A DNA stretch of 64,000 nt from contig NZ_WTYZ01000001.1 of NCBI RefSeq assembly GCF_009827455.1, positions 868,001 through 932,000 of the forward strand. The letters are read 5' to 3'. Positions within the stretch are counted from its first letter, which is position 1, and every line of letters starts with the position of its first letter. Shown piece after piece: positions 1 through 64,000 of the stretch. The notes below the pieces were generated by a model, which worked only from the letters and a program-made list of their open reading frames with translations, was not told where the DNA came from and did no database searches. This DNA comes from Pontixanthobacter aestiaquae. Lineage in GTDB: Bacteria; Pseudomonadota; Alphaproteobacteria; Sphingomonadales; Sphingomonadaceae. Made by a program: the position numbers and the translations under genes.

Positions 1-460
1 ACTCACCAACTTTTATCGATGCACCCAATGCGCCGGACCGCAATTGATATTCAAGCTGCGCATAGGTGTAGCGCGCGACCGGCTGGACGTAGAACACCAG
101 CGCGACATTCACCGCCATCAGGATACCAGCCAGAATGAATGGGACCCGCAACAAACGGCCATAACCAAGCCCGACTGCGCGAAATACGTCGAGTTCGCTG
201 GATGTTGCAAGCTTACGGAATGCAAGCAATATTCCGAGCAGCAGTCCGAGCGGGATCGCGAGGCTGGCATATTCGGGAAAGATGCTCAGCAGCATTTTGA
301 AGACGATACCAACCGGACCACCTTCGGTCGCGACAAAGTCGAACAGCCGCAGCATTTTCTCCAGCAGCAGCAGCGATGCGGCGAGGGCAAACACGCCGAG
401 CATCGGTACGATCACGAGCCGGAAAATATAGCGGTCTATGGCTGGAATGAAATTGAACAC
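1..460 (-). CDS. lptF: LPS export ABC transporter permease LptF/LptG family, N-terminal part (cut by window edge)
   Basis: Reading the minus strand from a GTG at 460 gives a membrane protein starting VFNFIPAIDRYIFRLVIVP, then hydrophobic helices and the conserved stretch around LAFRKLATSSELDVFRAVG, the cytoplasmic coupling segment of the YjgP/YjgQ (LptF/LptG) permeases. These pull lipopolysaccharide out of the inner membrane and pass it to the LptC-A-D bridge with the LptB ATPase. An in-frame TGA lies eight codons upstream of the GTG and no ATG lies between, so GTG is the only reasonable start. About 153 codons are present; the periplasmic jellyroll and last helices lie outside the window. 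LptF is preferred over LptG from general resemblance to sphingomonad LptF proteins; the paralogue is not excluded. Confidence 0.8.
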   Translation of the reverse strand, partial: MFNFIPAIDRYIFRLVIVPMLGVFALAASLLLLEKMLRLFDFVATEGGPVGIVFKMLLSIFPEYASLAIPLGLLLGILLAFRKLATSSELDVFRAVGLGYGRLLRVPFILAGILMAVNVALVFYVQPVARYTYAQLEYQLRSGALGASIKVGE

Positions 461-577
461 GCTTACGCGGCCTGGCTCGCTTCAATGGATGTTCTGACTG
501 CTCTAGCGCGAAAAGTGGCTGCGGTCATGCCCCGTTTTGCATTGCAATCAATACGGTGCTGGGTGGCGCGGGAGAGC

Positions 578-964
578 TCAGGCTTTCTCAAGCGTACATT
601 GCAGCGGGTGTTGGTTTTCTTTGGCGAAATCCATCACTTGGTTAACCTTGGTTTCAGCCACTTCGTAGGAATAAATTCCGCATACCCCGACGCCTTTTTG
701 GTGGACATGCAGCATCACGCGGGTTGCTTGTTCCATATCCATCCGGAAGAAGCGCTTGAGGATGATCACCACGAATTCCATCGGAGTATAATCATCATTC
801 AGCAGCAGCACTTTGTACTGGCTAGGCTTTTTGGTCTTGGCCTGCGTCTTCGTGACGACGCCCACATCGCTGTCACGTCCATCGTCGCCATCATCCGGTT
901 TGCCATTCTCGGCAGCGCGGATCGTGATTGAGGTATCGTGAGCGGAAGGGAGAGTCGAAAACAT
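578..964 (-). CDS. clpS: ATP-dependent Clp protease adaptor ClpS
   Basis: The product is an N-degron adaptor that delivers proteins with destabilising N-terminal residues to ClpAP. The C-terminal 80 residues carry the ClpS signature: [17 protein letters not shown], then [22 protein letters not shown] and a [15 protein letters not shown] segment. [10 protein letters not shown] contains the Asn-Asp pair that contacts the substrate N terminus. The frame is open upstream of 964, but the ATG at 964 ([10 protein letters not shown]) gives a 128-residue protein with the usual disordered N-terminal extension. It sits alone between the LPS permease and the phasin terminator. A clpA gene is often next to clpS but is not within this window. 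Confidence 0.93.
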
Positions 965-1058
965 TGAGGCTCTAATATCGGAAGGGGCGCGACATTCGCA
1001 AGGGCGGATTTCCCGTGCAGCGTCAGAAATAGGCAGCAATCACCAACGAAGGGGTAAC

Positions 1059-1095
1059 AAAAAACGGGCCGGACGGGGATACCGTCCGACCCGTT
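1059..1095 (-). terminator. Rho-independent terminator of the phasin gene
   Basis: A 13-bp near-perfect inverted repeat (ACGGGCCGGACGG on the plus strand against CCGTCCGACCCGT) with a short loop. An A6 run at about 1059-1064 becomes a T-run on the minus strand directly after the stem. It lies about 80 bases beyond the phasin stop and reads in the same direction. Confidence 0.85.
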
Positions 1096-1177
1096 TGTGC
1101 GTTTCACCGGGAAAGGGAGGGAGATTTCCGGTGAACTCTTCAGCTCAATGAACGCTTCGGTCCAGTAAGCCTTTAAC

Positions 1178-1990
1178 TCAGGCAGCTTTGCGGACTTTGT
1201 CCATTGCAACACTTGCGCGGCTCGAAAGCGGTGCGAAAGCGTCGTTAGCAAGCTTAACCCATGCTTCGGTGTTTTTCGAAACCGCAGCAACAGTTGCGTC
1301 AACGTTACGACGAGCGATTTTGCCTTGCAGCTGAACGAAGTCAGTTGGCGACTTAACGGCAGCGACTTCCTTAACATCGGCAGTCATGGTTTCCACAGCG
1401 CCTTTCACGTCTTCGACATAGACTTTGCCCATGTCCTGCACGCCAGCGGCGAGGATCTTGCCCGATTCAACCACAGCTTCGACGTTGCCCTTGGTGAATT
1501 CGCCCATTTCAGAAGCGATTTCAGTGCCCTTGTCATAAGCAGTTTTCGCACGCTCTTGCAGGTCGGCGAAGCCTTCCTTGACTTGTGCGGTATAATCGGC
1601 GGCTTTAGTTTGTGCTTTGGTCATTACAGTGTCCTTTGCATTCAATTTCTTGGTTGTTTTGATTGCAGCAGGCTTGCGCTTGGCAGGAGCCTTCTTCGCC
1701 GCAGTCTTCTTGGCAGTAGCTTTTTTCGCAGGAGCAGCTTTCTTGGCTGCGACCTTTTTCTTGGCCGAAGTCTTCTTCGCAGCAGACTTTTTCTTAGCCG
1801 GAGCTTTCACTGCTTTTTTGACAGCTTCAACCTTCACAGGTGCAGTTTCATCCTGCTCAACTGCCTTCGCGATTGCAGCGACGCTGACATCTTTTTTGGC
1901 GTCGTCCGATGTCTTGTCAGCCTTCTTTGCAGCAGCTTCAGCATAGGCCTTTTCTGCGGCGGCATCGATTTTGCTGGCGTTGGTTGCCAT
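1178..1990 (-). CDS. Phasin with Lys/Ala-rich histone-H1-like N-terminal tail
   Basis: This 270-residue protein has two parts. Residues 1-120 are very rich in Ala and Lys with repeated AAKK, PAKK and TAKK units, resembling histone H1 tails or the PhaF-type phasin tail. Residues 120-270 match the PHA granule-associated phasin family: the segment around ADYTAQVKEGFADLQERAK, long amphipathic helices, and FVQLQGKIARRNVDATVAAV near the end. Phasins coat poly-hydroxyalkanoate granules; the basic tail could also tether granules to DNA, as shown for PhaF in Pseudomonas (inference here). It has its own terminator and two palindromic operator-like sites upstream. phaC lies directly upstream on the same strand. 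A shine-dalgarno AGAGG precedes the ATG. Confidence 0.9.
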   Translation of the reverse strand: MATNASKIDAAAEKAYAEAAAKKADKTSDDAKKDVSVAAIAKAVEQDETAPVKVEAVKKAVKAPAKKKSAAKKTSAKKKVAAKKAAPAKKATAKKTAAKKAPAKRKPAAIKTTKKLNAKDTVMTKAQTKAADYTAQVKEGFADLQERAKTAYDKGTEIASEMGEFTKGNVEAVVESGKILAAGVQDMGKVYVEDVKGAVETMTADVKEVAAVKSPTDFVQLQGKIARRNVDATVAAVSKNTEAWVKLANDAFAPLSSRASVAMDKVRKAA

Positions 1991-2034
1991 GATAATAAAC
2001 CTCTTTGCTTCGTGGGAGCCAATAGCTCGTTATG

Positions 2035-2047
2035 TTGCAGTGCACAA
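2035..2047. promoter_or_regulatory. Imperfect copy of the TTGTGCA-TGCACAA palindrome upstream of the phasin gene
   Basis: TTGCAGTGCACAA shares the 12-base core TGCAGTGCACAA with the perfect palindrome 46 bases away. It lies about 45 bases upstream of the phasin start codon. PHA regulators of the PhaR family bind TGC/GCA dyads in phasin promoters, so this is a probable second half of a paired operator. Confidence 0.6.
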
Positions 2048-2080
2048 AATAGGCATTGCAGCTGCGAAGTCAAGAGTTTT

Positions 2081-2095
2081 TTGTGCAGTGCACAA
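2081..2095. promoter_or_regulatory. Perfect 15-bp palindrome, probable PhaR operator
   Basis: TTGTGCAGTGCACAA is a perfect dyad (TTGTGCA, one central base, TGCACAA) in the 125-base gap between phaC and the phasin gene. Location, symmetry and TGC/GCA content fit a PhaR-type site, by which the phasin gene is repressed until PHA granules titrate the repressor. No phaR gene lies in the window, so the assignment rests on site form only. Confidence 0.65.
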
Positions 2096-2115
2096 TAATA
2101 TTGCAAACTGTTGAT

Positions 2116-4029
2116 TTATCGTTTTTTTACGTACCTTCCGGGTGCATCCTCGATCACTTTATCGCCGCGTCCGCCGGGCTTCCTTTTGCCTTTTGCGGGC
2201 ACTTTGGTGTTGTCTTGGCTCTGTAGCCACTCGATCCAGTCCGGCCACCAGCTGCCAGCAGTCTCGGTCGCGCCTGCTTTAAATTCTTCGAGCGATGAAA
2301 CCTTGTTCTCGTTGGTCCAATATTGATATTTTCCGGAGGAAGGCGGATTGACCACGCCAGCAATATGGCCGGACCCGGCGAGCACAAAGCGCAGCGGACC
2401 CTCAAAGTGATCAGTAATGTGCCACACGCTTTCGGCGGGTGCGATATGGTCTTCTTTGCCCGCTTGAACATATGCTGGAGTTTTAACCTTGGTCAAATCT
2501 ATCGGTGTGTTGTCCGCTGCCATTGCATCGGGCTGGACCAACTTGTTGTCGCGGTAGAGGTCCGTGAGATAATCCCGATGCCATTTGGCTGGCAGATTGG
2601 TGACATCGCCATTCCAGTGCAACAGATCAAAGGCGGGATAGTCTTCGCCGAGCAGATAATTGTTCACCCAGTAATTCCAGATCAGCCCCTCACCGCGCAG
2701 CAGGTTGAAGGCGGCGGCCATGTAGCGGCCATCAAGATAGCCCTTCGGTGTCAGCGTCTCGAGACCAGCCAATTGCTGGTCATCAATGAAGTGGAGCAAT
2801 TCGCCCGCCTTGGAGAAATCCACTTGCGCAGTGAAGAAGGTAGCGCTTTTGACTTTCTTCTCTTCTTTACGGCGATGCAGAATGGCCAGTGTGGCGGCGA
2901 GAGTAGTTCCGGCGACGCAATATCCGATAGCATGAACCGACGGCACTTTCAGCCGCTCGCGAATGTGATTGATCGCATCGATCTGAGCGAGGATGTAATC
3001 GTCCCACACCACATCAGCCATGCTTTCATCAGCCGATTTCCAGCTGACCACAAAGGTGGTCACGCCTTGTTCGACCGCCCAGCGGATGAAGCTGTTTTTT
3101 GGATTGAGGTCGAGAATGTAAAAGCGATTAATCCACGGCGGGAAGATCACTAACGGCGTTTCGAGAACTTCTTCAGTCGTGGGGCTGTATTGGATCAGCT
3201 GATAAAGAGGTGTCTCGTAGACGACCTTGCCGGGCGTTGCGGCGATATTCTCCCCGAGCGTGAAAGCATCGGGATCCGTGTGGGTGAGCTGACCTTTCTT
3301 CAAGTCAGTGATCAGATGCTCCATCCCTCTGACCAGGTTTTCGCCCTTGGTCTCCATGGTGCGTTCGAGCACGATAGGGTTGGTCGCAGCGAAGTTTGCC
3401 GGGCTGCTCGCTTCGATCACTGCCCGTGTTGCAAAGCGGAGCTGCTCGCGCTTTGCGTCATCAAGCCCCTCCATCTCGTCGATCATCGCATCGAGGCGCT
3501 CGGCGATCAGCAGATAGGTCTGGTGGATCAGCGCGAAGGCAGGCTGGTCGCTCCAACGACGATCCTTGAACCGGCGGTCAGTGCGCGGTAGCTCGGTTTC
3601 AGTCTCGTTCATCGCCTCGGGGCCAATTCCATAGCGACCCAGCACGGTTTGCCACAATTGCAGGCTTTCTTCCCAAAGCTCCTTCTGCTTTTCAGGTTCG
3701 GTGAGTGGCATCTGGCCGAACCAGTCCTGCATTGCACCCGCCCATTGCATCGGGTCGACCACCGCGATGGGCGCTTCTACCGAAAGTCTTTGATCGTTTT
3801 GGAAGTCGAGCCACATCTTTTGTAACTTCGCGCTGACTTCTGCCCAACCTTTTATGTTTTGGCGCATATCTTGCGGCGCGTCCATTCCGGCTAATGACGA
3901 AGGATCGAACATCGGCGGCGTTTGCATCCGGCCGCTGGACATGAACGTGCCGAACAATTTCTGCATCATCTCTGTCTGCTTGCCGATTGCATCTTGGAAG
4001 AGATCATTTGGGTCGCTTTTGTCAGCCAT
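2116..4029 (-). CDS. phaC: Class I poly(3-hydroxyalkanoate) synthase
   Basis: PhaC polymerises (R)-3-hydroxyacyl-CoA into PHA at the granule surface. The 637-residue protein has the N-terminal PhaC domain (WxxxLQLWQTVLGRYG region) and an alpha/beta-hydrolase domain. The modified lipase box G-Y-C-V-A-G places the catalytic Cys at 371; Asp527 (GKEDHIAP) and His555 (GSGHIAG) complete the triad. It is longer than the roughly 590-residue Cupriavidus enzyme because of a longer N terminus and a Lys/Arg-rich C-terminal tail after residue 610. The ATG at 4029 follows an AGGACC Shine-Dalgarno sequence. The phasin gene is next downstream on the same strand but has its own promoter region. Confidence 0.96.
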   Translation of the reverse strand: MADKSDPNDLFQDAIGKQTEMMQKLFGTFMSSGRMQTPPMFDPSSLAGMDAPQDMRQNIKGWAEVSAKLQKMWLDFQNDQRLSVEAPIAVVDPMQWAGAMQDWFGQMPLTEPEKQKELWEESLQLWQTVLGRYGIGPEAMNETETELPRTDRRFKDRRWSDQPAFALIHQTYLLIAERLDAMIDEMEGLDDAKREQLRFATRAVIEASSPANFAATNPIVLERTMETKGENLVRGMEHLITDLKKGQLTHTDPDAFTLGENIAATPGKVVYETPLYQLIQYSPTTEEVLETPLVIFPPWINRFYILDLNPKNSFIRWAVEQGVTTFVVSWKSADESMADVVWDDYILAQIDAINHIRERLKVPSVHAIGYCVAGTTLAATLAILHRRKEEKKVKSATFFTAQVDFSKAGELLHFIDDQQLAGLETLTPKGYLDGRYMAAAFNLLRGEGLIWNYWVNNYLLGEDYPAFDLLHWNGDVTNLPAKWHRDYLTDLYRDNKLVQPDAMAADNTPIDLTKVKTPAYVQAGKEDHIAPAESVWHITDHFEGPLRFVLAGSGHIAGVVNPPSSGKYQYWTNENKVSSLEEFKAGATETAGSWWPDWIEWLQSQDNTKVPAKGKRKPGGRGDKVIEDAPGRYVKKR

Positions 4030-4164
4030 GATGGTCCTGTAGGTCGAAGATGAGTCGATACTGCAACTTCACTATAATGAAGCGGATGCACGATTGCACC
4101 TGACTCTGGAATGCGTCACAACCGTGAATGGGTCCAATTGAATTCGAAATTCTCAGGATAGACA

Positions 4165-5358
4165 ATGAACACCGACTTCTACCGCATGAAACGCTTGCCT
4201 CCTTATGTGATAGCAGAAGTGAATGCGATGCGCGCGGCCGCGCGGCAAGAAGGCCGCGACATTATCGATCTGGGCATGGGCAATCCCGACCAACCGCCTC
4301 CGCAGCATGTAATCGATAAGCTCTGCGAAGTGGCGCAAAAGCCGACTGCGCATGGCTATTCGCAATCAAAAGGCATTCCCGGATTGCGCAAAGCCAAGGC
4401 CAATTATTACGAGCGGCGGTTTGGCGTTGACCTGGATCCCGAGACCGAGATTGTCGTGACAATGGGATCGAAGGAAGGGCTAGCCAGCCTCGCAAACGCG
4501 ATCACTGCGCCGGGCGACGTGATCCTCGCGCCAAACCCGTCCTATCCGATCCATACATTCGGCTTCATCATTGCCGGAGCGACGATCCGCGCGGTGCCGA
4601 CAACGCCGGATGAAGAATATTGGCGTGCGCTTGAGAACGCGATGGCTTTCACGGTACCGCGTCCGAGTGTATTGGTGGTCAATTACCCATCCAACCCGAC
4701 TGCTGAAGTTGTCGATCTGGCGTTCTATGAGCGGCTGGTCGCCTGGGCCAAGGAGAACGAAGTCTGGATTTTGTCCGACCTCGCTTATTCCGAGCTGTAT
4801 TATGACGGCAAGCCCACTCCTTCCATCATGCAGGTGCCCGGGGCAAAAGATGTCGCGGTCGAGTTCACGTCCATGTCGAAAACATATTCGATGGCGGGTT
4901 GGCGTATGGGCTTTGCGGTTGGCAACAAACAGCTGATCGCGGCGATGACGCGCGTGAAGTCCTATCTCGATTACGGCGCGTTTACCCCGATCCAAGCAGC
5001 AGCCTGTGCTGCGCTCAATGGCCCGCAAGACATCGTCGAAACCAATCGCCAGCTCTATCAAAAGCGCCGTGATGTTATGGTCGACGCCTTTTCGCGTACC
5101 GGCTGGGACATTCCTCCGCCGCCAGCATCGATGTTCGCATGGGCGCCATTGCCGCCCGCGCTGAAGGACATGGGCAGCCTCGAATTCTCCAAGCAGCTCC
5201 TGACTCACGCCGAGGTCGCCGTGGCACCAGGCGTCGGATATGGTGAATTGGGCGAAGGCTATGTGCGCATCGCTATGGTCGAAAACGAGCAGCGTATCCG
5301 CCAGGCTGCTCGTAATGTGAAGCGCTATCTGACGTCGCTCGGGATCAATGGCAGTTGA
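4165..5358 (+). CDS. alaC: Alanine transaminase AlaC-type, PLP-dependent
   Basis: A fold-type I class I/II aminotransferase of 397 residues, close in sequence pattern to E. coli AlaC (YfdZ): FYRMKRLPPYVIAEVNA at the start, DLGMGNPDQPPPQHV, the GYSQSKGIPGLRKA substrate loop and the PLP-lysine motif SMSKTYSMAGWRMG with Lys239. AlaC makes alanine from pyruvate with glutamate as donor. The same family includes LL-diaminopimelate aminotransferases, but the residues around NYPSNPTA and the KRLPPYV start are those of AlaC. CTCAGGAT precedes the ATG. It is alone, divergent from phaC, with 109 bases before the next gene. Confidence 0.88.
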   Translation: MNTDFYRMKRLPPYVIAEVNAMRAAARQEGRDIIDLGMGNPDQPPPQHVIDKLCEVAQKPTAHGYSQSKGIPGLRKAKANYYERRFGVDLDPETEIVVTMGSKEGLASLANAITAPGDVILAPNPSYPIHTFGFIIAGATIRAVPTTPDEEYWRALENAMAFTVPRPSVLVVNYPSNPTAEVVDLAFYERLVAWAKENEVWILSDLAYSELYYDGKPTPSIMQVPGAKDVAVEFTSMSKTYSMAGWRMGFAVGNKQLIAAMTRVKSYLDYGAFTPIQAAACAALNGPQDIVETNRQLYQKRRDVMVDAFSRTGWDIPPPPASMFAWAPLPPALKDMGSLEFSKQLLTHAEVAVAPGVGYGELGEGYVRIAMVENEQRIRQAARNVKRYLTSLGINGS

Positions 5359-5466
5359 AGCGAATCGCCATAATTTGGTTCATTTAGGACCTATTTGCCG
5401 CCACTTTCGTTGATTCAGGGCGCGCAATAACTTACCGTTCAGCCTGATGAGGCTCAGGAGAATGCG

Positions 5467-6018
5467 ATGGCGCGGGCAGCCAGAAAGCCGCTGACGGAAA
5501 AACAGCGCGCCGTTATGGAGCGCGTAGATCGCCGCGTCCCGATTGCAATAATCGCGGACGAAATGGGTGTTTCCGAAACCCGAATTAACCAGCATATACG
5601 TTCACTTAAGGATCGTTTTGGGGTCGAGAATCTGAATGCTCTGGTGGAGCAATATCGCCTCTCAGCTGACTATACGGACGGACCTGAAGACCCCTTAAGG
5701 AAAGCTCAATACAGTTTTTCTCAGGCTGCCAAAGGTCCGATTTTCCCCGATCAGCAGAGCCGGGTCGACCCTGGTGAGATCGTCCTCTCTGATTCGCATC
5801 ACGTCCTCATCGATGCGCCTTGGACAGGATCCCGGGAACCAGTGGTCGTCCCAACCAAACTCGATGGCGATCAGGCCGTCTTGTACCGCTCCATGGCGAT
5901 GCTGGGCATTGCTGTTGGCATAACTGCCGCAGTCATTCTTACAGTTTCAGCCGCGCTTACGGTCAGCGAAGTACTCGACGGCAAAGCCGAGATACGAACC
6001 GATAATCAAGGCTCCTAG
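5467..6018 (+). CDS. LuxR-type helix-turn-helix protein with C-terminal membrane helix
   Basis: A 183-residue protein whose first 55 residues form a GerE/LuxR-like HTH (LTEKQRAVMERVDRRVPIAIIADEMGVSETRINQHI, split by a turn). A middle part of about 80 residues has no recognisable fold, and a single hydrophobic helix lies at about residues 142-166. A short tail follows. A DNA-binding domain joined to one membrane helix suggests a membrane-held transcription regulator. AGGAG precedes the ATG. It heads a run of four closely spaced plus-strand genes (5467-7457). No sensor kinase or autoinducer synthase is adjacent, so the input is unknown. Confidence 0.75.
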   Translation: MARAARKPLTEKQRAVMERVDRRVPIAIIADEMGVSETRINQHIRSLKDRFGVENLNALVEQYRLSADYTDGPEDPLRKAQYSFSQAAKGPIFPDQQSRVDPGEIVLSDSHHVLIDAPWTGSREPVVVPTKLDGDQAVLYRSMAMLGIAVGITAAVILTVSAALTVSEVLDGKAEIRTDNQGS

Positions 6019-6057
6019 CAGACCGCTTCACGGGCCTTGGCCCGCTGGAGATAAACT

Positions 6058-6402
6058 ATGAGCGATATGATCTACACTGACGCGCTGAAGCTGAAAAAAC
6101 TGATCCGTGAGGCAGAAGCTCTTTCGGATGAGGCAATGCTGGCCTGCTCTAAACTGAAACAGGCAATGCTAAAGGCTCGCCAGAATCCCGAAGTGCCAGT
6201 GGATACTGGGCAGCGAGCTATCTTGCGTCTCACGCAAGCCGAGCAACAAGCGATGTCGATGTCTACGAGCCTGTTGCGCGTGCACGACGAGTTGAGCAAA
6301 GTGGCTAGGGTGCATGCTGGACTTGATGGTGATATTCCTACGGATATTCCGACCGTTGCGACTTTGGAATCGGCAACCGAAGAGATTGTTGAAACCACTT
6401 AG
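6058..6402 (+). CDS. Small helical protein of unknown function
   Basis: A 114-residue acidic protein predicted to be mostly alpha-helical in its first 90 residues (KLKKLIREAEALSDEAMLA, KLKQAMLKARQNP), with a flexible Thr/Glu-rich tail. There is no signal peptide, membrane helix or metal motif. I do not recognise a family. A GGAG lies before the ATG. Its stop codon TAG is part of the strong Shine-Dalgarno of the next gene, so the two are translationally linked. Position suggests a partner of the membrane regulator upstream or the membrane protein downstream. Confidence 0.6.
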   Translation: MSDMIYTDALKLKKLIREAEALSDEAMLACSKLKQAMLKARQNPEVPVDTGQRAILRLTQAEQQAMSMSTSLLRVHDELSKVARVHAGLDGDIPTDIPTVATLESATEEIVETT

Positions 6403-6408
6403 GAGGTA

Positions 6409-6921
6409 TTGGCTCTGGCTGTTCTGGATTTATGGAACGAGTATCGCGCTTTCGCGCAGGGCGGTATGATAATCTTGCTGTTTCTATTGGCTATTCGCTT
6501 CGGCCGTGAACCAGAGAAATTGTCAGCTGGTGCTTTTGTTTGGCTGTTGGTTTCTTCGAGCGTCTACCGTTGGCTGTCTGACCAACAGGCATCTTTACAG
6601 TCTCTCGATATCGGATTTTTTCTTATCGATGTGTCCGTCGCGGCGATCATGATTGTGATCGCTTTGCGGGCCAACCGAATGTATACATTATGGCTTGCAG
6701 GTTTTCAGATCATAGCAACATTCGCCCACCTCGCGAGAGGCTTGACCGATGCGATTTCGCCAATTGCGTATGCGATAATGTACATCGCACCGTCCTATTT
6801 TCAGATCATCATTCTGGCGTTCGGGATATGGTTCCATCACAAGCGCGTAAAACGCCACGGCAGTTACAGGTCATGGCGGACCTCCTCGCCCCCTTCGCGG
6901 GACCAGCGGCCCCTCAGCTAG
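6409..6921 (+). CDS. Small integral membrane protein, non-ATG start
   Basis: A protein of about 170 residues with four hydrophobic segments (about 18-30, 40-54, 66-86, 90-110 and 118-142 partly merged) and a basic C-terminal tail. There is no recognised family. A perfect AGGAGG lies at 6401-6406, and no in-frame ATG occurs before 6466, which is already within the first hydrophobic segment. Translation therefore probably begins at TTG 6409 or CTG 6415; the latter has better spacing. The 3' part overlaps the next gene in another frame by about 90 bases. Confidence 0.6.
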   Translation: MALAVLDLWNEYRAFAQGGMIILLFLLAIRFGREPEKLSAGAFVWLLVSSSVYRWLSDQQASLQSLDIGFFLIDVSVAAIMIVIALRANRMYTLWLAGFQIIATFAHLARGLTDAISPIAYAIMYIAPSYFQIIILAFGIWFHHKRVKRHGSYRSWRTSSPPSRDQRPLS

Positions 6922-7457
6922 CGTCACAGCTGCGCAGCCAATTCGGCTCACTCGCTCGGGCCTTGTCCGCACCGCGCTCGCAATGGCGTCCAATCGAAGA
7001 AGGTTATGGCCAGGTTTGCGACCTGATTTTTGCAGCGCGCGACTTAGTTGATGCTGCCCGGCACGAACAGCTGCAAAGCACAGTTATTAATTCGCGCGAC
7101 CCTGAATTCTTGACCTATCTGAGAACCTGCCTTTGTCGAAGTTCGGGTGAAAGCTTGCTGGTTGTCTTCTGCGATAATGAGGGCAAATATCTTATCGACG
7201 AGAAGATGGGTTGGGGCAGCGCGCATAATATCCGTCTGGATATGGCGCATCTGTTCCGCCGTGCGCTGGCGCTCGACGCAGCGTCGCTCGTTTTGGCGCA
7301 CAACCACCCTTCTGGAAACTGCCAACCAAGCGAAGACGATATCGTCGCGACGCGGAAGCTTGCGGAGGTCGGGCATGTGCTCGGTGTTGAAGTTGTCGAT
7401 CATCTTATTGTCACGCGCGACAAAGCTTATAGCATGCGTGCTGGCGGTAAGTTTTGA
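6828..7457 (+). CDS. RadC-like JAB/JAMM-domain protein
   Basis: The product has a short N-terminal helical region resembling the degenerate helix-hairpin-helix of RadC (LLAPFAGPAAPQLASQL), then a JAB domain. The JAMM metal motif is intact: H-N-H with Ser and Asp at the expected spacing in AHNHPSGNCQPSEDD. This family is widespread and often beside mobile or competence genes; its enzymatic role is unsettled, and a direct role in recombination repair is doubtful. The start is chosen at ATG 6828; ATG 6873 would give a shorter protein beginning MADLLAPF. The gene starts inside the preceding membrane-protein gene, which suggests translational coupling. Confidence 0.8.
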   Translation: MVPSQARKTPRQLQVMADLLAPFAGPAAPQLASQLRSQFGSLARALSAPRSQWRPIEEGYGQVCDLIFAARDLVDAARHEQLQSTVINSRDPEFLTYLRTCLCRSSGESLLVVFCDNEGKYLIDEKMGWGSAHNIRLDMAHLFRRALALDAASLVLAHNHPSGNCQPSEDDIVATRKLAEVGHVLGVEVVDHLIVTRDKAYSMRAGGKF

Positions 7458-7520
7458 GCGTCGGGCACACTATGTCGTGCTGCATGGGCGGGTTGGTATG
7501 AAAATCGCGCGCTCATCGCA

Positions 7521-7901
7521 GTGATCTCGCCTGCAACTCCTAAACTGCAGGCTTCCGCTCTCACTGCTGACGGAATGCTGCCACGCTTTTTGAAGGCCGG
7601 AGATATTCGCTTGGACCTGTTCCACCGGGATGCTTCGGTCGGTGGGAGCTGGATCGGTTTACACCCGCGTGAGTTCGAGGTTCTCTGGCGGCTCGCGGAA
7701 ACTCCGGACGTTGTCGTTTCGCGTACGCGTTTGCTGAAAGATGTTTGGCGCCTGAACCACGACCCTGAGACCAATCGGGTCGAAGTAAATATCTCGCGTA
7801 TCCGATCTAAACTGCACCCGTTTAGGCTATCTTGGATGGTCCGCACGAGCGATGCGGGCGGCTATTTTCTGACGACGGAACCGTTATCCGTCGACATTTG
7901 A
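7521..7901 (+). CDS. Stand-alone OmpR/PhoB-type winged-helix protein (no receiver domain)
   Basis: Residues about 25-120 form a Trans_reg_C winged helix: IRLDLFHRDASVGG, LHPREFEVLWRLAETP, VVSRTRLLKDVWRL, and the recognition-helix segment TNRVEVNISRIRSKL, ending in GGYFL. No phospho-acceptor receiver domain precedes it, so activity cannot depend on ordinary phosphotransfer. GTG 7521 is the longest start; ATG 7575 would still keep the domain. It stands 64 bases after the RadC-like gene and may be the last gene of that run. Confidence 0.78.
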   Translation: MISPATPKLQASALTADGMLPRFLKAGDIRLDLFHRDASVGGSWIGLHPREFEVLWRLAETPDVVVSRTRLLKDVWRLNHDPETNRVEVNISRIRSKLHPFRLSWMVRTSDAGGYFLTTEPLSVDI

Positions 7902-7995
7902 CCCGCACCATAATGCGCAGATGACAGCTGCTAGCGGTATCGCTACGTGAAGAGTAGACATCGCAACTGTCATACAGCGAAATTTGGTGAGGCTT

Positions 7996-8802
7996 ATGCA
8001 ATTTCAGGAAAATGATCGGGTCGCAATACAACTTGGTCGCGACGGTGTCGCACAGGTCAGGCTTACCCGCCCCGACAAGATGAATGCGCTTGACCCTGAA
8101 ATGTTCGAACGGATCATTCAGGCGGGACAGGCCCTGCATGACATGAAGGGCTTGCGTGCAGTCGTTCTTTCTGGCGAAGGCAAAAGCTTCTGCGCCGGCC
8201 TTGATACATCAAGCTTTGGACGTGAGCCCGCTGACGACGAGCCAGCGCTGACCGAGCGTACTTACGGCAATTCCAACAAGTTTCAGCAGGTTGCGACGCA
8301 ATGGCGCAAATTACCCGTCCCGGTCATCGCTGCAGTGCACGGCGTATGTTTCGGCGGCGGAATGCAAATTGCGAGCGGAGCAGACGTCCGTGTTGTCGCG
8401 CCTGATGCGCGGATGGCGATAATGGAGCTTAAATGGGGACTGGTGCCCGATATGGGCGGTTATGCTCTATGGCGCGGGCTTGTACGCGACGATGTCTTGC
8501 GTGAACTGATCTACACTAACCGTCAGTTCAGCGGTGAAGAAGCTAGGGAATACGGTCTTGCTACATTCGTCGACGCTGACCCGCTGACTAAAGCAACAGC
8601 CATTGCCACCGAGATCGCTAATCGCAATCCGCATGCTATTCGCGGCGCAAAGCGACTGGCCAATGGTATGACCGAACTGGACGGCGATGCGATCCTGATG
8701 GAAGAAAGCATAGAACAGCACGCCATTATGCGGACTAAAAACCAGATCGAGGCGGTTATGGCTGGGATGGCCAAGCGTGCTCCGAAGTTTGAGGACGTGT
8801 AG
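7996..8802 (+). CDS. Enoyl-CoA hydratase/isomerase family protein (crotonase)
   Basis: A 268-residue crotonase fold protein. The oxyanion-hole segments are seen as GKSFCAGLDTSSFG and HGVCFGGGMQIASGADVRV. Of the two catalytic positions used by true enoyl-CoA hydratases, the second is Asp in LVPDMGG rather than Glu, typical of isomerase-like or unassigned members. It therefore probably acts on an acyl-CoA, but the exact reaction is unknown. ATG 7996 follows a GGTGAGG ribosome site; TTG and GTG codons just upstream are less likely starts. It converges with the thioesterase gene, with 7 bases between the two stops. Confidence 0.82.
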   Translation: MQFQENDRVAIQLGRDGVAQVRLTRPDKMNALDPEMFERIIQAGQALHDMKGLRAVVLSGEGKSFCAGLDTSSFGREPADDEPALTERTYGNSNKFQQVATQWRKLPVPVIAAVHGVCFGGGMQIASGADVRVVAPDARMAIMELKWGLVPDMGGYALWRGLVRDDVLRELIYTNRQFSGEEAREYGLATFVDADPLTKATAIATEIANRNPHAIRGAKRLANGMTELDGDAILMEESIEQHAIMRTKNQIEAVMAGMAKRAPKFEDV

Positions 8803-8809
8803 GCGGCAG

Positions 8810-9601
8810 TCAGCCGAAGATCGCTACTGCCTGAATACCCGACAGCATTTGCTTGCCGTCGGCATTCCACAGCTTGAGGCGCTCGCTTGAATACCCCTGA
8901 TCGGCATGGTCGCTGGCAGTTTCCGCCAGCCACCAGCCATCGCGTGTCACCGGTGCAGGATCGAGCAAGTTGAACGACCAGTTGATCGAACTGATCGGCC
9001 CCGGACGCTGCATAATCCTTGCCGCTGATGGAGGCAGCGTGTCGCCCATTAGGATGAGTTCGGACACCGGATCAATGCCCGAAGGCTCCTTCAGCCTTAC
9101 CCATCGGCGGATAATAGGCTCGTCCTTTGCTGTGCGTTCGTGCGGGTAGTTGACGTCATAATTGTTTCTCAAAAACGCTGGTCCTCCTCCAGGTTCTACA
9201 GCAGTCGAGTCTTCGGGTTTTCCCGGACTGGGCTCTACTGATGCGGCAGGATGTACAGCATTGGCATCGCGGCTGGTTCCGAAGAGCCAGAATGCCGTCA
9301 AAGCAACCTTTCCATCTGAAACAATCTCGCTGCGCAGCTGCGCAACGTTGCGGCCCTGCCGAACGATCTCGCTCCTTAGCTCGAACTCGTCACCAACGGG
9401 CGCGACGAAGCCGACTTGCCCGGCTCGAAAAGGCGGCAAATCGGTAAATTTTCTGATCGCGTGTGTATAGGCGATCAGCGCGGATGCACCGCCATACAGG
9501 GTGCGGCCTTGCATCCAGGTATCGGCGGTTGGCAATGTCACAGCGCCGTCTGCGGCACCGATGGGTTCAATCAAATCGCTCACACTCATTGGAAGTTTCA
9601 T
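8810..9601 (-). CDS. Acyl-CoA thioesterase, TesB-like double hot-dog
   Basis: The 263-residue protein resembles the two-hot-dog thioesterase family (4HBT_3/TesB type). The first half has the segment around TWMQGRTLYGGASALIAYTHA and FVAPVGDEFELRSEIVRQGRN. The second half carries the NWSFNLLDPAP and WWLAETASDHADQGYSSE pieces; the Asp-His region there is where TesB-type enzymes keep catalytic residues. It should hydrolyse acyl-CoA to free acid and CoA in the cytoplasm. ATG 9601 is chosen; the frame stays open further upstream but only by reading through tRNA-Cys. It converges with the crotonase gene. Confidence 0.82.
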   Translation of the reverse strand: MKLPMSVSDLIEPIGAADGAVTLPTADTWMQGRTLYGGASALIAYTHAIRKFTDLPPFRAGQVGFVAPVGDEFELRSEIVRQGRNVAQLRSEIVSDGKVALTAFWLFGTSRDANAVHPAASVEPSPGKPEDSTAVEPGGGPAFLRNNYDVNYPHERTAKDEPIIRRWVRLKEPSGIDPVSELILMGDTLPPSAARIMQRPGPISSINWSFNLLDPAPVTRDGWWLAETASDHADQGYSSERLKLWNADGKQMLSGIQAVAIFG

Positions 9602-9704
9602 AGCGAAACTATTGCTGCTTGCCAGCCCAATGCGCATGACAGGCAAAACGCAGGATTGCGCTAGCGAAAATTTGCAGCTAGTTGCGCTGCTCCGCAAGGG
9701 GTGA

Positions 9705-9778
9705 GGCCCGATGGCGGAGTGGTGACGCAGCGGTTTGCAAAACCGTGCACGCCGGTTCGATTCCGGCTCGGGCCTCCA
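9705..9778 (+). tRNA. tRNA-Cys (GCA)
   Basis: The acceptor GGCCCGA at 9705-9711 pairs with TCGGGCC at 9768-9774, followed by T and an encoded CCA. The anticodon loop TTGCAAA gives anticodon GCA. The T-loop GTTCGATTC is present with a GCCGG/CCGGC stem. It stands alone, divergent from the thioesterase and 68 bases before tRNA-Thr. Confidence 0.97.
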
Positions 9779-9846
9779 TAGTCTTGGGCACATATTTGCC
9801 GATCGCGGATTGCATCACCACTGCAACACCATCCGATCTGCAAAAC

Positions 9847-9922
9847 GCCGCTTTAGCTCAGGTGGTAGAGCACATCATTCGTAATGATGGGGTCAGAGGT
9901 TCGAGTCCTCTAAGCGGCACCA
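9847..9922 (+). tRNA. tRNA-Thr (CGT)
   Basis: The acceptor GCCGCTT at 9847-9853 pairs with AAGCGGC at 9912-9918, then A and an encoded CCA. The D-arm AGCTCAGGTGGTAGAGC and T-loop GGTTCGAGTCC are canonical. The anticodon loop TTCGTAA gives CGT, reading ACG codons. Confidence 0.97.
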
Positions 9923-10140
9923 TTTTCGTCAAGAAAAACAGTATGGTGAAGTGTTGTGCGGTCTAGGTGAACTGCTTAAATCGCGCTGCTTGTGGGAGGA
10001 TCTAAACGATTGCAAGCGCGGCCACCTGCGCTAAATTTGCCACAAGCTGACGAGAGTGCAGTCGGTCATTCTGGGCCACGACCACCATCGGATGAGGTCG
10101 AAGCCGGTATCCCCACGCAGCGGCATCGCCGGGTTTTAAG

Positions 10141-10605
10141 TTAGCGCGTGGGTACCGAGAGCACCACGACGCCACCGACCGAGTGTACGCGCTGGCCTTT
10201 CAACGCCTTGGCCGAAGCTTCGTCAGGACAACCAACGAGATCGGCCGCATCGTCGAGCCATTCACGCGTCAGGTCGTTCTCCCCGAGCCTGCGACAGGGA
10301 TCACCAGCGTCAGGATAGCCGTCGCCGAATGGGGACAGGTCTGCCGAGATCGTTGCCTTGGTCGCCTTTCGATGGCCGGTGGTCGTAGAATCTGTTTTCG
10401 TGTCGGTGCGGGTCAGGGCAGGCGTAGCTTCCTTGTCCTCGTTCGTGCCGATGTCATCGGTTGCCGCGCCGCTTATCGCCCCGTCGTTCGCCGCCGTGTC
10501 GCTCGCCGCAACATCGGTCATGCTTGTGTCTTCCTTTTCAGCCGGTGCCTCGGCACAGGCCGCAAGTGTGGCGAGGGTAAAAATCGGGGCTGCGAAATAT
10601 TTCAT
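10141..10605 (-). CDS. Small lipoprotein of unknown function
   Basis: A 154-residue protein beginning MKYFAAPIFTLATLAACAEA: a signal peptide with a lipobox LAAC, so an acylated Cys at residue 17 is expected. After the lipobox comes a long Ala/Asp/Thr-rich linker with low complexity, then a compact C-terminal 70 residues containing two Cys (GDPCRRLGENDL and DLVGCPDE) that could form a disulfide. The ATG at 10605 is preceded by GAGGA; an upstream in-frame ATG at 10668 would hide the signal peptide. No function is assigned. The 219 bases between tRNA-Thr and its stop hold nothing I recognise. Confidence 0.7.
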   Translation of the reverse strand: MKYFAAPIFTLATLAACAEAPAEKEDTSMTDVAASDTAANDGAISGAATDDIGTNEDKEATPALTRTDTKTDSTTTGHRKATKATISADLSPFGDGYPDAGDPCRRLGENDLTREWLDDAADLVGCPDEASAKALKGQRVHSVGGVVVLSVPTR

Positions 10606-10858
10606 GGTGTCCAAATCCTCATTCTGGCTGGTTTTGCGCCGTTTACGGCCAGCGATATGAGGGGACATAACGTCGGAGCAGGGAATTATTTCCCCTTTTT
10701 TAACGTCTTAACGCGACGCTTTGTTTCTCGACTACAGGAACCGATGCTCGGCGAAGGGTTGTCCATCGCCCGTTTAACCATCGAGACCTGCAGGCTTTGA
10801 TGACTTCTAGGGGAATTAGCTACGGGAACCCGAACCATGGTGAAAAGTTGTAGCGATT

Positions 10859-11269
10859 ATGAACACAAAGCTCGTCGCAGCAAGCGCTGCATCCGCCCTC
10901 ATCGGAACACTCCTGACCGCTTGCGGTTCAGGCGAAACCGTAGCGCCAGACAGCGAAGCCAAACAAAATCCTCAGACCGGCGATGCTGTCACCGGTTCAG
11001 CGACAAATGAAGTGCGCGGTGGCCCTGCCGCCTTAGAGACTAGTCCGGTAGGTGATCCCAACGCGCCGGATGTTGCGGGTGAAAACTGCATCAAGCAATT
11101 GGCCAGTACAGCCAATCAGCCGGCTTCCATGATCTCGATCCAGCGCGTGGAAGTGGACGAAACCGGGCCGACGCATTTCCTCACTATCAAAGGGGGCGAT
11201 GCGCCATGGCTATGCAAGACAATGCCCGATGGCACTGTGACTGAGGTGATGTACACGCAAGAAGGATGA
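10859..11269 (+). CDS. Small lipoprotein of unknown function
   Basis: A 136-residue protein with an N-terminal signal and lipobox (LLTAC, Cys22), then a Gly/Asn/Pro linker and a small domain at about residues 75-135. That domain contains two Cys (ENCIKQL and WLCKTMPDG) and ends VTEVMYTQEG. The pattern of a lipobox, a low-complexity linker and a two-Cys domain parallels the divergent lipoprotein at 10141-10605, though I see no clear sequence identity. No function is assigned. The 253-base gap between the two genes contains their divergent promoters; a short GGGAA/TTCCC stem followed by T6 at about 10681-10701 is the only structure seen. Confidence 0.7.
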   Translation: MNTKLVAASAASALIGTLLTACGSGETVAPDSEAKQNPQTGDAVTGSATNEVRGGPAALETSPVGDPNAPDVAGENCIKQLASTANQPASMISIQRVEVDETGPTHFLTIKGGDAPWLCKTMPDGTVTEVMYTQEG

Positions 11270-11373
11270 TCGGTCTGCGCGTAACGTAGCTGGAACAAGA
11301 TCTGCCATCACGTTCTACAGACTTCGTAACAACGCGACCAGAGGTTCGGCTCACGCAAGCGGCCCCATTTCCT

Positions 11374-12759
11374 TCATCTGAAAACTGCTGGCATCAAAGC
11401 GCTGTTGGCAAGCAGGACAATGCCGATGGCTGCGATCGCCAGCGCTGGCTGGCGTAGGCCAAGCACTTTGAAACCGTACAGTGATCTCACTGCGACTATC
11501 CGCATCGCCGCCAGAACCAACATTGCCGTGGCGAAGCCGATTGCCGCTCCAAGCGCGCCATATTGAGTTGCCAAGATCCACACGAGCACAACCTCGATGG
11601 CTAATGCTGCAAGCGCCATTCGCGGCGGCCACGCCGGGTGACGATAGACCATCGGCAGTTCGCACAGGCCAAAGCTACCATCGAGCAACTCGCCGACTAA
11701 TATGGCAAGCACGACAAACAACCCGAAGGCGAAGCCGGTGCCAAACCATGATAGCAGCGGCTCTCCGAAGATCGCAAACAAGACAATGATCGCTGTCTGT
11801 GCAGCGAAAATGAACCAGCCCAGACGCCTCAGATGCTCGCCGATGGTATCGAGCGATTTGCTCTGGGCGATTATGGGTGCGAGTACGGGTTCGAACAGAT
11901 AGCGGACTTTTTCGACAACGGTCGCGATTTGCTGCGCGAGGTAATAAATTCCTGTCGCTTTTGGTCCAGCTACGACCGCCAGGATAATGATGTCAATCCG
12001 GCGAAAGGCGTAGACGCTGGTATCGTTAAGCGCGATCGGAAAGCTGAGTTTGGCGAGGTTAAATATCCCGCGAAACGTTGGTCGTGACCGCCCTGCGAAG
12101 AAACCGCGACCGAAGGAGGCGCTGGTTGCCAACAATGCCGCGCAGGCGGTCAAAGCCAAAGATCCGATATAAGCGCCAAGCAAAGCCTGTTCGGACGATA
12201 TCACTTTGCCCGATGGTAATGTGGTTCCGGCAAGCCAATAGTAAGCAGCCACTGCGAGAATGAGGAAACTCCATGGTTTCACTAGTGCCTTAACCAAGGT
12301 GTCCCACAAAGCGGTGCGGAAATGGCGTGTTGCGGTGGTGGCGATTTCAGACAGTGCGATCAGCGGGATGCCGAACAATACAAATTCGGAGCCGGCCATC
12401 GATTGTGAGGCCAGCAGCGGCCACGCGACCCAGAGAATTGCTGTCATCGAGAATGACAGGATGGCTACCAACCCAGCGGCCTCGGCGATCCGCGTGGCCG
12501 CGTGCTGCTCTTGTCCTTCTTCGCTGAGCCTGCCGAGCAGGACCTTCGCCAGTCCGAATGTCGCGAATGTTGCGAGCAGCTCGACGACCGCGACAATCTC
12601 GCCCAGACGTCCGAAATCCTCGATTCCGTACATTCGCGCGACGAATACGATCAGCAGGATGCGCGCTGCCATACGGACGCCAAACCCGCTCAGGATTTGC
12701 AATGCCCCCTTGCGCAGGTCCCGCTTTTCACCCGCTATCGGGTGGGAGTCAGCGCTCAT
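11374..12759 (-). CDS. Polysaccharide/oligosaccharide flippase (MOP superfamily, Wzx-like)
   Basis: A 461-residue polytopic inner-membrane protein with about twelve hydrophobic helices in the arrangement of Wzx/MATE-type exporters. The first segment GALQILSGFGVRMAARILLIV has the amphipathic start usual for this family. It would flip a lipid-linked glycan or glycan repeat unit to the periplasmic leaflet. It is divergent from the glycan-polymer genes at 12919-15989, which supports the same pathway. No polymerase (Wzy) is visible in the window, so the substrate is unknown. Confidence 0.82.
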   Translation of the reverse strand: MSADSHPIAGEKRDLRKGALQILSGFGVRMAARILLIVFVARMYGIEDFGRLGEIVAVVELLATFATFGLAKVLLGRLSEEGQEQHAATRIAEAAGLVAILSFSMTAILWVAWPLLASQSMAGSEFVLFGIPLIALSEIATTATRHFRTALWDTLVKALVKPWSFLILAVAAYYWLAGTTLPSGKVISSEQALLGAYIGSLALTACAALLATSASFGRGFFAGRSRPTFRGIFNLAKLSFPIALNDTSVYAFRRIDIIILAVVAGPKATGIYYLAQQIATVVEKVRYLFEPVLAPIIAQSKSLDTIGEHLRRLGWFIFAAQTAIIVLFAIFGEPLLSWFGTGFAFGLFVVLAILVGELLDGSFGLCELPMVYRHPAWPPRMALAALAIEVVLVWILATQYGALGAAIGFATAMLVLAAMRIVAVRSLYGFKVLGLRQPALAIAAIGIVLLANSALMPAVFR

Positions 12760-12918
12760 GGTGAGGGTCTTTCGCGGGGGTTATGGTGGGCACTCGATAG
12801 CCCGACTATAGTGGTTTGCACGGTTTTTCAAATATCTGCCCGCATGTGACTTTACGCATTAGGCTAGCTATATGAGAAGTTAACCCAAAAAGCCTTTACC
12901 TTCAGCAAGCGAAATCCC

Positions 12919-14085
12919 ATGCCAAACCACCTGAAAGTGGGCTTCCTCTACAACCATGACGAGCTGCATCAGGTAGCGCATACTGCGCCGATTATCTCTG
13001 CGCTGCGCAAGCAATGCCCGTATATGGCGGTGGAAGTTTTATCCTCAAGCGATGCCCAGACCGCAGTCGTGAAGCGGCATCTCGATCCTGATCTCGAAAA
13101 TCCGCCTATACGTGCTCTTAAGCCGAGCAAAGCATATAGCTTGGCTGAGCGAGTGATTGGCGGTGCTGCTCCGCTCGGACGTATCGGATTTCTCGCGGCA
13201 AATCTCGATCTGTTTCGCAGCTATGACGCGCTTGTCGTGCCAGAAACGACATCGACCATGCTGAAAACCAAATTTGGCCTGACTGGTACTAAACTCATTA
13301 TGTTTCCGCATGGAGCGGGCGATCGTTCTGTAGGGTTCTCGCCCGAGTTTGCGCATTTCGACTTTGTCATGCTGCCTGGGAATAAGACGCGCGAGCGGAT
13401 GCTCGAAGCCGGCTTGATCCGCGAGGAAGACTCGGCAGTCGTGGGCTATCCGAAGTTTGACTCGCGCGTCGCAGCTGGAGACGCGCCGATATTCGGTAAT
13501 GACCGGCCGATTGTTTTCTACAATCCGCATTTCGATCCGAAGCTGTCGTCGTGGTATGATTTCGGATTGCCGCTGCTGGAGCATTTTGCGGAGCAGTCGC
13601 GGTACAATCTGGTGGTCGCGCCGCATGTGATGCTGTTCCGCCGCAAGCTGCTCGCCTCGGTCGAACATCGCGTTTTACGGTGGCGAAAGGAGATACCGGC
13701 GCGTTTCAAGCGGCTCGATAATATCCATATTGACCAGGGCAGTCTGAATAGCGTCGACATGACGTATACCCGAATGGCTGATGTCTATATCGGCGATGTC
13801 AGCAGCCAGGTGTATGAGTTTATCGCACAGCCGCGCCCGGCGATTTTTCTCAATTCTCACGGGGCCCATTGGAAGGACAACCCAAATTATGCCTTCTGGA
13901 AGTTCGGTCCGGTGGTCGATCATGCCGGCGGTCTAGACGACGCATTGCAGCAAGCAGTTCCGCTGCTGGATAATTACCGTGAGGCGCAGGAAAAGGCACT
14001 GCGCCAGACCTTTGATCTTGACCCGGATCGCAGTTCCGCTGATCGGGCAGCAATGGCGATAGCGAAGTTTCTGGGTCGTGAGTGA
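12919..14085 (+). CDS. CDP-glycerol glycerophosphotransferase-like protein
   Basis: A 388-residue cytoplasmic protein. The second half has features of the teichoic-acid glycerophosphotransferase (Glyphos_transf) family in a GT-B-like fold: YNPHFDPKLSSWYDFG, the His in VVAPHVMLF, and the donor-site segment DVYIGDVSSQVYEFI followed by PAIFLNS. Members move glycerol-phosphate or related polyol-phosphate from a CDP donor. In a Gram-negative this suggests phospho-glycerol decoration or a phosphopolymer in surface glycan. It overlaps the next gene by 8 bases, forming an operon with the nucleotidyltransferase and glycosyltransferase. The precise donor is not predictable. Confidence 0.72.
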   Translation: MPNHLKVGFLYNHDELHQVAHTAPIISALRKQCPYMAVEVLSSSDAQTAVVKRHLDPDLENPPIRALKPSKAYSLAERVIGGAAPLGRIGFLAANLDLFRSYDALVVPETTSTMLKTKFGLTGTKLIMFPHGAGDRSVGFSPEFAHFDFVMLPGNKTRERMLEAGLIREEDSAVVGYPKFDSRVAAGDAPIFGNDRPIVFYNPHFDPKLSSWYDFGLPLLEHFAEQSRYNLVVAPHVMLFRRKLLASVEHRVLRWRKEIPARFKRLDNIHIDQGSLNSVDMTYTRMADVYIGDVSSQVYEFIAQPRPAIFLNSHGAHWKDNPNYAFWKFGPVVDHAGGLDDALQQAVPLLDNYREAQEKALRQTFDLDPDRSSADRAAMAIAKFLGRE

Positions 14086-14872
14086 AGCGCAGCCTGACGG
14101 TTGTACAGCGATTGTGCTGGCGGGCCAGCGCCCGGGCGTCGACCCGATGGCTGAGGCGACCGGCCAGACGTACAAGGCGCTGATCCCGGTATGCGGTCAG
14201 TCAATGTTAGCTCGTGTTTGCTCTACACTTCTGGGGAGCGCTGGCGTCGCGCGCGTCATCATTCTGGCGCAAGAACCGAACCAGCTGCTGATCGGTGACA
14301 CGGCTCAATTGGCTGACAATCCGAGAGTTAGTCTTGCCCCGAGCGGCATGGGAATTGCATCAAGCATCGCCAAGATAGCTGGTACACACGCCGCGCCTTG
14401 GCCTGTGCTGGTAACGACTGCCGATCATGCATTGCTGACAAGCGCGATGGTCGAAGAGTTTCTTGGAGGTGTCGGCGAAGCTGATCTTGCTATCGGGGTT
14501 GGTGAGCGGCGCATTGTTGAATCCGCATATCCCGATACCAAACGGACGTGGTTGAAGTTTTCTGACGGGCATTATTCGGGCGCAAACCTGTTTGCGTTGC
14601 GCAACGCACAAGTGGCTGATGCTTTAGAGCTGTGGTCCGGCGTCGAACAGGATCGCAAGAAAAGCCTTTCGATTATGTCGCGCTTTGGACCCCTGCTATT
14701 GCTGCGGGCTTTGACGCGAACAATTGCATTTCCAGAAGCCTTGCACCACGCTGGTAAGCGACTGGGGATAGTGGCAAAGCCGGTGGTTCTGTCGCAGCCT
14801 GAGGCAGTGATTGACGTCGACAAGCCGGAGGATTTGGCGCTGGTTGAAGGAATTTTGACCAATGGACGGTGA
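14078..14872 (+). CDS. MobA-like nucleotidyltransferase
   Basis: A 264-residue NTP-transferase (GT-A/Rossmann-like). It begins near AIVLAGQRPGVDPMAEATG, in place of the usual LAGG-x-G-T-R signature, has KALIPVCGQSMLARV as the substrate loop, and VTTADHALLT as the Asp-containing metal site. The partner genes suggest it makes a nucleotide-activated precursor (for example a CDP- or NDP-polyol or sugar) used by the transferase encoded just upstream. The GTG start overlaps the previous stop by 8 bases, and its own end overlaps the next gene by 11 bases. The fold is well supported; the substrate is inferred from context only. Confidence 0.78.
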   Translation: MSEAQPDGCTAIVLAGQRPGVDPMAEATGQTYKALIPVCGQSMLARVCSTLLGSAGVARVIILAQEPNQLLIGDTAQLADNPRVSLAPSGMGIASSIAKIAGTHAAPWPVLVTTADHALLTSAMVEEFLGGVGEADLAIGVGERRIVESAYPDTKRTWLKFSDGHYSGANLFALRNAQVADALELWSGVEQDRKKSLSIMSRFGPLLLLRALTRTIAFPEALHHAGKRLGIVAKPVVLSQPEAVIDVDKPEDLALVEGILTNGR

Positions 14873-15989
14873 GACCACTTCGACGAGCGCGAGACCTATA
14901 GTCCACTTTCTATTCGAGCCGGGTAATGGTGGCTTGGACCGGGTGGCGATTTTGCTGGCCAATGGCATGGCTGCGCGTGGTCTTAACAGCGAGCTCTGGT
15001 TGACAGAGAGCGAAGGGCCACTCGCGTCATTGATCTCGGACGTAGTGACCGTTCGTATGGTCCCGTCGGTTTCGTTTGGCGGACGCGGCGTGAAGCTTTT
15101 CCAGCAAATTCCGGCGCTCTCGCGGATGATCAAACAGCATCGACCTGCTGCCATTTTCTCTGCAGGCAATCAGAGCAATCTGACAATTGCACTCGCGCGG
15201 AAAATGGCTGGAACGAGAGATACCAAAATCATCCAGAAAATCACCAATCCGATTTCCCGGCCTGGCATGAGTGGTCTCGTCACTGCAATCCGCACGGCGC
15301 GCTTCAAACGGACTGTGGCGAGGGGTGATATCTGTCTGACTTTGAGCGAGGCCGATGCGAAAGCCTACGCGCAGTTGATGCCGGAAGTTGGAAACAAGTT
15401 CCGTCCGGTCAAGAATGCCTATGTGACTAATGCGATGCTCGATCTGGGGAAGGAAGCTCGGACGCGTCGGTCAAGCGCGCCGTGCAAATTGCTCTGTGTT
15501 GGAAGGCTCGAATATCAGAAGGATCATGCCAATCTGATCAAAGCGCTAGCGCGGATCAAGAACTTGCCTTGGCAGATGCACATCCTTGGTGATGGTTCGT
15601 TGGAGGCCGAGTTGAAAGCTCTCGCTAGTCAGTTGGGTGTGGCGGACCGGTTGGAGTTTGCTGGCTTCGTCGATGATCCGACATCCGCATATGCCGCGAG
15701 CGATATTATGGTGCTCTCGTCCCGATGGGAGGGTTTGCCAGCGGCTCCACTGGAGGCAATGGCAGCAGGCTGCGATGTTGTAACAACCGATTGCTCGGAC
15801 GGATTGACCGAAATGTTCGCAGCACTCGGGCGCCCTGCGGTTCCGGTAGAGAACGATGCAGCACTGGCAGATGCTATTGCCAGTGCGATGCGGAACAGCG
15901 CCACGCGCTCCGCAATGCGGGCGATTGCACAACAATACTCGGTTGAAGCATCGGTCACCGATCATTTGCGGATTGCTGGCTTGGGCTAA
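14862..15989 (+). CDS. Glycosyltransferase family 4
   Basis: A 375-residue GT-B retaining glycosyltransferase. The N-terminal acceptor domain has GNGGLDRVAILLANGMAARG; the C-terminal donor domain has LLCVGRLEYQKDHANLIKAL, MHILGDGSLEAELKALA and the family motif SSRWEGLPAAPLEAMAAG with the paired Glu residues that hold the nucleotide-sugar. It would add a hexose to a lipid- or polymer-linked acceptor on the cytoplasmic face. It is the last gene of the three-gene operon 12919-15989. Confidence 0.9.
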   Translation: MDGETTSTSARPIVHFLFEPGNGGLDRVAILLANGMAARGLNSELWLTESEGPLASLISDVVTVRMVPSVSFGGRGVKLFQQIPALSRMIKQHRPAAIFSAGNQSNLTIALARKMAGTRDTKIIQKITNPISRPGMSGLVTAIRTARFKRTVARGDICLTLSEADAKAYAQLMPEVGNKFRPVKNAYVTNAMLDLGKEARTRRSSAPCKLLCVGRLEYQKDHANLIKALARIKNLPWQMHILGDGSLEAELKALASQLGVADRLEFAGFVDDPTSAYAASDIMVLSSRWEGLPAAPLEAMAAGCDVVTTDCSDGLTEMFAALGRPAVPVENDAALADAIASAMRNSATRSAMRAIAQQYSVEASVTDHLRIAGLG

Positions 15990-16061
15990 GGTGGGACGCG
16001 CTTTAGTGTAGCCAAGCATTTCTGAACTTCGCTGTTCGATGGCCTATGCTAATGAGCAGAC

Positions 16062-17312
16062 ATGGACGATTCCGGGTTCGATATAACTACGCTGGGCAAA
16101 CGCGCCAAAACGGCAGCGCGCGACCTTGCTGCGGCGAGCACAGACGCAAAGAACAACGCGCTGACCGCTGCCGCCGATGCCCTGCGGATGGGAACGCCGA
16201 TACTGCTCGAAGCAAACCGGCAGGATGTCGATAGCGTTCGAAACGCAAAGCCGGAATCTTTCATTGACCGGTTGTTGCTTACCAAGGATCGCATTGAGGG
16301 CATGGCTGCGGCGCTGGAGCAGATTGCCGAATTGCCTGATCCTGTTGGGCCCAAACTGGCTGAGTTCGACCGACCCAACGGGTTGAGGATTGAACGTGTC
16401 GCGGTGCCCATTGGCGTAATCGGGATGATTTATGAGTCCCGCCCCAATGTAGGTGCGGATGCCAGCGCTTTGTGCCTGAAATCGGGCAATGCAATCATCT
16501 TGCGCGGCGGATCTGAGAGCCAACATTCTACGCGTGAGATCGTTGCTTGCATGCAAGCTGGCTTGCGGACTGGGGGTTTGCCGGAGGATGCTGTCCAGAC
16601 AGTTGGCACAACCCACCGTAAAGCCGTCACCGAATTGCTCCGGGCGGTGGATTTTATCGATCTCGTAATTCCACGCGGCGGGCGAGGACTTGTTGAGCTG
16701 GTGCGTGATCAAGCGAAAGTTCCCACACTGCTGCATCTCGATGGAAACTGTCACAGCTATGTCCATGAGGATGCTGATCTGGAGAAGGCCGTCTCGATCA
16801 TCCGTAATGCCAAACTGCGCCGAACTGGTGTGTGCGGGGCGACGGAGAGCATTGTGATTGATCGCAGCATCGCCGTGCGTTTCGTGCCGATGCTGGCCGA
16901 TGCAATGCCCGATTGCGAATTGCGCGGTGATGCAGAGGCAGTAGTAATTGATGACCGGCTGAAGCGCGCAACTGACGAAGATTTCGGCACCGAATTTCTC
17001 GACGCCATCGCTTCGGTTACACTGGCTGATGGCTTGGACGATGCGATTGCTTGCGTGGCCGAACACTCGTCGGGTCACACCGATGCGATCATCACCGAGA
17101 ATGACAATGCCGCCCGCCGGTTCATGACCGCAATCGACAGCGCGATTGTGATGCACAACGCCTCCACCCAATTTGCCGATGGCGGAGAGTTTGGGATGGG
17201 TGCGGAGATCGGCATCGCCACCGGCAAGATGCATGCGCGTGGCCCTGTCGGATTGGAACAGCTTACCAGCTTCAAATATCTGGTGCACGGTTCCGGCCAA
17301 ATCCGACCTTAG
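16062..17312 (+). CDS. proA: Gamma-glutamyl phosphate reductase
   Basis: The second enzyme of proline synthesis: NADPH-dependent reduction of gamma-glutamyl phosphate to glutamate semialdehyde. The 416-residue length is normal. Diagnostic pieces are [32 protein letters not shown], the catalytic Cys258 in [11 protein letters not shown], and the C-terminal [33 protein letters not shown] region in pieces. It has no proB neighbour in the window. It lies 73 bases after the glycosyltransferase and may use its own promoter. A 446-residue open frame on the opposite strand is an antisense shadow. Confidence 0.96.
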
Positions 17313-17401
17313 TTGCAGTTGGCCCCTCAATCCTGCCACGGGCTGCTTGCCCAACGCCTGCATTCTTGGGATAGGTATGCGCAAAAATAGAGAGGGAACC
17401 T

Positions 17402-18427
17402 ATGACAGAGCGCAAAGCGCGCTACCGGATTACGTCGTTCGACGTCGCCGAGCTTGCCGGCGTGAGCCAATCGACTGTGTCGCGTGCGCTTGCTGGCTCC
17501 ACAGCGATTACTGAACCGACGCGTGCCAAGGTAATGATGGCGGCCGAAGAGCTTGGTTATGTGGTCGACGAGCGTGCCGCGCGTTTGCGGCGCGGTAAAA
17601 CGGGTACATTGGCCGTGGTCGTAATAGGCCGACCCGATGAATCGGCCAGTGGCTTGAACCCGTTCCACTTCTCTTTGCTCGGCAGCGTTTGCGCCGCTGG
17701 GGCGAAGCAGGGTTATGAAACACTGGTTTCGTTTCAATCTGAAGAAGGCCGGTTTTTCGGCAAATATGAAGAGCGCGGTCAAGCCGACGCGATGATTGTC
17801 ATCGGTACCGGTGTAAACCATGCTGCATGGGACTATTTCCGCGAATTGAGCGGTAACGGACGGTCGGTAGCCTATTGGAGTTCTCCGTTTGACGAGCTGG
17901 AATGGGTACGCTCCGACAATTATGAAGGCGGCATTTTGGCCACGACTGAATTGCTTGATGCCGGGTGCCAGAATGTAGTTCATATCGGTTCGGCAGATTC
18001 GCCGCAGAAGCAGTTTGGCGAACGCAATGATGGCTATGCCAAAACGATGACTGACCGCGGTCTGGAGCCGGTATTGTTCGCGGTCGATGAGAGTCTTGAT
18101 CGTGAAGAGCAAGGCCGCAAAGCCGCTCGGCAATTGATCGCTTCGGGACAGCCTTTCGACGGTGTGTTTATCAGCACGGATACGATTGCGCTGGGTGTGC
18201 TGGAAGTATTCAACGCTGAAGGTATTTCGGTTCCAGATGATTGCTCGATTATCGGTTTCGACGGGCTTCGGGCGGGGCAATATTCGAACCCGCCTTTGAC
18301 CACAGTCGAGCCGGATATTGATGTCGCGGGCGCATTACTCGTGCGCGCTGCCTTGGGCGGTGAAGAAGCCACCGAGCGGCGCGTTCCTGTTTGCTTGCTG
18401 AACCGGCGCAGTGTGAAGCGGCGTTAA
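17402..18427 (+). CDS. LacI-family transcriptional regulator
   Basis: A 341-residue regulator with the LacI HTH at residues 10-60 (ITSFDVAELAGVSQSTVSRAL, split as seen, followed by the hinge helix VDERAARLRRGKTG) and a periplasmic-binding-protein-like effector domain (residues 65-335), including GVFISTDTIALGVLEVFN and CSIIGFDGLRAGQYSNPPLTTV. It probably represses sugar or carbohydrate-related genes; no transporter or sugar enzyme is adjacent except the convergent aldo/keto reductase. The two stop codons overlap (TTAA). AGAGGGA precedes the ATG. Confidence 0.9.
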   Translation: MTERKARYRITSFDVAELAGVSQSTVSRALAGSTAITEPTRAKVMMAAEELGYVVDERAARLRRGKTGTLAVVVIGRPDESASGLNPFHFSLLGSVCAAGAKQGYETLVSFQSEEGRFFGKYEERGQADAMIVIGTGVNHAAWDYFRELSGNGRSVAYWSSPFDELEWVRSDNYEGGILATTELLDAGCQNVVHIGSADSPQKQFGERNDGYAKTMTDRGLEPVLFAVDESLDREEQGRKAARQLIASGQPFDGVFISTDTIALGVLEVFNAEGISVPDDCSIIGFDGLRAGQYSNPPLTTVEPDIDVAGALLVRAALGGEEATERRVPVCLLNRRSVKRR

Positions 18428-19449
18428 TTCTCCCCACAAACGCTGACTTCCAAATCATGCTTCGGCATACCGAATATGCCGGTGACAGGATGCGGCACGT
18501 AAGAAGCCTCGAGCGCTTTTATTTCATCCTTTGATAAATCGACATCCAGCGCCGCCACCGCGTCTTCGATATGCTTCGCTTTGGTCGCGCCGATGATCGG
18601 TGACGTTACTTCGGATTTGTGTAATACCCATGCGAGCGCGATTTGCGCCATGGGTAGTCCGCGCTTTTCCGCCAGTTCCGCCACTGCATCCACTACCGCA
18701 CGGTCATTCTCATCTGCCTGTGAATACAGCGCTTTGCCGACCAAATCTGTTTGCGAACGATTGGTCTCAACATCCCATGGACGGGTCAACTTACCGCGCG
18801 CCATTGGACTCCACGGCATTACGGCCACACCCTGATCGGCACACAGCGGCAGCATCTCACGCTCTTCCTCGCGGTACAGCAAATTGACGTAATTCTGCAT
18901 CGAGATGAAGCGTTTCAGGCCCTTCAGCTCGGAAATATGCAGCATTTTCATCAGTTGCCACGCATACATCGAAGACGCACCGATATAGCGGACTTTGCCA
19001 GAGCGGACGATCGCATCAAGCGTTTCAAGAATTTCCTCCATCGGCGTGTCCAGATCGAGCCGGTGAATCTGATAGAGATCGATATAGTCGGTGCCGAGCC
19101 GCCGCAAACTGTCATCGACCGCGTGCATCAGGGCTTTGGCTGACAAGCCGCCGGTGTTGGGTGCGCGGCGCCAGGGAAAGAATGCTTTGGTCGCGATCAC
19201 AACTTCGTCGCGCCGCGACATTTCCTTCAGCAACCTCCCCGTTATTTCTTCCGAGGTTCCGCCTGAGTAAGAATTGGCGATATCGAAGAAATTGATGCCT
19301 GCTTCCAACGCTTGCCGGATCATCGGGCGCGAGGCGTCTTCATCCATCGCCCAATCATGGCCGTCTGCGGCGGCATCGCCGAAGCTCATGCAGCCGAGGC
19401 ATAAGCGTGAGACGGTGAGACCGCTATTACCGAATTTGGTATATTTCAT
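18424..19449 (-). CDS. Aldo/keto reductase
   Basis: A 341-residue NAD(P)H-dependent oxidoreductase with the (beta/alpha)8 AKR pattern. The catalytic tetrad is visible as Asp and Tyr in FFDIANSYSGG, Lys in VIATKAFF and His in DLYQIHRLD. WSPMARGKL and PIIGATKAKHIEDAV are the usual C-terminal pieces including the phosphate-binding loop. It reduces an aldehyde or ketone of unknown identity. The nearest relatives by pattern are general stress AKRs of the YhdN/AKR11 type. It is divergent from the ArsR-methyltransferase regulator and converges on the LacI regulator. Confidence 0.88.
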   Translation of the reverse strand: MKYTKFGNSGLTVSRLCLGCMSFGDAAADGHDWAMDEDASRPMIRQALEAGINFFDIANSYSGGTSEEITGRLLKEMSRRDEVVIATKAFFPWRRAPNTGGLSAKALMHAVDDSLRRLGTDYIDLYQIHRLDLDTPMEEILETLDAIVRSGKVRYIGASSMYAWQLMKMLHISELKGLKRFISMQNYVNLLYREEEREMLPLCADQGVAVMPWSPMARGKLTRPWDVETNRSQTDLVGKALYSQADENDRAVVDAVAELAEKRGLPMAQIALAWVLHKSEVTSPIIGATKAKHIEDAVAALDVDLSKDEIKALEASYVPHPVTGIFGMPKHDLEVSVCGEN

Positions 19450-19531
19450 GACGCACTTTCACGGGGATTGGTTGATGAAACACATCCTATCGGCGGTTTG
19501 CAGAGTAGGAAAGTTTCGTATCCACTTGCAG

Positions 19532-19551
19532 ATATAACGATATCTTTATAT
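19532..19551. promoter_or_regulatory. 20-bp near-perfect dyad overlapping the start region of the methionine operon, probable SahR-type operator
   Basis: ATATAACGATATCTTTATAT reads the same on both strands apart from one mismatched pair either side of the GATATC centre. It ends 10 bases before the chosen start codon of the ArsR-type regulator and overlaps an upstream ATG (19550). An AT-rich dyad around GATATC upstream of metF/metH is the form known for the SahR repressor of the SAM cycle. The site therefore probably mediates autoregulation and control of metF-metH. Confidence 0.68.
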
Positions 19552-19561
19552 GCCCTCCTGC

Positions 19562-20548
19562 ATGAGGATTGAAACCACTATGCGCGCGCTTGCCGATCCG
19601 ACGCGTCTCCGCATTATGCGGCTGCTGTCGGCGATGGAGCTTGCGGTCGGTGAACTGGCGCAGGTACTCGGCCAAAGTCAGCCGCGTGTTTCGCGCCATG
19701 TGGCGATATTGTGCGATGCCGGTCTTGCCGAGCGTCACCGCGAGGGAAGCTGGGTATTCCTGCGCGCCTCCGTCGGCAATGAACGCGGCGATCCGGTGGG
19801 CGAAGCAGTGTCACGTTTGCTGGCAACGGCAGAACGTGAGGATGAAGCCTTTGCCGCGATGTGCGCCGATGACCGGCGGCAGCTTCAGAATATTCGCGGC
19901 GCGCGCGAAGAGAATGCTGCATCCTATTTTGCGCGTCATGCCGACCAGTGGGACGAACTGCGGCAACTCCACAGCCCTGACCAACTGGTTGAGGAGCGCC
20001 TGCTGACAGCGTTGGGCGAAGAACCATTGGGCCAAGTGCTCGATATCGGCACAGGCAGCGGGCGCATGGCCGAATTGTTCGCACCGAAGGCTGATCATAT
20101 CGTTGCGCTTGATAAGAGCCTCGACATGCTTCGCGTCGCGCGGGCCAAGCTACAAAATCTGCCGAGCGATGGCATTGAACTGGTGCAGGGCGACTTTATC
20201 GCGCTGCCATTCCAGGCGCATCGGTTCGATACTGTGCTGCTGCACCAAGTGCTCCATTTCGCGCAAGATCCGGCGGCGGCATTGGCTGAGGCTGCGCGCG
20301 TTACACGCCCCGCCGGCAGGATCGCAATCGTCGATTTCGCAGCGCATGATCACGAAGAATTACGCGACCGCCATGCGCATGTCCGCCTTGGTTTTACCGA
20401 CAAGGCGATCCACGATTTGCTGCGCGAGGCTGGTTATCAGCCCGCCAGACCGATTGCGCTCGATGAAGGCGAATTGACTGTGAAAATCTGGCTTGGAACC
20501 CGTTTGGGTATGCCGGCTTCCAGCGATGCACGAAAGGCAGTCCGATGA
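19562..20548 (+). CDS. ArsR-type repressor fused to a SAM-dependent methyltransferase domain (SahR-like)
   Basis: Residues 1-90 are an ArsR winged helix (ALADPTRLRIMRLLSAMEL, VGELAQVLGQSQPRVSRHV). Residues about 110-310 are a class I methyltransferase fold with the SAM motif VLDIGTGSGRMAEL, the acidic end of strand 2 in VALDKSLDML and GDFIALPFQ. In proteobacteria the ArsR-family regulator SahR controls methionine-cycle genes by sensing S-adenosylhomocysteine; a methyltransferase-like domain could serve as the SAH/SAM sensor here (inference). Starts at 19550, 19562 and 19580 are possible; 19562 gives MRIETTMRALADPTR. Its stop overlaps metF (ATGA), making it the first gene of the operon. Confidence 0.87.
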   Translation: MRIETTMRALADPTRLRIMRLLSAMELAVGELAQVLGQSQPRVSRHVAILCDAGLAERHREGSWVFLRASVGNERGDPVGEAVSRLLATAEREDEAFAAMCADDRRQLQNIRGAREENAASYFARHADQWDELRQLHSPDQLVEERLLTALGEEPLGQVLDIGTGSGRMAELFAPKADHIVALDKSLDMLRVARAKLQNLPSDGIELVQGDFIALPFQAHRFDTVLLHQVLHFAQDPAAALAEAARVTRPAGRIAIVDFAAHDHEELRDRHAHVRLGFTDKAIHDLLREAGYQPARPIALDEGELTVKIWLGTRLGMPASSDARKAVR

Positions 20549-21474
20549 ACCCCACATTGAATCAAATGCATGAGGCGCGCACTGCGTTGGATAGTCCGCT
20601 GTTTGAGGGACTGGCGGGCGATATCGACGTGTCGTTCGAATTCTTTCCGCCCAAGACGGACAAAATGGGCGAAACATTATGGCAGAGTGTCGAAACGCTC
20701 AAACCTCTCGGTCCGCGCTTTGCCTCTGTTACCTATGGTGCGGGTGGTTCCACGCGTGCCCGCACGCATGAGCAGGTTGCGCGGATCCAGAATGAAGCGG
20801 GTATTCCCGCCGCCGCGCACCTCACATGCGTTGCTGCCACGCGCGACGAAGTGAACGAGGTTGCTCGGCATTATTGGGAAGAAGGCATTCGTCATATCGT
20901 TGCTTTGCGCGGCGATGCCCCTGACGGAAGCGGCACATACGCGCCGCATCCGGGCGGCTATGCCAATGCGGTCGAGCTCATCGCGGGTCTCAAAGAAATC
21001 GCCGATTTCGAAATTTCGGTTGCGGCCTATCCTGAAGTGCACCCCGACAGCCCGGATGCGCAGGCCGATATCGACAATCTCAAAGCCAAATTCGACGCTG
21101 GGGCGACGCGCGCGATCACCCAGTTTTTCTTCGATCCGCAATGCTTCTTTGAATTCCGCGACCAGGCGGCAGCGGCGGGGATCAAGGGCGAGATCGTACC
21201 GGGAATTATGCCGGTGGTCAGTTTTGCCGCGGTTCAGCGCATGTCGGGCCTATGCGGCACAGCAATCCCGACCTGGATGGAAGGCTTGTTTGACGGTCTC
21301 GACGAGCGCCCCGCCGCGCGCCAGTTGGTAAGCGCCACGATCACCGCCGAACTGTGCCGCCGTCTCTATGCGGGCGGTGTGCGCCAGTTTCATTTCTACA
21401 CGCTCAACCGAGCCGAGCTAAGCTATGCGATTTGCCATATGCTTGGCATGCGGCCGAAGGATAATGGCCAATGA
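20545..21474 (+). CDS. metF: 5,10-methylenetetrahydrofolate reductase
   Basis: The flavoprotein reduces methylene-THF to methyl-THF for methionine synthase. The 309-residue protein has the MTHFR barrel pieces SFEFFPPKTDKM, FASVTYGAGGSTRART, HLTCVAATRDEV, HIVALRGDAPDG, RAITQFFFD and PGIMPVVSF. It overlaps the regulator upstream (ATGA) and metH part 1 downstream (ATGA), so methyl-THF supply and use are translated from one transcript. Confidence 0.96.
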   Translation: MNPTLNQMHEARTALDSPLFEGLAGDIDVSFEFFPPKTDKMGETLWQSVETLKPLGPRFASVTYGAGGSTRARTHEQVARIQNEAGIPAAAHLTCVAATRDEVNEVARHYWEEGIRHIVALRGDAPDGSGTYAPHPGGYANAVELIAGLKEIADFEISVAAYPEVHPDSPDAQADIDNLKAKFDAGATRAITQFFFDPQCFFEFRDQAAAAGIKGEIVPGIMPVVSFAAVQRMSGLCGTAIPTWMEGLFDGLDERPAARQLVSATITAELCRRLYAGGVRQFHFYTLNRAELSYAICHMLGMRPKDNGQ

Positions 21475-22517
21475 CACCGAGAGAGAAGCTTCAGGCCGAA
21501 GCGGCCAAGCGCGTCCTGATCTCCGATGGCGCGTTCGGCACGCAAATCCAGAACCGCAAATTATCCGAAGAAGATTATGCGGGCGACCTGGGTCTGAAAG
21601 CAGACCAGAAGGGTAATAATGACATCCTTGCGCTGACGCGCCCTGATGTGATTGAGGACATAACGCGCGCTTATTTGGATGCCGGTTCGGATGTGATCGC
21701 GACCAACACGTTCTCGGGCAATGTTATCAGTCAGGCCGATTATGCCGCAGAAGCGCTGGTTCGCGAGATCAATGTCGAGAGCGGCATAATCGCGCGCAAC
21801 CTGGCCGACGAGTTTGAAGAAATGGACGGCCGCCCGCGCTTTGTCGCTGGCGCTATCGGGCCGACTAACAAGACGTTGTCGCTGTCTCCCGATGTCGAAG
21901 ACCCAGGCTTTCGTGAGATCGACTTCGATTACTTGACATCTGTGTATCACGAACAGGCAGCGGCGCTGATCGAGGGCGGCTGCGACTTCATTCTGATCGA
22001 AACCATCTTCGATACGCTCAATGCCAAAGCGGGCATCATGGCGGTCAAGCAGCTCGAGCGTGAGCTTGGCCATGATGTGCCGATCATGTTGTCGATGACG
22101 TTGACCGATTTGTCGGGCCGGAACCTGTCGGGCCATACGGTTGAGGCGTTCTGGTATACCGTGCGCCACGCCAATCCCGTCACCATCGGGTTGAACTGCA
22201 GCTTCGGCGCTGAGCAATTGCGCCCGCATGTCCAGATGCTCAGCAAAATCGCGGATTGTTTGCTGATGGCTTACCCGAATGCTGGTCTGCCCAACGAACT
22301 CGGCGAATATGACGAGCTGCCTGCAACAACCGCCTCTCTGGTCCGCGAATGGGCAGAGAATGGCCAAGTCAACATTCTTGGCGGATGCTGCGGTTCCAGC
22401 CCCGATCATATCGCTGCGATTGCTGATGCCGTCGAAGATCTGACCCCGCGCAAAGTGCCAGTCCGCGACACGCAGATGCGCTTGGCCGGGCTTGAACCTT
22501 TTACGATTGCCGCGTGA
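21471..22517 (+). CDS. metH: Methionine synthase part 1: homocysteine-binding domain
   Basis: A 348-residue protein equal to the first module of cobalamin-dependent MetH. It starts with the barrel sequence VLISDGAFGTQIQNRKLSE, carries GLNCSFGAEQLRPH and NILGGCCGSSPDHIAAI, whose three Cys hold the zinc that activates homocysteine, and ends before the folate domain. In E. coli MetH this module is joined to the other three in one chain; sphingomonads carry it as a separate gene. The product must work with the 880-residue protein encoded at 23181-25823. It overlaps metF by 4 bases. Confidence 0.93.
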   Translation: MTPREKLQAEAAKRVLISDGAFGTQIQNRKLSEEDYAGDLGLKADQKGNNDILALTRPDVIEDITRAYLDAGSDVIATNTFSGNVISQADYAAEALVREINVESGIIARNLADEFEEMDGRPRFVAGAIGPTNKTLSLSPDVEDPGFREIDFDYLTSVYHEQAAALIEGGCDFILIETIFDTLNAKAGIMAVKQLERELGHDVPIMLSMTLTDLSGRNLSGHTVEAFWYTVRHANPVTIGLNCSFGAEQLRPHVQMLSKIADCLLMAYPNAGLPNELGEYDELPATTASLVREWAENGQVNILGGCCGSSPDHIAAIADAVEDLTPRKVPVRDTQMRLAGLEPFTIAA

Positions 22518-22518
22518 T

Positions 22519-23180
22519 ATGACTTCAGACAATTTCATCGAACTTGTACAAGTTTTGACAGCTGTCGGTGCGCTGTTCGTGGCGGTTTGGTCTTTTCGTA
22601 CATCTCGCAAGCTATTGTCTCAGCAGCGAGAGCATAATCGCAAAAGCTTCCAGCCCATTGCATACCTCCGGTTGGGAAATTTCTCTGGCGGTTTCAAGAT
22701 CGAAATAGCTAATGAAGGTGTTGGACCACTGATAATTGACAAGGTTTCGATAAGGTGGGCGAAGCAGGACAAAACCGGCCCTGATCTAGTTTCGTTACTA
22801 GATCAGCAACAAGAACCAGTTCTTTGGGATCGATATGCTCAACGCCTGCGCGGTCGTACGATTCCACCTCTAAAATCGATCACTCTCCTGTCGTTGTTTG
22901 AGGAAAAGCGTGAGGGCGACTCAGAGTACGCCAGAAAGTACAAAGAGTTCTCAGAAAAGGCTTTGAAAGACATTTCTGAGATGCTGTTCAGTTTGGAGTA
23001 CAAGGACATTTACGGCGGCAAGTTTGTTTACCGACAGGAGTTTGACTGGATGGATCCGAAGAACGCGGGTTTGCCTCAGAGCGGCGCATTGGAAGATAGT
23101 CGAGATGAGGTTGGCAGCGATCTCAGTTCTGGCTCTGGTGCGATTTTACGGGACTCAGAAGCAGGTAGTGACTTGGCTCG

Positions 23181-23184
<4 letters not shown>
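22519..23184 (+). CDS. Unknown membrane-anchored protein inserted between the two metH genes
   Basis: A 221-residue protein starting one base after the metH part 1 stop and ending in an ATGA overlap with metH part 2. Residues about 5-22 form a hydrophobic helix ([19 protein letters not shown]) followed by a basic stretch ([16 protein letters not shown]), so the remainder is probably cytoplasmic. The soluble part has beta-strand-like segments ([22 protein letters not shown]), as seen in small TM-plus-beta proteins of unknown role. No methionine-pathway domain is recognisable. Base composition looks more AT-rich than the flanking met genes, hinting at late insertion. The function is unknown. 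Confidence 0.72.
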
Positions 23185-25823
<2,639 letters not shown>

Positions 25824-25884
25824 CCGAAGCGCGGTATTCGCGCAGTGAAATATCCGTCGCCAAGGAAGTGATTCTTTGGCCGAT

Positions 25885-26080
25885 GCGCGGGAGAGATCGC
25901 AGCTTGCAGGAGTTGCGGCACCGAAGGAGCAACCGCCCCGGAAACTCTCAGGTATAACGGACCGCGCGTTGGCAGACACTCTGGAAAGCGCTTCATGCGA
26001 ATGGAGCCACCGAAGGGGTAAGCGCGCAAGACCCAGTAATGGGCGGCGCGTTAAAACTCTCAGGTAGTCCCGACAGAGGG
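25885..26080 (+). promoter_or_regulatory. Tandem glycine riboswitch
   Basis: Two consecutive aptamers are visible. The first (about 25885-25967) opens GCGCGGGAGAG, has GCACCGAAGGAGCAA and the hallmark AAACTCTCAGGTA, and closes with CCGCGC. The second (about 25977-26079) opens CACTCTGGAAAGC, has GCCACCGAAGGGGTAAGC and a second AAACTCTCAGGTA. Glycine binding to such tandem aptamers switches on glycine cleavage genes, and gcvT starts 53 bases downstream. The linker between aptamers is short, as in known tandem forms. Confidence 0.96.
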
Positions 26081-26081
26081 G

Positions 26082-26116
26082 GTGCAGAATTGACGGGCCT
26101 TCGGGCGCGTCTGCAC
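26082..26116 (+). promoter_or_regulatory. Hairpin in the riboswitch expression platform
   Basis: GTGCAGA (26082-26088) can pair with TCTGCAC (26110-26116), enclosing an inner GCC-TTCG-GGC type stem. It lies between the second aptamer and the GGGGAC ribosome site of gcvT. There is no long T-run after it, so control of ribosome access or RNA stability seems more likely than plain termination. The mode of switching is inferred. Confidence 0.55.
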
Positions 26117-26132
26117 TTTGCCGGGGACTGTA

Positions 26133-27296
26133 ATGAGCGACGAAACTGATATCCATCCAGACGACATGCCGGAGGAGCAAGTGCTTCCGCTCGACGATTG
26201 GCACCGCAAAATGGGCGGCCGGATGGTCGAATTTGCCGGCTATCAAATGCCGATCCAATATACGGGCGATCATCTGAAGCATGGCGGCGGCATTGTCGGC
26301 GAACACACTTGGACGCGCACCCATGCGGGTCTGTTCGATGTCAGCCATATGGGCCAGCTGCTGATTTCGGGCGAAGGTGCTGACGCTGCACTGGAAGCAT
26401 TGCTGCCGATTGATCTTTCCACGCTGGAAGTGGGGATGCAGCGTTACTCGCTGCTGCTTAATGAAGAAGGCGGCGTACTTGATGATCTGATGGTCTCCCG
26501 CTGGCCGAACGCTCTCTATCTGGTGGTGAATGGCGCAACCAAATGGGAAGATATCGCCCATCTGCGCGAGCATTTGCCCGACGATGTAACGCTCAACCAT
26601 CTCGAAGACCGCGCTTTGCTGGCATTGCAGGGACCAAAGGCTTTCGCGGCGCTGGACCGGCATGTGACGGGCGAATATCCGCTGTCCTCGCTTGTGTTCA
26701 TGACCTTCGGCCATTTCGAAATTGATGGTGTCGAGATGAGCGTGAGCCGCTCGGGCTATACAGGTGAGGACGGGTTTGAAATTTCGCTGCCCGCTAAAGA
26801 TGCGGAGAAAATCGCTACGCTGCTTTGCAATGAACCCGAGGTCGAACCCATCGGCCTGGGCGCGCGGGATTCGCTGCGTTTGGAAGCGGGGCTGCCGCTT
26901 TACGGGCATGATCTGGACACGGAGACCGATCCTGTGTCTGCGCGCCTATTGTTCGGCCTCGCCAAAAGCCGCCGCGAAACCGGCGGATGGATGGGCCATG
27001 TAACCTGCGCGAAAATGCTGGCCGAAGGATCACCGACCAAGCGCGTTGGCCTGAAAGTCGAGGGCCGGATGCCTGCGCGCGAAGGCGCTCTAGTGTTCGC
27101 CGGAGATAAGGAAATTGGTCGTGTGACCAGTGGCGGTTTCTCGCCGACGCTCGGCTATCCGATTGCAATGGCTTACGTCGCGTCGGACTACGCCAAAAAA
27201 GATGCGGCTTTGCAGATCGAAGTGCGGAACAAGCGGCTTGATGCAACCGTTACCCCAATGCCCTTCGTGCCCAATAATTACTACCGAGGAGACTGA
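26133..27296 (+). CDS. gcvT: Glycine cleavage system T protein (aminomethyltransferase)
   Basis: GcvT transfers the methylene carbon from the aminomethyl-lipoyl H protein to tetrahydrofolate, releasing ammonia. The 387-residue protein shows [21 protein letters not shown] in pieces, [18 protein letters not shown] [14 protein letters not shown], the folate/Asp segment [20 protein letters not shown], and [14 protein letters not shown] and [23 protein letters not shown] 26133 with GGGGAC upstream is preferred over the in-frame TTG at 26118, which lies in the riboswitch platform. It is the first gene of the gcv operon; gcvH follows 4 bases later. Confidence 0.96.
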
Positions 27297-27300
27297 ACCG

Positions 27301-27672
27301 ATGGCCCGTTACTTCACCGATGAACATGAATGGATCGACGTGGAAGGCGATACCGCGACAGTCGGCATCACCGATTACGCGCAAGAGCAATTGGGCGACA
27401 TCGTCTTCGTCGAAACCCCCGAAGTGGGATCGATGGTCGATAAGGGCGGCGATGCGGCTGTGGTGGAATCGGTCAAAGCAGCAAGTGATGTTTATGCGCC
27501 GATCAGCGGCGAAGTGGTCGAAGGCAATGCGGCGCTCGAAGAAGACCCTGCGCTCGTCAATACCTCACCCGAGGAAGACGGCTGGTTCTTCAAAATGACC
27601 ATCGGCGACAAGGACGAACTTGAGGGCCTGATGGATGCGAAGGCTTACGAGGCGTTTGTCGCGGGGCTTTGA
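27301..27672 (+). CDS. gcvH: Glycine cleavage system H protein (lipoyl carrier)
   Basis: The 123-residue H protein shuttles the aminomethyl group between P and T proteins on a lipoyl arm. The lipoylated Lys59 is in [34 protein letters not shown] and [10 protein letters not shown] are the usual ends of the domain. GAGGAG stands 8 bases before the ATG. Its stop is followed by a 140-base palindromic repeat rather than directly by gcvPA. Confidence 0.97.
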
Positions 27673-27681
27673 TTTTAAATG

Positions 27682-27820
27682 CTCCCTCTCTTCTTTAGAG
27701 GAGGGGGATTGGGGGGTGGTGGCGACCGACAGGTCGCGCGTGCCACGGACCACCCCGCTGCGACTAGGCTTTGCTGCGCAACGCCAAGTCTCACTGCCCC
27801 TCCTCTAAAGAAGAGGGGGT
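27682..27820. repeat. Palindromic intergenic element with 19-bp inverted ends
   Basis: CTCTTCTTTAGAGGAGGGG near 27688-27706 is matched by its complement CCCCTCCTCTAAAGAAGAG at 27797-27815. Between them lies a second, inner inverted pair (GGGGTGGT against ACCACCCC) with GC-rich sequence. The whole can fold into one long hairpin, fills the gcvH-gcvPA gap and has no coding capacity. It resembles dispersed intergenic palindromes seen in sphingomonad genomes; copy number cannot be judged from this window. Confidence 0.8.
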
Positions 27821-27832
27821 CTAGGAGTTGAT

Positions 27833-29194
27833 ATGCGTTACCTACCTCTAACTGATACAGATCGTTCGGCGATGCTCGACACTATCGGCGCTGCCTCGGT
27901 CGATGATCTGTTTGTCGATGTACCCGAAGTGGCGCGGCTGGATGGGCCGATCCGCGATCTGCCGATGCATGCAGGCGAGATGGCGGTCGAAAAGCATATG
28001 CGCGGCCTGTCGAAGCAGAATTTGGCCGCAGCGGATGCGGCATTTTTCCTCGGTGCGGGCGCATATCGCCATCATGTTCCGGCTTCGGTCGATCACATCA
28101 TCCAGCGCGGCGAATTTTTGACGGCTTATACGCCGTATCAGCCCGAAATCGCGCAGGGCACGCTGCAAATGCTGTTCGAGTTCCAGAGCCAGGTGGCACG
28201 CCTCTATGGCTGCGCGGTAGCCAATGCATCGATGTATGATGGCTCGACCGCGTGCTGGGAAGCGGTTGCGATGGCGCACCGCGTGACCAAACGGAAACGC
28301 GTGGTTCTCTCCGGCGCATTGCATCCGCATTACGCCGAAGTCGTTCGCACGATGGCCAAATTTACTGATGACGAGATTGCGGGCGCTCAGCCAGCGATCG
28401 GCGCTCAACCCGATAATGAAGGCCTGATCGCGCGGATTGATGACAATACCTCCTGCGTGGTCGTGCAATATCCCGATATTCTGGGCCGCCTGCCGGACCT
28501 CGAAGAAATCGCGGAGGCTGCCCATGCCAAGGGTGCCTTGCTGATTGCGGTCAACACAGAGCCGGTGGCTTTGGGCGCGATCAAATCGCCTGGCGAGCTG
28601 GGCGCAGATATTGTCGTTGGCGAGGGCCAGTCGATTGGCGTCGGCCTACAATTTGGCGGGCCCTATCTTGGTCTGTTTGCGGTGCGCGATAAAAAGCACG
28701 TTCGCCAGATGCCGGGTCGGTTATGCGGTGAGACCGTGGATGCCGATGGCAAGCGCGGCTTTGTGCTGACACTCTCGACGCGCGAGCAACATATCCGCCG
28801 CGAAAAAGCGACTTCCAACATCTGCACCAATAGCGGGCTCTGCGCGCTGGCATTCAGTGTTCACATGACGCTGCTGGGCGAGAAAGGGTTGCGCCAATTG
28901 GCGGCAGAGAACCACCGCCTTGCCTGCATCGCAGCGGACAAGCTCGCGGCGGTTCCCGGTGTGACGGTGCTTAATGACAGTTTCTTCAACGAGTTTACGA
29001 TAATGTTTGATGCGGACGCACGGCAGGTTGTGCGCGACTTGGCTGAAGATAAGATTCTGGCGGGCGTATCGCTTGGCCGGCTCTATCCCGATGTCGACGC
29101 ATTTTCCGGTGGGTTGCTGGTTGCCGTGACTGAGACGACGACCGAGGAAGATATCGAAACCCTCTGCTCCGCTCTAAAGGAGAAACTCTCGTGA
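27833..29194 (+). CDS. gcvPA: Glycine dehydrogenase (decarboxylating) subunit 1
   Basis: A 453-residue alpha subunit of the two-subunit glycine decarboxylase (P protein). Pieces typical of GcvPA are [63 protein letters not shown] and [14 protein letters not shown]. It carries the structural half without the PLP lysine, which is in GcvPB. GGAG lies shortly before the ATG, at the edge of the upstream palindrome. Confidence 0.96.
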
Positions 29195-29207
29195 GAAATT
29201 CTCTTAA

Positions 29208-29303
29208 TCCGTTCGGCCTGAGCCTGTCGAAGGGCTGTCCTTCTTCTTTGAACGTATATCTACAAGAAAAGTGCAGGGCTTCGACAAGCTCAGCCCAAGC
29301 GGA
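29208..29303. repeat. REP-like palindrome between gcvPA and gcvPB
   Basis: The left arm contains GAGCCTGTCGAAG and the right arm CTTCGACAAGCTC; about 29 bases each side are complementary with a few mismatches, separated by about 38 bases. This is a sequence type widely scattered in sphingomonad intergenic regions. It ends at the GGAG that serves as ribosome site of gcvPB. Read as protein it would add a meaningless N-terminal extension (MQGFDKLSPS) to gcvPB, so the later ATG is chosen. Confidence 0.85.
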
Positions 29304-29312
29304 GTGTGGCCA

Positions 29313-30881
29313 ATGAACGCGCCTAACAAGAGCGGCTGGAAGCCGACCACACCTGCTGGCACAGATGGCGCATTCGGCGGACCGGCCACGACCACCGGCA
29401 ACAAAGCGCTGATGCTGGAAGAACCGCTGATCTTCGAAATCGCGGACAACCAGACAACCGGCGTCGATCTACCCCAAGTTGATCCGTCAGCCGCTAGCCG
29501 CCTAGGCGGCATGGCGCGCGATGCGGATATCGGTCTGCCCGGCCTCGCAGAGCCCGAAGCGGTGCGGCATTATACCCGCCTCAGCCGCCAGAATTACGGG
29601 ATTGATCTGGGGTTCTTCCCGCTTGGTTCCTGCACCATGAAGCACAATCCGCGGCTGAACGAGAAAGTCGCGCGGATGCCGGGCTTTGCTGATGTCCATC
29701 CGCTGGCCCCGACCGATACGGTTCAGGGCGCGCTGGGAGTGATTAACGAGCTTGCGGAATGGCTTATCAAGCTGACCGGCATGCACGGTGTCGCGATGAG
29801 CCCCAAAGCTGGCGCGCATGGCGAGCTATGCGGTATTCTATGTATTCGTGCCGCTTTGGAAGCACGCGGCGATGCCCGCGAAGTCGTGCTCGTGCCCGAA
29901 AGCGCGCATGGCACCAATCCTGCGACTGCAGCGTTTGCGGGCTATAAGGTCGAGAACATCCCTGCGAACGAAGCGGGCCGGGTTGATCTGGATGCGCTGA
30001 AAGCGCGCCTCGGCCCCGACGTTGCCGCAGTGATGATCACCAATCCCAACACCTGCGGATTGTTCGAGCCGGATATGCGCGCGATTTCGGATGCGGTGCA
30101 TGAGGCTGGCGGTTTCGTCTATTGCGATGGTGCAAACTTCAATGCGATTGTCGGGCGGGTTCGTCCGGGCGATCTTGGCGTTGATGCGATGCATATCAAT
30201 TTGCATAAGACGTTCTCCACCCCGCATGGCGGCGGAGGTCCGGGCAGCGGTCCGGTCGTGCTGTCCGAAGCGCTTAGCCCTTATGGCCCGCTGCCGTTCA
30301 CCGCGCGCACCGACGATGGCTATATCCATCTGGTCGAGGAAGAGGGGGCTGCCGATTACGGGCATACGCAGGCGTTTGGCCGGATGACGGCATTCCATGG
30401 CCAGATGGGCATGTTCACCCGTGCGCTGACTTACATGCTTAGCCACGGGGCGGACGGGCTCAAGCAAGTCGCCGAAGATGCGGTGCTCAATGCCAACTAC
30501 ATCCTGCGCTCCATGGAGGATGTACTCTACGCACCCTATGCAGACAGTGGACCGTGCATGCATGAGGCTCTGTTTGGCGATAAGGACTTCGCCGACGGGC
30601 TGTCGACCATGGATCTTGCAAAGGGTCTGATCGACGAAGGCTATCACCCGATGACGATGTACTTCCCGCTGGTGGTGCACGGCGCGATGCTGGTCGAACC
30701 GACCGAGACCGAGAGCAAGGCGACAATAGATCAGTTTATCACTGCTTTCCGCAGTGTGGTCGAGCGGGCAAAGGCTGGCGACCAAACGCTAGCGACCGCG
30801 CCGCATTATGCACCGCGCAGCAGGCTCGATGAGACGATGGCAGCGCGCAAACCACTGCTCAGCTTTATCGATCCTGATTAG
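29313..30881 (+). CDS. gcvPB: Glycine dehydrogenase (decarboxylating) subunit 2
   Basis: A 522-residue catalytic beta subunit of glycine decarboxylase. Family pieces: FFPLGSCTMKHNPRLNE, the PLP-phosphate region SPKAGAHGEL and PESAHGTNPATA, TNPNTCGLFE, and the PLP-lysine motif MHINLHKTFSTPHGGGGPG. It ends with the MTMYFPLVVHGAMLVEPTE block. ATG 29313 (MNAPNKSGW) is chosen since the 14 codons upstream are repeat sequence. It is the last gcv gene; the cyclase gene starts 57 bases later on the same strand. Confidence 0.96.
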   Translation: MNAPNKSGWKPTTPAGTDGAFGGPATTTGNKALMLEEPLIFEIADNQTTGVDLPQVDPSAASRLGGMARDADIGLPGLAEPEAVRHYTRLSRQNYGIDLGFFPLGSCTMKHNPRLNEKVARMPGFADVHPLAPTDTVQGALGVINELAEWLIKLTGMHGVAMSPKAGAHGELCGILCIRAALEARGDAREVVLVPESAHGTNPATAAFAGYKVENIPANEAGRVDLDALKARLGPDVAAVMITNPNTCGLFEPDMRAISDAVHEAGGFVYCDGANFNAIVGRVRPGDLGVDAMHINLHKTFSTPHGGGGPGSGPVVLSEALSPYGPLPFTARTDDGYIHLVEEEGAADYGHTQAFGRMTAFHGQMGMFTRALTYMLSHGADGLKQVAEDAVLNANYILRSMEDVLYAPYADSGPCMHEALFGDKDFADGLSTMDLAKGLIDEGYHPMTMYFPLVVHGAMLVEPTETESKATIDQFITAFRSVVERAKAGDQTLATAPHYAPRSRLDETMAARKPLLSFIDPD

Positions 30882-30938
30882 ACGAACCACTTGACCGCCC
30901 GTGCCTGAGCGTCTCTCCTGAATGGAGGGGAGGGCGTG

Positions 30939-33017
30939 ATGGCGTCTGCGCGTTCAGTAAGTTTCATCCAGCGCGGCTGGCGCAATGTGCGCGAGGCCGG
31001 CACAAGGCGGCTGGGCCTGACCATGCTGCTGGTGGTGCTTGCGCTGATCGTCGCTAGGTTTGGCTGGTCAGTACCGATCGTCAACCAGGCCGAGACCGGC
31101 CTTTATGATTTCCGCGCCTACCAAACCGCCAGCATGCAAGCGGTCGAGCAGGATCCGCGTATCATCATGGTCGTTTATGACGAGCAGACGCTGATCAAAG
31201 CGCGCAAACGCTCACCGCTCGATCGGGGGATGCTGGCCGCAGCATTGCGCAATCTCGACAAGCTTGGCGTCAAATCCATCGGTATCGATATTCTGTTCGA
31301 TCAACCGCAAGATGAAGATGACGAGTTGGTCGAAACGCTGCGTAATATGCAGACGCCGGTCTCGGTCGCTTATGTGCTGCAAGAAGCGAATGAAGGCGAC
31401 ATCAAATATGAGCAGCAGCTCTATCTCGAAGAGTTTCTCGCCCAGTTGGAGGGCAGCAATGCGGTTCCCGCAAGCATACAGCTTGATAATGCATTCGATG
31501 TTACCCGCCGGTGGCCACAGCCCGATGAGCGTTTGCCGCCAACGCTGACCCGATCGATGCTGGTTGGAGCAGGCGAGGCGGACAAATCACTACCGGCATA
31601 TGCCGGAGCGATCCGTTACCGCCTCTCGTCGCGCGATGGTCAGAACGACACCATCGAAAGCGGTCAGGAGGCTGTTGCCGAAACGCTTTTCCCGATAATT
31701 CCGATCGATTCGCTTGCGGATGAAGAGGTTTTTGCCATTCCCGCAGTGATCGAAGAATATCGGCCTCTGTTCGAAGGTAAATATATTCTGATTGGCGGCG
31801 ATCTGGTGGATTTTGACCGCGTGCCAACCAGCCTGTCAGACGGGACAGGCTTCGATCCTCCCGGCCTTCAGGTGCATGCCGAAATGTTGGCGCAGATGCT
31901 TGATGGCGCCAGTCTGTCCAAGCCGTTGTCCGTTACCCTGTGGATGCTGGCCATTCTGGTCATTGCGATGGCGGTGCTGACCGGCTTACTCGAATGGGGC
32001 AGCTGGCAAATCTATGTGTTGCTCGGCTTGCAATTCGTTGTGATGTTGGGCGCGCCTTTTGTGATGCATTTCCAGGGCGCTGACACTTACGGCCTTCCTG
32101 CGGTTGGCTGGCTCGCCGGTTGGGCAATAGCGTTCATGGCAGTGACCACGGCCGCTCGGGCCGCAGGCGCGGTGCAGCGTAATTTCGCGCAAGGGGCGCT
32201 AGGCAAATATCTTCCGCGAGAAATGGCCGCGGAGATCATCGAAAACCCCGAGCTTCTAGCGCTGCATGGCGAGAAGAAGGAAATTTATGTCCTTTTCAGC
32301 GATCTGGAGGGTTTCACCAAGATGAGCCACGCCGTCTCGCCCGAAATGGTCGCGAAACTGCTCAATCGCTATCTCGAAATGCTGAGCCAGGTGGTGCTCG
32401 ACCATGGCGGGGTAATCGATAAATTTGTTGGCGATGCGGTGGTGGCCTTCTGGGGTGCGCCAATTGCCAAGCCCGACGATGCAGAGCGCGCGGCGAAGGC
32501 GGGTTATGCGATCTGGCAGGCAGGTGAGGCGTTTCGTCACGAAGTCGCAGCCATGGACCCAGCTCTGCCCAAAATCGGCAAGACCCGCGTTGGCCTGCAC
32601 TATGGAGAGGCGGTTGTCGGCAATTTCGGCGGCGATACGCGAATCCAATATACTGCGTTGGGTGACAGTATGAACACTGCCGCGCGGCTTGAGGCGGCAA
32701 ACAAAGCGCTCGGTTCCAGCGTTATGGCAAGCCGCGAATTTGCGGAACGTTCGGGCCTCGATTGGTGGCGGCCAATGGGCCGTGTGGTGCTGCGAGGGCG
32801 GGCGCAACCGGTCGATATATTGGAGCCTGCACCGGACTTTCCTGCAGCAGATCGGGCAAAAATGTACGAAGCCGTCACACTGTCGGAAACTCACAAGACC
32901 AAGGCGGTCAGCGTGGTAAAAGGCCTCATCCGGAGCCATCCAGATGACACTGCGCTGGAAAACCTGCTACACCGGATGAAGAATTTGAACGAGGAGGGAG
33001 CCTATGTTCTCGGTTAG
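30939..33017 (+). CDS. CHASE2-domain class III adenylate cyclase
   Basis: A 692-residue membrane receptor. An N-terminal TM helix (about 27-45) is followed by a periplasmic CHASE2 sensor (about 50-325: YDFRAYQTASMQ, IGIDILFDQPQDEDDELV, GKYILIGGDLVDFDRVPTS, GLQVHAEMLAQMLDG), three TM helices (about 335-420) and a class III cyclase domain (about 440-620). Metal-binding Asp residues are in LFSDLEGFTKMS and DKFVGDAVVAFWG; the Asn/Arg pair is in GDSMNTAARLE. The Lys in IDKFVGD and Asp in TALGDSMN favour ATP as substrate. GGAGGGGAGG precedes ATG 30939; GTG 30936 is possible. It probably makes cAMP in response to a periplasmic signal. Confidence 0.92.
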   Translation: MASARSVSFIQRGWRNVREAGTRRLGLTMLLVVLALIVARFGWSVPIVNQAETGLYDFRAYQTASMQAVEQDPRIIMVVYDEQTLIKARKRSPLDRGMLAAALRNLDKLGVKSIGIDILFDQPQDEDDELVETLRNMQTPVSVAYVLQEANEGDIKYEQQLYLEEFLAQLEGSNAVPASIQLDNAFDVTRRWPQPDERLPPTLTRSMLVGAGEADKSLPAYAGAIRYRLSSRDGQNDTIESGQEAVAETLFPIIPIDSLADEEVFAIPAVIEEYRPLFEGKYILIGGDLVDFDRVPTSLSDGTGFDPPGLQVHAEMLAQMLDGASLSKPLSVTLWMLAILVIAMAVLTGLLEWGSWQIYVLLGLQFVVMLGAPFVMHFQGADTYGLPAVGWLAGWAIAFMAVTTAARAAGAVQRNFAQGALGKYLPREMAAEIIENPELLALHGEKKEIYVLFSDLEGFTKMSHAVSPEMVAKLLNRYLEMLSQVVLDHGGVIDKFVGDAVVAFWGAPIAKPDDAERAAKAGYAIWQAGEAFRHEVAAMDPALPKIGKTRVGLHYGEAVVGNFGGDTRIQYTALGDSMNTAARLEAANKALGSSVMASREFAERSGLDWWRPMGRVVLRGRAQPVDILEPAPDFPAADRAKMYEAVTLSETHKTKAVSVVKGLIRSHPDDTALENLLHRMKNLNEEGAYVLG

Positions 33018-33720
33018 ACCGCTAATGATTGCCGCCGCGCTGGGATGCGCTGCTCTGGTAGCGCCGATTGCCGTGCAAGCGGGCGTCGTCATCAAATCCA
33101 GTGGCCCATCTGCCGGCAAATATCCGGTCGGGATGAAGCTGAGCGATAGCGGGCGGATCACGCTCAAAACCGGCGACTCCGTCACCATTCTCGCAAATGG
33201 CGGCACGCGCGTGATCAGCGGCGCAGGCACGCACCGTGTTGCCGAGCGCGGCAAGAGCAACCGTACGGCCATCGCAGCTTTGACGCGCCGCCGTGCGGCT
33301 GGACAAGTGCGCACCGGGGCAACGCGTGGTGATCCACCCCCGGCATCGCTGACCAGTCCGAACCTTTGGTGGGTCGATGTCTCCAAGTCCGGCACCATGT
33401 GCGTGGCGGATATGTCCGCCGTGCAAATGTGGCGTCCTGGGCGAGATCAGGCATCAACCTATGTCATTGCGAGCGCTGAGTCGGCCGAACATGTTCATGT
33501 GACATTTCTTGAAGAAGAAATGGTCACCGCATGGGATAGCAAGAGGCTGCCGCTGACACAGGGTGCGACCTATTCGATCACCGGTCCGGGCGGATCCCCT
33601 TCGACGATTACATTTACCCAAATGGATGAAGTGCCTGAGGATTTGGACGATCTTACGGTGGCCTTGTTGGGTAAGGGCTGCACCACTCAAGTTGATCTTC
33701 TGGCGACTGCTTTGATGTGA
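33004..33720 (+). CDS. Exported FecR-like small protein
   Basis: A 238-residue protein with a signal peptide (MFSVRPLMIAAALGCAALVAP, cleavage expected after AVQA). It has a beta-rich segment of the FecR type (KLSDSGRITLKTGDSVTILANGG, written in pieces, then RVISGAGTH). The C-terminal half carries two Cys (GTMCVADM and KGCTTQVD) that may pair. Small FecR-like proteins commonly accompany CHASE2 cyclases and may present or shield the periplasmic signal (inference). The start overlaps the cyclase gene by 14 bases with GGAGGGAGCC as ribosome site. Confidence 0.7.
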   Translation: MFSVRPLMIAAALGCAALVAPIAVQAGVVIKSSGPSAGKYPVGMKLSDSGRITLKTGDSVTILANGGTRVISGAGTHRVAERGKSNRTAIAALTRRRAAGQVRTGATRGDPPPASLTSPNLWWVDVSKSGTMCVADMSAVQMWRPGRDQASTYVIASAESAEHVHVTFLEEEMVTAWDSKRLPLTQGATYSITGPGGSPSTITFTQMDEVPEDLDDLTVALLGKGCTTQVDLLATALM

Positions 33721-33807
33721 TCAGGGTGTGCGGGCAAGCGGGATGAGAAATTCCCGCTTGCAGCAAAGGGACCAAGTCGTAGGGTGCCGTCTTAGGGGAG
33801 GTGGTTC

Positions 33808-35184
33808 GTGATACGAATCCGGGGAAAATTGATTGCGATAGCCGGCGTGCCATTATTGGCCGCTACGGCATTCCTCTCCGTGGGCAGTTCCCCTACCGAC
33901 GCACAAACCCCCGGCAATGGCCAATATGAAGGCGTGGCAACTTGCGCAGGCTCGACTTGCCATGGCCGCGCCGAAGGCAATGGCGAAGTTGTTCGCCAGG
34001 ATGAAATCGCGAGCTGGCAAGAACCCTCTTCTTCTACCGGAGCGCATAGCCGTGCCTATGCTGCGCTCGCGTCTCCGCGTGGTCGCCAAATCGCCGCAAG
34101 CATGGGTATCGGCCCCGCGACTTCTGCGCCGCAATGCCTCGGCTGTCATGCGACTTATGTCCCAAAATCGAAGCAGGGCGCGCGTTTTCAGGTTTCCGAT
34201 GGTGTTGGCTGCGAAACGTGCCACGGCGCATCGTCCAGTTGGCTTGCGGTTCACTATGCCGCACCCGCGACACATCAATCGAATGTCGCTGCCGGCCTCA
34301 CTCCGCTGGAGCGACCGCAAACACGCGCCCGGGTTTGCCTCGATTGCCACTTCGGCAGCGCGGATGGAAACCAGTTTGTCACACATACAATGATGGCCGC
34401 GGGTCACCCGCGCGTTGTGTTCGAACTTGATCTGTTTTCGGCGCTGCAACAGCACCATGACGAGGACGCCGATTATGTGAACCGCAAGGGCAAGGCCGAT
34501 AGCGTCCGCCTATGGGCTGTCGGTCAAGCCGAAGCTGTTCGCCGTTCTACCGATCTGTTTGCGCGTGAAGAGTACGGCACGCAGGGCGTGTTCCCCGAAT
34601 ATTATTTTTACGATTGCCATTCCTGTCACCGCGCGATCACCGATGGCCCGCAGCGCAAGCTGACATTCGAGACCAATCCGGGCCGCCCGATCCCCTTCGG
34701 TATGGCACCCTATAATGATGAGAATATCATCATGCTGTCAGCTGTATCGCGGGCGCTAGCACCGGGCCGCGCCGCTGCGTTCGATAAAGCGAGCAAGGAC
34801 TTCCACCGCGCAATGGGACAAGGGCGCGGAGCCGCAGTGCAGGCTGCGCAAACGCTTCGCGGAGAAGCGGCGGCTTTGTCGAATAGTCTCGCTGGGCGCG
34901 GCTATTCAGGCAATGACGCCTTTACGGTCGTACAGGCAATTTCGGACCGCACAACAAGCCCGCGTTTCACTGACTATGCCGGATCGGCGCAGGCGGTGAT
35001 GGCGGTCGATACACTGCTTAACGCCATGGTTCGCGACGGGCGGATCACGACCGGCGCAGCAGCGGGCATTCGCGCCAATATCAACCGCGCTTATAGCGCC
35101 GTGCGCAGCCCCGGCACATACAGCCCAACCCAATTCCGCGAGGCCTTCGGTCAAGCGACGCGCGCGATAGGAGCATTGCGATAA
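33808..35184 (+). CDS. Exported multiheme cytochrome c (five heme sites, one CX4CH)
   Basis: A 458-residue protein with a signal peptide, cleaved near SSPTDAQT. Heme-attachment motifs: C46AGSTCH (a CX4CH form), C110LGCH, C135ETCH, C177LDCH and C270HSCH. The segment around the first motif (VATCAGSTCHGRAEGNG, later GAHSRAYAAL) resembles the cytochrome c554/c-prime-like multiheme family. The C-terminal 180 residues lack hemes and look helical. It would be a periplasmic electron carrier. GTG 33808 is the start, with GGGGAGGTGG upstream. Its stop overlaps the next ATG (TAATG). Confidence 0.87.
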   Translation: MIRIRGKLIAIAGVPLLAATAFLSVGSSPTDAQTPGNGQYEGVATCAGSTCHGRAEGNGEVVRQDEIASWQEPSSSTGAHSRAYAALASPRGRQIAASMGIGPATSAPQCLGCHATYVPKSKQGARFQVSDGVGCETCHGASSSWLAVHYAAPATHQSNVAAGLTPLERPQTRARVCLDCHFGSADGNQFVTHTMMAAGHPRVVFELDLFSALQQHHDEDADYVNRKGKADSVRLWAVGQAEAVRRSTDLFAREEYGTQGVFPEYYFYDCHSCHRAITDGPQRKLTFETNPGRPIPFGMAPYNDENIIMLSAVSRALAPGRAAAFDKASKDFHRAMGQGRGAAVQAAQTLRGEAAALSNSLAGRGYSGNDAFTVVQAISDRTTSPRFTDYAGSAQAVMAVDTLLNAMVRDGRITTGAAAGIRANINRAYSAVRSPGTYSPTQFREAFGQATRAIGALR

Positions 35185-37172
35185 TGGCGCGTAAGATCGG
35201 CACCTATTGGTGTTTGGCTGGCGCACTCGCACTGGCGGCATGTGGTGGCGGCGATAGCGGCCAGAACGCACCGCCAACGGGCGGTACACCAGCGCCATCA
35301 CCCACACCACCAGCGCAGGGCCGATTGTTCGCTGATCCCGCAGCAGAGTTTCTTAGCGTCGGTGAAGTCCAGCAGATCATGGCGCAGGCCATTGGTGAAG
35401 CGCAGGCGCGTGGGCTTCCGTCGACTATCGCGGTAACCGACCGGGTGGGCAATGTGCTGGGCGTGTTCGCCATGACCGGCGCGCCCGCGGTGACGACACT
35501 GAGCAGCGAGACCATTGGCGGCACAACGACCATGCCCATCGGCCTGCAGGGCGCGGATGTCCCGTCGACGACTGCAGCCATCGCAAAAGCGATTACGGGT
35601 GCCTATCTCTCGAGTGGCGGCAATGCCTTCTCCACTCGAACAGCCAGCCAGATTGTACAGGAACATTTTCCGCCAGCACCGACTACGGTTGGGCTGGAAA
35701 GCGGGCCTTTGTTCGGCGTGCAGTTCAGCCAATTGCCGTGCTCTGATCTCAATGCGCGCTTCACCGGCGGCGGTGCGGGCGCATTTATCGGACCCAAACG
35801 ATCCCCGCTGGGTCTTGCGGCTGATCCGGGCGGATTCCCGATTTATAAGAATGGTGTTGTTGTTGGCGGTATCGGGATTGCGGGTGACGGCGATTACGGC
35901 TTCGACACCAATATTCTCGACCGTGATGTTGATGATGAGGAAGCGATTGCTTTAGCAGGCATTCAAGGCTTTGCCCCGCCAGTAGAGATCGCGGCGGACC
36001 GGATTACTGTCGACGGCACCAGTCTGCGCTTCACCGACATGACTGTCAGCGATCTGTCGCCCCTGCAAACCAGCTTTGGGGCGGTGAATGGCCCGGCTGG
36101 CGGCATCGTCGCAGTCACAGGTTATAGCAATGGCGTCATCCAGCAGGGGGTAGCCTACGGCACCGAAGCCTCAGGCATTCGTCCAAGCACAGCTGCTGAA
36201 TTCACCAATCAGGATGCCTATGTCCTGACCAATGGCGCGGGGGCAGGGCGCTTCCCGATCCGTGCCGGTACGGATGCGGCAAGTGTGGCCCAGCCGCTCA
36301 GCGCCGCTGAATCGCGCGCGATCTTGGAAGAGGCGTTCGCCGTCCTTTCCCGCTCCCGCGCGCAAATTCGCCGACCCCTCGACAGCCGGATGCAGGCGAC
36401 GGTCAGTCTGGTCGATACGCATGGGCAAGTGCTCGGTATTGTCCGTTCGCCCGATGGCCCGATTTTCGGCACCGACGTCAGCTTGCAAAAAGCGCGCACG
36501 GCTGCGTTCTTCTCCAATGCCGTTGCCGCTCAGCAATTGCTGGGTACGCCAGTTTTGGCAGGCTTCGATGTGTCGGCCTACGTGCCGCGCGTGCGCAATT
36601 TCCTGAATGACGCAAACGCTTTGACGGGAACATTCGCCTTTGCCGATCGCTCGGGCGGGAATCTGTCGCGGCCTTACTTCCCCGATGGTGAAGTTGGCCC
36701 GACACCGGGGCCGCTCTCGGTAGAAAACCCAAACACATTCAGCCCCTTTGCTGTGGGACTGCAGAGCGATCTGATCGCGGTGAACATCGTGCAGCATCTC
36801 GGCTTTGTGCAGGGTGCAAATCCCGACACAGCAAACGAGTGTACCTTTGTGCCGAATGGGCCAGGCGGACGGAAGCGGATCGCCAATGGGATCCAGATAT
36901 TTCCCGGCTCGGTCCCCGTGTATCGCGGTAATCAACTGGTCGGCGGGATCGGCGTTTCGGGTGATGGGATTGATCAGGATGACATGGTCAGCTTCCTAGG
37001 GCTGCACAATGCAGGCCAGCGCATCGGCGGGATCAGCAATGCGCCTGCCGCAATCCGCGCAGACCGGATCGTGGTGAACATCAATGGTGGATCGGTCCGC
37101 CTGCGTTACGTCAATTGCCCCTTCGCGCCCTTCCTTGACGATCCCGCGCAGAATGTGTGCGAGGGGTTGTAA
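35184..37172 (+). CDS. Lipoprotein with two GlcG/HbpS-type heme-binding-like domains
   Basis: A 662-residue lipoprotein (lipobox LAAC, acylated Cys20; Pro/Thr-rich linker after). Two related domains follow, at about 50-300 and 370-650. Each begins with a helix and a strand pair (GLPSTIAVTDRVGNVLGVF; MQATVSLVDTHGQVLGIV) and has a later Gly-rich turn (VVVGGIGIAGDGD; QLVGGIGVSGDGI). This is the DUF336/GlcG/HbpS pattern, whose members bind heme or Fe-related ligands in some cases. Each domain also has Cys residues near its end that could pair. It may insert or protect heme in the neighbouring cytochromes, or act as redox sensor (inference). Confidence 0.78.
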   Translation: MARKIGTYWCLAGALALAACGGGDSGQNAPPTGGTPAPSPTPPAQGRLFADPAAEFLSVGEVQQIMAQAIGEAQARGLPSTIAVTDRVGNVLGVFAMTGAPAVTTLSSETIGGTTTMPIGLQGADVPSTTAAIAKAITGAYLSSGGNAFSTRTASQIVQEHFPPAPTTVGLESGPLFGVQFSQLPCSDLNARFTGGGAGAFIGPKRSPLGLAADPGGFPIYKNGVVVGGIGIAGDGDYGFDTNILDRDVDDEEAIALAGIQGFAPPVEIAADRITVDGTSLRFTDMTVSDLSPLQTSFGAVNGPAGGIVAVTGYSNGVIQQGVAYGTEASGIRPSTAAEFTNQDAYVLTNGAGAGRFPIRAGTDAASVAQPLSAAESRAILEEAFAVLSRSRAQIRRPLDSRMQATVSLVDTHGQVLGIVRSPDGPIFGTDVSLQKARTAAFFSNAVAAQQLLGTPVLAGFDVSAYVPRVRNFLNDANALTGTFAFADRSGGNLSRPYFPDGEVGPTPGPLSVENPNTFSPFAVGLQSDLIAVNIVQHLGFVQGANPDTANECTFVPNGPGGRKRIANGIQIFPGSVPVYRGNQLVGGIGVSGDGIDQDDMVSFLGLHNAGQRIGGISNAPAAIRADRIVVNINGGSVRLRYVNCPFAPFLDDPAQNVCEGL

Positions 37173-39035
37173 GTGAGCGTCGCTTTCGCCCTTCCCTTGA
37201 TTTTGCAGGCTACACAGCCCGCAGAAACGCGGCAGGTACCGCATAAGGCCGAACCGGATGAAATCACGACGGAGCAGGTCGAAGTCGAACCACCGGAGCC
37301 GCCTCCAGTGGACAACGAGTCCATTGATGGCCGCCGTCGCCCCGGTGTGACGGGCGAACTGCCCGAGAAGATCGACCAGACCAATGAAGGCGCTTTCCGC
37401 GCGCCTCCTCCTGAAGCTTTTCCGGCAGATCAGCTACCGATCCCCGACCGCTGGCGGTTGATTGAATCGCTCGGGCTGGTGAAAGAAAAATGGTGGGATC
37501 CCTATAACCAGAACACCTATAAAGGTGATCGCCCGATCAATCGGGACAAGGTTCCATGGTTGCCGATCAACGGCGATGATTGGTTCTTCGTCGCCAATGC
37601 GATCAGCGACACCGTGGTTGAGCCGCGCACCTTCCCGATTCCGGTGGGCGTTCAGACGACAGAAGATCCAGATCGCCTAGACGTGTTCGGCAATGAAGGC
37701 AGTCTGGTTCTGTCGCAAACTTTCCTGACCGGCTTTGCGCTGCTCAAAGGTAATACTGCGTATAAGCCGCCGGATGTTGAATACCGCGCGACTCTGGCGT
37801 TCAACATCAACCATGTCGATGTGCCCGAGAAACGCGTGCTGTTTGTCGAGCCGAGCAATGGCAGCAGCCGGACGGACTATTTCGTTGGCGTGCAGGAGTT
37901 GTTTTTCGACTATCACATCCGCAATACGTCTGACCGGTATGATTTCGACAGCTTCCGTATCGGTATCCAGCCGTTTCAGGCGGATTTTCGCGGCTTCCTG
38001 TTTCAGGATCAGCAGCTTGGCCTGCGCTTCTTCGGGACGCGTGATAACAACCGGTTCCAGTATAATGTCGCGGCGTTCTGGCGGCTGGAGAAAGACACCA
38101 ATAGCGGGCTGAATGCGGTCACCCAGACGCCGCGCGATGACTTCCTGTTTATCGCCAATGCGTATCGGCAGGATTTCCTGATCCCGGCGCTGACCAGCCA
38201 GATTACTGTCGCCTACAATCGCAATCGCGAAGCCGACGACATCCAGATCGACGACAATGGCTTCCCTGTTCGTCCGGCTTTGCTCGGCACGCTGCGCGGG
38301 CGCGAATATGATGCGTTCTATGTCGGCTATAATGCTGATGGCCGCGTGGGCCGGATCAATATCACCGCCAGCGCCTATGGTGTGTTTGGCGAGGACCGGA
38401 ACAGCTTTTTCACCGACCGCCCCGCTGATATCCGCGCCTTCTTTGCAGCGGCAGAACTAAGTTACGACCGCGATTGGGCCCGCTTCCGCCTATCGGGTGC
38501 CTATGCCAGCGGCGATGACGATCCCTATGACGATGTCGAGGGCGGCTATGATGCAGTATTCGAGAATCCGATCTTTGCGGGTGCCGATACCTCCTACTGG
38601 ATACGCCAGACGATACCCTTTGCCGGTGGCGGGCGTGCAGTTTCGGTCAATAATCGCAACGGACTATTGAACTCGCTGCGTCCCTCCAAAGAGCAGGGCC
38701 AGTCGAACTTTAACAATCCCGGCCTCGTGCTTGTCGGCGCTGGCGCGGATTTCGATCTGACGCCCGAGTTTCGTCTCTCGGCCAATGCCAATCATCTGTG
38801 GTTCGAGAACACTTCCTCGCTGGAAGCTTTGCGGAATGAGGGCAGCATTCCCAAGGAGATTGGCTTCGATCTTTCTGCTGCTGCAATCTGGCGGCCGAGC
38901 GCGATACAGAACGTTGTGTTCCGCCTCTCCGGCGCGGCGCTGATATCCGGCAAAGGCTTCGATGATCTGTTCGACAATCTGGGCAATACCGGAACCTACT
39001 ATTCCGTGCTCGCTAATGTGATCTTGACCTACTGA
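37173..39035 (+). CDS. Outer-membrane beta-barrel (porin-like) of the multiheme cluster
   Basis: A 620-residue protein starting at GTG 37173, right after the previous stop, with GAGGGG as ribosome site. A short hydrophobic N terminus (MSVAFALPLILQATQP) is the probable signal. Residues 20-100 are Pro/Glu-rich, then come about 500 residues of alternating hydrophobic strands and polar loops with many aromatic residues (LSQTFLTGFALL, FFVGVQ-like YFVGVQELFFDYHI, VGRINITASAYGVFG). The last residues ANVILTY end in an aromatic residue, as in BAM-assembled barrels. No sugar- or TonB-specific plug is seen. Pairing with the decaheme gene next door (TGATG overlap) suggests a porin-cytochrome partnership. 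Confidence 0.82.
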   Translation: MSVAFALPLILQATQPAETRQVPHKAEPDEITTEQVEVEPPEPPPVDNESIDGRRRPGVTGELPEKIDQTNEGAFRAPPPEAFPADQLPIPDRWRLIESLGLVKEKWWDPYNQNTYKGDRPINRDKVPWLPINGDDWFFVANAISDTVVEPRTFPIPVGVQTTEDPDRLDVFGNEGSLVLSQTFLTGFALLKGNTAYKPPDVEYRATLAFNINHVDVPEKRVLFVEPSNGSSRTDYFVGVQELFFDYHIRNTSDRYDFDSFRIGIQPFQADFRGFLFQDQQLGLRFFGTRDNNRFQYNVAAFWRLEKDTNSGLNAVTQTPRDDFLFIANAYRQDFLIPALTSQITVAYNRNREADDIQIDDNGFPVRPALLGTLRGREYDAFYVGYNADGRVGRINITASAYGVFGEDRNSFFTDRPADIRAFFAAAELSYDRDWARFRLSGAYASGDDDPYDDVEGGYDAVFENPIFAGADTSYWIRQTIPFAGGGRAVSVNNRNGLLNSLRPSKEQGQSNFNNPGLVLVGAGADFDLTPEFRLSANANHLWFENTSSLEALRNEGSIPKEIGFDLSAAAIWRPSAIQNVVFRLSGAALISGKGFDDLFDNLGNTGTYYSVLANVILTY

Positions 39036-42000
39036 TGCGTATGATCCGCCTTTTGACCCTGATGTCCGCATTCCTGCTAGCCGGGATTGCAATGCTGTTC
39101 GGCGGCAATCAAACGCAGGCAGCATCGGGCGAAAAGCCGGTCAAGCGTGACTATAGCGCGGTGATCGCCGCGCCCGCACCCGCGCGACAGACGCTCGACG
39201 AGATGATGGCGAAATCGGACGGCTGCTATTCCTGCCATACGCAGACCGACGCGCCGACCATGCACACCACTCCTGCGGTGCGGCTTGGCTGTGTCGATTG
39301 CCATGGCGGCAACCCGAAAGTGCAGGGCAATAGCGAGCTGGAGCATGACGATCCGGCTTACGTTGCGGCGCGCGAAAAAGCGCATGTTCTGCCGAAATAC
39401 CCCAGCAGCTGGCACTATCCGTCATCGGCCAATCCGAAGCGCACTTACACGCTGCTCAACAAGGAATCGCCCGAGTTCGTCAAATTCGTAAACCCCAGCG
39501 ATTACCGTGTGGCGCGCGAGGCCTGCGGAGCGTGTCACCTCGACGTGATCGAGGCAGGCGAGCGGTCTATCATGGCAACAGGTGCAATGCTGTGGGGCGG
39601 AGCATCGTATAATAACGGCATCGCGCCTTATAAGAATTATATCTTCGGCGAGGCATTTACCCGCGACGGAAAGCCAGCGAAACTGGTCTCACCCGGCGCG
39701 CCTCCTGGCACTTTGACTGAAAACCAGAAGAAGCGCGGCGCACTGGCAGAACTCTATCCATTGCCAACATGGCAAGTGATCCCCCCGGGTGATGTGTTCC
39801 GCGTGTTCGAACGCGGCGGGCGGACGATCAACTCGCAATTCCCAGAGATTGGCTTGCCTAACCCGACTGGGTCGATCCAGCGCCTCGAAGAGCCCGGACG
39901 GCCTGATCTGAAGCAAAGCAATCGCGGGATGGGCACTGGTTTGCGCGTTGCGATTCCGGTGCTCAACATTCACAAAACACGGCTCAACGATCCGTTTATG
40001 TGGTTTATGGGGACCAATGATCAGCCTGGTGACTACCGCCATTCGGGCTGCGCATCGTGCCATGTTGTCTATGCCAATGACCGCGAACCGCGTCACAGCT
40101 CAATCTACGCTAAATACGGGCGCGACGGGCAGACAATTACCGTCGATCCGACCATCGCGAAAAAGATGGAACCGGAGCACGACAAATATGGCGAAAGCAA
40201 AGGTCATGCGGGCGTCAAACAGCCCGGCGAGGATCATTCCGAAGATGGCCACGGCCAGAAAGCGCCAATGAAGGAGAAGGGGCATCCGCTCCAGCACGTC
40301 TTCACGCGCTCCATCCCGACCGCGCAATGCATGAATTGCCACATGCACCAGCCCAATATTTTCCTGAACAGCTATCTCGGTTACACGATGTGGGATTACG
40401 AATCCGATGCGCCCGCCATGTGGCCGGAGAAGCAGAAATATCCGACCGCTGAAGAAGTCCACAAAGTTCTGGAGCGCAACCCGGAGGGCGCCTCACCCAA
40501 GGGCAAATGGGCCGATCTCGATTTCACGCGCAATCTGTATGATCTGAACAAGGATTTGAAGGACACGCAATTCGCCGATTATCATGGCCACGGGTGGAAT
40601 TTCCGCGGTATTTTCAAGCGCGACCGAGAAGGCAATCTGCTCGATAAAGACAATAATATCGTCGCCAATGACGATCCGGAGAAATGGCGCAAGGAAGGTG
40701 AGGGCAAGTTCGTCGAACCCGGCGTCAACCCGGGCAAAGCGGTGCATTTGATGAGCATCCACGCCGAAGTCGGGATGCAATGCGCCGATTGCCATTATGC
40801 GCAGGACAGCCACGGCAATGGCATGATCTATGGCGAAGTCGCCAATGCGATCGAGATCGGTTGTAAGGATTGCCACGGCACGGCAGATGCTTATCCAACC
40901 TTGCGCACCAGCGGCCCCGCTGCGCCGCCCAAGGGCAGTGATCTGTCGCTGCTCCGCAACCCCGATGGCAAGCGCCGCTTTGAATGGACCTATGACAATC
41001 TGGGCCAGCGCACATTGACGCAGCGCTCGATTGTCGACCCATCGCTTGAATGGACGGTCAGCCTGACTAAGGACAGCGTCGACAACACGTCTCCTCATTT
41101 CAACGCCAAATCGGCCCGCGCAAAGCTGATGTCGAAAGCTGGCGCGGAAACGGGCAAGTTTGAATTTGGCACAGGCATTGCAGCGGGCGACCGCGCGCAT
41201 GACGATGAAGAGATGGCCTGCTTTACCTGCCACCTGAGTTGGACGACAAGCTGCGGCGGCTGTCACTTGCCGATTGAAGCGAACTGGAAGACCGAAGATC
41301 ACCATTACGAGAACGGCGAAACACGCAATTTCGCGACGTATAATCCGCAGGTTGCGCGCGACCAGATGTTCCAACTCGGCAAGCACCAGACCACAAAGGG
41401 CAACCAGATCGCACCGGTTCGCTCTACTTCGGCGCTGGTTCTGTCATCGACCAATATCAACCGCGAACGCATCTATGTGCAGCAACCGCCGATCTCTGCG
41501 ATTGGCTTCAGCAGCCAGGCCTTCGCGCCGCATTTCCCGCATACGGTGCGGATGACAGAAACCAAGCAGTGCTCCGATTGTCATTTGTCCGAGGCGGACG
41601 ATAACAATGCGATCATGTCGCAGCTGCTGCTGCTCGGCACGAATTATGTGAACTTCGTCGGGATGAATGCGTGGACTGGCCTGGAAGGCGGGTTCGAGGC
41701 CGTGCGCGTCACCGAGTGGGACGAGCCGCAAGCTGTGCTCGGATCCTATCTGCACAAATATGCCTACCCCGATTATTACAAGCAATTCGTCGACGATAAT
41801 GGGCGCGAGCTCAAAGATTGGGTGCGCGGGGAAGCTTTCGATGCGGACCTTTCCGGCGAGACCAAACCGTTCGAAGAGTTCGCCAATGTGCATGAGGGCA
41901 CGAGCGACCGTGTCGGTTGCTTGCAAATGCGCGGCGAATATATGTTCGTGGCAGAGGGCAAGGGCGGTTTCCGCGTCTACGATATCGCCTCCATCGGCAA

Positions 42001-43108
42001 CAAAGGCATATCGGAGCGGATCATCACTGCGCCGTTCAGCAGTCTTGGCCATGACACGCATGTGAGTTCCAAGAACGCGACTTGCATGGCGCTCGCCACC
42101 AATCAGCCGATCAATCCGCTGCGCAACACACCGCAAATGCGTGAGATGAATGAGGAGCAGCCGTTCCTGCCGATCTACGAATATGCGGTTGTGACCGACG
42201 CGGTCGAGGGTCTGATCCTCGTTAACGTCAACACTATGGCCGATGGCGAGTTTCGCAATAACAAGCTGAGCCGTCTGACATTCGCCGATGGTTCGAAAGC
42301 ATGGAACGAGGGCGGCGTGCTGACCGGAGCGCGGCATGTGCATCTCGCGGGCGAGATTGCCTATATCACCTCTGATCGCGGCTTGGTTGCGGTGGATCTG
42401 GCCGATCCCAAGAACCCGCAAATTGCGGCAGTTCGCGAGATGAACGATGCACGCGCCTCCGCGATCCAGTTCCGTTATCTGTGGGTCACCGATGCAGAGG
42501 GCGTGAAGCTGTTCGATGTGACTAATCTGCGTAATCCTGTACTGCGACCAGAAGGCACGGTGCTGCTCGCCAATGCGCAGCGGGTCTATCTCGCGCGGAC
42601 CTATGCCTATGTCGCGGCGAAGCAGGACGGTCTGGTGATCGTCGATATTACGAGGCCGATGGCACCGAAAATCTATAAGAAGGAAACGCTGGGCGGTACG
42701 CTGAATGATGCCGAGGATGTGATCGTCGGATCAACCAATGCGTCTCTGTTTGCCTATGTCGCGGATGGCGTGAACGGGATGAAAGTGCTGCAACTGACAT
42801 CGCCCGACAGCCAGCCCAATTTCTACGGGTTCAGCCCAGCACCGATGCCGGAACTGGTCGCATGGGCAAAGACCAAGTCGCCTGCGATATCGCTTTCCAA
42901 AGGGCTGGACCGCGACCGCGCAGTCGATGAGACCGGCGGACAGATGGCGGTGTTCGGCCGCTTAGGCTCACGCCCCTTCACCCGCGAAGAAATGGAACGC
43001 CTGTTCCTGACCGGCGGCGGCGTGCCGTGGAAGGTGCGGGACGAGCCCGATATGAGCGCTTGGGTTGGTGGGCGGTTGAGTCCGAATGCGCCGGTGATGG
43101 GGCAGTAA
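39035..43108 (+). CDS. Decaheme cytochrome c fused to a six-repeat LVIVD beta-propeller
   Basis: A 1357-residue exported protein (signal MRMIRLLTLMSAFLLAGIAM, cleavage near TQA). Ten CXXCH sites: Cys64, 86, 164, 339, 432, 583, 610, 729, 740 and 846. Residues about 960-1265 carry six LVIVD-type propeller repeats: GGFRVYDIAS, EGLILVNVNT, RGLVAVDLADPKNP, EGVKLFDVTNLRNP, DGLVIVDITRPMAP and NGMKVLQLTSPD. The middle 340-580 is His-rich and may supply distal heme ligands. I know of no characterised cytochrome with this layout. It may be periplasmic inside the barrel, as MtrA is, or surface exposed. It is the last gene of the plus-strand cluster. Confidence 0.9.
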   Translation: MRMIRLLTLMSAFLLAGIAMLFGGNQTQAASGEKPVKRDYSAVIAAPAPARQTLDEMMAKSDGCYSCHTQTDAPTMHTTPAVRLGCVDCHGGNPKVQGNSELEHDDPAYVAAREKAHVLPKYPSSWHYPSSANPKRTYTLLNKESPEFVKFVNPSDYRVAREACGACHLDVIEAGERSIMATGAMLWGGASYNNGIAPYKNYIFGEAFTRDGKPAKLVSPGAPPGTLTENQKKRGALAELYPLPTWQVIPPGDVFRVFERGGRTINSQFPEIGLPNPTGSIQRLEEPGRPDLKQSNRGMGTGLRVAIPVLNIHKTRLNDPFMWFMGTNDQPGDYRHSGCASCHVVYANDREPRHSSIYAKYGRDGQTITVDPTIAKKMEPEHDKYGESKGHAGVKQPGEDHSEDGHGQKAPMKEKGHPLQHVFTRSIPTAQCMNCHMHQPNIFLNSYLGYTMWDYESDAPAMWPEKQKYPTAEEVHKVLERNPEGASPKGKWADLDFTRNLYDLNKDLKDTQFADYHGHGWNFRGIFKRDREGNLLDKDNNIVANDDPEKWRKEGEGKFVEPGVNPGKAVHLMSIHAEVGMQCADCHYAQDSHGNGMIYGEVANAIEIGCKDCHGTADAYPTLRTSGPAAPPKGSDLSLLRNPDGKRRFEWTYDNLGQRTLTQRSIVDPSLEWTVSLTKDSVDNTSPHFNAKSARAKLMSKAGAETGKFEFGTGIAAGDRAHDDEEMACFTCHLSWTTSCGGCHLPIEANWKTEDHHYENGETRNFATYNPQVARDQMFQLGKHQTTKGNQIAPVRSTSALVLSSTNINRERIYVQQPPISAIGFSSQAFAPHFPHTVRMTETKQCSDCHLSEADDNNAIMSQLLLLGTNYVNFVGMNAWTGLEGGFEAVRVTEWDEPQAVLGSYLHKYAYPDYYKQFVDDNGRELKDWVRGEAFDADLSGETKPFEEFANVHEGTSDRVGCLQMRGEYMFVAEGKGGFRVYDIASIGNKGISERIITAPFSSLGHDTHVSSKNATCMALATNQPINPLRNTPQMREMNEEQPFLPIYEYAVVTDAVEGLILVNVNTMADGEFRNNKLSRLTFADGSKAWNEGGVLTGARHVHLAGEIAYITSDRGLVAVDLADPKNPQIAAVREMNDARASAIQFRYLWVTDAEGVKLFDVTNLRNPVLRPEGTVLLANAQRVYLARTYAYVAAKQDGLVIVDITRPMAPKIYKKETLGGTLNDAEDVIVGSTNASLFAYVADGVNGMKVLQLTSPDSQPNFYGFSPAPMPELVAWAKTKSPAISLSKGLDRDRAVDETGGQMAVFGRLGSRPFTREEMERLFLTGGGVPWKVRDEPDMSAWVGGRLSPNAPVMGQ

Positions 43109-43125
43109 CGCTGCGTCATTTTGTG

Positions 43126-43168
43126 AAGGCTTGATGCGAAGGTTTGCTCTCCTCCCGGATCAAGCCTT
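43126..43168. repeat. 10-bp perfect inverted repeat between convergent genes
   Basis: AAGGCTTGAT (43126-43135) and ATCAAGCCTT (43159-43168) face each other over a 23-base loop. It lies between the decaheme gene and the nuclease gene and overlaps the last codons of the nuclease. It may end transcription in one or both directions; there is no strong T-run. Confidence 0.4.
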
Positions 43169-43870
43169 TGATCTGCGATAGCCCGCTCTTTGGGCTTCAG
43201 ACTCGGTGCAGAACAATTCTTCGGGTCTCGTCTGATCATAATAGGGGCGGCCAGGAAGGTGGTAAATCCATTGTCCCCTTCGATTTCTGTTGCCTTTGAT
43301 CGCACAGCCGAACTTGTTCCGGTAGATCTGCTCGACAGGCGGGTTTTGCGGCCGAGTGGCGGGCGAGGGTGCTGTGGCAGTCGGCTCGGTAGTTTGAATA
43401 TTGGCTGTTCGCCAATCTGCCGGCGACTGGAATTCTGATGCCCACAGACCCATCTTATGCTTTTTCCTCAGTGCTTCCGCTTCGACATATGTCGCGGGAC
43501 TGTCCTTAACGGTAACCGCAAGCCCGGCCTCAATCATAGCCAGGCCTAGATCCAGACCATCACGGCTACATGTCGCGATTGCTTCACCATTACTGCCGAA
43601 CTGTAGTGCGCGACATTTAACTCGATGCCCTTGGGTCAATTCATCCAGAAGTTTTTTGGCTTCCTCACCGCATTTCCAATCGGCTCCTGCATCTGAGCAT
43701 GTTTGCGAATTTTCGGGCGCATCAATTCCGAAAAGGTGGATCTTTGTGCCAGAGAAGTCCAAGCTGTCACCATCGACTGCATTTGCAAGCCCTTGAGTTA
43801 CTTGCTCAGTGGCGGCAAGTGGAGCAGCGATCAGGAGCGCGGAAGAAAAAACAATACGAACAACAATCAT
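43160..43870 (-). CDS. Secreted thermonuclease-like protein with C-terminal sunset-type domain
   Basis: A 236-residue exported protein: a signal peptide ([20 protein letters not shown]), an SNase-like OB-fold domain (about 30-145; [32 protein letters not shown] and the [20 protein letters not shown] blocks) and a C-terminal region (about 185-236) with [21 protein letters not shown], then [15 protein letters not shown], the pattern of the so-called sunset domain that follows some nucleases. The catalytic Arg of staphylococcal nuclease in the first motif set is not clearly matched, so activity is uncertain. ATG 43870 follows GAGGTGC; a longer frame to 43942 would bury the signal peptide. Confidence 0.83.
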
Positions 43871-43925
43871 ATGCACCTCGTCGATTTCAGACGGAGCATG
43901 ACTGCTATTGGTTACTAAGAGGTAT

Positions 43926-44777
43926 CTACTCCCGCTCGGCAAACATCTCTTTGATCATACCTTGCAGGTTCGCATCATACTTAGCGAGTACTTGCCAGTC
44001 CCATACGCGTTCGTAGTGGGTGACCAACTCGCCATTTTCCCAGCGGTGGAGGGCGTAGGTCGGGGACTCGGTGGTGATCAGATCGCGGTTGTCGGGTGTT
44101 TCGGGATCAATCGGGCGAAGGTCCATCGCTACCAGCGGTGCGACCGACGGAGTAACGCTGAGCAGCTTACCTTCGACCGTGGCGTTGATCTGGCGGTGCA
44201 GATGGCCGCAATGGATTGCTCGGATCTGGTTATGGCCGCGGATCGCTTCGGCAAAGCGCAGCATCCATGGTTCGCCCGGGCCGGGGTCCATCCAGCCGAT
44301 GCCGGATACGACCGGCGGGTGGTGCATGAAGATCAACGTAGGCGTGTCAGGGTGCGCGTTAAGTTCTGCGCTTAACCATGCCGCGCGTTTCTCGCAGAAG
44401 GCGCCGCCATGCCGTCCGATCTCCAGCGTATCGAGCATCAAGATGCGCAGCCCGTCTTGTTCGACCGCATATTGGATAAAGCCATCCGCATCGACCGGCG
44501 TATCCGGGAAAGCGTGCAATAGCCCCTCGCGCGTATCGTGATTGCCGACAATCGAATAGACCGGCATCGGGCAGGCTTCGAGCAGGGCTGCGGTTTTCTC
44601 GAAACTGCCTGTGTCGCCGTGGTCGGTCAGATCGCCGGTTAGTACCAGCATATCGGCGTTATTAGGGCCATTGAGCAGTCGGTCGAGCGTGGCGCGGAAG
44701 CGAATTCGGTTTAGCTCCTCGGGCTTGGCTGCCGGGTCGAAGCCGATATGGATATCGGTCATCTGCGCTATCAGCAT
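43926..44777 (-). CDS. CpdA-like cyclic-nucleotide phosphodiesterase (class III)
   Basis: A 283-residue calcineurin-like phosphoesterase. All metal-site motifs are present: D8-x-H10 (MTDIHIG), D49 in [13 protein letters not shown] at 78-81, His in [11 protein letters not shown] and GHLHRQ. The pattern is that of CpdA-type 3',5'-cAMP phosphodiesterases, which lower intracellular cAMP with a Fe/Mn bimetal centre. It stands 38 bases downstream of the FHA-decaheme gene on the same strand, so it is probably co-transcribed with the cNMP-binding redox protein; the cyclase lies in the facing cluster. Substrate is inferred from family and context. Confidence 0.85.
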
Positions 44778-44815
44778 CGTGCCCCCTCCGAGATGTTGTG
44801 TCCCCCCAATGCGCG

Positions 44816-46579
44816 CTACTCCGGCTTCCGGCTCATCAGCGCGACTGTGTCTTGTGTGGGCGTTTTCTTCTCATCCGGCAAGTTTGCGCCTTTCGGATGG
44901 TAGGAGTGGCACATCGCACAGCTTGACGGCACTTCCGCCTGTTTCTCGTCCTGTCCCAGATGGCAATCGCGGCACACGGCGATACCCGGCAACAGCAAAT
45001 CCTCTGAAGTCTTGGATGTCTCGGCCTTGTGACACGTGCTGCATTCTTCCTGTTCATGCTCCTTGTGGTCGAACCAACCATTGAGCAGATAGTTTTCACG
45101 CAGATGCACCGGCATCACATCGGCTTTGCCATTGCGGGTCGTGGGGATGTGGCATTCTCCACAAACCCCGTCCTTGGCGAGTGCGCGGTTGATTGCGATG
45201 TAGGATCGCGCTGGCCGCCCGAAGTTCTGATAGTAAAGCCCGCCGCGCGCATACTCGCCCGGACGCTTGCGACCAGCGGGTGCTGCCGAGCGGCGCGGTG
45301 CGCGGTCCATTGCGCGCAGGTCGGCACGCATCTGGTCGATATCGCCATGGCGCAGCGAGCGGAACGTTGTGCCGACGCGGTCATAGACAAGGCTGTGACA
45401 GCTCTCGCAATCGTCCTCCATTTTGACCGGCAGGAAGCCTTCCTTGTCGGATGTTGGTGTGTGGCAATCGGCGCAGACCAGCGAATTACCATAACCTTGC
45501 TTGGCACCGATATTGCGCGCCATCCGGGCGACACCGCCGCGCGTGTTCATGTGCATTTCATGAGGGAATTTCAGGCCGTGTTGTTCTTGGGGCGTGTCGG
45601 CGAGCGATATCCGCGCGGTCTCTTCGCTGCCCAATTGCGGGTGGTAGATCGCCTTGAACTGCGGGTGGGCATCGCCAAAGTCGGCGGCATTCGCCAGCTT
45701 GGTATCGGTAAGCCGGGCATCCATCCCGTCATGGCATTCGGCGCAGAATTGCTGGGCGGTTGGTTCCATCCGGCCTGCGCCTTCGTGCTCGGTATGACAG
45801 GTGCTGCATGAGCCGGGCCCTTCCTTGCCGAACATGCCCGCGACTTTCCATTGGAACTCGTCTCCCGCCGACATTGGACCGCGTCCGGTAAGCTGACGGT
45901 CGATCTTGGCATGGTCGCCAATCGCCTCGTGGCAGGTCAGGCAAGTTTCATCGCGGACCGACTCAAATGGCTTCACGTGACAAGCCTCGCAATTGTCCTC
46001 CAGCCCGTGGTGGGCGAGGCTGAGCGCACCGGTGCTCCAGCTGGTATCCATCATTGTCTGACCGGTGCGGTCGTAATCGGGCTTTGCCGGATCACGGTTG
46101 AGGTGCGTGTAAATCGGCACGATCAGGAACGCGAACAGGATTATGCCAAGCCCGACCCATGCCATCGCGCGCTTGCTGGGCAGGGCGGAAGCGAGTGCGA
46201 AGCCTTTGACGTCGTCGACATCTTCGGAATGCTCCGCCGCCTTGCTAATGGTGATCGATGCCGGAGCATCGGGGTCGCGTGAAAAGGCTAAGCGGTAGCA
46301 CCCGAAACCAAGCTCGGCGCCCTTCGCGGGATCAAAGCTGGTCGAAGTCGTTGTCTTTCCGTCATGGGTAAAGCCGAGTGTGCCGGCCGCCTGTGCGAGA
46401 ATCGTCCCATCGTCCTGGCTGGTCAGCGTTGCGTGGTTCTGTTCCACCGCCAGATCGGGCAGGTGGATATCGCTTTCAGCCGCGCGCCCGATGGTCAGGC
46501 TGCTTTGATCCACTTCGCGGTCACGGACAATCTCGCGCCCGCTGGCGGTAAAATCGATGGTGCGGATCAGAAAAGTCAT
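44816..46579 (-). CDS. FHA-domain, single-TM, decaheme cytochrome c
   Basis: A 587-residue protein. Residues 1-105 are an FHA-like domain (SLTIGRAAESDIHLPDLAVEQNHATL); Gly-Arg and the final His are kept but the Ser of the usual S-R-x-H is replaced (E-Q-N-H), so phosphopeptide binding may be lost. One TM helix lies at about 138-158. The periplasmic remainder has ten CXXCH motifs: Cys197, 213, 258, 279, 369, 391, 473, 513, 536 and 554. It would take electrons from the membrane cytochrome b encoded just upstream and pass them into the periplasm, while the FHA domain senses a cytoplasmic state. ATG 46579 (GGGGCGGA upstream) is chosen over 46636. Confidence 0.9.
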   Translation of the reverse strand: MTFLIRTIDFTASGREIVRDREVDQSSLTIGRAAESDIHLPDLAVEQNHATLTSQDDGTILAQAAGTLGFTHDGKTTTSTSFDPAKGAELGFGCYRLAFSRDPDAPASITISKAAEHSEDVDDVKGFALASALPSKRAMAWVGLGIILFAFLIVPIYTHLNRDPAKPDYDRTGQTMMDTSWSTGALSLAHHGLEDNCEACHVKPFESVRDETCLTCHEAIGDHAKIDRQLTGRGPMSAGDEFQWKVAGMFGKEGPGSCSTCHTEHEGAGRMEPTAQQFCAECHDGMDARLTDTKLANAADFGDAHPQFKAIYHPQLGSEETARISLADTPQEQHGLKFPHEMHMNTRGGVARMARNIGAKQGYGNSLVCADCHTPTSDKEGFLPVKMEDDCESCHSLVYDRVGTTFRSLRHGDIDQMRADLRAMDRAPRRSAAPAGRKRPGEYARGGLYYQNFGRPARSYIAINRALAKDGVCGECHIPTTRNGKADVMPVHLRENYLLNGWFDHKEHEQEECSTCHKAETSKTSEDLLLPGIAVCRDCHLGQDEKQAEVPSSCAMCHSYHPKGANLPDEKKTPTQDTVALMSRKPE

Positions 46580-46589
46580 ATTCCGCCCC

Positions 46590-47450
46590 TCACCAATAAT
46601 AGAACACGCTGACGATATGCGCGGCAAGGGCAGCAATCAGCGCAATCGTTGCGGGTATATGGATGAACAGCCACACTTCGAGCAGCGCACGGTAGCGCAT
46701 GTGGCGGCGGATTTGGCCGAGCTGTGATTTGCGGCGCCCGAGCAGGGCCGCGACTTTTTCTTCCTTCTTGTTGATCGACCCGGGTGGAAAGGCGTGTTGC
46801 GCCCGGGCGGTGGCGCAGCGCGGATAAGTGCCGGTCAAGCGTGCCAGGAAACCCGCTTTGAACACGTCCTGTTTCAGCGCATCGATCACCGCATCTGCCT
46901 CGCTCCGGCCAAGCGGTTGTGCAGCAGTTTCCAATTGACGGTCGATAGCCGCCAGCGCTTCCACCATCTGACCGCGCGTCATCTCGCGCGCATTATTGCT
47001 GAGCGAGCGCGGCAGCGTCGCATAGACAGAAATGCCGTAAATGCCGGACACCACCACCAGCATCATCAACGCCCAGGCAAGCGTATGGACATTCCAGCCA
47101 AGCTGGAAGCCGGTGTGCATCGTTCCGATTACAATGAGCGCGAGGCCGAGATAGACATGCGCGCTGGTCCACGCCTTCAGGCTCCACCGGCCCGGGCTCA
47201 TATTGCGTTTTCGGATGCCCAACAGCGAGAGCCAAACGATCAGCAACGCCCCGATCGTGCCCAGCGTATAACCGTACCATGTTCCGCCATTATGGCGCGG
47301 TTCCACATCGACGAGGAAGTAAGAAACGATCACAATCAGGCACAAAACGACCGAGACTTTCAGCCAGCGCATTCGTTTGTGGCTGAGGAAGCTCTCATGA
47401 TCGGTATCGCGGCGCTGCTCGGCGCGTTCAAAGTTTGCGCTGGAGGCCAT
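46590..47450 (-). CDS. Membrane cytochrome b-type protein with two His pairs
   Basis: A 286-residue protein with five hydrophobic helices (about 30-47, 60-78, 95-112, 122-142 and 258-284). His98 and His112 in the third helix, and His264 and His278 in the last, are each 14 residues apart, the spacing that binds two b hemes across two helices in bc1- and ferric-reductase-like proteins. A charged cytoplasmic or periplasmic loop (about 150-250) separates the helices. It overlaps the FAD/cNMP/Fe-S gene upstream by one base (TGATG) and is followed 10 bases later by the decaheme gene. A transmembrane electron conduit between them is the natural reading. Confidence 0.85.
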   Translation of the reverse strand: MASSANFERAEQRRDTDHESFLSHKRMRWLKVSVVLCLIVIVSYFLVDVEPRHNGGTWYGYTLGTIGALLIVWLSLLGIRKRNMSPGRWSLKAWTSAHVYLGLALIVIGTMHTGFQLGWNVHTLAWALMMLVVVSGIYGISVYATLPRSLSNNAREMTRGQMVEALAAIDRQLETAAQPLGRSEADAVIDALKQDVFKAGFLARLTGTYPRCATARAQHAFPPGSINKKEEKVAALLGRRKSQLGQIRRHMRYRALLEVWLFIHIPATIALIAALAAHIVSVFYYW

Positions 47451-49903
47451 CAGTCGACATCCTCAGCCAATTTGGTGAAAGTCAGGAATTTTTCAGGCGC
47501 CACGCGAATTGCTGCGCCGGTTGGGCAAGCTCGCACGCAGGCCGGGCCGCCATCAATCCCTGCGCACATATCGCATTTAATCGCTTGCTTGGCCTGCTCG
47601 AGGCCTTTTTTGTCTGCGGTTTTTTTGCGCCAGCTATAGCTTGCCTCACCCGGACCGGGGCCTGCGCCAAATAGCAGCCATGACAGAAGCGACGGCTTCT
47701 TGGGCGGCTTGGCGTCCATCCGGATCACGCCATAGGGACAATTGCGCTGACAATTGCCGCATCCGATGCAGGTTTCGTCGATGAACACTTCGCCATCTGG
47801 GCCGCGCTTGATCGCGTTGGGCGGGCAATCGGCCATGCAATGCGGGTGCTCGCAGTGGCGGCACGATGTTGGGACATGAAGATGCGCGTATGTACGCCCA
47901 GCCTCGCGGTCGAGGCGGCTCAGGCCTTCATGGCTGTCGGCGCAGGCTTTCTCGCAATTGTCACAGCCGACGCACAGTGTTTCATCGATCAGCAGGACGT
48001 CGGTCGCCTCGCCAATGCCGTTATCGACGAGGAACTTGGCGGTTTCTGAATACATATCGACCGCGCTGCTGAAGCTTTCCTTGCGCTCTTCGACGAAGGA
48101 GTTGACCTGCCGCCGCGATGCCATGTCGCTGAGCGCGCGTTCGCGCAGTGCAGGGTTCTTCTCCATCAGACGCAGGAACGTGTCACCGGGTAATTTGACG
48201 ACTTCGGATTTGATTGCAGCTTTTACCGTGGCGGTACGTGGGCTGCCGTCGATGACCGCCATTTCGCCGAAATAGGAGCCTGCAGGCAGGTAGGAGAGGA
48301 AGATCGGTTTGCCGCCGAGGTTTTTCTCGACGATCATCGAGCCTTGCTGGATCACGAAGATGTCTTTGTCATCGCCGCCTTCTTCGACGACATTCTGGCC
48401 TGCGCGGATTTCGACCACTTCGGCGGCTTCAACCAGCTCGGAAACGTCCTCTTTGGTCAGGCCCGAGCCAAACATTTGCAGCAATTGCCGCTCAATAGTG
48501 ATGCGATTGACCGCGCGGCCAGCGCTCGGGACTGTTGCGATCAGTTTAAGAGCGGCGGTGCGTGAAAGTTCGAGCGTCACGGTTGGTTCGGCAGCGCGAA
48601 TAGTCGAGCCCCGGCGGCGACCGGAAATTAGGCCAACTTCGCCAAAAATGGAGCCTTGCTCGATCGGTACTGTGATGGAGCTATCGTCCGGATTGACCTC
48701 GACCAGCACTGACCCTTCGGCGATGCAGAACATCGATGATCCCGGATCATTGCGGACGAAAATCACATCATTACTGTCAAAGGCTGCAACATCGCTATCG
48801 AGCATTAGCTCACGCATTTGCAGCGGAGAGAGCTCGTTCAGGATTACGATATTCGCGCGGAATATCTCCAACCATTCATCGACGCTGCGGTTGCCCGGCA
48901 GCGCAGCAAATTTTTCGGCAAGAATGGGTTCATCCGCTGGCTTGAGATCGTGGTTCCCGTTCAGGAATTCGATCACGTCATAGCCCTGGTTCATGCAGTG
49001 CTTGATGAGCGGATATCCCGCTAACGCACCGATCACATGAATGCCGTTCTTTGTTGTCTCGAAGCTTGGCGTCAACTTGGGAAAGGCGCTGCGTTCTTCG
49101 CTGGTGAATTCAATCCCGCAGCCCTCAACGAAACCGCGTGGAGGCTGGGAGCCGGTCCGCGCGATAATTCGGTCGCATCTGATCGTTTCGGTGCCGTCAC
49201 GCGTTTCCAAGACCAGCTCGTTGTCGCGCACTTCGCTCGGGTTGGTTTCGCGGCGGACGGCAATGCGGCCCTCGCGCTCAGCTTCCTCCAGCAAGGCGAC
49301 ATTGGCGGGTTTGGCGCGAGCAAATTCAGCGCGCCGGTTGAGGATCGACACTGTGTTGCGCTGCGCCGGATCAGCGGCGAGGCCCAATGCGTTCTCGATC
49401 CCCGCATCGCCCGAACCGACAACCGTTATATGCTCGTCGAAATATTCACCTGGATCATCCAACTGATACTGGATCAAGGGCAGATCAGAACCGGGACAGC
49501 GCAGCTTGTTCGGGTTGCCTTGGGTGCCGATGGCCATAACCACGGCCTCGGCTTGAATAGTGTCGCCGCCTTTCAGCTCAATCGTAAAATTACCGGTCTC
49601 GCCAGTGATCGCGGTGACTTCGGAATTGAGCCGCACATTGACTTTGTGCTCTTCAATCTGGGCATCCCATGTGCCCAGAATATGTTCGCGCTTGCCAGCC
49701 TCGAAGTCGATGTCGCTGCGCAGCACCAGATTGCTGGGCGTCGCCATCACATGCTTGCCCTTCTGGTACTTGAAAATCGTATCGGACAGGTGATCGGTCT
49801 TCTCGATCAGGATATGCGGCATGCCCAGCTCGGCCGCACGCGCAGCCGCCGAGAGGCCCGCTGGCCCCGATCCGACAATCACTACGCGGTATTTCTCCGA
49901 CAT
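47450..49903 (-). CDS. Pyridine-nucleotide-type flavoprotein fused to two cNMP-binding domains and four [4Fe-4S] sites
   Basis: An 817-residue cytoplasmic protein. Residues 1-320 are a TrxB-like FAD/NAD(P) oxidoreductase (FAD motif VGSGPAG at 10-16, second dinucleotide motif VGSGDAG at 162-168) but without the CxxC of thioredoxin reductase. Residues 355-475 and 485-600 are cyclic-nucleotide-binding domains; the second has the canonical phosphate cassette FGEMAVIDGSPRTA with Arg556, the first is less typical. Residues 640-800 have four cysteine clusters (CVGCDNC, CRHCEHPHC, CIGCGNC, CDMCAGIDGGPAC), a HycB/DMSO-reductase-B-like ferredoxin. It would feed electrons from NAD(P)H to the cytochrome b under cAMP control. 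ATG 49903 is preferred over 49936. Confidence 0.92.
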   Translation of the reverse strand: MSEKYRVVIVGSGPAGLSAAARAAELGMPHILIEKTDHLSDTIFKYQKGKHVMATPSNLVLRSDIDFEAGKREHILGTWDAQIEEHKVNVRLNSEVTAITGETGNFTIELKGGDTIQAEAVVMAIGTQGNPNKLRCPGSDLPLIQYQLDDPGEYFDEHITVVGSGDAGIENALGLAADPAQRNTVSILNRRAEFARAKPANVALLEEAEREGRIAVRRETNPSEVRDNELVLETRDGTETIRCDRIIARTGSQPPRGFVEGCGIEFTSEERSAFPKLTPSFETTKNGIHVIGALAGYPLIKHCMNQGYDVIEFLNGNHDLKPADEPILAEKFAALPGNRSVDEWLEIFRANIVILNELSPLQMRELMLDSDVAAFDSNDVIFVRNDPGSSMFCIAEGSVLVEVNPDDSSITVPIEQGSIFGEVGLISGRRRGSTIRAAEPTVTLELSRTAALKLIATVPSAGRAVNRITIERQLLQMFGSGLTKEDVSELVEAAEVVEIRAGQNVVEEGGDDKDIFVIQQGSMIVEKNLGGKPIFLSYLPAGSYFGEMAVIDGSPRTATVKAAIKSEVVKLPGDTFLRLMEKNPALRERALSDMASRRQVNSFVEERKESFSSAVDMYSETAKFLVDNGIGEATDVLLIDETLCVGCDNCEKACADSHEGLSRLDREAGRTYAHLHVPTSCRHCEHPHCMADCPPNAIKRGPDGEVFIDETCIGCGNCQRNCPYGVIRMDAKPPKKPSLLSWLLFGAGPGPGEASYSWRKKTADKKGLEQAKQAIKCDMCAGIDGGPACVRACPTGAAIRVAPEKFLTFTKLAEDVD

Positions 49904-50018
49904 CCATCCCCCCGATGACAAGTGCGACCCTATCATCGTCCGGCTGCGATAATAGGCAAATCACGACAAATCACCAGTAACAATTGCCCGCTAAATTCCG
50001 CGCTGCTAGCCACCCGCA

Positions 50019-50975
50019 ATGACAGAGAAAACCGAATCCAGCGCGGCCGCCGAAACTTCCAGCGAAAGCGGCATGTCGCGCGTCAGCATCATTGTCCTGA
50101 TCGCAGCGCTCGTGTTGGCAGGCGGTGCGGTGGCGTATCGTATGCTGGCCGATGGCGCGGACCACACAGTTCCAGTGGTTGTGGAAGCAGCATTCCCTCC
50201 GACTATCGAGGCGCTGAAAACAGCTGCAGAGGCTGATCCGCTTAATCCCGGGCCATGGCAGGAACTTGGTTTCGCCTACTACCAAACAGAGCAATATGAA
50301 GAGGCGGCGCGCGCGTATCGTCAGGCTGTCGAAGGCGACAAGGAGAATGCGGTCCTGTGGTCATCGCTGGGTGAGGCGCGATTGATGGCAACTGACTCTT
50401 CTGAAATGCCCGCAAATGCGGTGAGTGCATTTGAGAAGGCTCTCGAACTTGACCCGACCGATGCCCGGGCGCGCTATTTTCTCGCGGTAAAGAAGGATCT
50501 GGCGAGGGATCACGAGGGGGCGATCACCGATTGGTTGGCACTGCTGGAAGATACCCCGCCGGGCGCGCCGTGGGAGAACAATCTGCGTCAGACTATCGAA
50601 CAGATCGGCAAAATCAACAATATTGAAGTGGCAGCGCGGATTGCCGCAGCGAACAAGCAGCGCCCCGCAGCGCCTCCCGCGCAAGCGCTCACTGCTGGCA
50701 ACGCGATACCCGGACCGAGCTGGGAGCAGATCGCTGCCGCCGGTGCGATTGCTCCGGGTGAGCAGCGCGATATGGCAGTGAGCATGGTCGAAAGCCTCGA
50801 TGCGAAGCTGCGCGCGAACCCGGCCAATCCTGATGGGTGGGTGATGCTTATGCGCAGCCGCATGACATTGGGGGAACCTGACAAAGCGAGCCAAGCGTTG
50901 AAAGATGCGATTGCGGGCAATCCCGGTGATGCGTCTCGGCTGCGCAAGGAAGCGGCCGCGCTTCGCATTGAATAG
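50019..50975 (+). CDS. Membrane-anchored TPR protein, CcmI/CycH-like
   Basis: A 318-residue protein with a TM helix at about 22-42, then TPR repeats (PLNPGPWQELGFAYYQTEQYEEAARAYRQAV in parts, AVLWSSLGEARL, AVSAFEKALELDPTDARARYFLA, DGWVMLMRSRMTLGEPDKA). The pattern resembles the TPR part of CcmI/CycH, which holds apocytochrome c for heme ligation in system I. It is divergent from the FAD/cNMP/Fe-S gene with a 115-base gap containing both promoters. In this context it probably helps mature or assemble the multiheme cytochromes. No other ccm gene is in the window, so NrfG-like or general assembly roles remain open. Confidence 0.75.
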   Translation: MTEKTESSAAAETSSESGMSRVSIIVLIAALVLAGGAVAYRMLADGADHTVPVVVEAAFPPTIEALKTAAEADPLNPGPWQELGFAYYQTEQYEEAARAYRQAVEGDKENAVLWSSLGEARLMATDSSEMPANAVSAFEKALELDPTDARARYFLAVKKDLARDHEGAITDWLALLEDTPPGAPWENNLRQTIEQIGKINNIEVAARIAAANKQRPAAPPAQALTAGNAIPGPSWEQIAAAGAIAPGEQRDMAVSMVESLDAKLRANPANPDGWVMLMRSRMTLGEPDKASQALKDAIAGNPGDASRLRKEAAALRIE

Positions 50976-50987
50976 CATACCTTTCAC

Positions 50988-51722
50988 ATGAAAATCATCT
51001 TCAGCCGCAAGGGCTTTGATAGTGCAGCGGGCGGCGGTGCTTCGCCCATTGTAGATGGTTGCCCGATTAGTCTGCCAATCCCGAGTGCAGGGCATTCGGT
51101 CACTACGTATGGCGATCTCGGGCTTGGCGAACATGTTAAGGTGGCCAGTCGCGGAAAGCTGGGCGCGACGGACTTTTGCCATCATGATCCGATGTTTCGG
51201 GCTGACGGCATGTGCTTGTTTGGCCAGCATGCCGCGGCGCAAACGCATCTGGCTAACCAGGGGGTCGGTGTAGGCGACGTGTTCGTATTCTTCGGGCTGT
51301 TTCGTGAAGAAGCAACGGGCGAACCGCACCACCGGATATTCGGCTATCAAGTGGTCGAGGAAATCGTTGACCTTGTTTTCTGTGATGATGATCGCCGCGC
51401 GGAACTAGCCGCGATGGGCCATCCCCACGCGCTGGGGATGCATAGCAAGAACGATATGATTTACATCGGACGCGGCGATACCGCGAAAGCCAATGATACA
51501 GAGCTGCGTTTGACAGTGCCGGATGGCCCGCCCAGCCTGTGGAACCGCCCGGATTGGCTGATGCGCGGCGGGCTATCCTATCATGATCGCGCAGATCGCT
51601 GGATACGCGGGGGGAAGTTACGAAGTGTCGCGCGCGGGCAGGAATTCGTCGCCGATATCGGGCGCCGCAAGGCCCCGCGCGATTGGCTGGATCACATTAT
51701 CGCCGTTATCGGTAGGTCTTGA
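50988..51722 (+). CDS. Nmad3-like protein (nucleotide modification associated domain 3)
   Basis: A 244-residue cytoplasmic protein beginning MKIIFSRKGFDSAAGGGASP, with HSVTTYGDLGLG, DFCHHDPMF, FGQHAAAQTHLANQGVGVGDVFVFFG, and HHRIFGYQVVEE. This pattern is that of the Nmad3 family, predicted from gene context in other genomes to act on modified nucleotides or DNA bases, with no demonstrated activity. It follows the TPR gene by 12 bases, and its last 17 bases overlap the convergent mmsB gene. No modification or restriction genes lie nearby, so its link to the cluster may be accidental. Confidence 0.75.
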   Translation: MKIIFSRKGFDSAAGGGASPIVDGCPISLPIPSAGHSVTTYGDLGLGEHVKVASRGKLGATDFCHHDPMFRADGMCLFGQHAAAQTHLANQGVGVGDVFVFFGLFREEATGEPHHRIFGYQVVEEIVDLVFCDDDRRAELAAMGHPHALGMHSKNDMIYIGRGDTAKANDTELRLTVPDGPPSLWNRPDWLMRGGLSYHDRADRWIRGGKLRSVARGQEFVADIGRRKAPRDWLDHIIAVIGRS

Positions 51723-52578
51723 TAATAGACGAGAAATCCAAGCCGCCATTTCCGGCGGCATCGTAATCCTCATATAACGAGGCTGCGCGCGAACTGAGCG
51801 GAACAGCGCTGCCGGAATTATCCGCCGCTTCCATCGCCAGCCGCAGGTCCTTGAGCATCAGTGCTGTCGCAAAGCCACCTTGGTACTGGTTGTCAGCCGG
51901 GCTTTCGACACCCACTCCGGGCATTGGGGTATAGGCGTTGAGGGACCAATTATAACCGGAAGACTGGCTGCTGATCTCATAGAAAGTTTGCGGATTAAGA
52001 CCGAGTTTCTCGGCCATTTTCATTGCCTCACAGGTGCCGATCATATGCACCGCGAGCAGCATATTGTTGCAGATCTTCGCTGTTTGGCCTGCACCAGCAT
52101 CGCCTGCGTGAATCACCGCTTTGCCCATGGCGTGCAGGATCGGTTCGGCGCGGCTGAAGGCGCTTGTCGTGCCGCCGACCATAAAGGTCAGCGTGCCGCC
52201 ATTTGCCGCCGCGATACCGCCAGAAACCGGCGCATCGACCATTTCGTAACCCGCGTGGGTGGCGGCACCAGCGACTTCCTTCGCGGTTGCAACGTCGATG
52301 GTCGAGCAGTCGAGAAACACGGTTCCGGCGGGCGCATTGCCGAACACATCCTTCGTATAGACCGATTTCACAATCGCCCCGTTCGGAAGCATCGAGACTA
52401 CCGCATCGACGCTGTGAACCGCTTCGCTTGCAGCCATAAAGGTCGAGCAGCCATTGTCCTTGGCCAGATCGAGCGCATCGCTGCTCAGATCGAAAGCGTT
52501 CACCTCATGGCCCGCTTTGACGAGATTAGCAGCCATTCCGCCGCCCATATTGCCCAGTCCGATAAAGGCGATCTTCAT
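51706..52578 (-). CDS. mmsB: 3-hydroxyisobutyrate dehydrogenase
   Basis: A 290-residue beta-hydroxyacid dehydrogenase that oxidises 3-hydroxyisobutyrate to methylmalonate semialdehyde with NAD+. Seen: FIGLGNMGGGMAANLVKAGHEV (in parts) for NAD binding, DAPVSGGIAAANGGTL for substrate binding, and the catalytic Lys in GAGQTAKICNNML. It is the last of a minus-strand valine-degradation run; 1 base separates it from the hydratase stop-start region upstream. Confidence 0.94.
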   Translation of the reverse strand: MKIAFIGLGNMGGGMAANLVKAGHEVNAFDLSSDALDLAKDNGCSTFMAASEAVHSVDAVVSMLPNGAIVKSVYTKDVFGNAPAGTVFLDCSTIDVATAKEVAGAATHAGYEMVDAPVSGGIAAANGGTLTFMVGGTTSAFSRAEPILHAMGKAVIHAGDAGAGQTAKICNNMLLAVHMIGTCEAMKMAEKLGLNPQTFYEISSQSSGYNWSLNAYTPMPGVGVESPADNQYQGGFATALMLKDLRLAMEAADNSGSAVPLSSRAASLYEDYDAAGNGGLDFSSIIKTYR

Positions 52579-52579
52579 G

Positions 52580-53362
52580 TTAACGACCCTTCCAATTGCC
52601 TTCGCGCTTTTCGATAAAGGCCGCCATTCCCTCGGCCTTGTCTTCGCTGGCGGTCAGGATCTGGAAGAGGCGGCGTTCGAAGATGATGCCTTGATCAAGG
52701 CCGGTTTCAAACGCGGCATTGACCATTTCCTTGTTGGCGACGGCTGCCATCGGCGGCATGCCCGCAATCAGAGCGGCACTTTTCATTGCTTCGTCGAGCA
52801 GATCATCCTGCGGCACAACGCGCGCGACCAGATTTGCGCGCTCGGCCTCTTCCGCGCCCATCATCCGGCCGGTCAGGCACATTTCCATAGCTTTGGCTTT
52901 GCCAACGGCGCGAGTCAGGCGTTGGCTGCCGCCCATGCCTGGGGCAACGCCCAGTTTGATTTCAGGTTGCCCGAATTTCGCGTTCTCCGAAGCGATGATG
53001 AAGTCTGCCATCATCGCCAGTTCGCATCCGCCGCCCAGCGCAAAGCCGTTGACCGCTGCGATCCACGGTTTGCGGACTTTCTTGACGATCTCGCTGGTCC
53101 ATTTGCCGAAGAAGTCGTCGAGATAGAAATCCGCAGCGGCTTTCTCGGACATCTCTTTGATGTCAGCGCCCGCTGCAAAAGCCTTGTCACCCGATCCCGT
53201 CAGGACGGCGCAACGCTGGCTGGCGTCTGCCTCAAACTTGCCGAATGCGTCGATCAAATCGTCGAGCACCTGGCTGTTAAGCGCATTCAGTGACTTGGGG
53301 CGATTGAGCGTAATCAGCGTAACTGCATCGCGCTGTTCGACTGTGATGGTTTCGTAGCTCAT
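52580..53362 (-). CDS. Enoyl-CoA hydratase (methacrylyl-CoA/short-chain type)
   Basis: A 260-residue crotonase close to mitochondrial-type short-chain hydratases: [10 protein letters not shown] for the oxyanion hole, [39 protein letters not shown]. Both catalytic Glu positions (GGCELA and QPEIKLG) are present, so hydration of methacrylyl-CoA to 3-hydroxyisobutyryl-CoA is likely in this pathway, with crotonyl-CoA also possible. It lies between the hydrolase gene and mmsB on the same strand. A REP-like palindrome fills the gap to the hydrolase. Confidence 0.9.
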
Positions 53363-53370
53363 AGTTTCTC

Positions 53371-53449
53371 CGTCATTGCGAGGAGCCGCAGGCGACGCGG
53401 CAATCCATTGCGTAGTTCCATGGATTGCCGCGCTTCGCTCGCAATGACG
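53371..53449. repeat. REP-like palindrome in the valine operon
   Basis: CGTCATTGCGAGGAGC at the left end and GCTTCGCTCGCAATGACG at the right are inverted copies; GGCAATCCA and TGGATTGCC form a second complementary pair inside. The 79 bases fold into one long hairpin between the hydratase and hydrolase genes. The sequence type (CGTCATTGCGA...) is dispersed in many proteobacterial genomes. Confidence 0.85.
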
Positions 53450-53470
53450 AAGAAGGCAACCGTATATTCT

Positions 53471-54520
53471 CTAACTCAAAGGCACCCACTCTTCACTCTC
53501 TGGCAGCGGTGCGAAGATGCTGTCGATCAGTTGCTCGCTCACGCCTTCGGGTGTCGCGGGGTTCCACTTGGGATCATGCGTTTTGTCGATGATCACAGCG
53601 CGTACGCCCTCGGCGAAATCGGGACGCAGCAGCACACGCGATCCAATTCGGTATTCCATTCGCATATTATCGGCGAAGTCTGTCAGCTTGGCGCTTTCGG
53701 CCAATTGGCGCAGCGCAACCTTCTGCGTCTGCGGGCTCTTGGTGCCTAGCGTGTCGCGTTCCTTCACGGCCCAATCGCTATCGTCCGCATCGAGGCTCGC
53801 GATAATGTCTTCGAGCGTATCGGAAGCGAAGTGCTTGGCAATCTTGTCGGCATTCTTTTCGATCCGCGCTTCGGGCGGGGTGCCGACCATTTCCGACAAT
53901 ACGCCGCTAATCCGGTCCGGCTTTTCAATGATCCGCGCTTTGGCGTCGGCAGTCATTTCACTTGGTAGATAATGCGTGGCAAGGCCTGCCCAGAGGCATT
54001 CCGCGCCATCAAGCCGCGCTCCGGTAAGGGCAAGGAACTGGCCGAGCCGTCCGCCCAGACGTGACAAATGCCACCCGCCGCCCACATCGGGGAACAGGCC
54101 GATACCTGTTTCGGGCATCGCAAAGCGTGTGTTCTCTGTCGCGACACGGAACTTTGCGGGCAGGGCAATGCCCACGCCGCCGCCCATGGTGATACCGTCC
54201 ATGAAGCACACAATCGGCTTCGGATAGGTCATCATCTGATGGTTTAGCTGATACTCGTCATGAAAGAACTTACGACCCGCAATGCCGCCGTCTTCTAGTG
54301 CCGATTTGCGCAGAAGATTGATATCTCCGCCCGCGCAGAAGCCGCGTCCCTCCGCATGATCGAGGATGACGGCTTCGATGGCATCATCATTCGCCCATTC
54401 GGTGAGCGCCGCACTCATCGCGTGACACATATCGAGCGTCAGCGCGTGCAGCGCCTTTGGCCGGTTCAGTGAGATATGCCCGACTGCGCCGTGTTTATGA
54501 ATATGAACTTGGTCGGTCAT
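53471..54520 (-). CDS. 3-hydroxyisobutyryl-CoA hydrolase
   Basis: A 349-residue crotonase-fold hydrolase that frees 3-hydroxyisobutyrate from CoA in valine breakdown. Seen: FCAGGDINLLRKSALEDG, FMDGITMGGGVGIALPAKFRV, ETGIGLFPDVGGGWHLSRL (with the Glu and Asp used by HIBCH), and a C-terminal region of about 120 residues that hydratases lack. ATG 54520 overlaps the stop of the acyl-CoA dehydrogenase by one base; the longer frame to 54610 lies inside that gene. Confidence 0.93.
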   Translation of the reverse strand: MTDQVHIHKHGAVGHISLNRPKALHALTLDMCHAMSAALTEWANDDAIEAVILDHAEGRGFCAGGDINLLRKSALEDGGIAGRKFFHDEYQLNHQMMTYPKPIVCFMDGITMGGGVGIALPAKFRVATENTRFAMPETGIGLFPDVGGGWHLSRLGGRLGQFLALTGARLDGAECLWAGLATHYLPSEMTADAKARIIEKPDRISGVLSEMVGTPPEARIEKNADKIAKHFASDTLEDIIASLDADDSDWAVKERDTLGTKSPQTQKVALRQLAESAKLTDFADNMRMEYRIGSRVLLRPDFAEGVRAVIIDKTHDPKWNPATPEGVSEQLIDSIFAPLPESEEWVPLS

Positions 54521-55668
54521 CAGCCCTGCCTCAGCAGATCGCGGCCCACGATCATCCGCATGACCTGATTGGTGCCTTCGAGGATCGAGTGTACGCGCAG
54601 ATCGCGCCAAAAGCGCTCGATCGGATATTCGCGCAGATAGCCATAGCCGCCGAACAGTTGCAGTGCATTGTTTACGACATTGCTGCCGCTATCGGTCGCG
54701 AGCCGCTTGGCCATGGCCGAGAAGCGCGATTTGTCGGGCGCATTGTCGGTGACTTTTGCGGCCGCAAGATAGAGCAACGCGCGTGCCGCCTCCAATTCGG
54801 TTGCCATATCGGCGAGCATAAATTGGGTGTTCTGGAAGTCGGCAATCGGTGTATCGAATTGCTTACGCTCTTTGGTGTAGGCAATCGCCTCGTCCAGACA
54901 CCGCTGCGCGCCGCCAAGCGAGCAGGCGCCGATATTGAGCCGTCCGCCATCGAGACCCATCATCGCGAAACGGAAGCCTTCTCCTTCGTCGCCAACGCGG
55001 TTGCTGACGGGTACTTTCGCATCTTCGAAGATCAGTTGCGCAGTCGGGCTGGCGTTCCAGCCGAGTTTCTTCTCCGGCTTGCCGAATGTCAGGCCCGGCG
55101 TGTCCTTGTCTACCACGAGGCAGGTGATGCCCTTCGACTTATGCTCGCTGGTGCGTACCATCACCACATAGACATCGTTAAACCCGCTGCCCGAGATAAA
55201 CTGCTTGGTTCCGTTCAGCACATAGTGATCGCCGTCCAGCTTGGCGGTGGTCTTGAGGCCAGCGGCGTCCGATCCGCTTCCCGGCTCGGTCAGCGCGTAG
55301 CTAGCAATTTTGTCCATGGTAACAAGATCGGGAAGGTAGCGATCTTTTAGCTCCTGCCCGCCAAAAGCGTCGATCATCCACGCTGCCATATTGTGGATCG
55401 AGATATAGGCGCTGGTCGCGGGGCAGCCATAGGCCATCGCTTCCATTATCAACGCAGCTTCAAGCCGGCCCAGCGCGATACCGCCTGACTCTTCGGACAC
55501 ATAGATCGCGCCAAAGCCGAGCTCTCCGGTTCGTTGGACGACATCGCGCGGGAAGTGTGCCTTCTCATCCCATTCGGCGGCGAAGGGTGTGATATTATCG
55601 GCGGTGAAACGCTGCGCCATTTCCTGGATCGCAAGCTGGTCTTCATTGAGTTGGAATTGGTTGGTCAT
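54520..55668 (-). CDS. Acyl-CoA dehydrogenase, probably isobutyryl-CoA specific
   Basis: A 382-residue FAD enzyme. Seen: YALTEPGSGSDAAGLKT (acyl-CoA signature 1), the FAD segment around QLFGGYGYLREYPIERFWRD and the C-terminal HSILEGTNQVMRMIVGRDLL. The catalytic Glu is expected at LEGTNQ. Its position directly upstream of the hydrolase, with hydratase and mmsB following, supports oxidation of isobutyryl-CoA to methacrylyl-CoA, although isovaleryl-CoA and other branched acyls cannot be excluded. Confidence 0.9.
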   Translation of the reverse strand: MTNQFQLNEDQLAIQEMAQRFTADNITPFAAEWDEKAHFPRDVVQRTGELGFGAIYVSEESGGIALGRLEAALIMEAMAYGCPATSAYISIHNMAAWMIDAFGGQELKDRYLPDLVTMDKIASYALTEPGSGSDAAGLKTTAKLDGDHYVLNGTKQFISGSGFNDVYVVMVRTSEHKSKGITCLVVDKDTPGLTFGKPEKKLGWNASPTAQLIFEDAKVPVSNRVGDEGEGFRFAMMGLDGGRLNIGACSLGGAQRCLDEAIAYTKERKQFDTPIADFQNTQFMLADMATELEAARALLYLAAAKVTDNAPDKSRFSAMAKRLATDSGSNVVNNALQLFGGYGYLREYPIERFWRDLRVHSILEGTNQVMRMIVGRDLLRQG

Positions 55669-55686
55669 AAGGGTCCGTTAGCGTAA

Positions 55687-56664
55687 TTATTCGGTTGTTG
55701 CATCCGTTGTGTCGGCTTCCAAGCCGAGCACGCGGGTGCGGAAAAGCTCATTGGCGATTTTTGTGTCGTTGCGTTCGTACCAACGCGGTGCGGGCAGCGC
55801 GCGTTCCCATGCGATGGACTCGATCAACGTGCCCTGCGCGTAAGGAACATCGGTCTGAATCTGCGCGATGGGGTCTGCAAAAGCTTCATCGGCAGAGATG
55901 ATTGTCCAGCCTCTGGCTTTCAGCGCGGCGATCAAATCATCAAGGAACAGGGCGGCCAGATCGGTTTCGTGAAGCAGCATGACTTGGGCGGGCGCGCGGC
56001 CCAGAGCTTTGAGGCTCAACCCATGTGTGAATTCGGCAGACCCGACATGGCTCTCTACATAGAGGTTGCGCAGCGCGGCCATATCGACCGTATGACCGTC
56101 CTTCTTGGCGTTGATTGCGGCCTGTTCGTAAAACCAGTCCGAGGCATCGACGGTAACATAGCCATTAGTCAGGCCGCGTTCCGTCAATCCTGCGCGGATT
56201 GCATCGCGCTTGACCTTGTCCTTTCCGCCTTCATCAAGAAACGGGAAGCGGAACCACGGCCGAAATCCCTCGCGGCCTTTTAACCAATCCGCTGCTGCGT
56301 CGACATTGGCGAGATAATCTGCCGTACCAGTATCACGCAATTGCGGGTGTGTAGCGGTGTGATTGGCGATGACGTGCCCGGCGGCGACATAGTGCGCGAT
56401 CCGTTGTTCAGTGCCGGGGTAATCATCATTCTTGCCCGGGTTGAGGAAGAACGCGGCTTGTGTATCGCCGAGTGCTTCGATGATGTGCGCCGCTCGCTTG
56501 TCGGCATCATCATAAAACGCGCCGAGATTGCGCGGAATATCGTCGAAAGTCAGCGCAATGCGCATTTCGGCTTGTACGGGCTGTTCGGCGCCATCGCGCG
56601 CGGTCGCTGCGCAGGCCAGCAGCATAGAGCCTAGCCAGAAAGTCAGGACCGCGCGCCAGATCAT
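55687..56664 (-). CDS. Exported polysaccharide deacetylase family protein
   Basis: A 325-residue NodB-type carbohydrate esterase. A signal peptide (MIWRAVLTFWLGSMLLACA; a lipobox LLAC is possible) precedes a metal-site motif with Asp-Asp in IALTFDDIPRN and His residues in IANHTATHPQL, followed by WFRFPFLDEGGK. It would remove acetyl groups from a surface sugar polymer or peptidoglycan. It overlaps the RidA gene by 4 bases, so it is in that operon rather than in a glycan cluster. Confidence 0.87.
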   Translation of the reverse strand: MIWRAVLTFWLGSMLLACAATARDGAEQPVQAEMRIALTFDDIPRNLGAFYDDADKRAAHIIEALGDTQAAFFLNPGKNDDYPGTEQRIAHYVAAGHVIANHTATHPQLRDTGTADYLANVDAAADWLKGREGFRPWFRFPFLDEGGKDKVKRDAIRAGLTERGLTNGYVTVDASDWFYEQAAINAKKDGHTVDMAALRNLYVESHVGSAEFTHGLSLKALGRAPAQVMLLHETDLAALFLDDLIAALKARGWTIISADEAFADPIAQIQTDVPYAQGTLIESIAWERALPAPRWYERNDTKIANELFRTRVLGLEADTTDATTE

Positions 56665-57047
56665 GCGTTGCCGACCACGGCTTCAGCCTCGATCTCGACC
56701 AGCCACTCGGGCCGGCACAGCGTTGCCACTCCGACCATAGTCGCAGCGGGCCGTGCTTCGCCAAAGAACCGCGCGTGGACTTCGCCGACTGCACCTTGTT
56801 CGTCGATTTCGGTGAGAAACATACGGGTGCGGACGACATCTCTTGCGTTGCCGCCTAATGCCTCAATAGCTTTCACGATGAGAGTGCAGCATCGCGCGGC
56901 TTGCTCGGCCGCTCCGCCGGCGGTGGTTTGGCCGTCATCCTCAATCGGCCCGGTTCCGGCTACGATAATACGGTTACCCTCGCGGATTGCGCGGCTGAAG
57001 CCGAATTGCTCTTCAAAAGGTGAACCGGAAGTGGTGCGGTCTCTCAT
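56661..57047 (-). CDS. RidA family protein (YjgF/YER057c/UK114)
   Basis: A 128-residue protein with the RidA fold: GFSRAIREGNRIIVAGTGP, GGAAEQAARCCTLIVKAIEALGG (split) and VVRTRMFLTEIDE with the Arg that binds the carboxylate of imine substrates. RidA proteins hydrolyse reactive enamines/imines from PLP enzymes. ATG 57047 follows AAGGAC. The stop overlaps the deacetylase start by 4 bases and its own start overlaps the DUF1254 gene stop by 4 bases (ATGA). Confidence 0.9.
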   Translation of the reverse strand: MRDRTTSGSPFEEQFGFSRAIREGNRIIVAGTGPIEDDGQTTAGGAAEQAARCCTLIVKAIEALGGNARDVVRTRMFLTEIDEQGAVGEVHARFFGEARPAATMVGVATLCRPEWLVEIEAEAVVGNA

Positions 57048-57559
57048 GCTTTGTCCTTTATCGCCTCGCAAACATCGCCTTTTGCCGCCTCGACGACGCG
57101 TGCGTAGTCCTCGTCGGTCGGCGCCAAACGGCGAATAAGGATAATGCCTTTTTTCGATGGAGCCGCGTTAGTCTGGTCCGAGAGCCAAGGTGGAAACAAG
57201 AAGACTTCGCGCTGTTCCCCTTCGCCGCGCACCGTGCGGAAATTATTCGTTTCTGCATCGAAAAAGGATAAACTTGAGTAGGCGTCATAGGCCGCCATTT
57301 TCACGCGGACGCCATTGGTCGCTGCGCTCAGGTCAAACCGGCAAGCGGAATAGGCAAGATCCGGTGATGGGCGGACAACGCTTTGCGTGTCAGGGCGCAT
57401 TTGCGGGGCTAGATTGAATGCGTGTACCGCCGTGCCGCGTTCTCCGAGCATGGTATAGGCGCGGTCCATGATGAAGGACGGCGCGTAATGCACGATGCCA
57501 AAATGGGTTGCGAGGCCGAGCACCATGCTTGCAGCGAGTGGACCGATCAGGCGCTTCAT
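57044..57559 (-). CDS. DUF1254-type membrane-anchored protein
   Basis: A 171-residue protein with an N-terminal helix (MKRLIGPLAASMVLGLATHF) and a soluble part with the DUF1254 pattern (SVVRPSPDLAYSACRFDLSA, MAAYDAYSSLSFFDAETNNF, FLFPPWLSDQ). DUF1254 is usually joined to DUF1214 in one long protein; here DUF1214 is in the next gene upstream. The function of either domain is unknown. It overlaps both neighbours by 4 bases. Confidence 0.8.
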   Translation of the reverse strand: MKRLIGPLAASMVLGLATHFGIVHYAPSFIMDRAYTMLGERGTAVHAFNLAPQMRPDTQSVVRPSPDLAYSACRFDLSAATNGVRVKMAAYDAYSSLSFFDAETNNFRTVRGEGEQREVFLFPPWLSDQTNAAPSKKGIILIRRLAPTDEDYARVVEAAKGDVCEAIKDKA

Positions 57560-58176
57560 GATGCACCTCCTGCGCAGGCGAGACGTTCGACCGAGGGTGC
57601 CTCAATCATCTCTTCAGGCTGCTCAAGCACACCGTCATCGGGCACATAGAGCCGGAAAGTCAGATCGAAATTGCCGGCGGCCTTGCTCGATATCCAGCCG
57701 CCATCCTCGCCGGGTTGCTCAGCGGAGATAATGGCCGACCATGCGCCATTGTCGTTGCCCTGCGCCTCGGCGCGGCTGGCATCGAAGCTGAGCGCGTTGT
57801 CGGTGTTGTCCGGCAGGAAATTCTCGGCATCGTAAAGCGTCACAGACCACCACTGCGCAGGCATAGTGCCGCCGCTCAAAAGGTAACTACAGCCCTCAGT
57901 GAAAGGGCGTCCGCTATCATCGACTGTGCGGGTGAAATAGACCGCCTCTGTGTTTGCTAGAGCCAGCAAACCGTGCCGCGCGATCCGAGCGCGGAAATAA
58001 GGACTGGCGTCCTCTGACCCCATTGCGAAATCGCCGTACCATTTTTTGATTTCAATGGACCCACCCGTGCGACGATCGCCCGGTAGCAAGCCAGCCATTG
58101 CCAGCGCGGAATAGCCGCCGATGCCTATACCGATAATGGCAAATCCGAGATAGGTGAGCAGTCGCTTCACGACCAA
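57556..58176 (-). CDS. DUF1214-type membrane-anchored protein
   Basis: A 206-residue protein: a hydrophobic N-terminal helix (about 8-30), then the DUF1214 pattern (EAVYFTRTVDDSGRPFTEGCSY, MPAQWWSVTLYDAENFLPDN, GNFDLTFRLYVPDDG). The start is the TTG at 58176, one base before the mmsA stop. It forms a pair with the DUF1254 gene downstream (ATGA overlap), so the two domains normally fused in one chain are here on two membrane-anchored proteins. The function is unknown. Confidence 0.78.
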   Translation of the reverse strand: MVVKRLLTYLGFAIIGIGIGGYSALAMAGLLPGDRRTGGSIEIKKWYGDFAMGSEDASPYFRARIARHGLLALANTEAVYFTRTVDDSGRPFTEGCSYLLSGGTMPAQWWSVTLYDAENFLPDNTDNALSFDASRAEAQGNDNGAWSAIISAEQPGEDGGWISSKAAGNFDLTFRLYVPDDGVLEQPEEMIEAPSVERLACAGGAS

Positions 58177-59673
58177 TCACCCCATCGTTGGAATAACAAA
58201 TGCGTTGCTGCCATCACCGCCGCCATCAGGCCAGCGCTGGGTGACTTTCTTGACCTTCGTCCAGAATTTCAGACCTTCGGTGCCATATTGATCGGTGTCG
58301 CCGAATCCGCTGCGTTTCCATCCGCCGAAGCTGTGATAGCTGACCGGCACAGGAATCGGCACATTGATGCCAACCATGCCGACATTGACGCGGCTGGCAA
58401 ATTCGCGCGCGGCGTGACCGTTGCGGGTAAAGATCGCGACGCCATTGCCATATTGGTGATCACTGGGAAGTTTGACGGCTTCCTCGAAATCCTTGGCGCG
58501 GACAATTTGCAGAACAGGGCCGAAAATCTCTTCCTGATAGCTTTTCATTTGCGGCGTCACATTGTCGATCAGCGTGGGTCCGATGAAGAAGCCTTTTTCA
58601 TGGCCTTGCAGTTCAAAGCCGCGACCGTCGATCACGATATCGCCGCCTTCCTGCTCGGCAATAGTGATCCATTCCTCAACGCGCGCCTTGTGCTCTGGCG
58701 TTACGACCGGGCCGTAATGCGCATCGGGATCGTTGGACACACCAACGCGCAGTGCATTGATCGCCGGGATCAGCTTTTCCTTGAGCCGTTCTGCGGTGTC
58801 TTCGCCGACCGGAACAACGACGGGCAAAGCCATGCAGCGTTCACCAGCTGAGCCGAACGCGGCACCCGCCAGGTCGTTGACCACTTGATCGAGATCGGCG
58901 TCGGGCATCACAATGCCGTGATTCTTCGCGCCGCCCATCGCCTGTACACGTTTGCCATTATCGACGCCGCGCTTGTAAACATAATGCGCGATATCGGATG
59001 AGCCAACGAAGCTGATCGCCGCGATATCTGCATGGTCGAGGATCGCGTCGACCATTTCCTTATCGCCATGCACGACTTGCAGTAGCCCCTCGGGCGCACC
59101 CGCTTCGACGAATAATTCGGCGAGACGAACCGGTACACTTGGATCACGCTCCGATGGCTTTAGGATAAAGGCGTTGCCCGCGGCGATTGCCATGCCGAAC
59201 ATCCACATCGGGATCATTGCCGGGAAGTTGAACGGCGTGATGCCCGCGCCAATGCCGAGTGGCTGACGGCTGGAATAAACATCGATGCCCGGGCCTGCGC
59301 CGAGCGTGTATTCGCCCTTCAGAACCTGCGGGATACCGCAGGCATATTCGATCACTTCGAGACCGCGCTGCACATCGCCCTTGGCATCGTCGACGACTTT
59401 GCCGTGCTCGCTCGAGAGCAGTTCGGCCAGTTCCTGCATATTTTGCTCGATCAGTTCCTTGAACTTGAACATCACGCGGGCGCGCTTTTGCGGGTTGGTT
59501 GCAGCCCATGCCGGTTGGACTTTTTTGGCGGTTGCTACGGCTTTGTCGAGCAACACTGCATCGCCGAGAGCGACCTCGGCCTGTACTTCTCCGGTCGATG
59601 GATTCCAAATCTGATGTTTCCGTCCAGCAGAGCTTGCCGCTCCATCTACCATAAAGTGATTGACCTGACGCAT
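58177..59673 (-). CDS. mmsA: Methylmalonate-semialdehyde dehydrogenase (CoA-acylating)
   Basis: A 498-residue aldehyde dehydrogenase that turns methylmalonate semialdehyde into propionyl-CoA, the last step of valine degradation. MmsA-type pieces: GITPFNFPAMIPMWMFGMA, FILKPSERDPSVP, the catalytic Cys in GSAGERCMALPV, and KSYQEEIFGPVLQ. GGAGATGCGCA precedes the ATG. It leads the run of minus-strand genes to mmsB, with four unrelated genes between it and the acyl-CoA dehydrogenase. Confidence 0.95.
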   Translation of the reverse strand: MRQVNHFMVDGAASSAGRKHQIWNPSTGEVQAEVALGDAVLLDKAVATAKKVQPAWAATNPQKRARVMFKFKELIEQNMQELAELLSSEHGKVVDDAKGDVQRGLEVIEYACGIPQVLKGEYTLGAGPGIDVYSSRQPLGIGAGITPFNFPAMIPMWMFGMAIAAGNAFILKPSERDPSVPVRLAELFVEAGAPEGLLQVVHGDKEMVDAILDHADIAAISFVGSSDIAHYVYKRGVDNGKRVQAMGGAKNHGIVMPDADLDQVVNDLAGAAFGSAGERCMALPVVVPVGEDTAERLKEKLIPAINALRVGVSNDPDAHYGPVVTPEHKARVEEWITIAEQEGGDIVIDGRGFELQGHEKGFFIGPTLIDNVTPQMKSYQEEIFGPVLQIVRAKDFEEAVKLPSDHQYGNGVAIFTRNGHAAREFASRVNVGMVGINVPIPVPVSYHSFGGWKRSGFGDTDQYGTEGLKFWTKVKKVTQRWPDGGGDGSNAFVIPTMG

Positions 59674-59827
59674 TGCGCATCTCCTGCAAAGTCTGTTGTT
59701 CTTTTGTTGCGCGCAGCCCTAGCGCGTTTGGGCCAGTAAAGCGACTCTTGTGGCGCAAAAAGGGCAATCGGGAAGCAAATCCTTCACGCGCTTTGCGTTC
59801 ATCAATCGCGGCGCGCGCGCCAGCCAG

Positions 59828-60244
59828 TCAGGTGGCGCGTTCGGCTACCCGGTAGGCCAGCATTCCAGCGAGCATCGACAAGACGAAAATTCCGGCGGGA
59901 ATTAGATTGGTTGCAAGCGATGCGATTGCGGGCCCGGGGCAGAGACCGGCAATGCCCCAACCGATCCCGAACAAGGCTGCGCCGCCCAGTAGCTTGCGGT
60001 CAATCAGCCCGGTGCTTGGTAAGGAAAATTCGTCACAAGCAACCGGTGTGTGCATCCGGCGCTGGATAAGCCAAGCCGCCGCCATCACTATCGTTGCGCC
60101 GCCCATAACAAATGCCAGTGTGGGATCCCAAGCACCGAAAATGTCGAGGAAGCCGCGCACTCGCATCGGGTCTATCATGCCCGATAGTGCCAGGCCGAAC
60201 CCGAAAATGCTGCCGGACAGAAGCGCAAGCAAGGAGCGGATCAT
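59828..60244 (-). CDS. YeeE/YedE half-transporter, DUF6691 type (PmpB-like)
   Basis: A 138-residue membrane protein with four helices and the family motif GFGLALSGMIDPMRVRGFLD (in parts) and IAGLCPGPAIASL, containing the Cys in the second motif that YeeE-type thiosulfate/sulfur transporters use. Together with the gene just upstream it makes a two-subunit sulfur-compound importer or exporter. ATG 60244 overlaps the partner's stop (ATGA). Confidence 0.87.
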   Translation of the reverse strand: MIRSLLALLSGSIFGFGLALSGMIDPMRVRGFLDIFGAWDPTLAFVMGGATIVMAAAWLIQRRMHTPVACDEFSLPSTGLIDRKLLGGAALFGIGWGIAGLCPGPAIASLATNLIPAGIFVLSMLAGMLAYRVAERAT

Positions 60245-60690
60245 GACCACGCTCCCAACACTGCGTTCGATATCGCGACAGTGGCCATGCCGCTACCAAT
60301 GAACGTTACCGTGGCAAGCAATGATCGCGGGCTCAAGCGTGACATCCCGCACACGCCATGACCGCTGGTGCAGCCGCTTCCCATCCTCGTTCCGAAACCC
60401 ACAATCAGCCCGCCTGCAACCAGCCAGCTGTAGGATGGAGGGTACGTAGCAACTATCGGGCCGTTGAGACCGGTAAAGACAGCAGCGCCCAGAACCAGTC
60501 CGCCAACAAACAGGACAGCCACAGGCCATGGCGCGCCGCTGTTGCTGATGCCTGTTGCACGCGCTGCCATGCCGCTAACACCTGCGATTCTGCCTAGCCC
60601 GAGCAGCATGATTGCAGCCGCCAATCCTATCAGCAGTCCGCCAAGCAGCCCTTCAAGCGGGGCCGCATCAGGAAATCCGGAAAGCATCAT
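60241..60690 (-). CDS. YeeE/YedE half-transporter (PmpA-like)
   Basis: A 149-residue membrane protein with four helices and the motif GFGTRMGSGCTSGHGVCGMSR, the classic YeeE/YedE signature with the sulfur-handling Cys. It complements the DUF6691 half downstream. The start overlaps the persulfide dioxygenase gene by 4 bases, so three genes for sulfide/persulfide handling form one operon. Confidence 0.9.
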   Translation of the reverse strand: MMLSGFPDAAPLEGLLGGLLIGLAAAIMLLGLGRIAGVSGMAARATGISNSGAPWPVAVLFVGGLVLGAAVFTGLNGPIVATYPPSYSWLVAGGLIVGFGTRMGSGCTSGHGVCGMSRLSPRSLLATVTFIGSGMATVAISNAVLGAWS

Positions 60691-61625
60691 ACCGCATTTA
60701 CCGGAATGCGGATGTAGCTGACGCCATTATCGTCCGGATCGGGAAGCCGCCCGCCGCGGATATTCACTTGCACTGACGGCAGGATCAATGTGGGCATCGC
60801 CAGATTCTTGTCACGGGCGGTTCGCATAGCGACGAATTCCTTTTCGCTGATTCCGTCCTTCACATGGACATTGAGGTCTCGTTGTTGGCCGACATTCGTC
60901 TCCCACGCATAGTCATCGCGCCCCGGCGCTTTATAATCGTGGCACAGAAATATTCGTGTTTCGCGCGGCAGTGTCAAAAGCCTCTTGATGGACCGGTATA
61001 GCTGGGCGGCATCGCCACCAGGAAAATCGGCTCGCGCTGTCCCGAAGTCGGGCATGAATAGCGTGTCTCCGACAAATGCTGCGTCGCCGATTATAAATGC
61101 CATATCAGCGGGCGTGTGTCCGGGCACATGGAGCGCTATCGCGTCAATCCCGCCCAGCGCAAAGCGGTCGCCATCGTCGAATAAATGATCGAACTGTGAT
61201 CCGTCGCGCTCGAATTCGCTGCCAGCGTTAAAGAGCTTCCCGAAAACGTTTTGTACCTGGGTAATTTCACGCCCGATGGCCAGCTTTCCTCCGAGCTTTT
61301 CTTGCAAATACGGTGCGGCAGACAAATGATCGGCATGTGCATGGGTCTCCATCAGCCAAACGACCGTAAGCCCACGCGCCTCGACATATTCTATGATCCG
61401 TTCCGCTGAGACAAAAGATGTGCGGCCAGCCGCAGCATCATAATCAAGCACAGAGTCGATAATAGCGGCTTCACATGTAGCCGGATCGTGCACAACATAG
61501 CTAATTGTATTGGTCGCTTCGTCAAAGAAGCCGGCAATTGTTGGTTTCTTCGAACGGTCTGCGCGTGCCGCTTCGACCTGCTGGTTTGCAGAGTGCAAAA
61601 ACGGATCATCCAGAACGCCAGCCAT
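60687..61625 (-). CDS. Persulfide dioxygenase-like MBL-fold protein (Blh/ETHE1 type)
   Basis: A 312-residue metallo-beta-lactamase-fold protein with THAHADHLSAAPYL as the metal motif, HVPGHTPADMAFIIGD, and DFGTARADFPGGDAAQLYRSI, the Asp-Phe-Gly segment of ETHE1/Blh-type persulfide dioxygenases. These oxidise glutathione persulfide to sulfite during sulfide detoxification. In relatives this gene is controlled by the ArsR-type BigR, which is absent here. It starts the operon with the two YeeE halves downstream. Confidence 0.9.
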   Translation of the reverse strand: MAGVLDDPFLHSANQQVEAARADRSKKPTIAGFFDEATNTISYVVHDPATCEAAIIDSVLDYDAAAGRTSFVSAERIIEYVEARGLTVVWLMETHAHADHLSAAPYLQEKLGGKLAIGREITQVQNVFGKLFNAGSEFERDGSQFDHLFDDGDRFALGGIDAIALHVPGHTPADMAFIIGDAAFVGDTLFMPDFGTARADFPGGDAAQLYRSIKRLLTLPRETRIFLCHDYKAPGRDDYAWETNVGQQRDLNVHVKDGISEKEFVAMRTARDKNLAMPTLILPSVQVNIRGGRLPDPDDNGVSYIRIPVNAV

Positions 61626-61728
61626 TGGTCATCTCCATTGCTCGTGATCTCTATATAGGGACACAAGTCAAAGGCGAAAACACCTAGACCGCGATATCGC
61701 CGGTAGCGTAGGTGCCAAGGAGAGTGAT

Positions 61729-61802
61729 GCGGGTGTAGCTCAATGGTAGAGCAGCAGCTTCCCAAGCTGACGACGAGGGTTCGATTCCCTTCACCCGCTC
61801 CA
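61729..61802 (+). tRNA. tRNA-Gly (CCC)
   Basis: The acceptor GCGGGTG at 61729-61735 pairs with CACCCGC at 61792-61798, then T and an encoded CCA. The D-arm TAGCTCAATGGTAGAGC and T-loop GGTTCGATTCC are canonical. The anticodon loop TTCCCAA gives CCC. It lies between the divergent sulfur operon and the YeiH gene. Confidence 0.96.
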
Positions 61803-61820
61803 GATTGAGGGGAGAGTAGA

Positions 61821-62888
61821 GTGCCGAATACAGGACGCGATGCCTATTATATGGCGGACCTGTATGGCGAGATGCAGCTGGCTGAGCCGGCTGCAAAGCG
61901 CACGATTGGGTCCTATGTTCCTGGCATAGTGCTGGTCGCTGTGGCCGCGCTGGCCTCATTGTGGCTGAGCGAACATTACGGCCCGCCGGCAATTCTGATG
62001 GGGCTGCTGATCGGGCTCGCGCTCAATTTTGTCAGCGCTGACAAGCGGCTGTCTGCGGGCCTCGATCTGGCGTCGCAGACGTTGCTGCGTATTGGCATTG
62101 TGCTGATCGGTTTGCGGATTACCTTTGCGGAGATCACCGATCTGGGCATCGCGCCGTTTATTATGCTGATCGGCATCATGACTGCTGTCATTCTGGTCGG
62201 CGTGTTCACCGCTAAGCTGTTTAAGCAGAATATGCTATTCGGGCTGCTCGCAGGCGGGGCAACGGCGATTTGCGGCATTTCTGCGGCACTCGCTTTGTGG
62301 AGCATCATCGGCGAGAAACGCGTCGGTCAATCGCAATTTACGATTGTTGTTCTGGGCATCACCATTGCCAGCGCCGTTGCGATGACATTCTATCCCGCGA
62401 TTGCCGGTTTTCTGGGCCTCTCGGACCGGCAGGCAGGCTTCCTGATCGGCGCCTCGATCCATGATGTTGCGCAGTCCATTGGCGGCGGGTTTGCCTATTC
62501 GGACGCTGCCGGTGAAGTTGCGACAGTCGTGAAACTCTCGCGGGTGACATTGCTGGTTCCGGTGCTGCTGATCGTAACGCTGATACTGCAAAAACTGGGC
62601 AGCGGCCCGGAGGAGGGCGGCAAGTTCAACCTGCGTCAGGGTCTGCCATGGTTCATCATCGGCTTCGTGGCGCTGGTAGCGCTGAATAGCATGGTGACTT
62701 TGCCCGAAGTGGTGGTGGTAACGGGCACCAGCACGGCGAGCACTTTGCTGTTGTTTGCGGTAATTGCTGCAGCAATCAAATCCAATCTGGCGGGCCTGTT
62801 GTCGCATGGCTTGCGGTCATTCGGTCCGGTTATTATGACGACACTAACCGCGTTCCTGCTGGCCTTGCTAGCGGTGCAGGCCTTATAA
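61821..62888 (+). CDS. YeiH-family putative sulfate/sulfonate exporter
   Basis: A 355-residue inner-membrane protein with ten or so helices and the UPF0324/YeiH pattern: PPAILMGLLIGLALNF, LLRIGIVLIGLRITFAEI, GGATAICGISAALALW, FLIGASIHDVAQSIGGG. GTG 61821 follows GGGGAGAG and is 18 bases beyond tRNA-Gly; ATG 61851 is an alternative. It stands beside the persulfide oxidation operon, so removal of sulfite or sulfate made from sulfide is a plausible job (inference). Confidence 0.85.
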   Translation: MPNTGRDAYYMADLYGEMQLAEPAAKRTIGSYVPGIVLVAVAALASLWLSEHYGPPAILMGLLIGLALNFVSADKRLSAGLDLASQTLLRIGIVLIGLRITFAEITDLGIAPFIMLIGIMTAVILVGVFTAKLFKQNMLFGLLAGGATAICGISAALALWSIIGEKRVGQSQFTIVVLGITIASAVAMTFYPAIAGFLGLSDRQAGFLIGASIHDVAQSIGGGFAYSDAAGEVATVVKLSRVTLLVPVLLIVTLILQKLGSGPEEGGKFNLRQGLPWFIIGFVALVALNSMVTLPEVVVVTGTSTASTLLLFAVIAAAIKSNLAGLLSHGLRSFGPVIMTTLTAFLLALLAVQAL

Positions 62889-62972
62889 TTTGTCCGGACA
62901 AATATTGCGACGGTTTATGAAGTCGGATACAGGCGGCGTGAGCGCCCGGCTCGCCAAATACACGGAGTGACA

Positions 62973-63221
62973 ATGAGCATCTTTACCGACCACCCTAGAT
63001 CAGTCGGCGAGACTTACGCGGAGCATTTCCGTGCTGCGACAAGTTTCGGCATTCCGATGATTACCGCGGGTGTGGCGTGCGTGCTGCACGGCATTTTCCC
63101 GTTTATGTTCGAGAAGACCGGCAGCAATCTCGTGCGGCGACTCTATGACCGGATGGTTGTGAACCGCGTGAAGATGACCCACGAAACTACCGATGGTCAA
63201 CAGATCGACTGGTGCATTTGA
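62973..63221 (+). CDS. Small DUF6356-like protein
   Basis: An 82-residue protein: SIFTDHPRSVGETYAEHFRAA, one hydrophobic segment (about 25-46: FGIPMITAGVACVLHGIFPFMF), then a basic amphipathic part (NLVRRLYDRMVVNRV). This is the pattern of DUF6356, common in alphaproteobacteria and of unknown role. ACGGAG is 6 bases before ATG 62973; an in-frame GTG two codons upstream is less likely. It converges on the SDR gene with 4 bases between the stops. Confidence 0.82.
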   Translation: MSIFTDHPRSVGETYAEHFRAATSFGIPMITAGVACVLHGIFPFMFEKTGSNLVRRLYDRMVVNRVKMTHETTDGQQIDWCI

Positions 63222-63225
63222 CACC

Positions 63226-64000
63226 TTATCTTGGCGGCATCCTGATCGCACCGTCAAGCCGGAACTGGTGGCCGTTAATATAAGTGTTGCTGGCGATCTC
63301 GACGATAAGCGAGGCAAATTCTTCCGGTTCACCCAGACGTTTGGGGAAAGGCACGCTTGCATTGAGCTGATCCCACATTTTCGGGTTGCGGTCTTTCATG
63401 CCCAGCATCAGCGGTGTCGCGAAGATCCCCGGCATCACCGAGTTCACGCGGATGCCCATATCCATAAGATCGCGCGCCATCGGCAGGACCATGCCGTTCA
63501 CGCCCGATTTGCAGCTGCCATAGATCGTCTGCCCGATCTGCCCGTCCTGCGCCGCGACGGATGCGGTCAGCGTGATTGATCCCCGTTCGCCGTCATCGTT
63601 GAGCGGCTCTGAATTGGCCATGCCCAAAGCGGAATGGGAGGCGATGCGGTAGCTTGCCACCAGAATACCCTCTGCGCCGAATGCGTAATCTTCAGTAGGC
63701 AAGCGTTTGTAGCAATGGTTTTCCTTGTCCCAGCCTAGCGTCTTGCCGCGTTTGCTCGCCATCGCACAGTGGACAGTGACTCGTTCCTGACCGTTGGCCG
63801 CTCGCGCCGCCTCAAAGCCGTCGACCACCGATTGCTCGTCCATGATGTTAACGTGATGGAAAGTGCCGCCGATCGCTTTCGCATGCGCCTTACCATCTTC
63901 ATCGTTGATGTCGAAAATTGCGACTTTCACCCCGGCATCGGCGAGTGCTTTCGCGCTCGCTTTCCCAAGGCCCGAGGCACCGCCTGTTACAATTGCGGCC
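63226..64000 (-). CDS. Short-chain dehydrogenase/reductase (partial, N terminus outside window)
   Basis: The frame stays open to the window edge; reading the last bases on the minus strand gives AAIVTGGASGLGKASAKAL, the NAD(P) motif TGGxxGLG, so the true start lies beyond 64000. The catalytic YxxxK is in GQTIYGSCKSGVNGMVLPMARD. The pattern, with SVMPGIFATPLMLGMKDRNPKMWDQ (split), resembles 3-hydroxyacyl-CoA dehydrogenases of the HSD17B10 type. The GTG (Val) near 63930 is an internal codon, not the start. Confidence 0.88.
   Translation of the reverse strand, partial: AAIVTGGASGLGKASAKALADAGVKVAIFDINDEDGKAHAKAIGGTFHHVNIMDEQSVVDGFEAARAANGQERVTVHCAMASKRGKTLGWDKENHCYKRLPTEDYAFGAEGILVASYRIASHSALGMANSEPLNDDGERGSITLTASVAAQDGQIGQTIYGSCKSGVNGMVLPMARDLMDMGIRVNSVMPGIFATPLMLGMKDRNPKMWDQLNASVPFPKRLGEPEEFASLIVEIASNTYINGHQFRLDGAIRMPPR

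Follow-up and report, generated by a model that had tools for sequence, protein, structure and literature searches.

Two compact gene clusters lie on opposite strands between positions 30,936 and 50,975 of the 64,000-nt stretch of the Pontixanthobacter aestiaquae genome that was analysed (the window), and all the parts named in a first-pass annotation of this DNA are present there. The plus-strand cluster opens with a 693-aa protein that joins CHASE2 to a class III nucleotide cyclase (30936-33017), followed by a 238-aa protein of no known family (33004-33720; signal-like N-terminal helix, no Pfam match at E 0.1), which adjoins the cyclase in 11/11 mapped relatives in which the stretch extends as far as that gene. 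Then comes module B: a C554-like, predicted periplasmic pentaheme cytochrome c (33808-35184), a predicted lipoprotein with a LAAC lipobox and two HbpS-like stretches (35184-37172), a predicted outer-membrane beta-barrel (37173-39035) and a 1357-aa decaheme cytochrome c with a C-terminal LVIVD repeat (39035-43108). The HbpS-like stretches and the LVIVD match had been overlooked at first. Module A, on the minus strand, comprises a flavoprotein with FAD/NAD(P), cNMP-binding and Fe-S domains (47450-49903), a predicted inner-membrane di-heme cytochrome b (46590-47450), a decaheme cytochrome c with an FHA domain, one transmembrane helix and hemes predicted to be periplasmic (44816-46579), and a CpdA/SpdA-like metallophosphoesterase, likely a cyclic nucleotide phosphodiesterase (43926-44777). 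Divergent from the flavoprotein, on the plus strand, is a CcmI/CycH-like TPR protein of cytochrome c maturation (50019-50975; PF23914 CcmH/CycH above cut-off). Comparisons drew on 119 genomes of the family, 40 mapped relatives, a phylum sample of 398 genomes and 80 named loci. The HbpS lipoprotein adjoins its module B neighbours in 38/40 relatives, and the TPR protein is found at the flavoprotein in 39/40 and is adjoined by CcmF in one relative. A staphylococcal-nuclease-like gene that follows the phosphodiesterase (43160-43942) is regarded as a passenger, having no tblastn match at E 1e-8 in 80 mapped stretches.

The 5 + 10 + 10 heme-attachment motifs first reported are indeed there: the pentaheme protein has four CXXCH and one CX4CH, and each decaheme protein has ten CXXCH. 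These counts are conserved in 63/63 aligned pentaheme rows (4+1 motifs), 71/74 LVIVD-decaheme rows and 102/108 FHA-decaheme rows (10 motifs each). Phosphothreonine-binding FHA domains have a conserved GR and an S-R-x-H site. Among the 108 FHA rows the site R is kept in 102 and the H in 95, while the Ser position is occupied by A or E in 53 and Ser falls outside its seven commonest residues, so that a phosphothreonine switch acting via this domain is not favoured.

In the flavoprotein, Pfam searches recover Pyr_redox_3 at 114 bits, PF00027 in two stretches at 108 bits and several 4Fe-4S domains, including PF13247 at 42.9 bits. Its Fe-S part has 16 cysteines that do not vary in 10/10 aligned rows, a number sufficient for four Fe-S clusters. 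The description of this protein as having two cNMP-binding domains and four [4Fe-4S] motifs holds. CXXC is absent from residues 1-320, which disfavours a thioredoxin-reductase role. The Fe-S and FAD/NAD(P) domains are shared with AegA/YgfT-type flavo-Fe-S proteins and YpdA reductases, which are not known to possess cNMP-binding domains or a cytochrome b partner. Both cNMP-binding domains keep the Glu and Arg of the predicted phosphate-binding cassette (E433, R442 and R567 each in 127/127 rows, E558 in 124/127), and the PDB sequence relatives of this part are mostly PKA/PKG regulatory domains.

The cytochrome b has two His pairs, as had been noted, within WX3HX13H motifs at 94 and 260, and an SGXXG at 135; H98 and H112 are present in 107/107 rows, and H264 and H278 in 105/107 (two gaps). 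Hydropathy indicates four clear helices and a fifth, weaker one, which is the stretch holding the first WX3HX13H motif. The protein had no NCBIfam match at E 0.001 and none in PDB sequence searches, and PF28006, listed for one relative, was not among the matches in a local Pfam search. Natural fusions of flavoprotein and cytochrome b occur in two genomes of the same genus (G181 and G297); among the named loci they were seen only in L126, whose record seems identical to that of L205, and in L129, both of genus code g207, perhaps as one event. Genome comparison shows the pairing of these two predicted proteins, as it does the intact cNMP cassettes. The proposed transfer of electrons from flavoprotein to cytochrome b is backed by the fusion in this one genus.

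Do the two clusters belong together? The first-pass annotation had suggested asking whether they occur independently in relatives, and within the family the two are found together with hardly an exception, also where they are unlinked. Module A was found in 41 and module B in 42 of the 119 genomes, the sole discordance being a genome that is 67% complete (G029), and in 11/40 mapped relatives a single contig carries both modules with 40 kb or more between them. On an rpoB tree of 100 genomes, from which G029 was left out, the A and B labels agree in 100/100, and the presence of the system cannot be explained with fewer than 31 state changes, 17 of which are imposed by supported branches; this rules out shared ancestry as the sole cause of co-occurrence. 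In other Alpha-, Gamma- and Betaproteobacteria A and B are often one gene run: the order flavoprotein, cytochrome b, FHA decaheme, HbpS lipoprotein, barrel, LVIVD decaheme is found in G504 and in many named loci, and in the phylum sample the flavoprotein is present in 11/11 genomes that have the LVIVD decaheme. One could still imagine unrelated clusters that are neighbours by chance or inheritance, given their opposite strands in the window and the occurrence of module A without module B in 4/15 flavoprotein genomes of the phylum sample and in seven named loci with full flanks. That the two are gained and lost together on the tree, are co-present when unlinked and form single runs in other classes makes this exceedingly improbable, and within the family chance clustering is contradicted by the co-occurrence and the rpoB tree. 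Since A and B are co-present even when unlinked and form single runs in other families and classes, the comparison shows them to be parts of one predicted system.

We consider it somewhat more probable than the contrary that A and B together form a trans-envelope chain fed by the flavoprotein, gated by a cyclic nucleotide and controlled by the cyclase and phosphodiesterase. In the chain that we infer, with its direction of flow, localisation, acceptor, outer-membrane crossing, ligand and gating, electrons from NAD(P)H would enter FAD and then the [4Fe-4S] clusters of the flavoprotein in the cytoplasm, and would pass to the inner-membrane di-heme cytochrome b, the FHA-anchored decaheme in the periplasm, the pentaheme and finally the outer-membrane module of HbpS lipoprotein, AlgE-like barrel and LVIVD decaheme. 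Of these, the LVIVD decaheme would serve as redox partner at or near the end of the chain. Gating would fall to the two cNMP-binding domains, which lie between the flavin part and the Fe-S part, and their ligand, most likely cAMP, would be made by the CHASE2 cyclase upon a periplasmic signal and cleared by the phosphodiesterase.

The last step of this chain depends on the barrel, which has no match in Pfam or in PDB sequence searches. Its structure model (mean pLDDT 71) is a beta-barrel of 18 strands and best matches AlgE; it also matches OprD-type channels, and MtrB is absent among the 50 listed of 710 matches. Because the modelled barrel resembles AlgE rather than MtrB, the exit of electrons through the outer membrane is weaker than first claimed; a barrel of the AlgE kind may not be wide enough to hold a cytochrome, which counts against a trans-envelope wire. 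It is quite conceivable, if the less probable case, that the LVIVD decaheme is instead a periplasmic reductase of a soluble substrate, for which the barrel serves as channel, and that electrons do not cross the outer membrane. Besides the barrel model, an enzyme would fit the sparse hemes of the LVIVD decaheme, which has 1357/10 (about 136) residues per heme, compared with 606/10 (about 61, whole ORF) in the FHA decaheme and 458/5 in the pentaheme, and its rank as the most conserved component across named loci (median 57%). A search of the LVIVD decaheme for a lipobox found none, and the protein is locally similar to ExtM of the selenite/tellurite cluster (51 residues at 57 bits, against a cut-off of 800), both of which point the same way. 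In contrast, HbpS lipoprotein, barrel and multiheme proteins together look like porin-cytochrome clusters, and the low-confidence model of the LVIVD decaheme (mean pLDDT 41; no match in PDB sequence searches) does not give its fold.

The cyclic-nucleotide part of the proposal begins with the cyclase, in which CHASE2 (84.6 bits) and Guanylate_cyc (54.4 bits) each score above the Pfam cut-off. Its motifs LFSDLEGFT (453), IDKFVGDA (494) and RIQYTALGDSMNTAAR (569) contain the metal Asp, Lys and N/R motifs of a class III catalytic domain, in keeping with its annotation as a CHASE2 cyclase. Full-length orthologs (E < 1e-150) were found in 34/41 carriers of the system and in 2/78 other genomes of the family, and any homologous cyclase (E <= 1e-20) in 41/41 and 4/78, respectively; on the rpoB tree the association gives a median p of 0.002 in a tree-aware sign test. 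Against the link, the cyclase difference is absent in 7.2/17 pairs of this test, the full-length ortholog is missing in 7/41 carriers, and no full-length cyclase was seen in the retrieved stretches, many of them truncated, of 74/80 named loci. In the other 6/80 a full-profile match lies at most 4.1 kb from the flavoprotein. Of the seven carriers without the full-length ortholog, four (G009, G019, G061 and G102) encode a different cyclase-domain protein no farther than about 6.5 kb from module A or B.

Metal motifs of CpdA-type phosphodiesterases are D-X-H, GD, GNHD, H and GHXH. All are present in the phosphodiesterase, which agrees with the CpdA-like assignment, although its best NCBIfam matches, SpdA (144.6 bits) and CpdA (85.9), fall below their equivalog cut-offs of 400 and 225, and the top-scoring family, SpdA, acts on 2',3'-cyclic nucleotides, which counts against the proposal. 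The gene adjoins the FHA decaheme within the flavoprotein run in 38/40 relatives, whereas it was not seen beside the flavoprotein in the G504 or G512 stretches and lies there in only 1/80 named loci, a sphingomonad. Genome comparison shows both predicted enzymes to be genetically linked to the putative electron-transfer system. Thus the invariant cassette residues, the position of the phosphodiesterase and the co-occurrence of the cyclase sustain the cyclic-nucleotide link that had been suggested, of which binding and gating are predicted from sequence. That cAMP or a relative gates the wire of about 25 c-hemes directly, via the two domains of the flavoprotein and with the phosphodiesterase as off switch, we put slightly below an even chance. 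Somewhat unlikely, in our estimate, is an electron chain in which these domains are structural or bind another ligand and the cyclase and phosphodiesterase act via CRP-type transcription. Papers on Shewanella deal with the regulation by cAMP-CRP of respiratory and outer-membrane cytochrome genes, and the carriers that lack the cyclase ortholog also suit such a scheme, but it sits poorly with the conserved E/R residues of both domains and with the phosphodiesterase within the flavoprotein run.

The locus also resembles MtrCAB, MtoAB and PioAB, in which a barrel and multiheme proteins, periplasmic as well as outer, are likewise fed from the inner membrane. The input of Mtr-type conduits is a quinol dehydrogenase such as CymA, whereas here it would be a flavoprotein of the NAD(P)H type together with cytochrome b. 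MtrB-type barrels are described with 28 predicted strands (PMC5877670), compared with 18 in our model. The ExtHIJKLMNOPQS selenite/tellurite cluster of Geobacter has a porin-like protein, 5-, 10- and 12-heme cytochromes and an inner-membrane cytochrome b, but differs in its Rieske protein ExtO and bc-type cytochrome b ExtP, and the parts of its description that we consulted mention no flavoprotein or cNMP part (PMC5877670); Pfam finds no Rieske family in any of the cluster proteins here.

In the sections consulted of the open-licence literature, the nearest described clusters are the predicted PCC4 and PCC3 (PMC5566968), with which our locus may overlap. The PCC4 inner-membrane protein has five helices, two WX3HX13H and an SGXXG, as the cytochrome b has the same motifs here, and in Subgroup II an Fe-S gene (PF13247) lies upstream of it, just as PF13247 occurs here in the flavoprotein directly upstream of the cytochrome b. 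PCC4, found in Alpha-, Gamma- and other bacteria, also has a porin and periplasmic multiheme proteins including a decaheme, but its heme counts are 4, 5 and 10 rather than 5, 10 and 10 (PMC5566968); one citing paper, as far as seen, likens it to petB/petC-type partners. Three named loci (L160, L180 and L192), in which the module A proteins are accompanied by pentaheme-type and 5-heme proteins and nothing matches HbpS lipoprotein, barrel or LVIVD decaheme, may be PCC4 itself. PCC3 shares the inner-membrane-protein motifs, a porin and two multiheme proteins, and its carriers include an Erythrobacter sp. whose cluster may be the one described here, yet its cytochromes contain low-complexity repeats and bind one heme per 22-39 residues (PMC5566968), compared with about 136 (LVIVD) and about 61 (FHA). 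The claim that no system of this composition had been described therefore needs narrowing, since PCC4, and perhaps PCC3, covers part of it. The main text of He et al. 2017 (PMC5566968) contains no mention of FHA, LVIVD or cyclic, and a link to cyclic nucleotides was not found there. The open-licence texts searched, as far as consulted, yielded no cluster of LVIVD with cytochrome c, nor of multiheme proteins with FHA, cyclic nucleotide, porin or flavoprotein.

He et al. model PCC3 and PCC4 as routes by which electrons taken up by the cell reach the quinone pool (PMC5566968, as far as consulted), and the titles on some named loci include Sideroxydans, Gallionella and Ferrovum. Both facts would agree with the same chain running inward, its outer module oxidising a soluble or solid donor (a metal ion or reduced organic) and the electrons going on to cytochrome b and to either NAD(P)+ or quinones. 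We regard this as improbable: the NAD(P)H-type flavoprotein on the cytoplasmic side, which is even found fused with the cytochrome b, better suits outward flow or energy-requiring reverse flow.

A profile of residues 1-1000 of the LVIVD decaheme matches at least 7850 of 7998 scored database clusters, and the LVIVD domain is present in all of the best 120. The LVIVD-decaheme system therefore looks like a widespread proteobacterial redox system without an assigned function, a real system of the presumed trans-envelope cytochrome kind, in a variant for which we found no description. If the cNMP-binding domains gate the flow, a second messenger would act as the direct switch of an electron-transfer chain, and respiration would be controlled post-translationally, in the manner of the PKA kinase, instead of through CRP transcription. 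The system also offers a handle on the presence of multiheme cytochromes in the relatives of Erythrobacter, which are aerobes.

Open reading frame calls, Pfam and NCBIfam confirmed the presence of every part named in the first-pass annotation. On the plus strand the order is a CHASE2 class III cyclase (30936-33017), a 238-aa protein with a signal-like helix, a pentaheme cytochrome (33808-35184), a tandem-HbpS lipoprotein (35184-37172), a barrel (37173-39035) and an LVIVD decaheme (39035-43108), the last four forming module B. According to the ORF calls, the gene ends of this cluster mostly overlap or abut (33004/33017, 35184/35184, 37172/37173 and 39035/39035), and a gap of 87 bp precedes the pentaheme gene. 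Module A, on the minus strand and likewise tightly spaced, consists of a flavoprotein (47450-49903), a cytochrome b (46590-47450), an FHA decaheme (44816-46579) and a phosphodiesterase (43926-44777). The nearest named proteins are those of Pontixanthobacter. The phosphodiesterase gene is overlapped by another (43160-43942), whose staphylococcal-nuclease-like product carries a "sunset" domain (NF051437) at its C-terminus; none of the 80 stretches mapped in relatives gave a match to it.

The first-pass annotation had read the two clusters as one locus; when their independent occurrence was checked in the family, they were found together in 41 of 42 genomes, even where they are unlinked. The sample comprised 119 family genomes, taken evenly from a larger group and including that of the window; 41 had the flavoprotein (E <= 1e-100) and 42 the LVIVD decaheme (E <= 1e-30), with all 41 falling among the 42 (Fisher p 3e-31, kinship ignored). 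The single discordant genome, G029, which has the LVIVD decaheme without the flavoprotein, is 67% complete and in about 420 contigs. Gene maps from 80 fetched stretches, covering 40 carriers of both modules besides the window, showed the flavoprotein adjoining cytochrome b in all 40 and a TPR protein in 39, cytochrome b adjoining the FHA decaheme in 39 (the remaining genome, G146, is cut by contig ends), and the FHA decaheme adjoining the phosphodiesterase in 38 (exceptions G061 and G102, the latter having it beside module B instead). Each neighbour pair of module B is kept in 38 carriers, G023 and G147 being cut by contig ends. The modules are convergent and at most 5.4 kb apart in 19 carriers, on the same strand in one (G080), 19-25 kb apart in two, at least 40 kb apart on one contig in 11, and on different contigs in seven; in G146 they are probably adjacent, since the contig break falls inside the FHA gene. 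The modules are thus kept together in genomes without being neighbours.

One may also consider shared ancestry as the cause of this co-occurrence. In an rpoB tree of 100 of the 119 genomes (G029 is not in it), 38 have the system, and the presence labels of the two modules agree in all 100. To explain this distribution, the system must have been gained or lost at least 31 times, and well supported branches force 17 of these changes; shuffled labels are just as scattered (mean 30.5). The row nearest to the window, G001 (96% rpoB identity, 99% complete), is without both modules, and of seven other genus members searched for cytochrome b, G002-G007 have it and G001 does not. Shared ancestry alone is therefore insufficient and was ruled out as the cause; joint transfer or joint loss could give the pattern. 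There is good support for modules A and B being one system.

This system is real and widespread. In a phylum sample of 398 genomes, the flavoprotein (E <= 1e-70) was found in 15 and the LVIVD decaheme (E <= 1e-15) in 11, all among the 15, with G149, G181, G297 and G298 having the flavoprotein but no LVIVD decaheme; at most two candidates per genome were scored, hence misses are possible. G504 has the flavoprotein, cytochrome b, FHA decaheme, HbpS protein, barrel and LVIVD decaheme, in that order, on one strand. The named loci, the best 80 of 290 relatives, are by title mainly from Gamma-, Beta- and Alphaproteobacteria, including Cognaticolwellia, Alcanivorax, Tahibacter, Dokdonella, Limnobacter and Oceanibacterium, plus one from Magnetococcales; a few MAG titles (Klebsiella, Bordetella, Mycobacteriaceae, Thermoflexus) are probably mislabelled bins. 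Qipengyuania flava and an Alcanivorax are cultured carriers. Several betaproteobacterial loci are permuted (FHA decaheme, HbpS, barrel, LVIVD decaheme, pentaheme, flavoprotein). Flavoprotein and LVIVD decaheme both matched in 47 of the 80, and 26 of the other 33 are truncated at one or both ends. Seven loci (L160, L162, L185, L190, L191, L192 and L210) had no LVIVD-decaheme match despite about 10 kb on both sides, and so module A can lack a nearby module B.

Some of these cases may have a known counterpart. As far as the accessible text of He et al. 2017 (PMC5566968) goes, the predicted porin-cytochrome cluster PCC4 combines a porin and an inner-membrane protein with multiheme proteins of 4, 5 and 10 hemes; its inner-membrane protein shows the same motifs as the cytochrome b here, which carries two WX3HX13H motifs and SGXXG. 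In Subgroup II of PCC4, PF13247 is found in an upstream Fe-S gene; the flavoprotein here contains PF13247 too. At L160, L180 and L192, module A proteins are accompanied by two pentaheme-type proteins and a 5-heme protein, with no HbpS, barrel or LVIVD match (the L180 sequence stops after cytochrome b). These loci show a second kind of outer end and are perhaps examples of PCC4; if so, module A works with two distinct outer ends. An Erythrobacter sp. is named there among carriers of another predicted cluster, PCC3, which could be this system; "cyclic", "FHA" and "LVIVD" have no occurrence in the paper's main text as accessible. The claim that no such system had been described thus stands in part: the inner half was probably already glimpsed there, while the literature as accessible to us, judged mostly from listings, yielded no description of the combination of flavin and cNMP domains, of the outer half with LVIVD and HbpS proteins or of the cyclase-phosphodiesterase link.

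In two genomes that share a genus code, G181 and G297, flavoprotein and cytochrome b are fused into a single reading frame (L126 3052-6420, apparently identical with the Magnetococcales record L205, and L129 8750-12103), which argues that the flavoprotein passes electrons to cytochrome b. Electrons likely go from NAD(P)H via cytochrome b to the decahemes. A single transmembrane helix follows the FHA domain, and the hemes of the FHA decaheme are therefore predicted to be periplasmic. The phosphothreonine-contacting Ser of the FHA domain is not kept (53 of 108 rows have A or E there), and the domain may thus be for docking rather than phospho-binding. The pentaheme and LVIVD decaheme both begin with a signal-like helix, the HbpS protein carries a lipobox, and the pentaheme has four CXXCH and one CX4CH, a 4+1 pattern seen in 63/63 rows. 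The barrel model has 18 strands (mean pLDDT 71, pTM 0.70) and AlgE as its best structural match (E 1e-13, target TM 0.64, query TM 0.44); MtrB is absent among the 50 listed of 710 matches. When the parts are compared with the named loci other than L208, the LVIVD decaheme comes out as best conserved (median identity 57%, 25 rows), followed by the barrel (53%, 34), HbpS (50%, 48), flavoprotein (48%, 76), cytochrome b (38%, 58), pentaheme (34%, 27) and FHA decaheme (28%, 55), which suggests that the LVIVD decaheme would be more than a wire and act as a specific enzyme. The TPR neighbour of the flavoprotein (50019-50975, plus strand) is CcmI-like, and in G019 Pfam assigns CcmF and a CcmI-like protein beside the flavoprotein operon (L030 11300-15528), in keeping with heme c demand. 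By eye, G400 has a CcmF-like start at the corresponding place (L122 6610-8682). An Nmad3 (nucleotide modification associated domain 3) protein (50988-51722) adjoins the CcmI-like gene, and one lies near it also in G022, G023, G025, G078 and G095.

Both cNMP domains of the flavoprotein, whose PDB sequence relatives are mostly PKA and PKG regulatory domains, retain the phosphate-binding Glu and Arg in an alignment of 127 rows (E433, R442 and R567 in all, E558 in 124), and the phosphodiesterase has its metal motifs. A full-length cyclase ortholog (E < 1e-150) is present in 34 of 41 carriers versus 2 of 78 non-carriers (Fisher 2e-20), and a homologue at E <= 1e-20 in 41/41 versus 4/78, G029 being one of the four. 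The rpoB tree gave 17 supported independent pairs; on average, ortholog and system changed in the same direction in 9.8 of them, in opposite directions in none, and the ortholog showed no difference in 7.2 (median p 0.002 in a sign test). Of the 33 carriers other than the window that have the ortholog, 24 have it no more than 25 kb from the pentaheme gene. The window's genome (2.87 Mb) has a second CHASE2 cyclase-like protein elsewhere (G000:C1:2184460-2186403).

The absence of the ortholog from seven of the 41 carriers counts against a cyclic-nucleotide link, although in four of these (G009, G019, G061 and G102) a different protein with a cyclase domain is encoded no more than about 6.5 kb from A or B. 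Counting against it as well, 74 of the 80 named loci lack the cyclase ortholog in the stretch that was fetched, and a single named locus (L208, a Parasphingopyxis) showed the phosphodiesterase, which was seen in neither G504 nor G512. In the six named loci that do have the cyclase, a near-whole profile match is found at most 4.1 kb from the flavoprotein, four being gammaproteobacterial (same strand, upstream) and two betaproteobacterial; L139 (Woeseiaceae) has a run of cyclase, TPR protein (a sub-threshold SlipAM match) and FecR protein, then the whole system. CHASE2 proteins occur in 224 of 398 phylum genomes, 1-6 in each, and a rough estimate rather than a computed control, taking as many as four per 4-Mb genome and 0.65 Mb in total within 4 kb of the 80 flavoproteins, gives about 0.7 by chance. 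The cyclase-phosphodiesterase pair may be one lineage's means of ligand supply and removal. It is plausible that a cyclic nucleotide gates the flow of electrons from NAD(P)H through cytochrome b to the decahemes.
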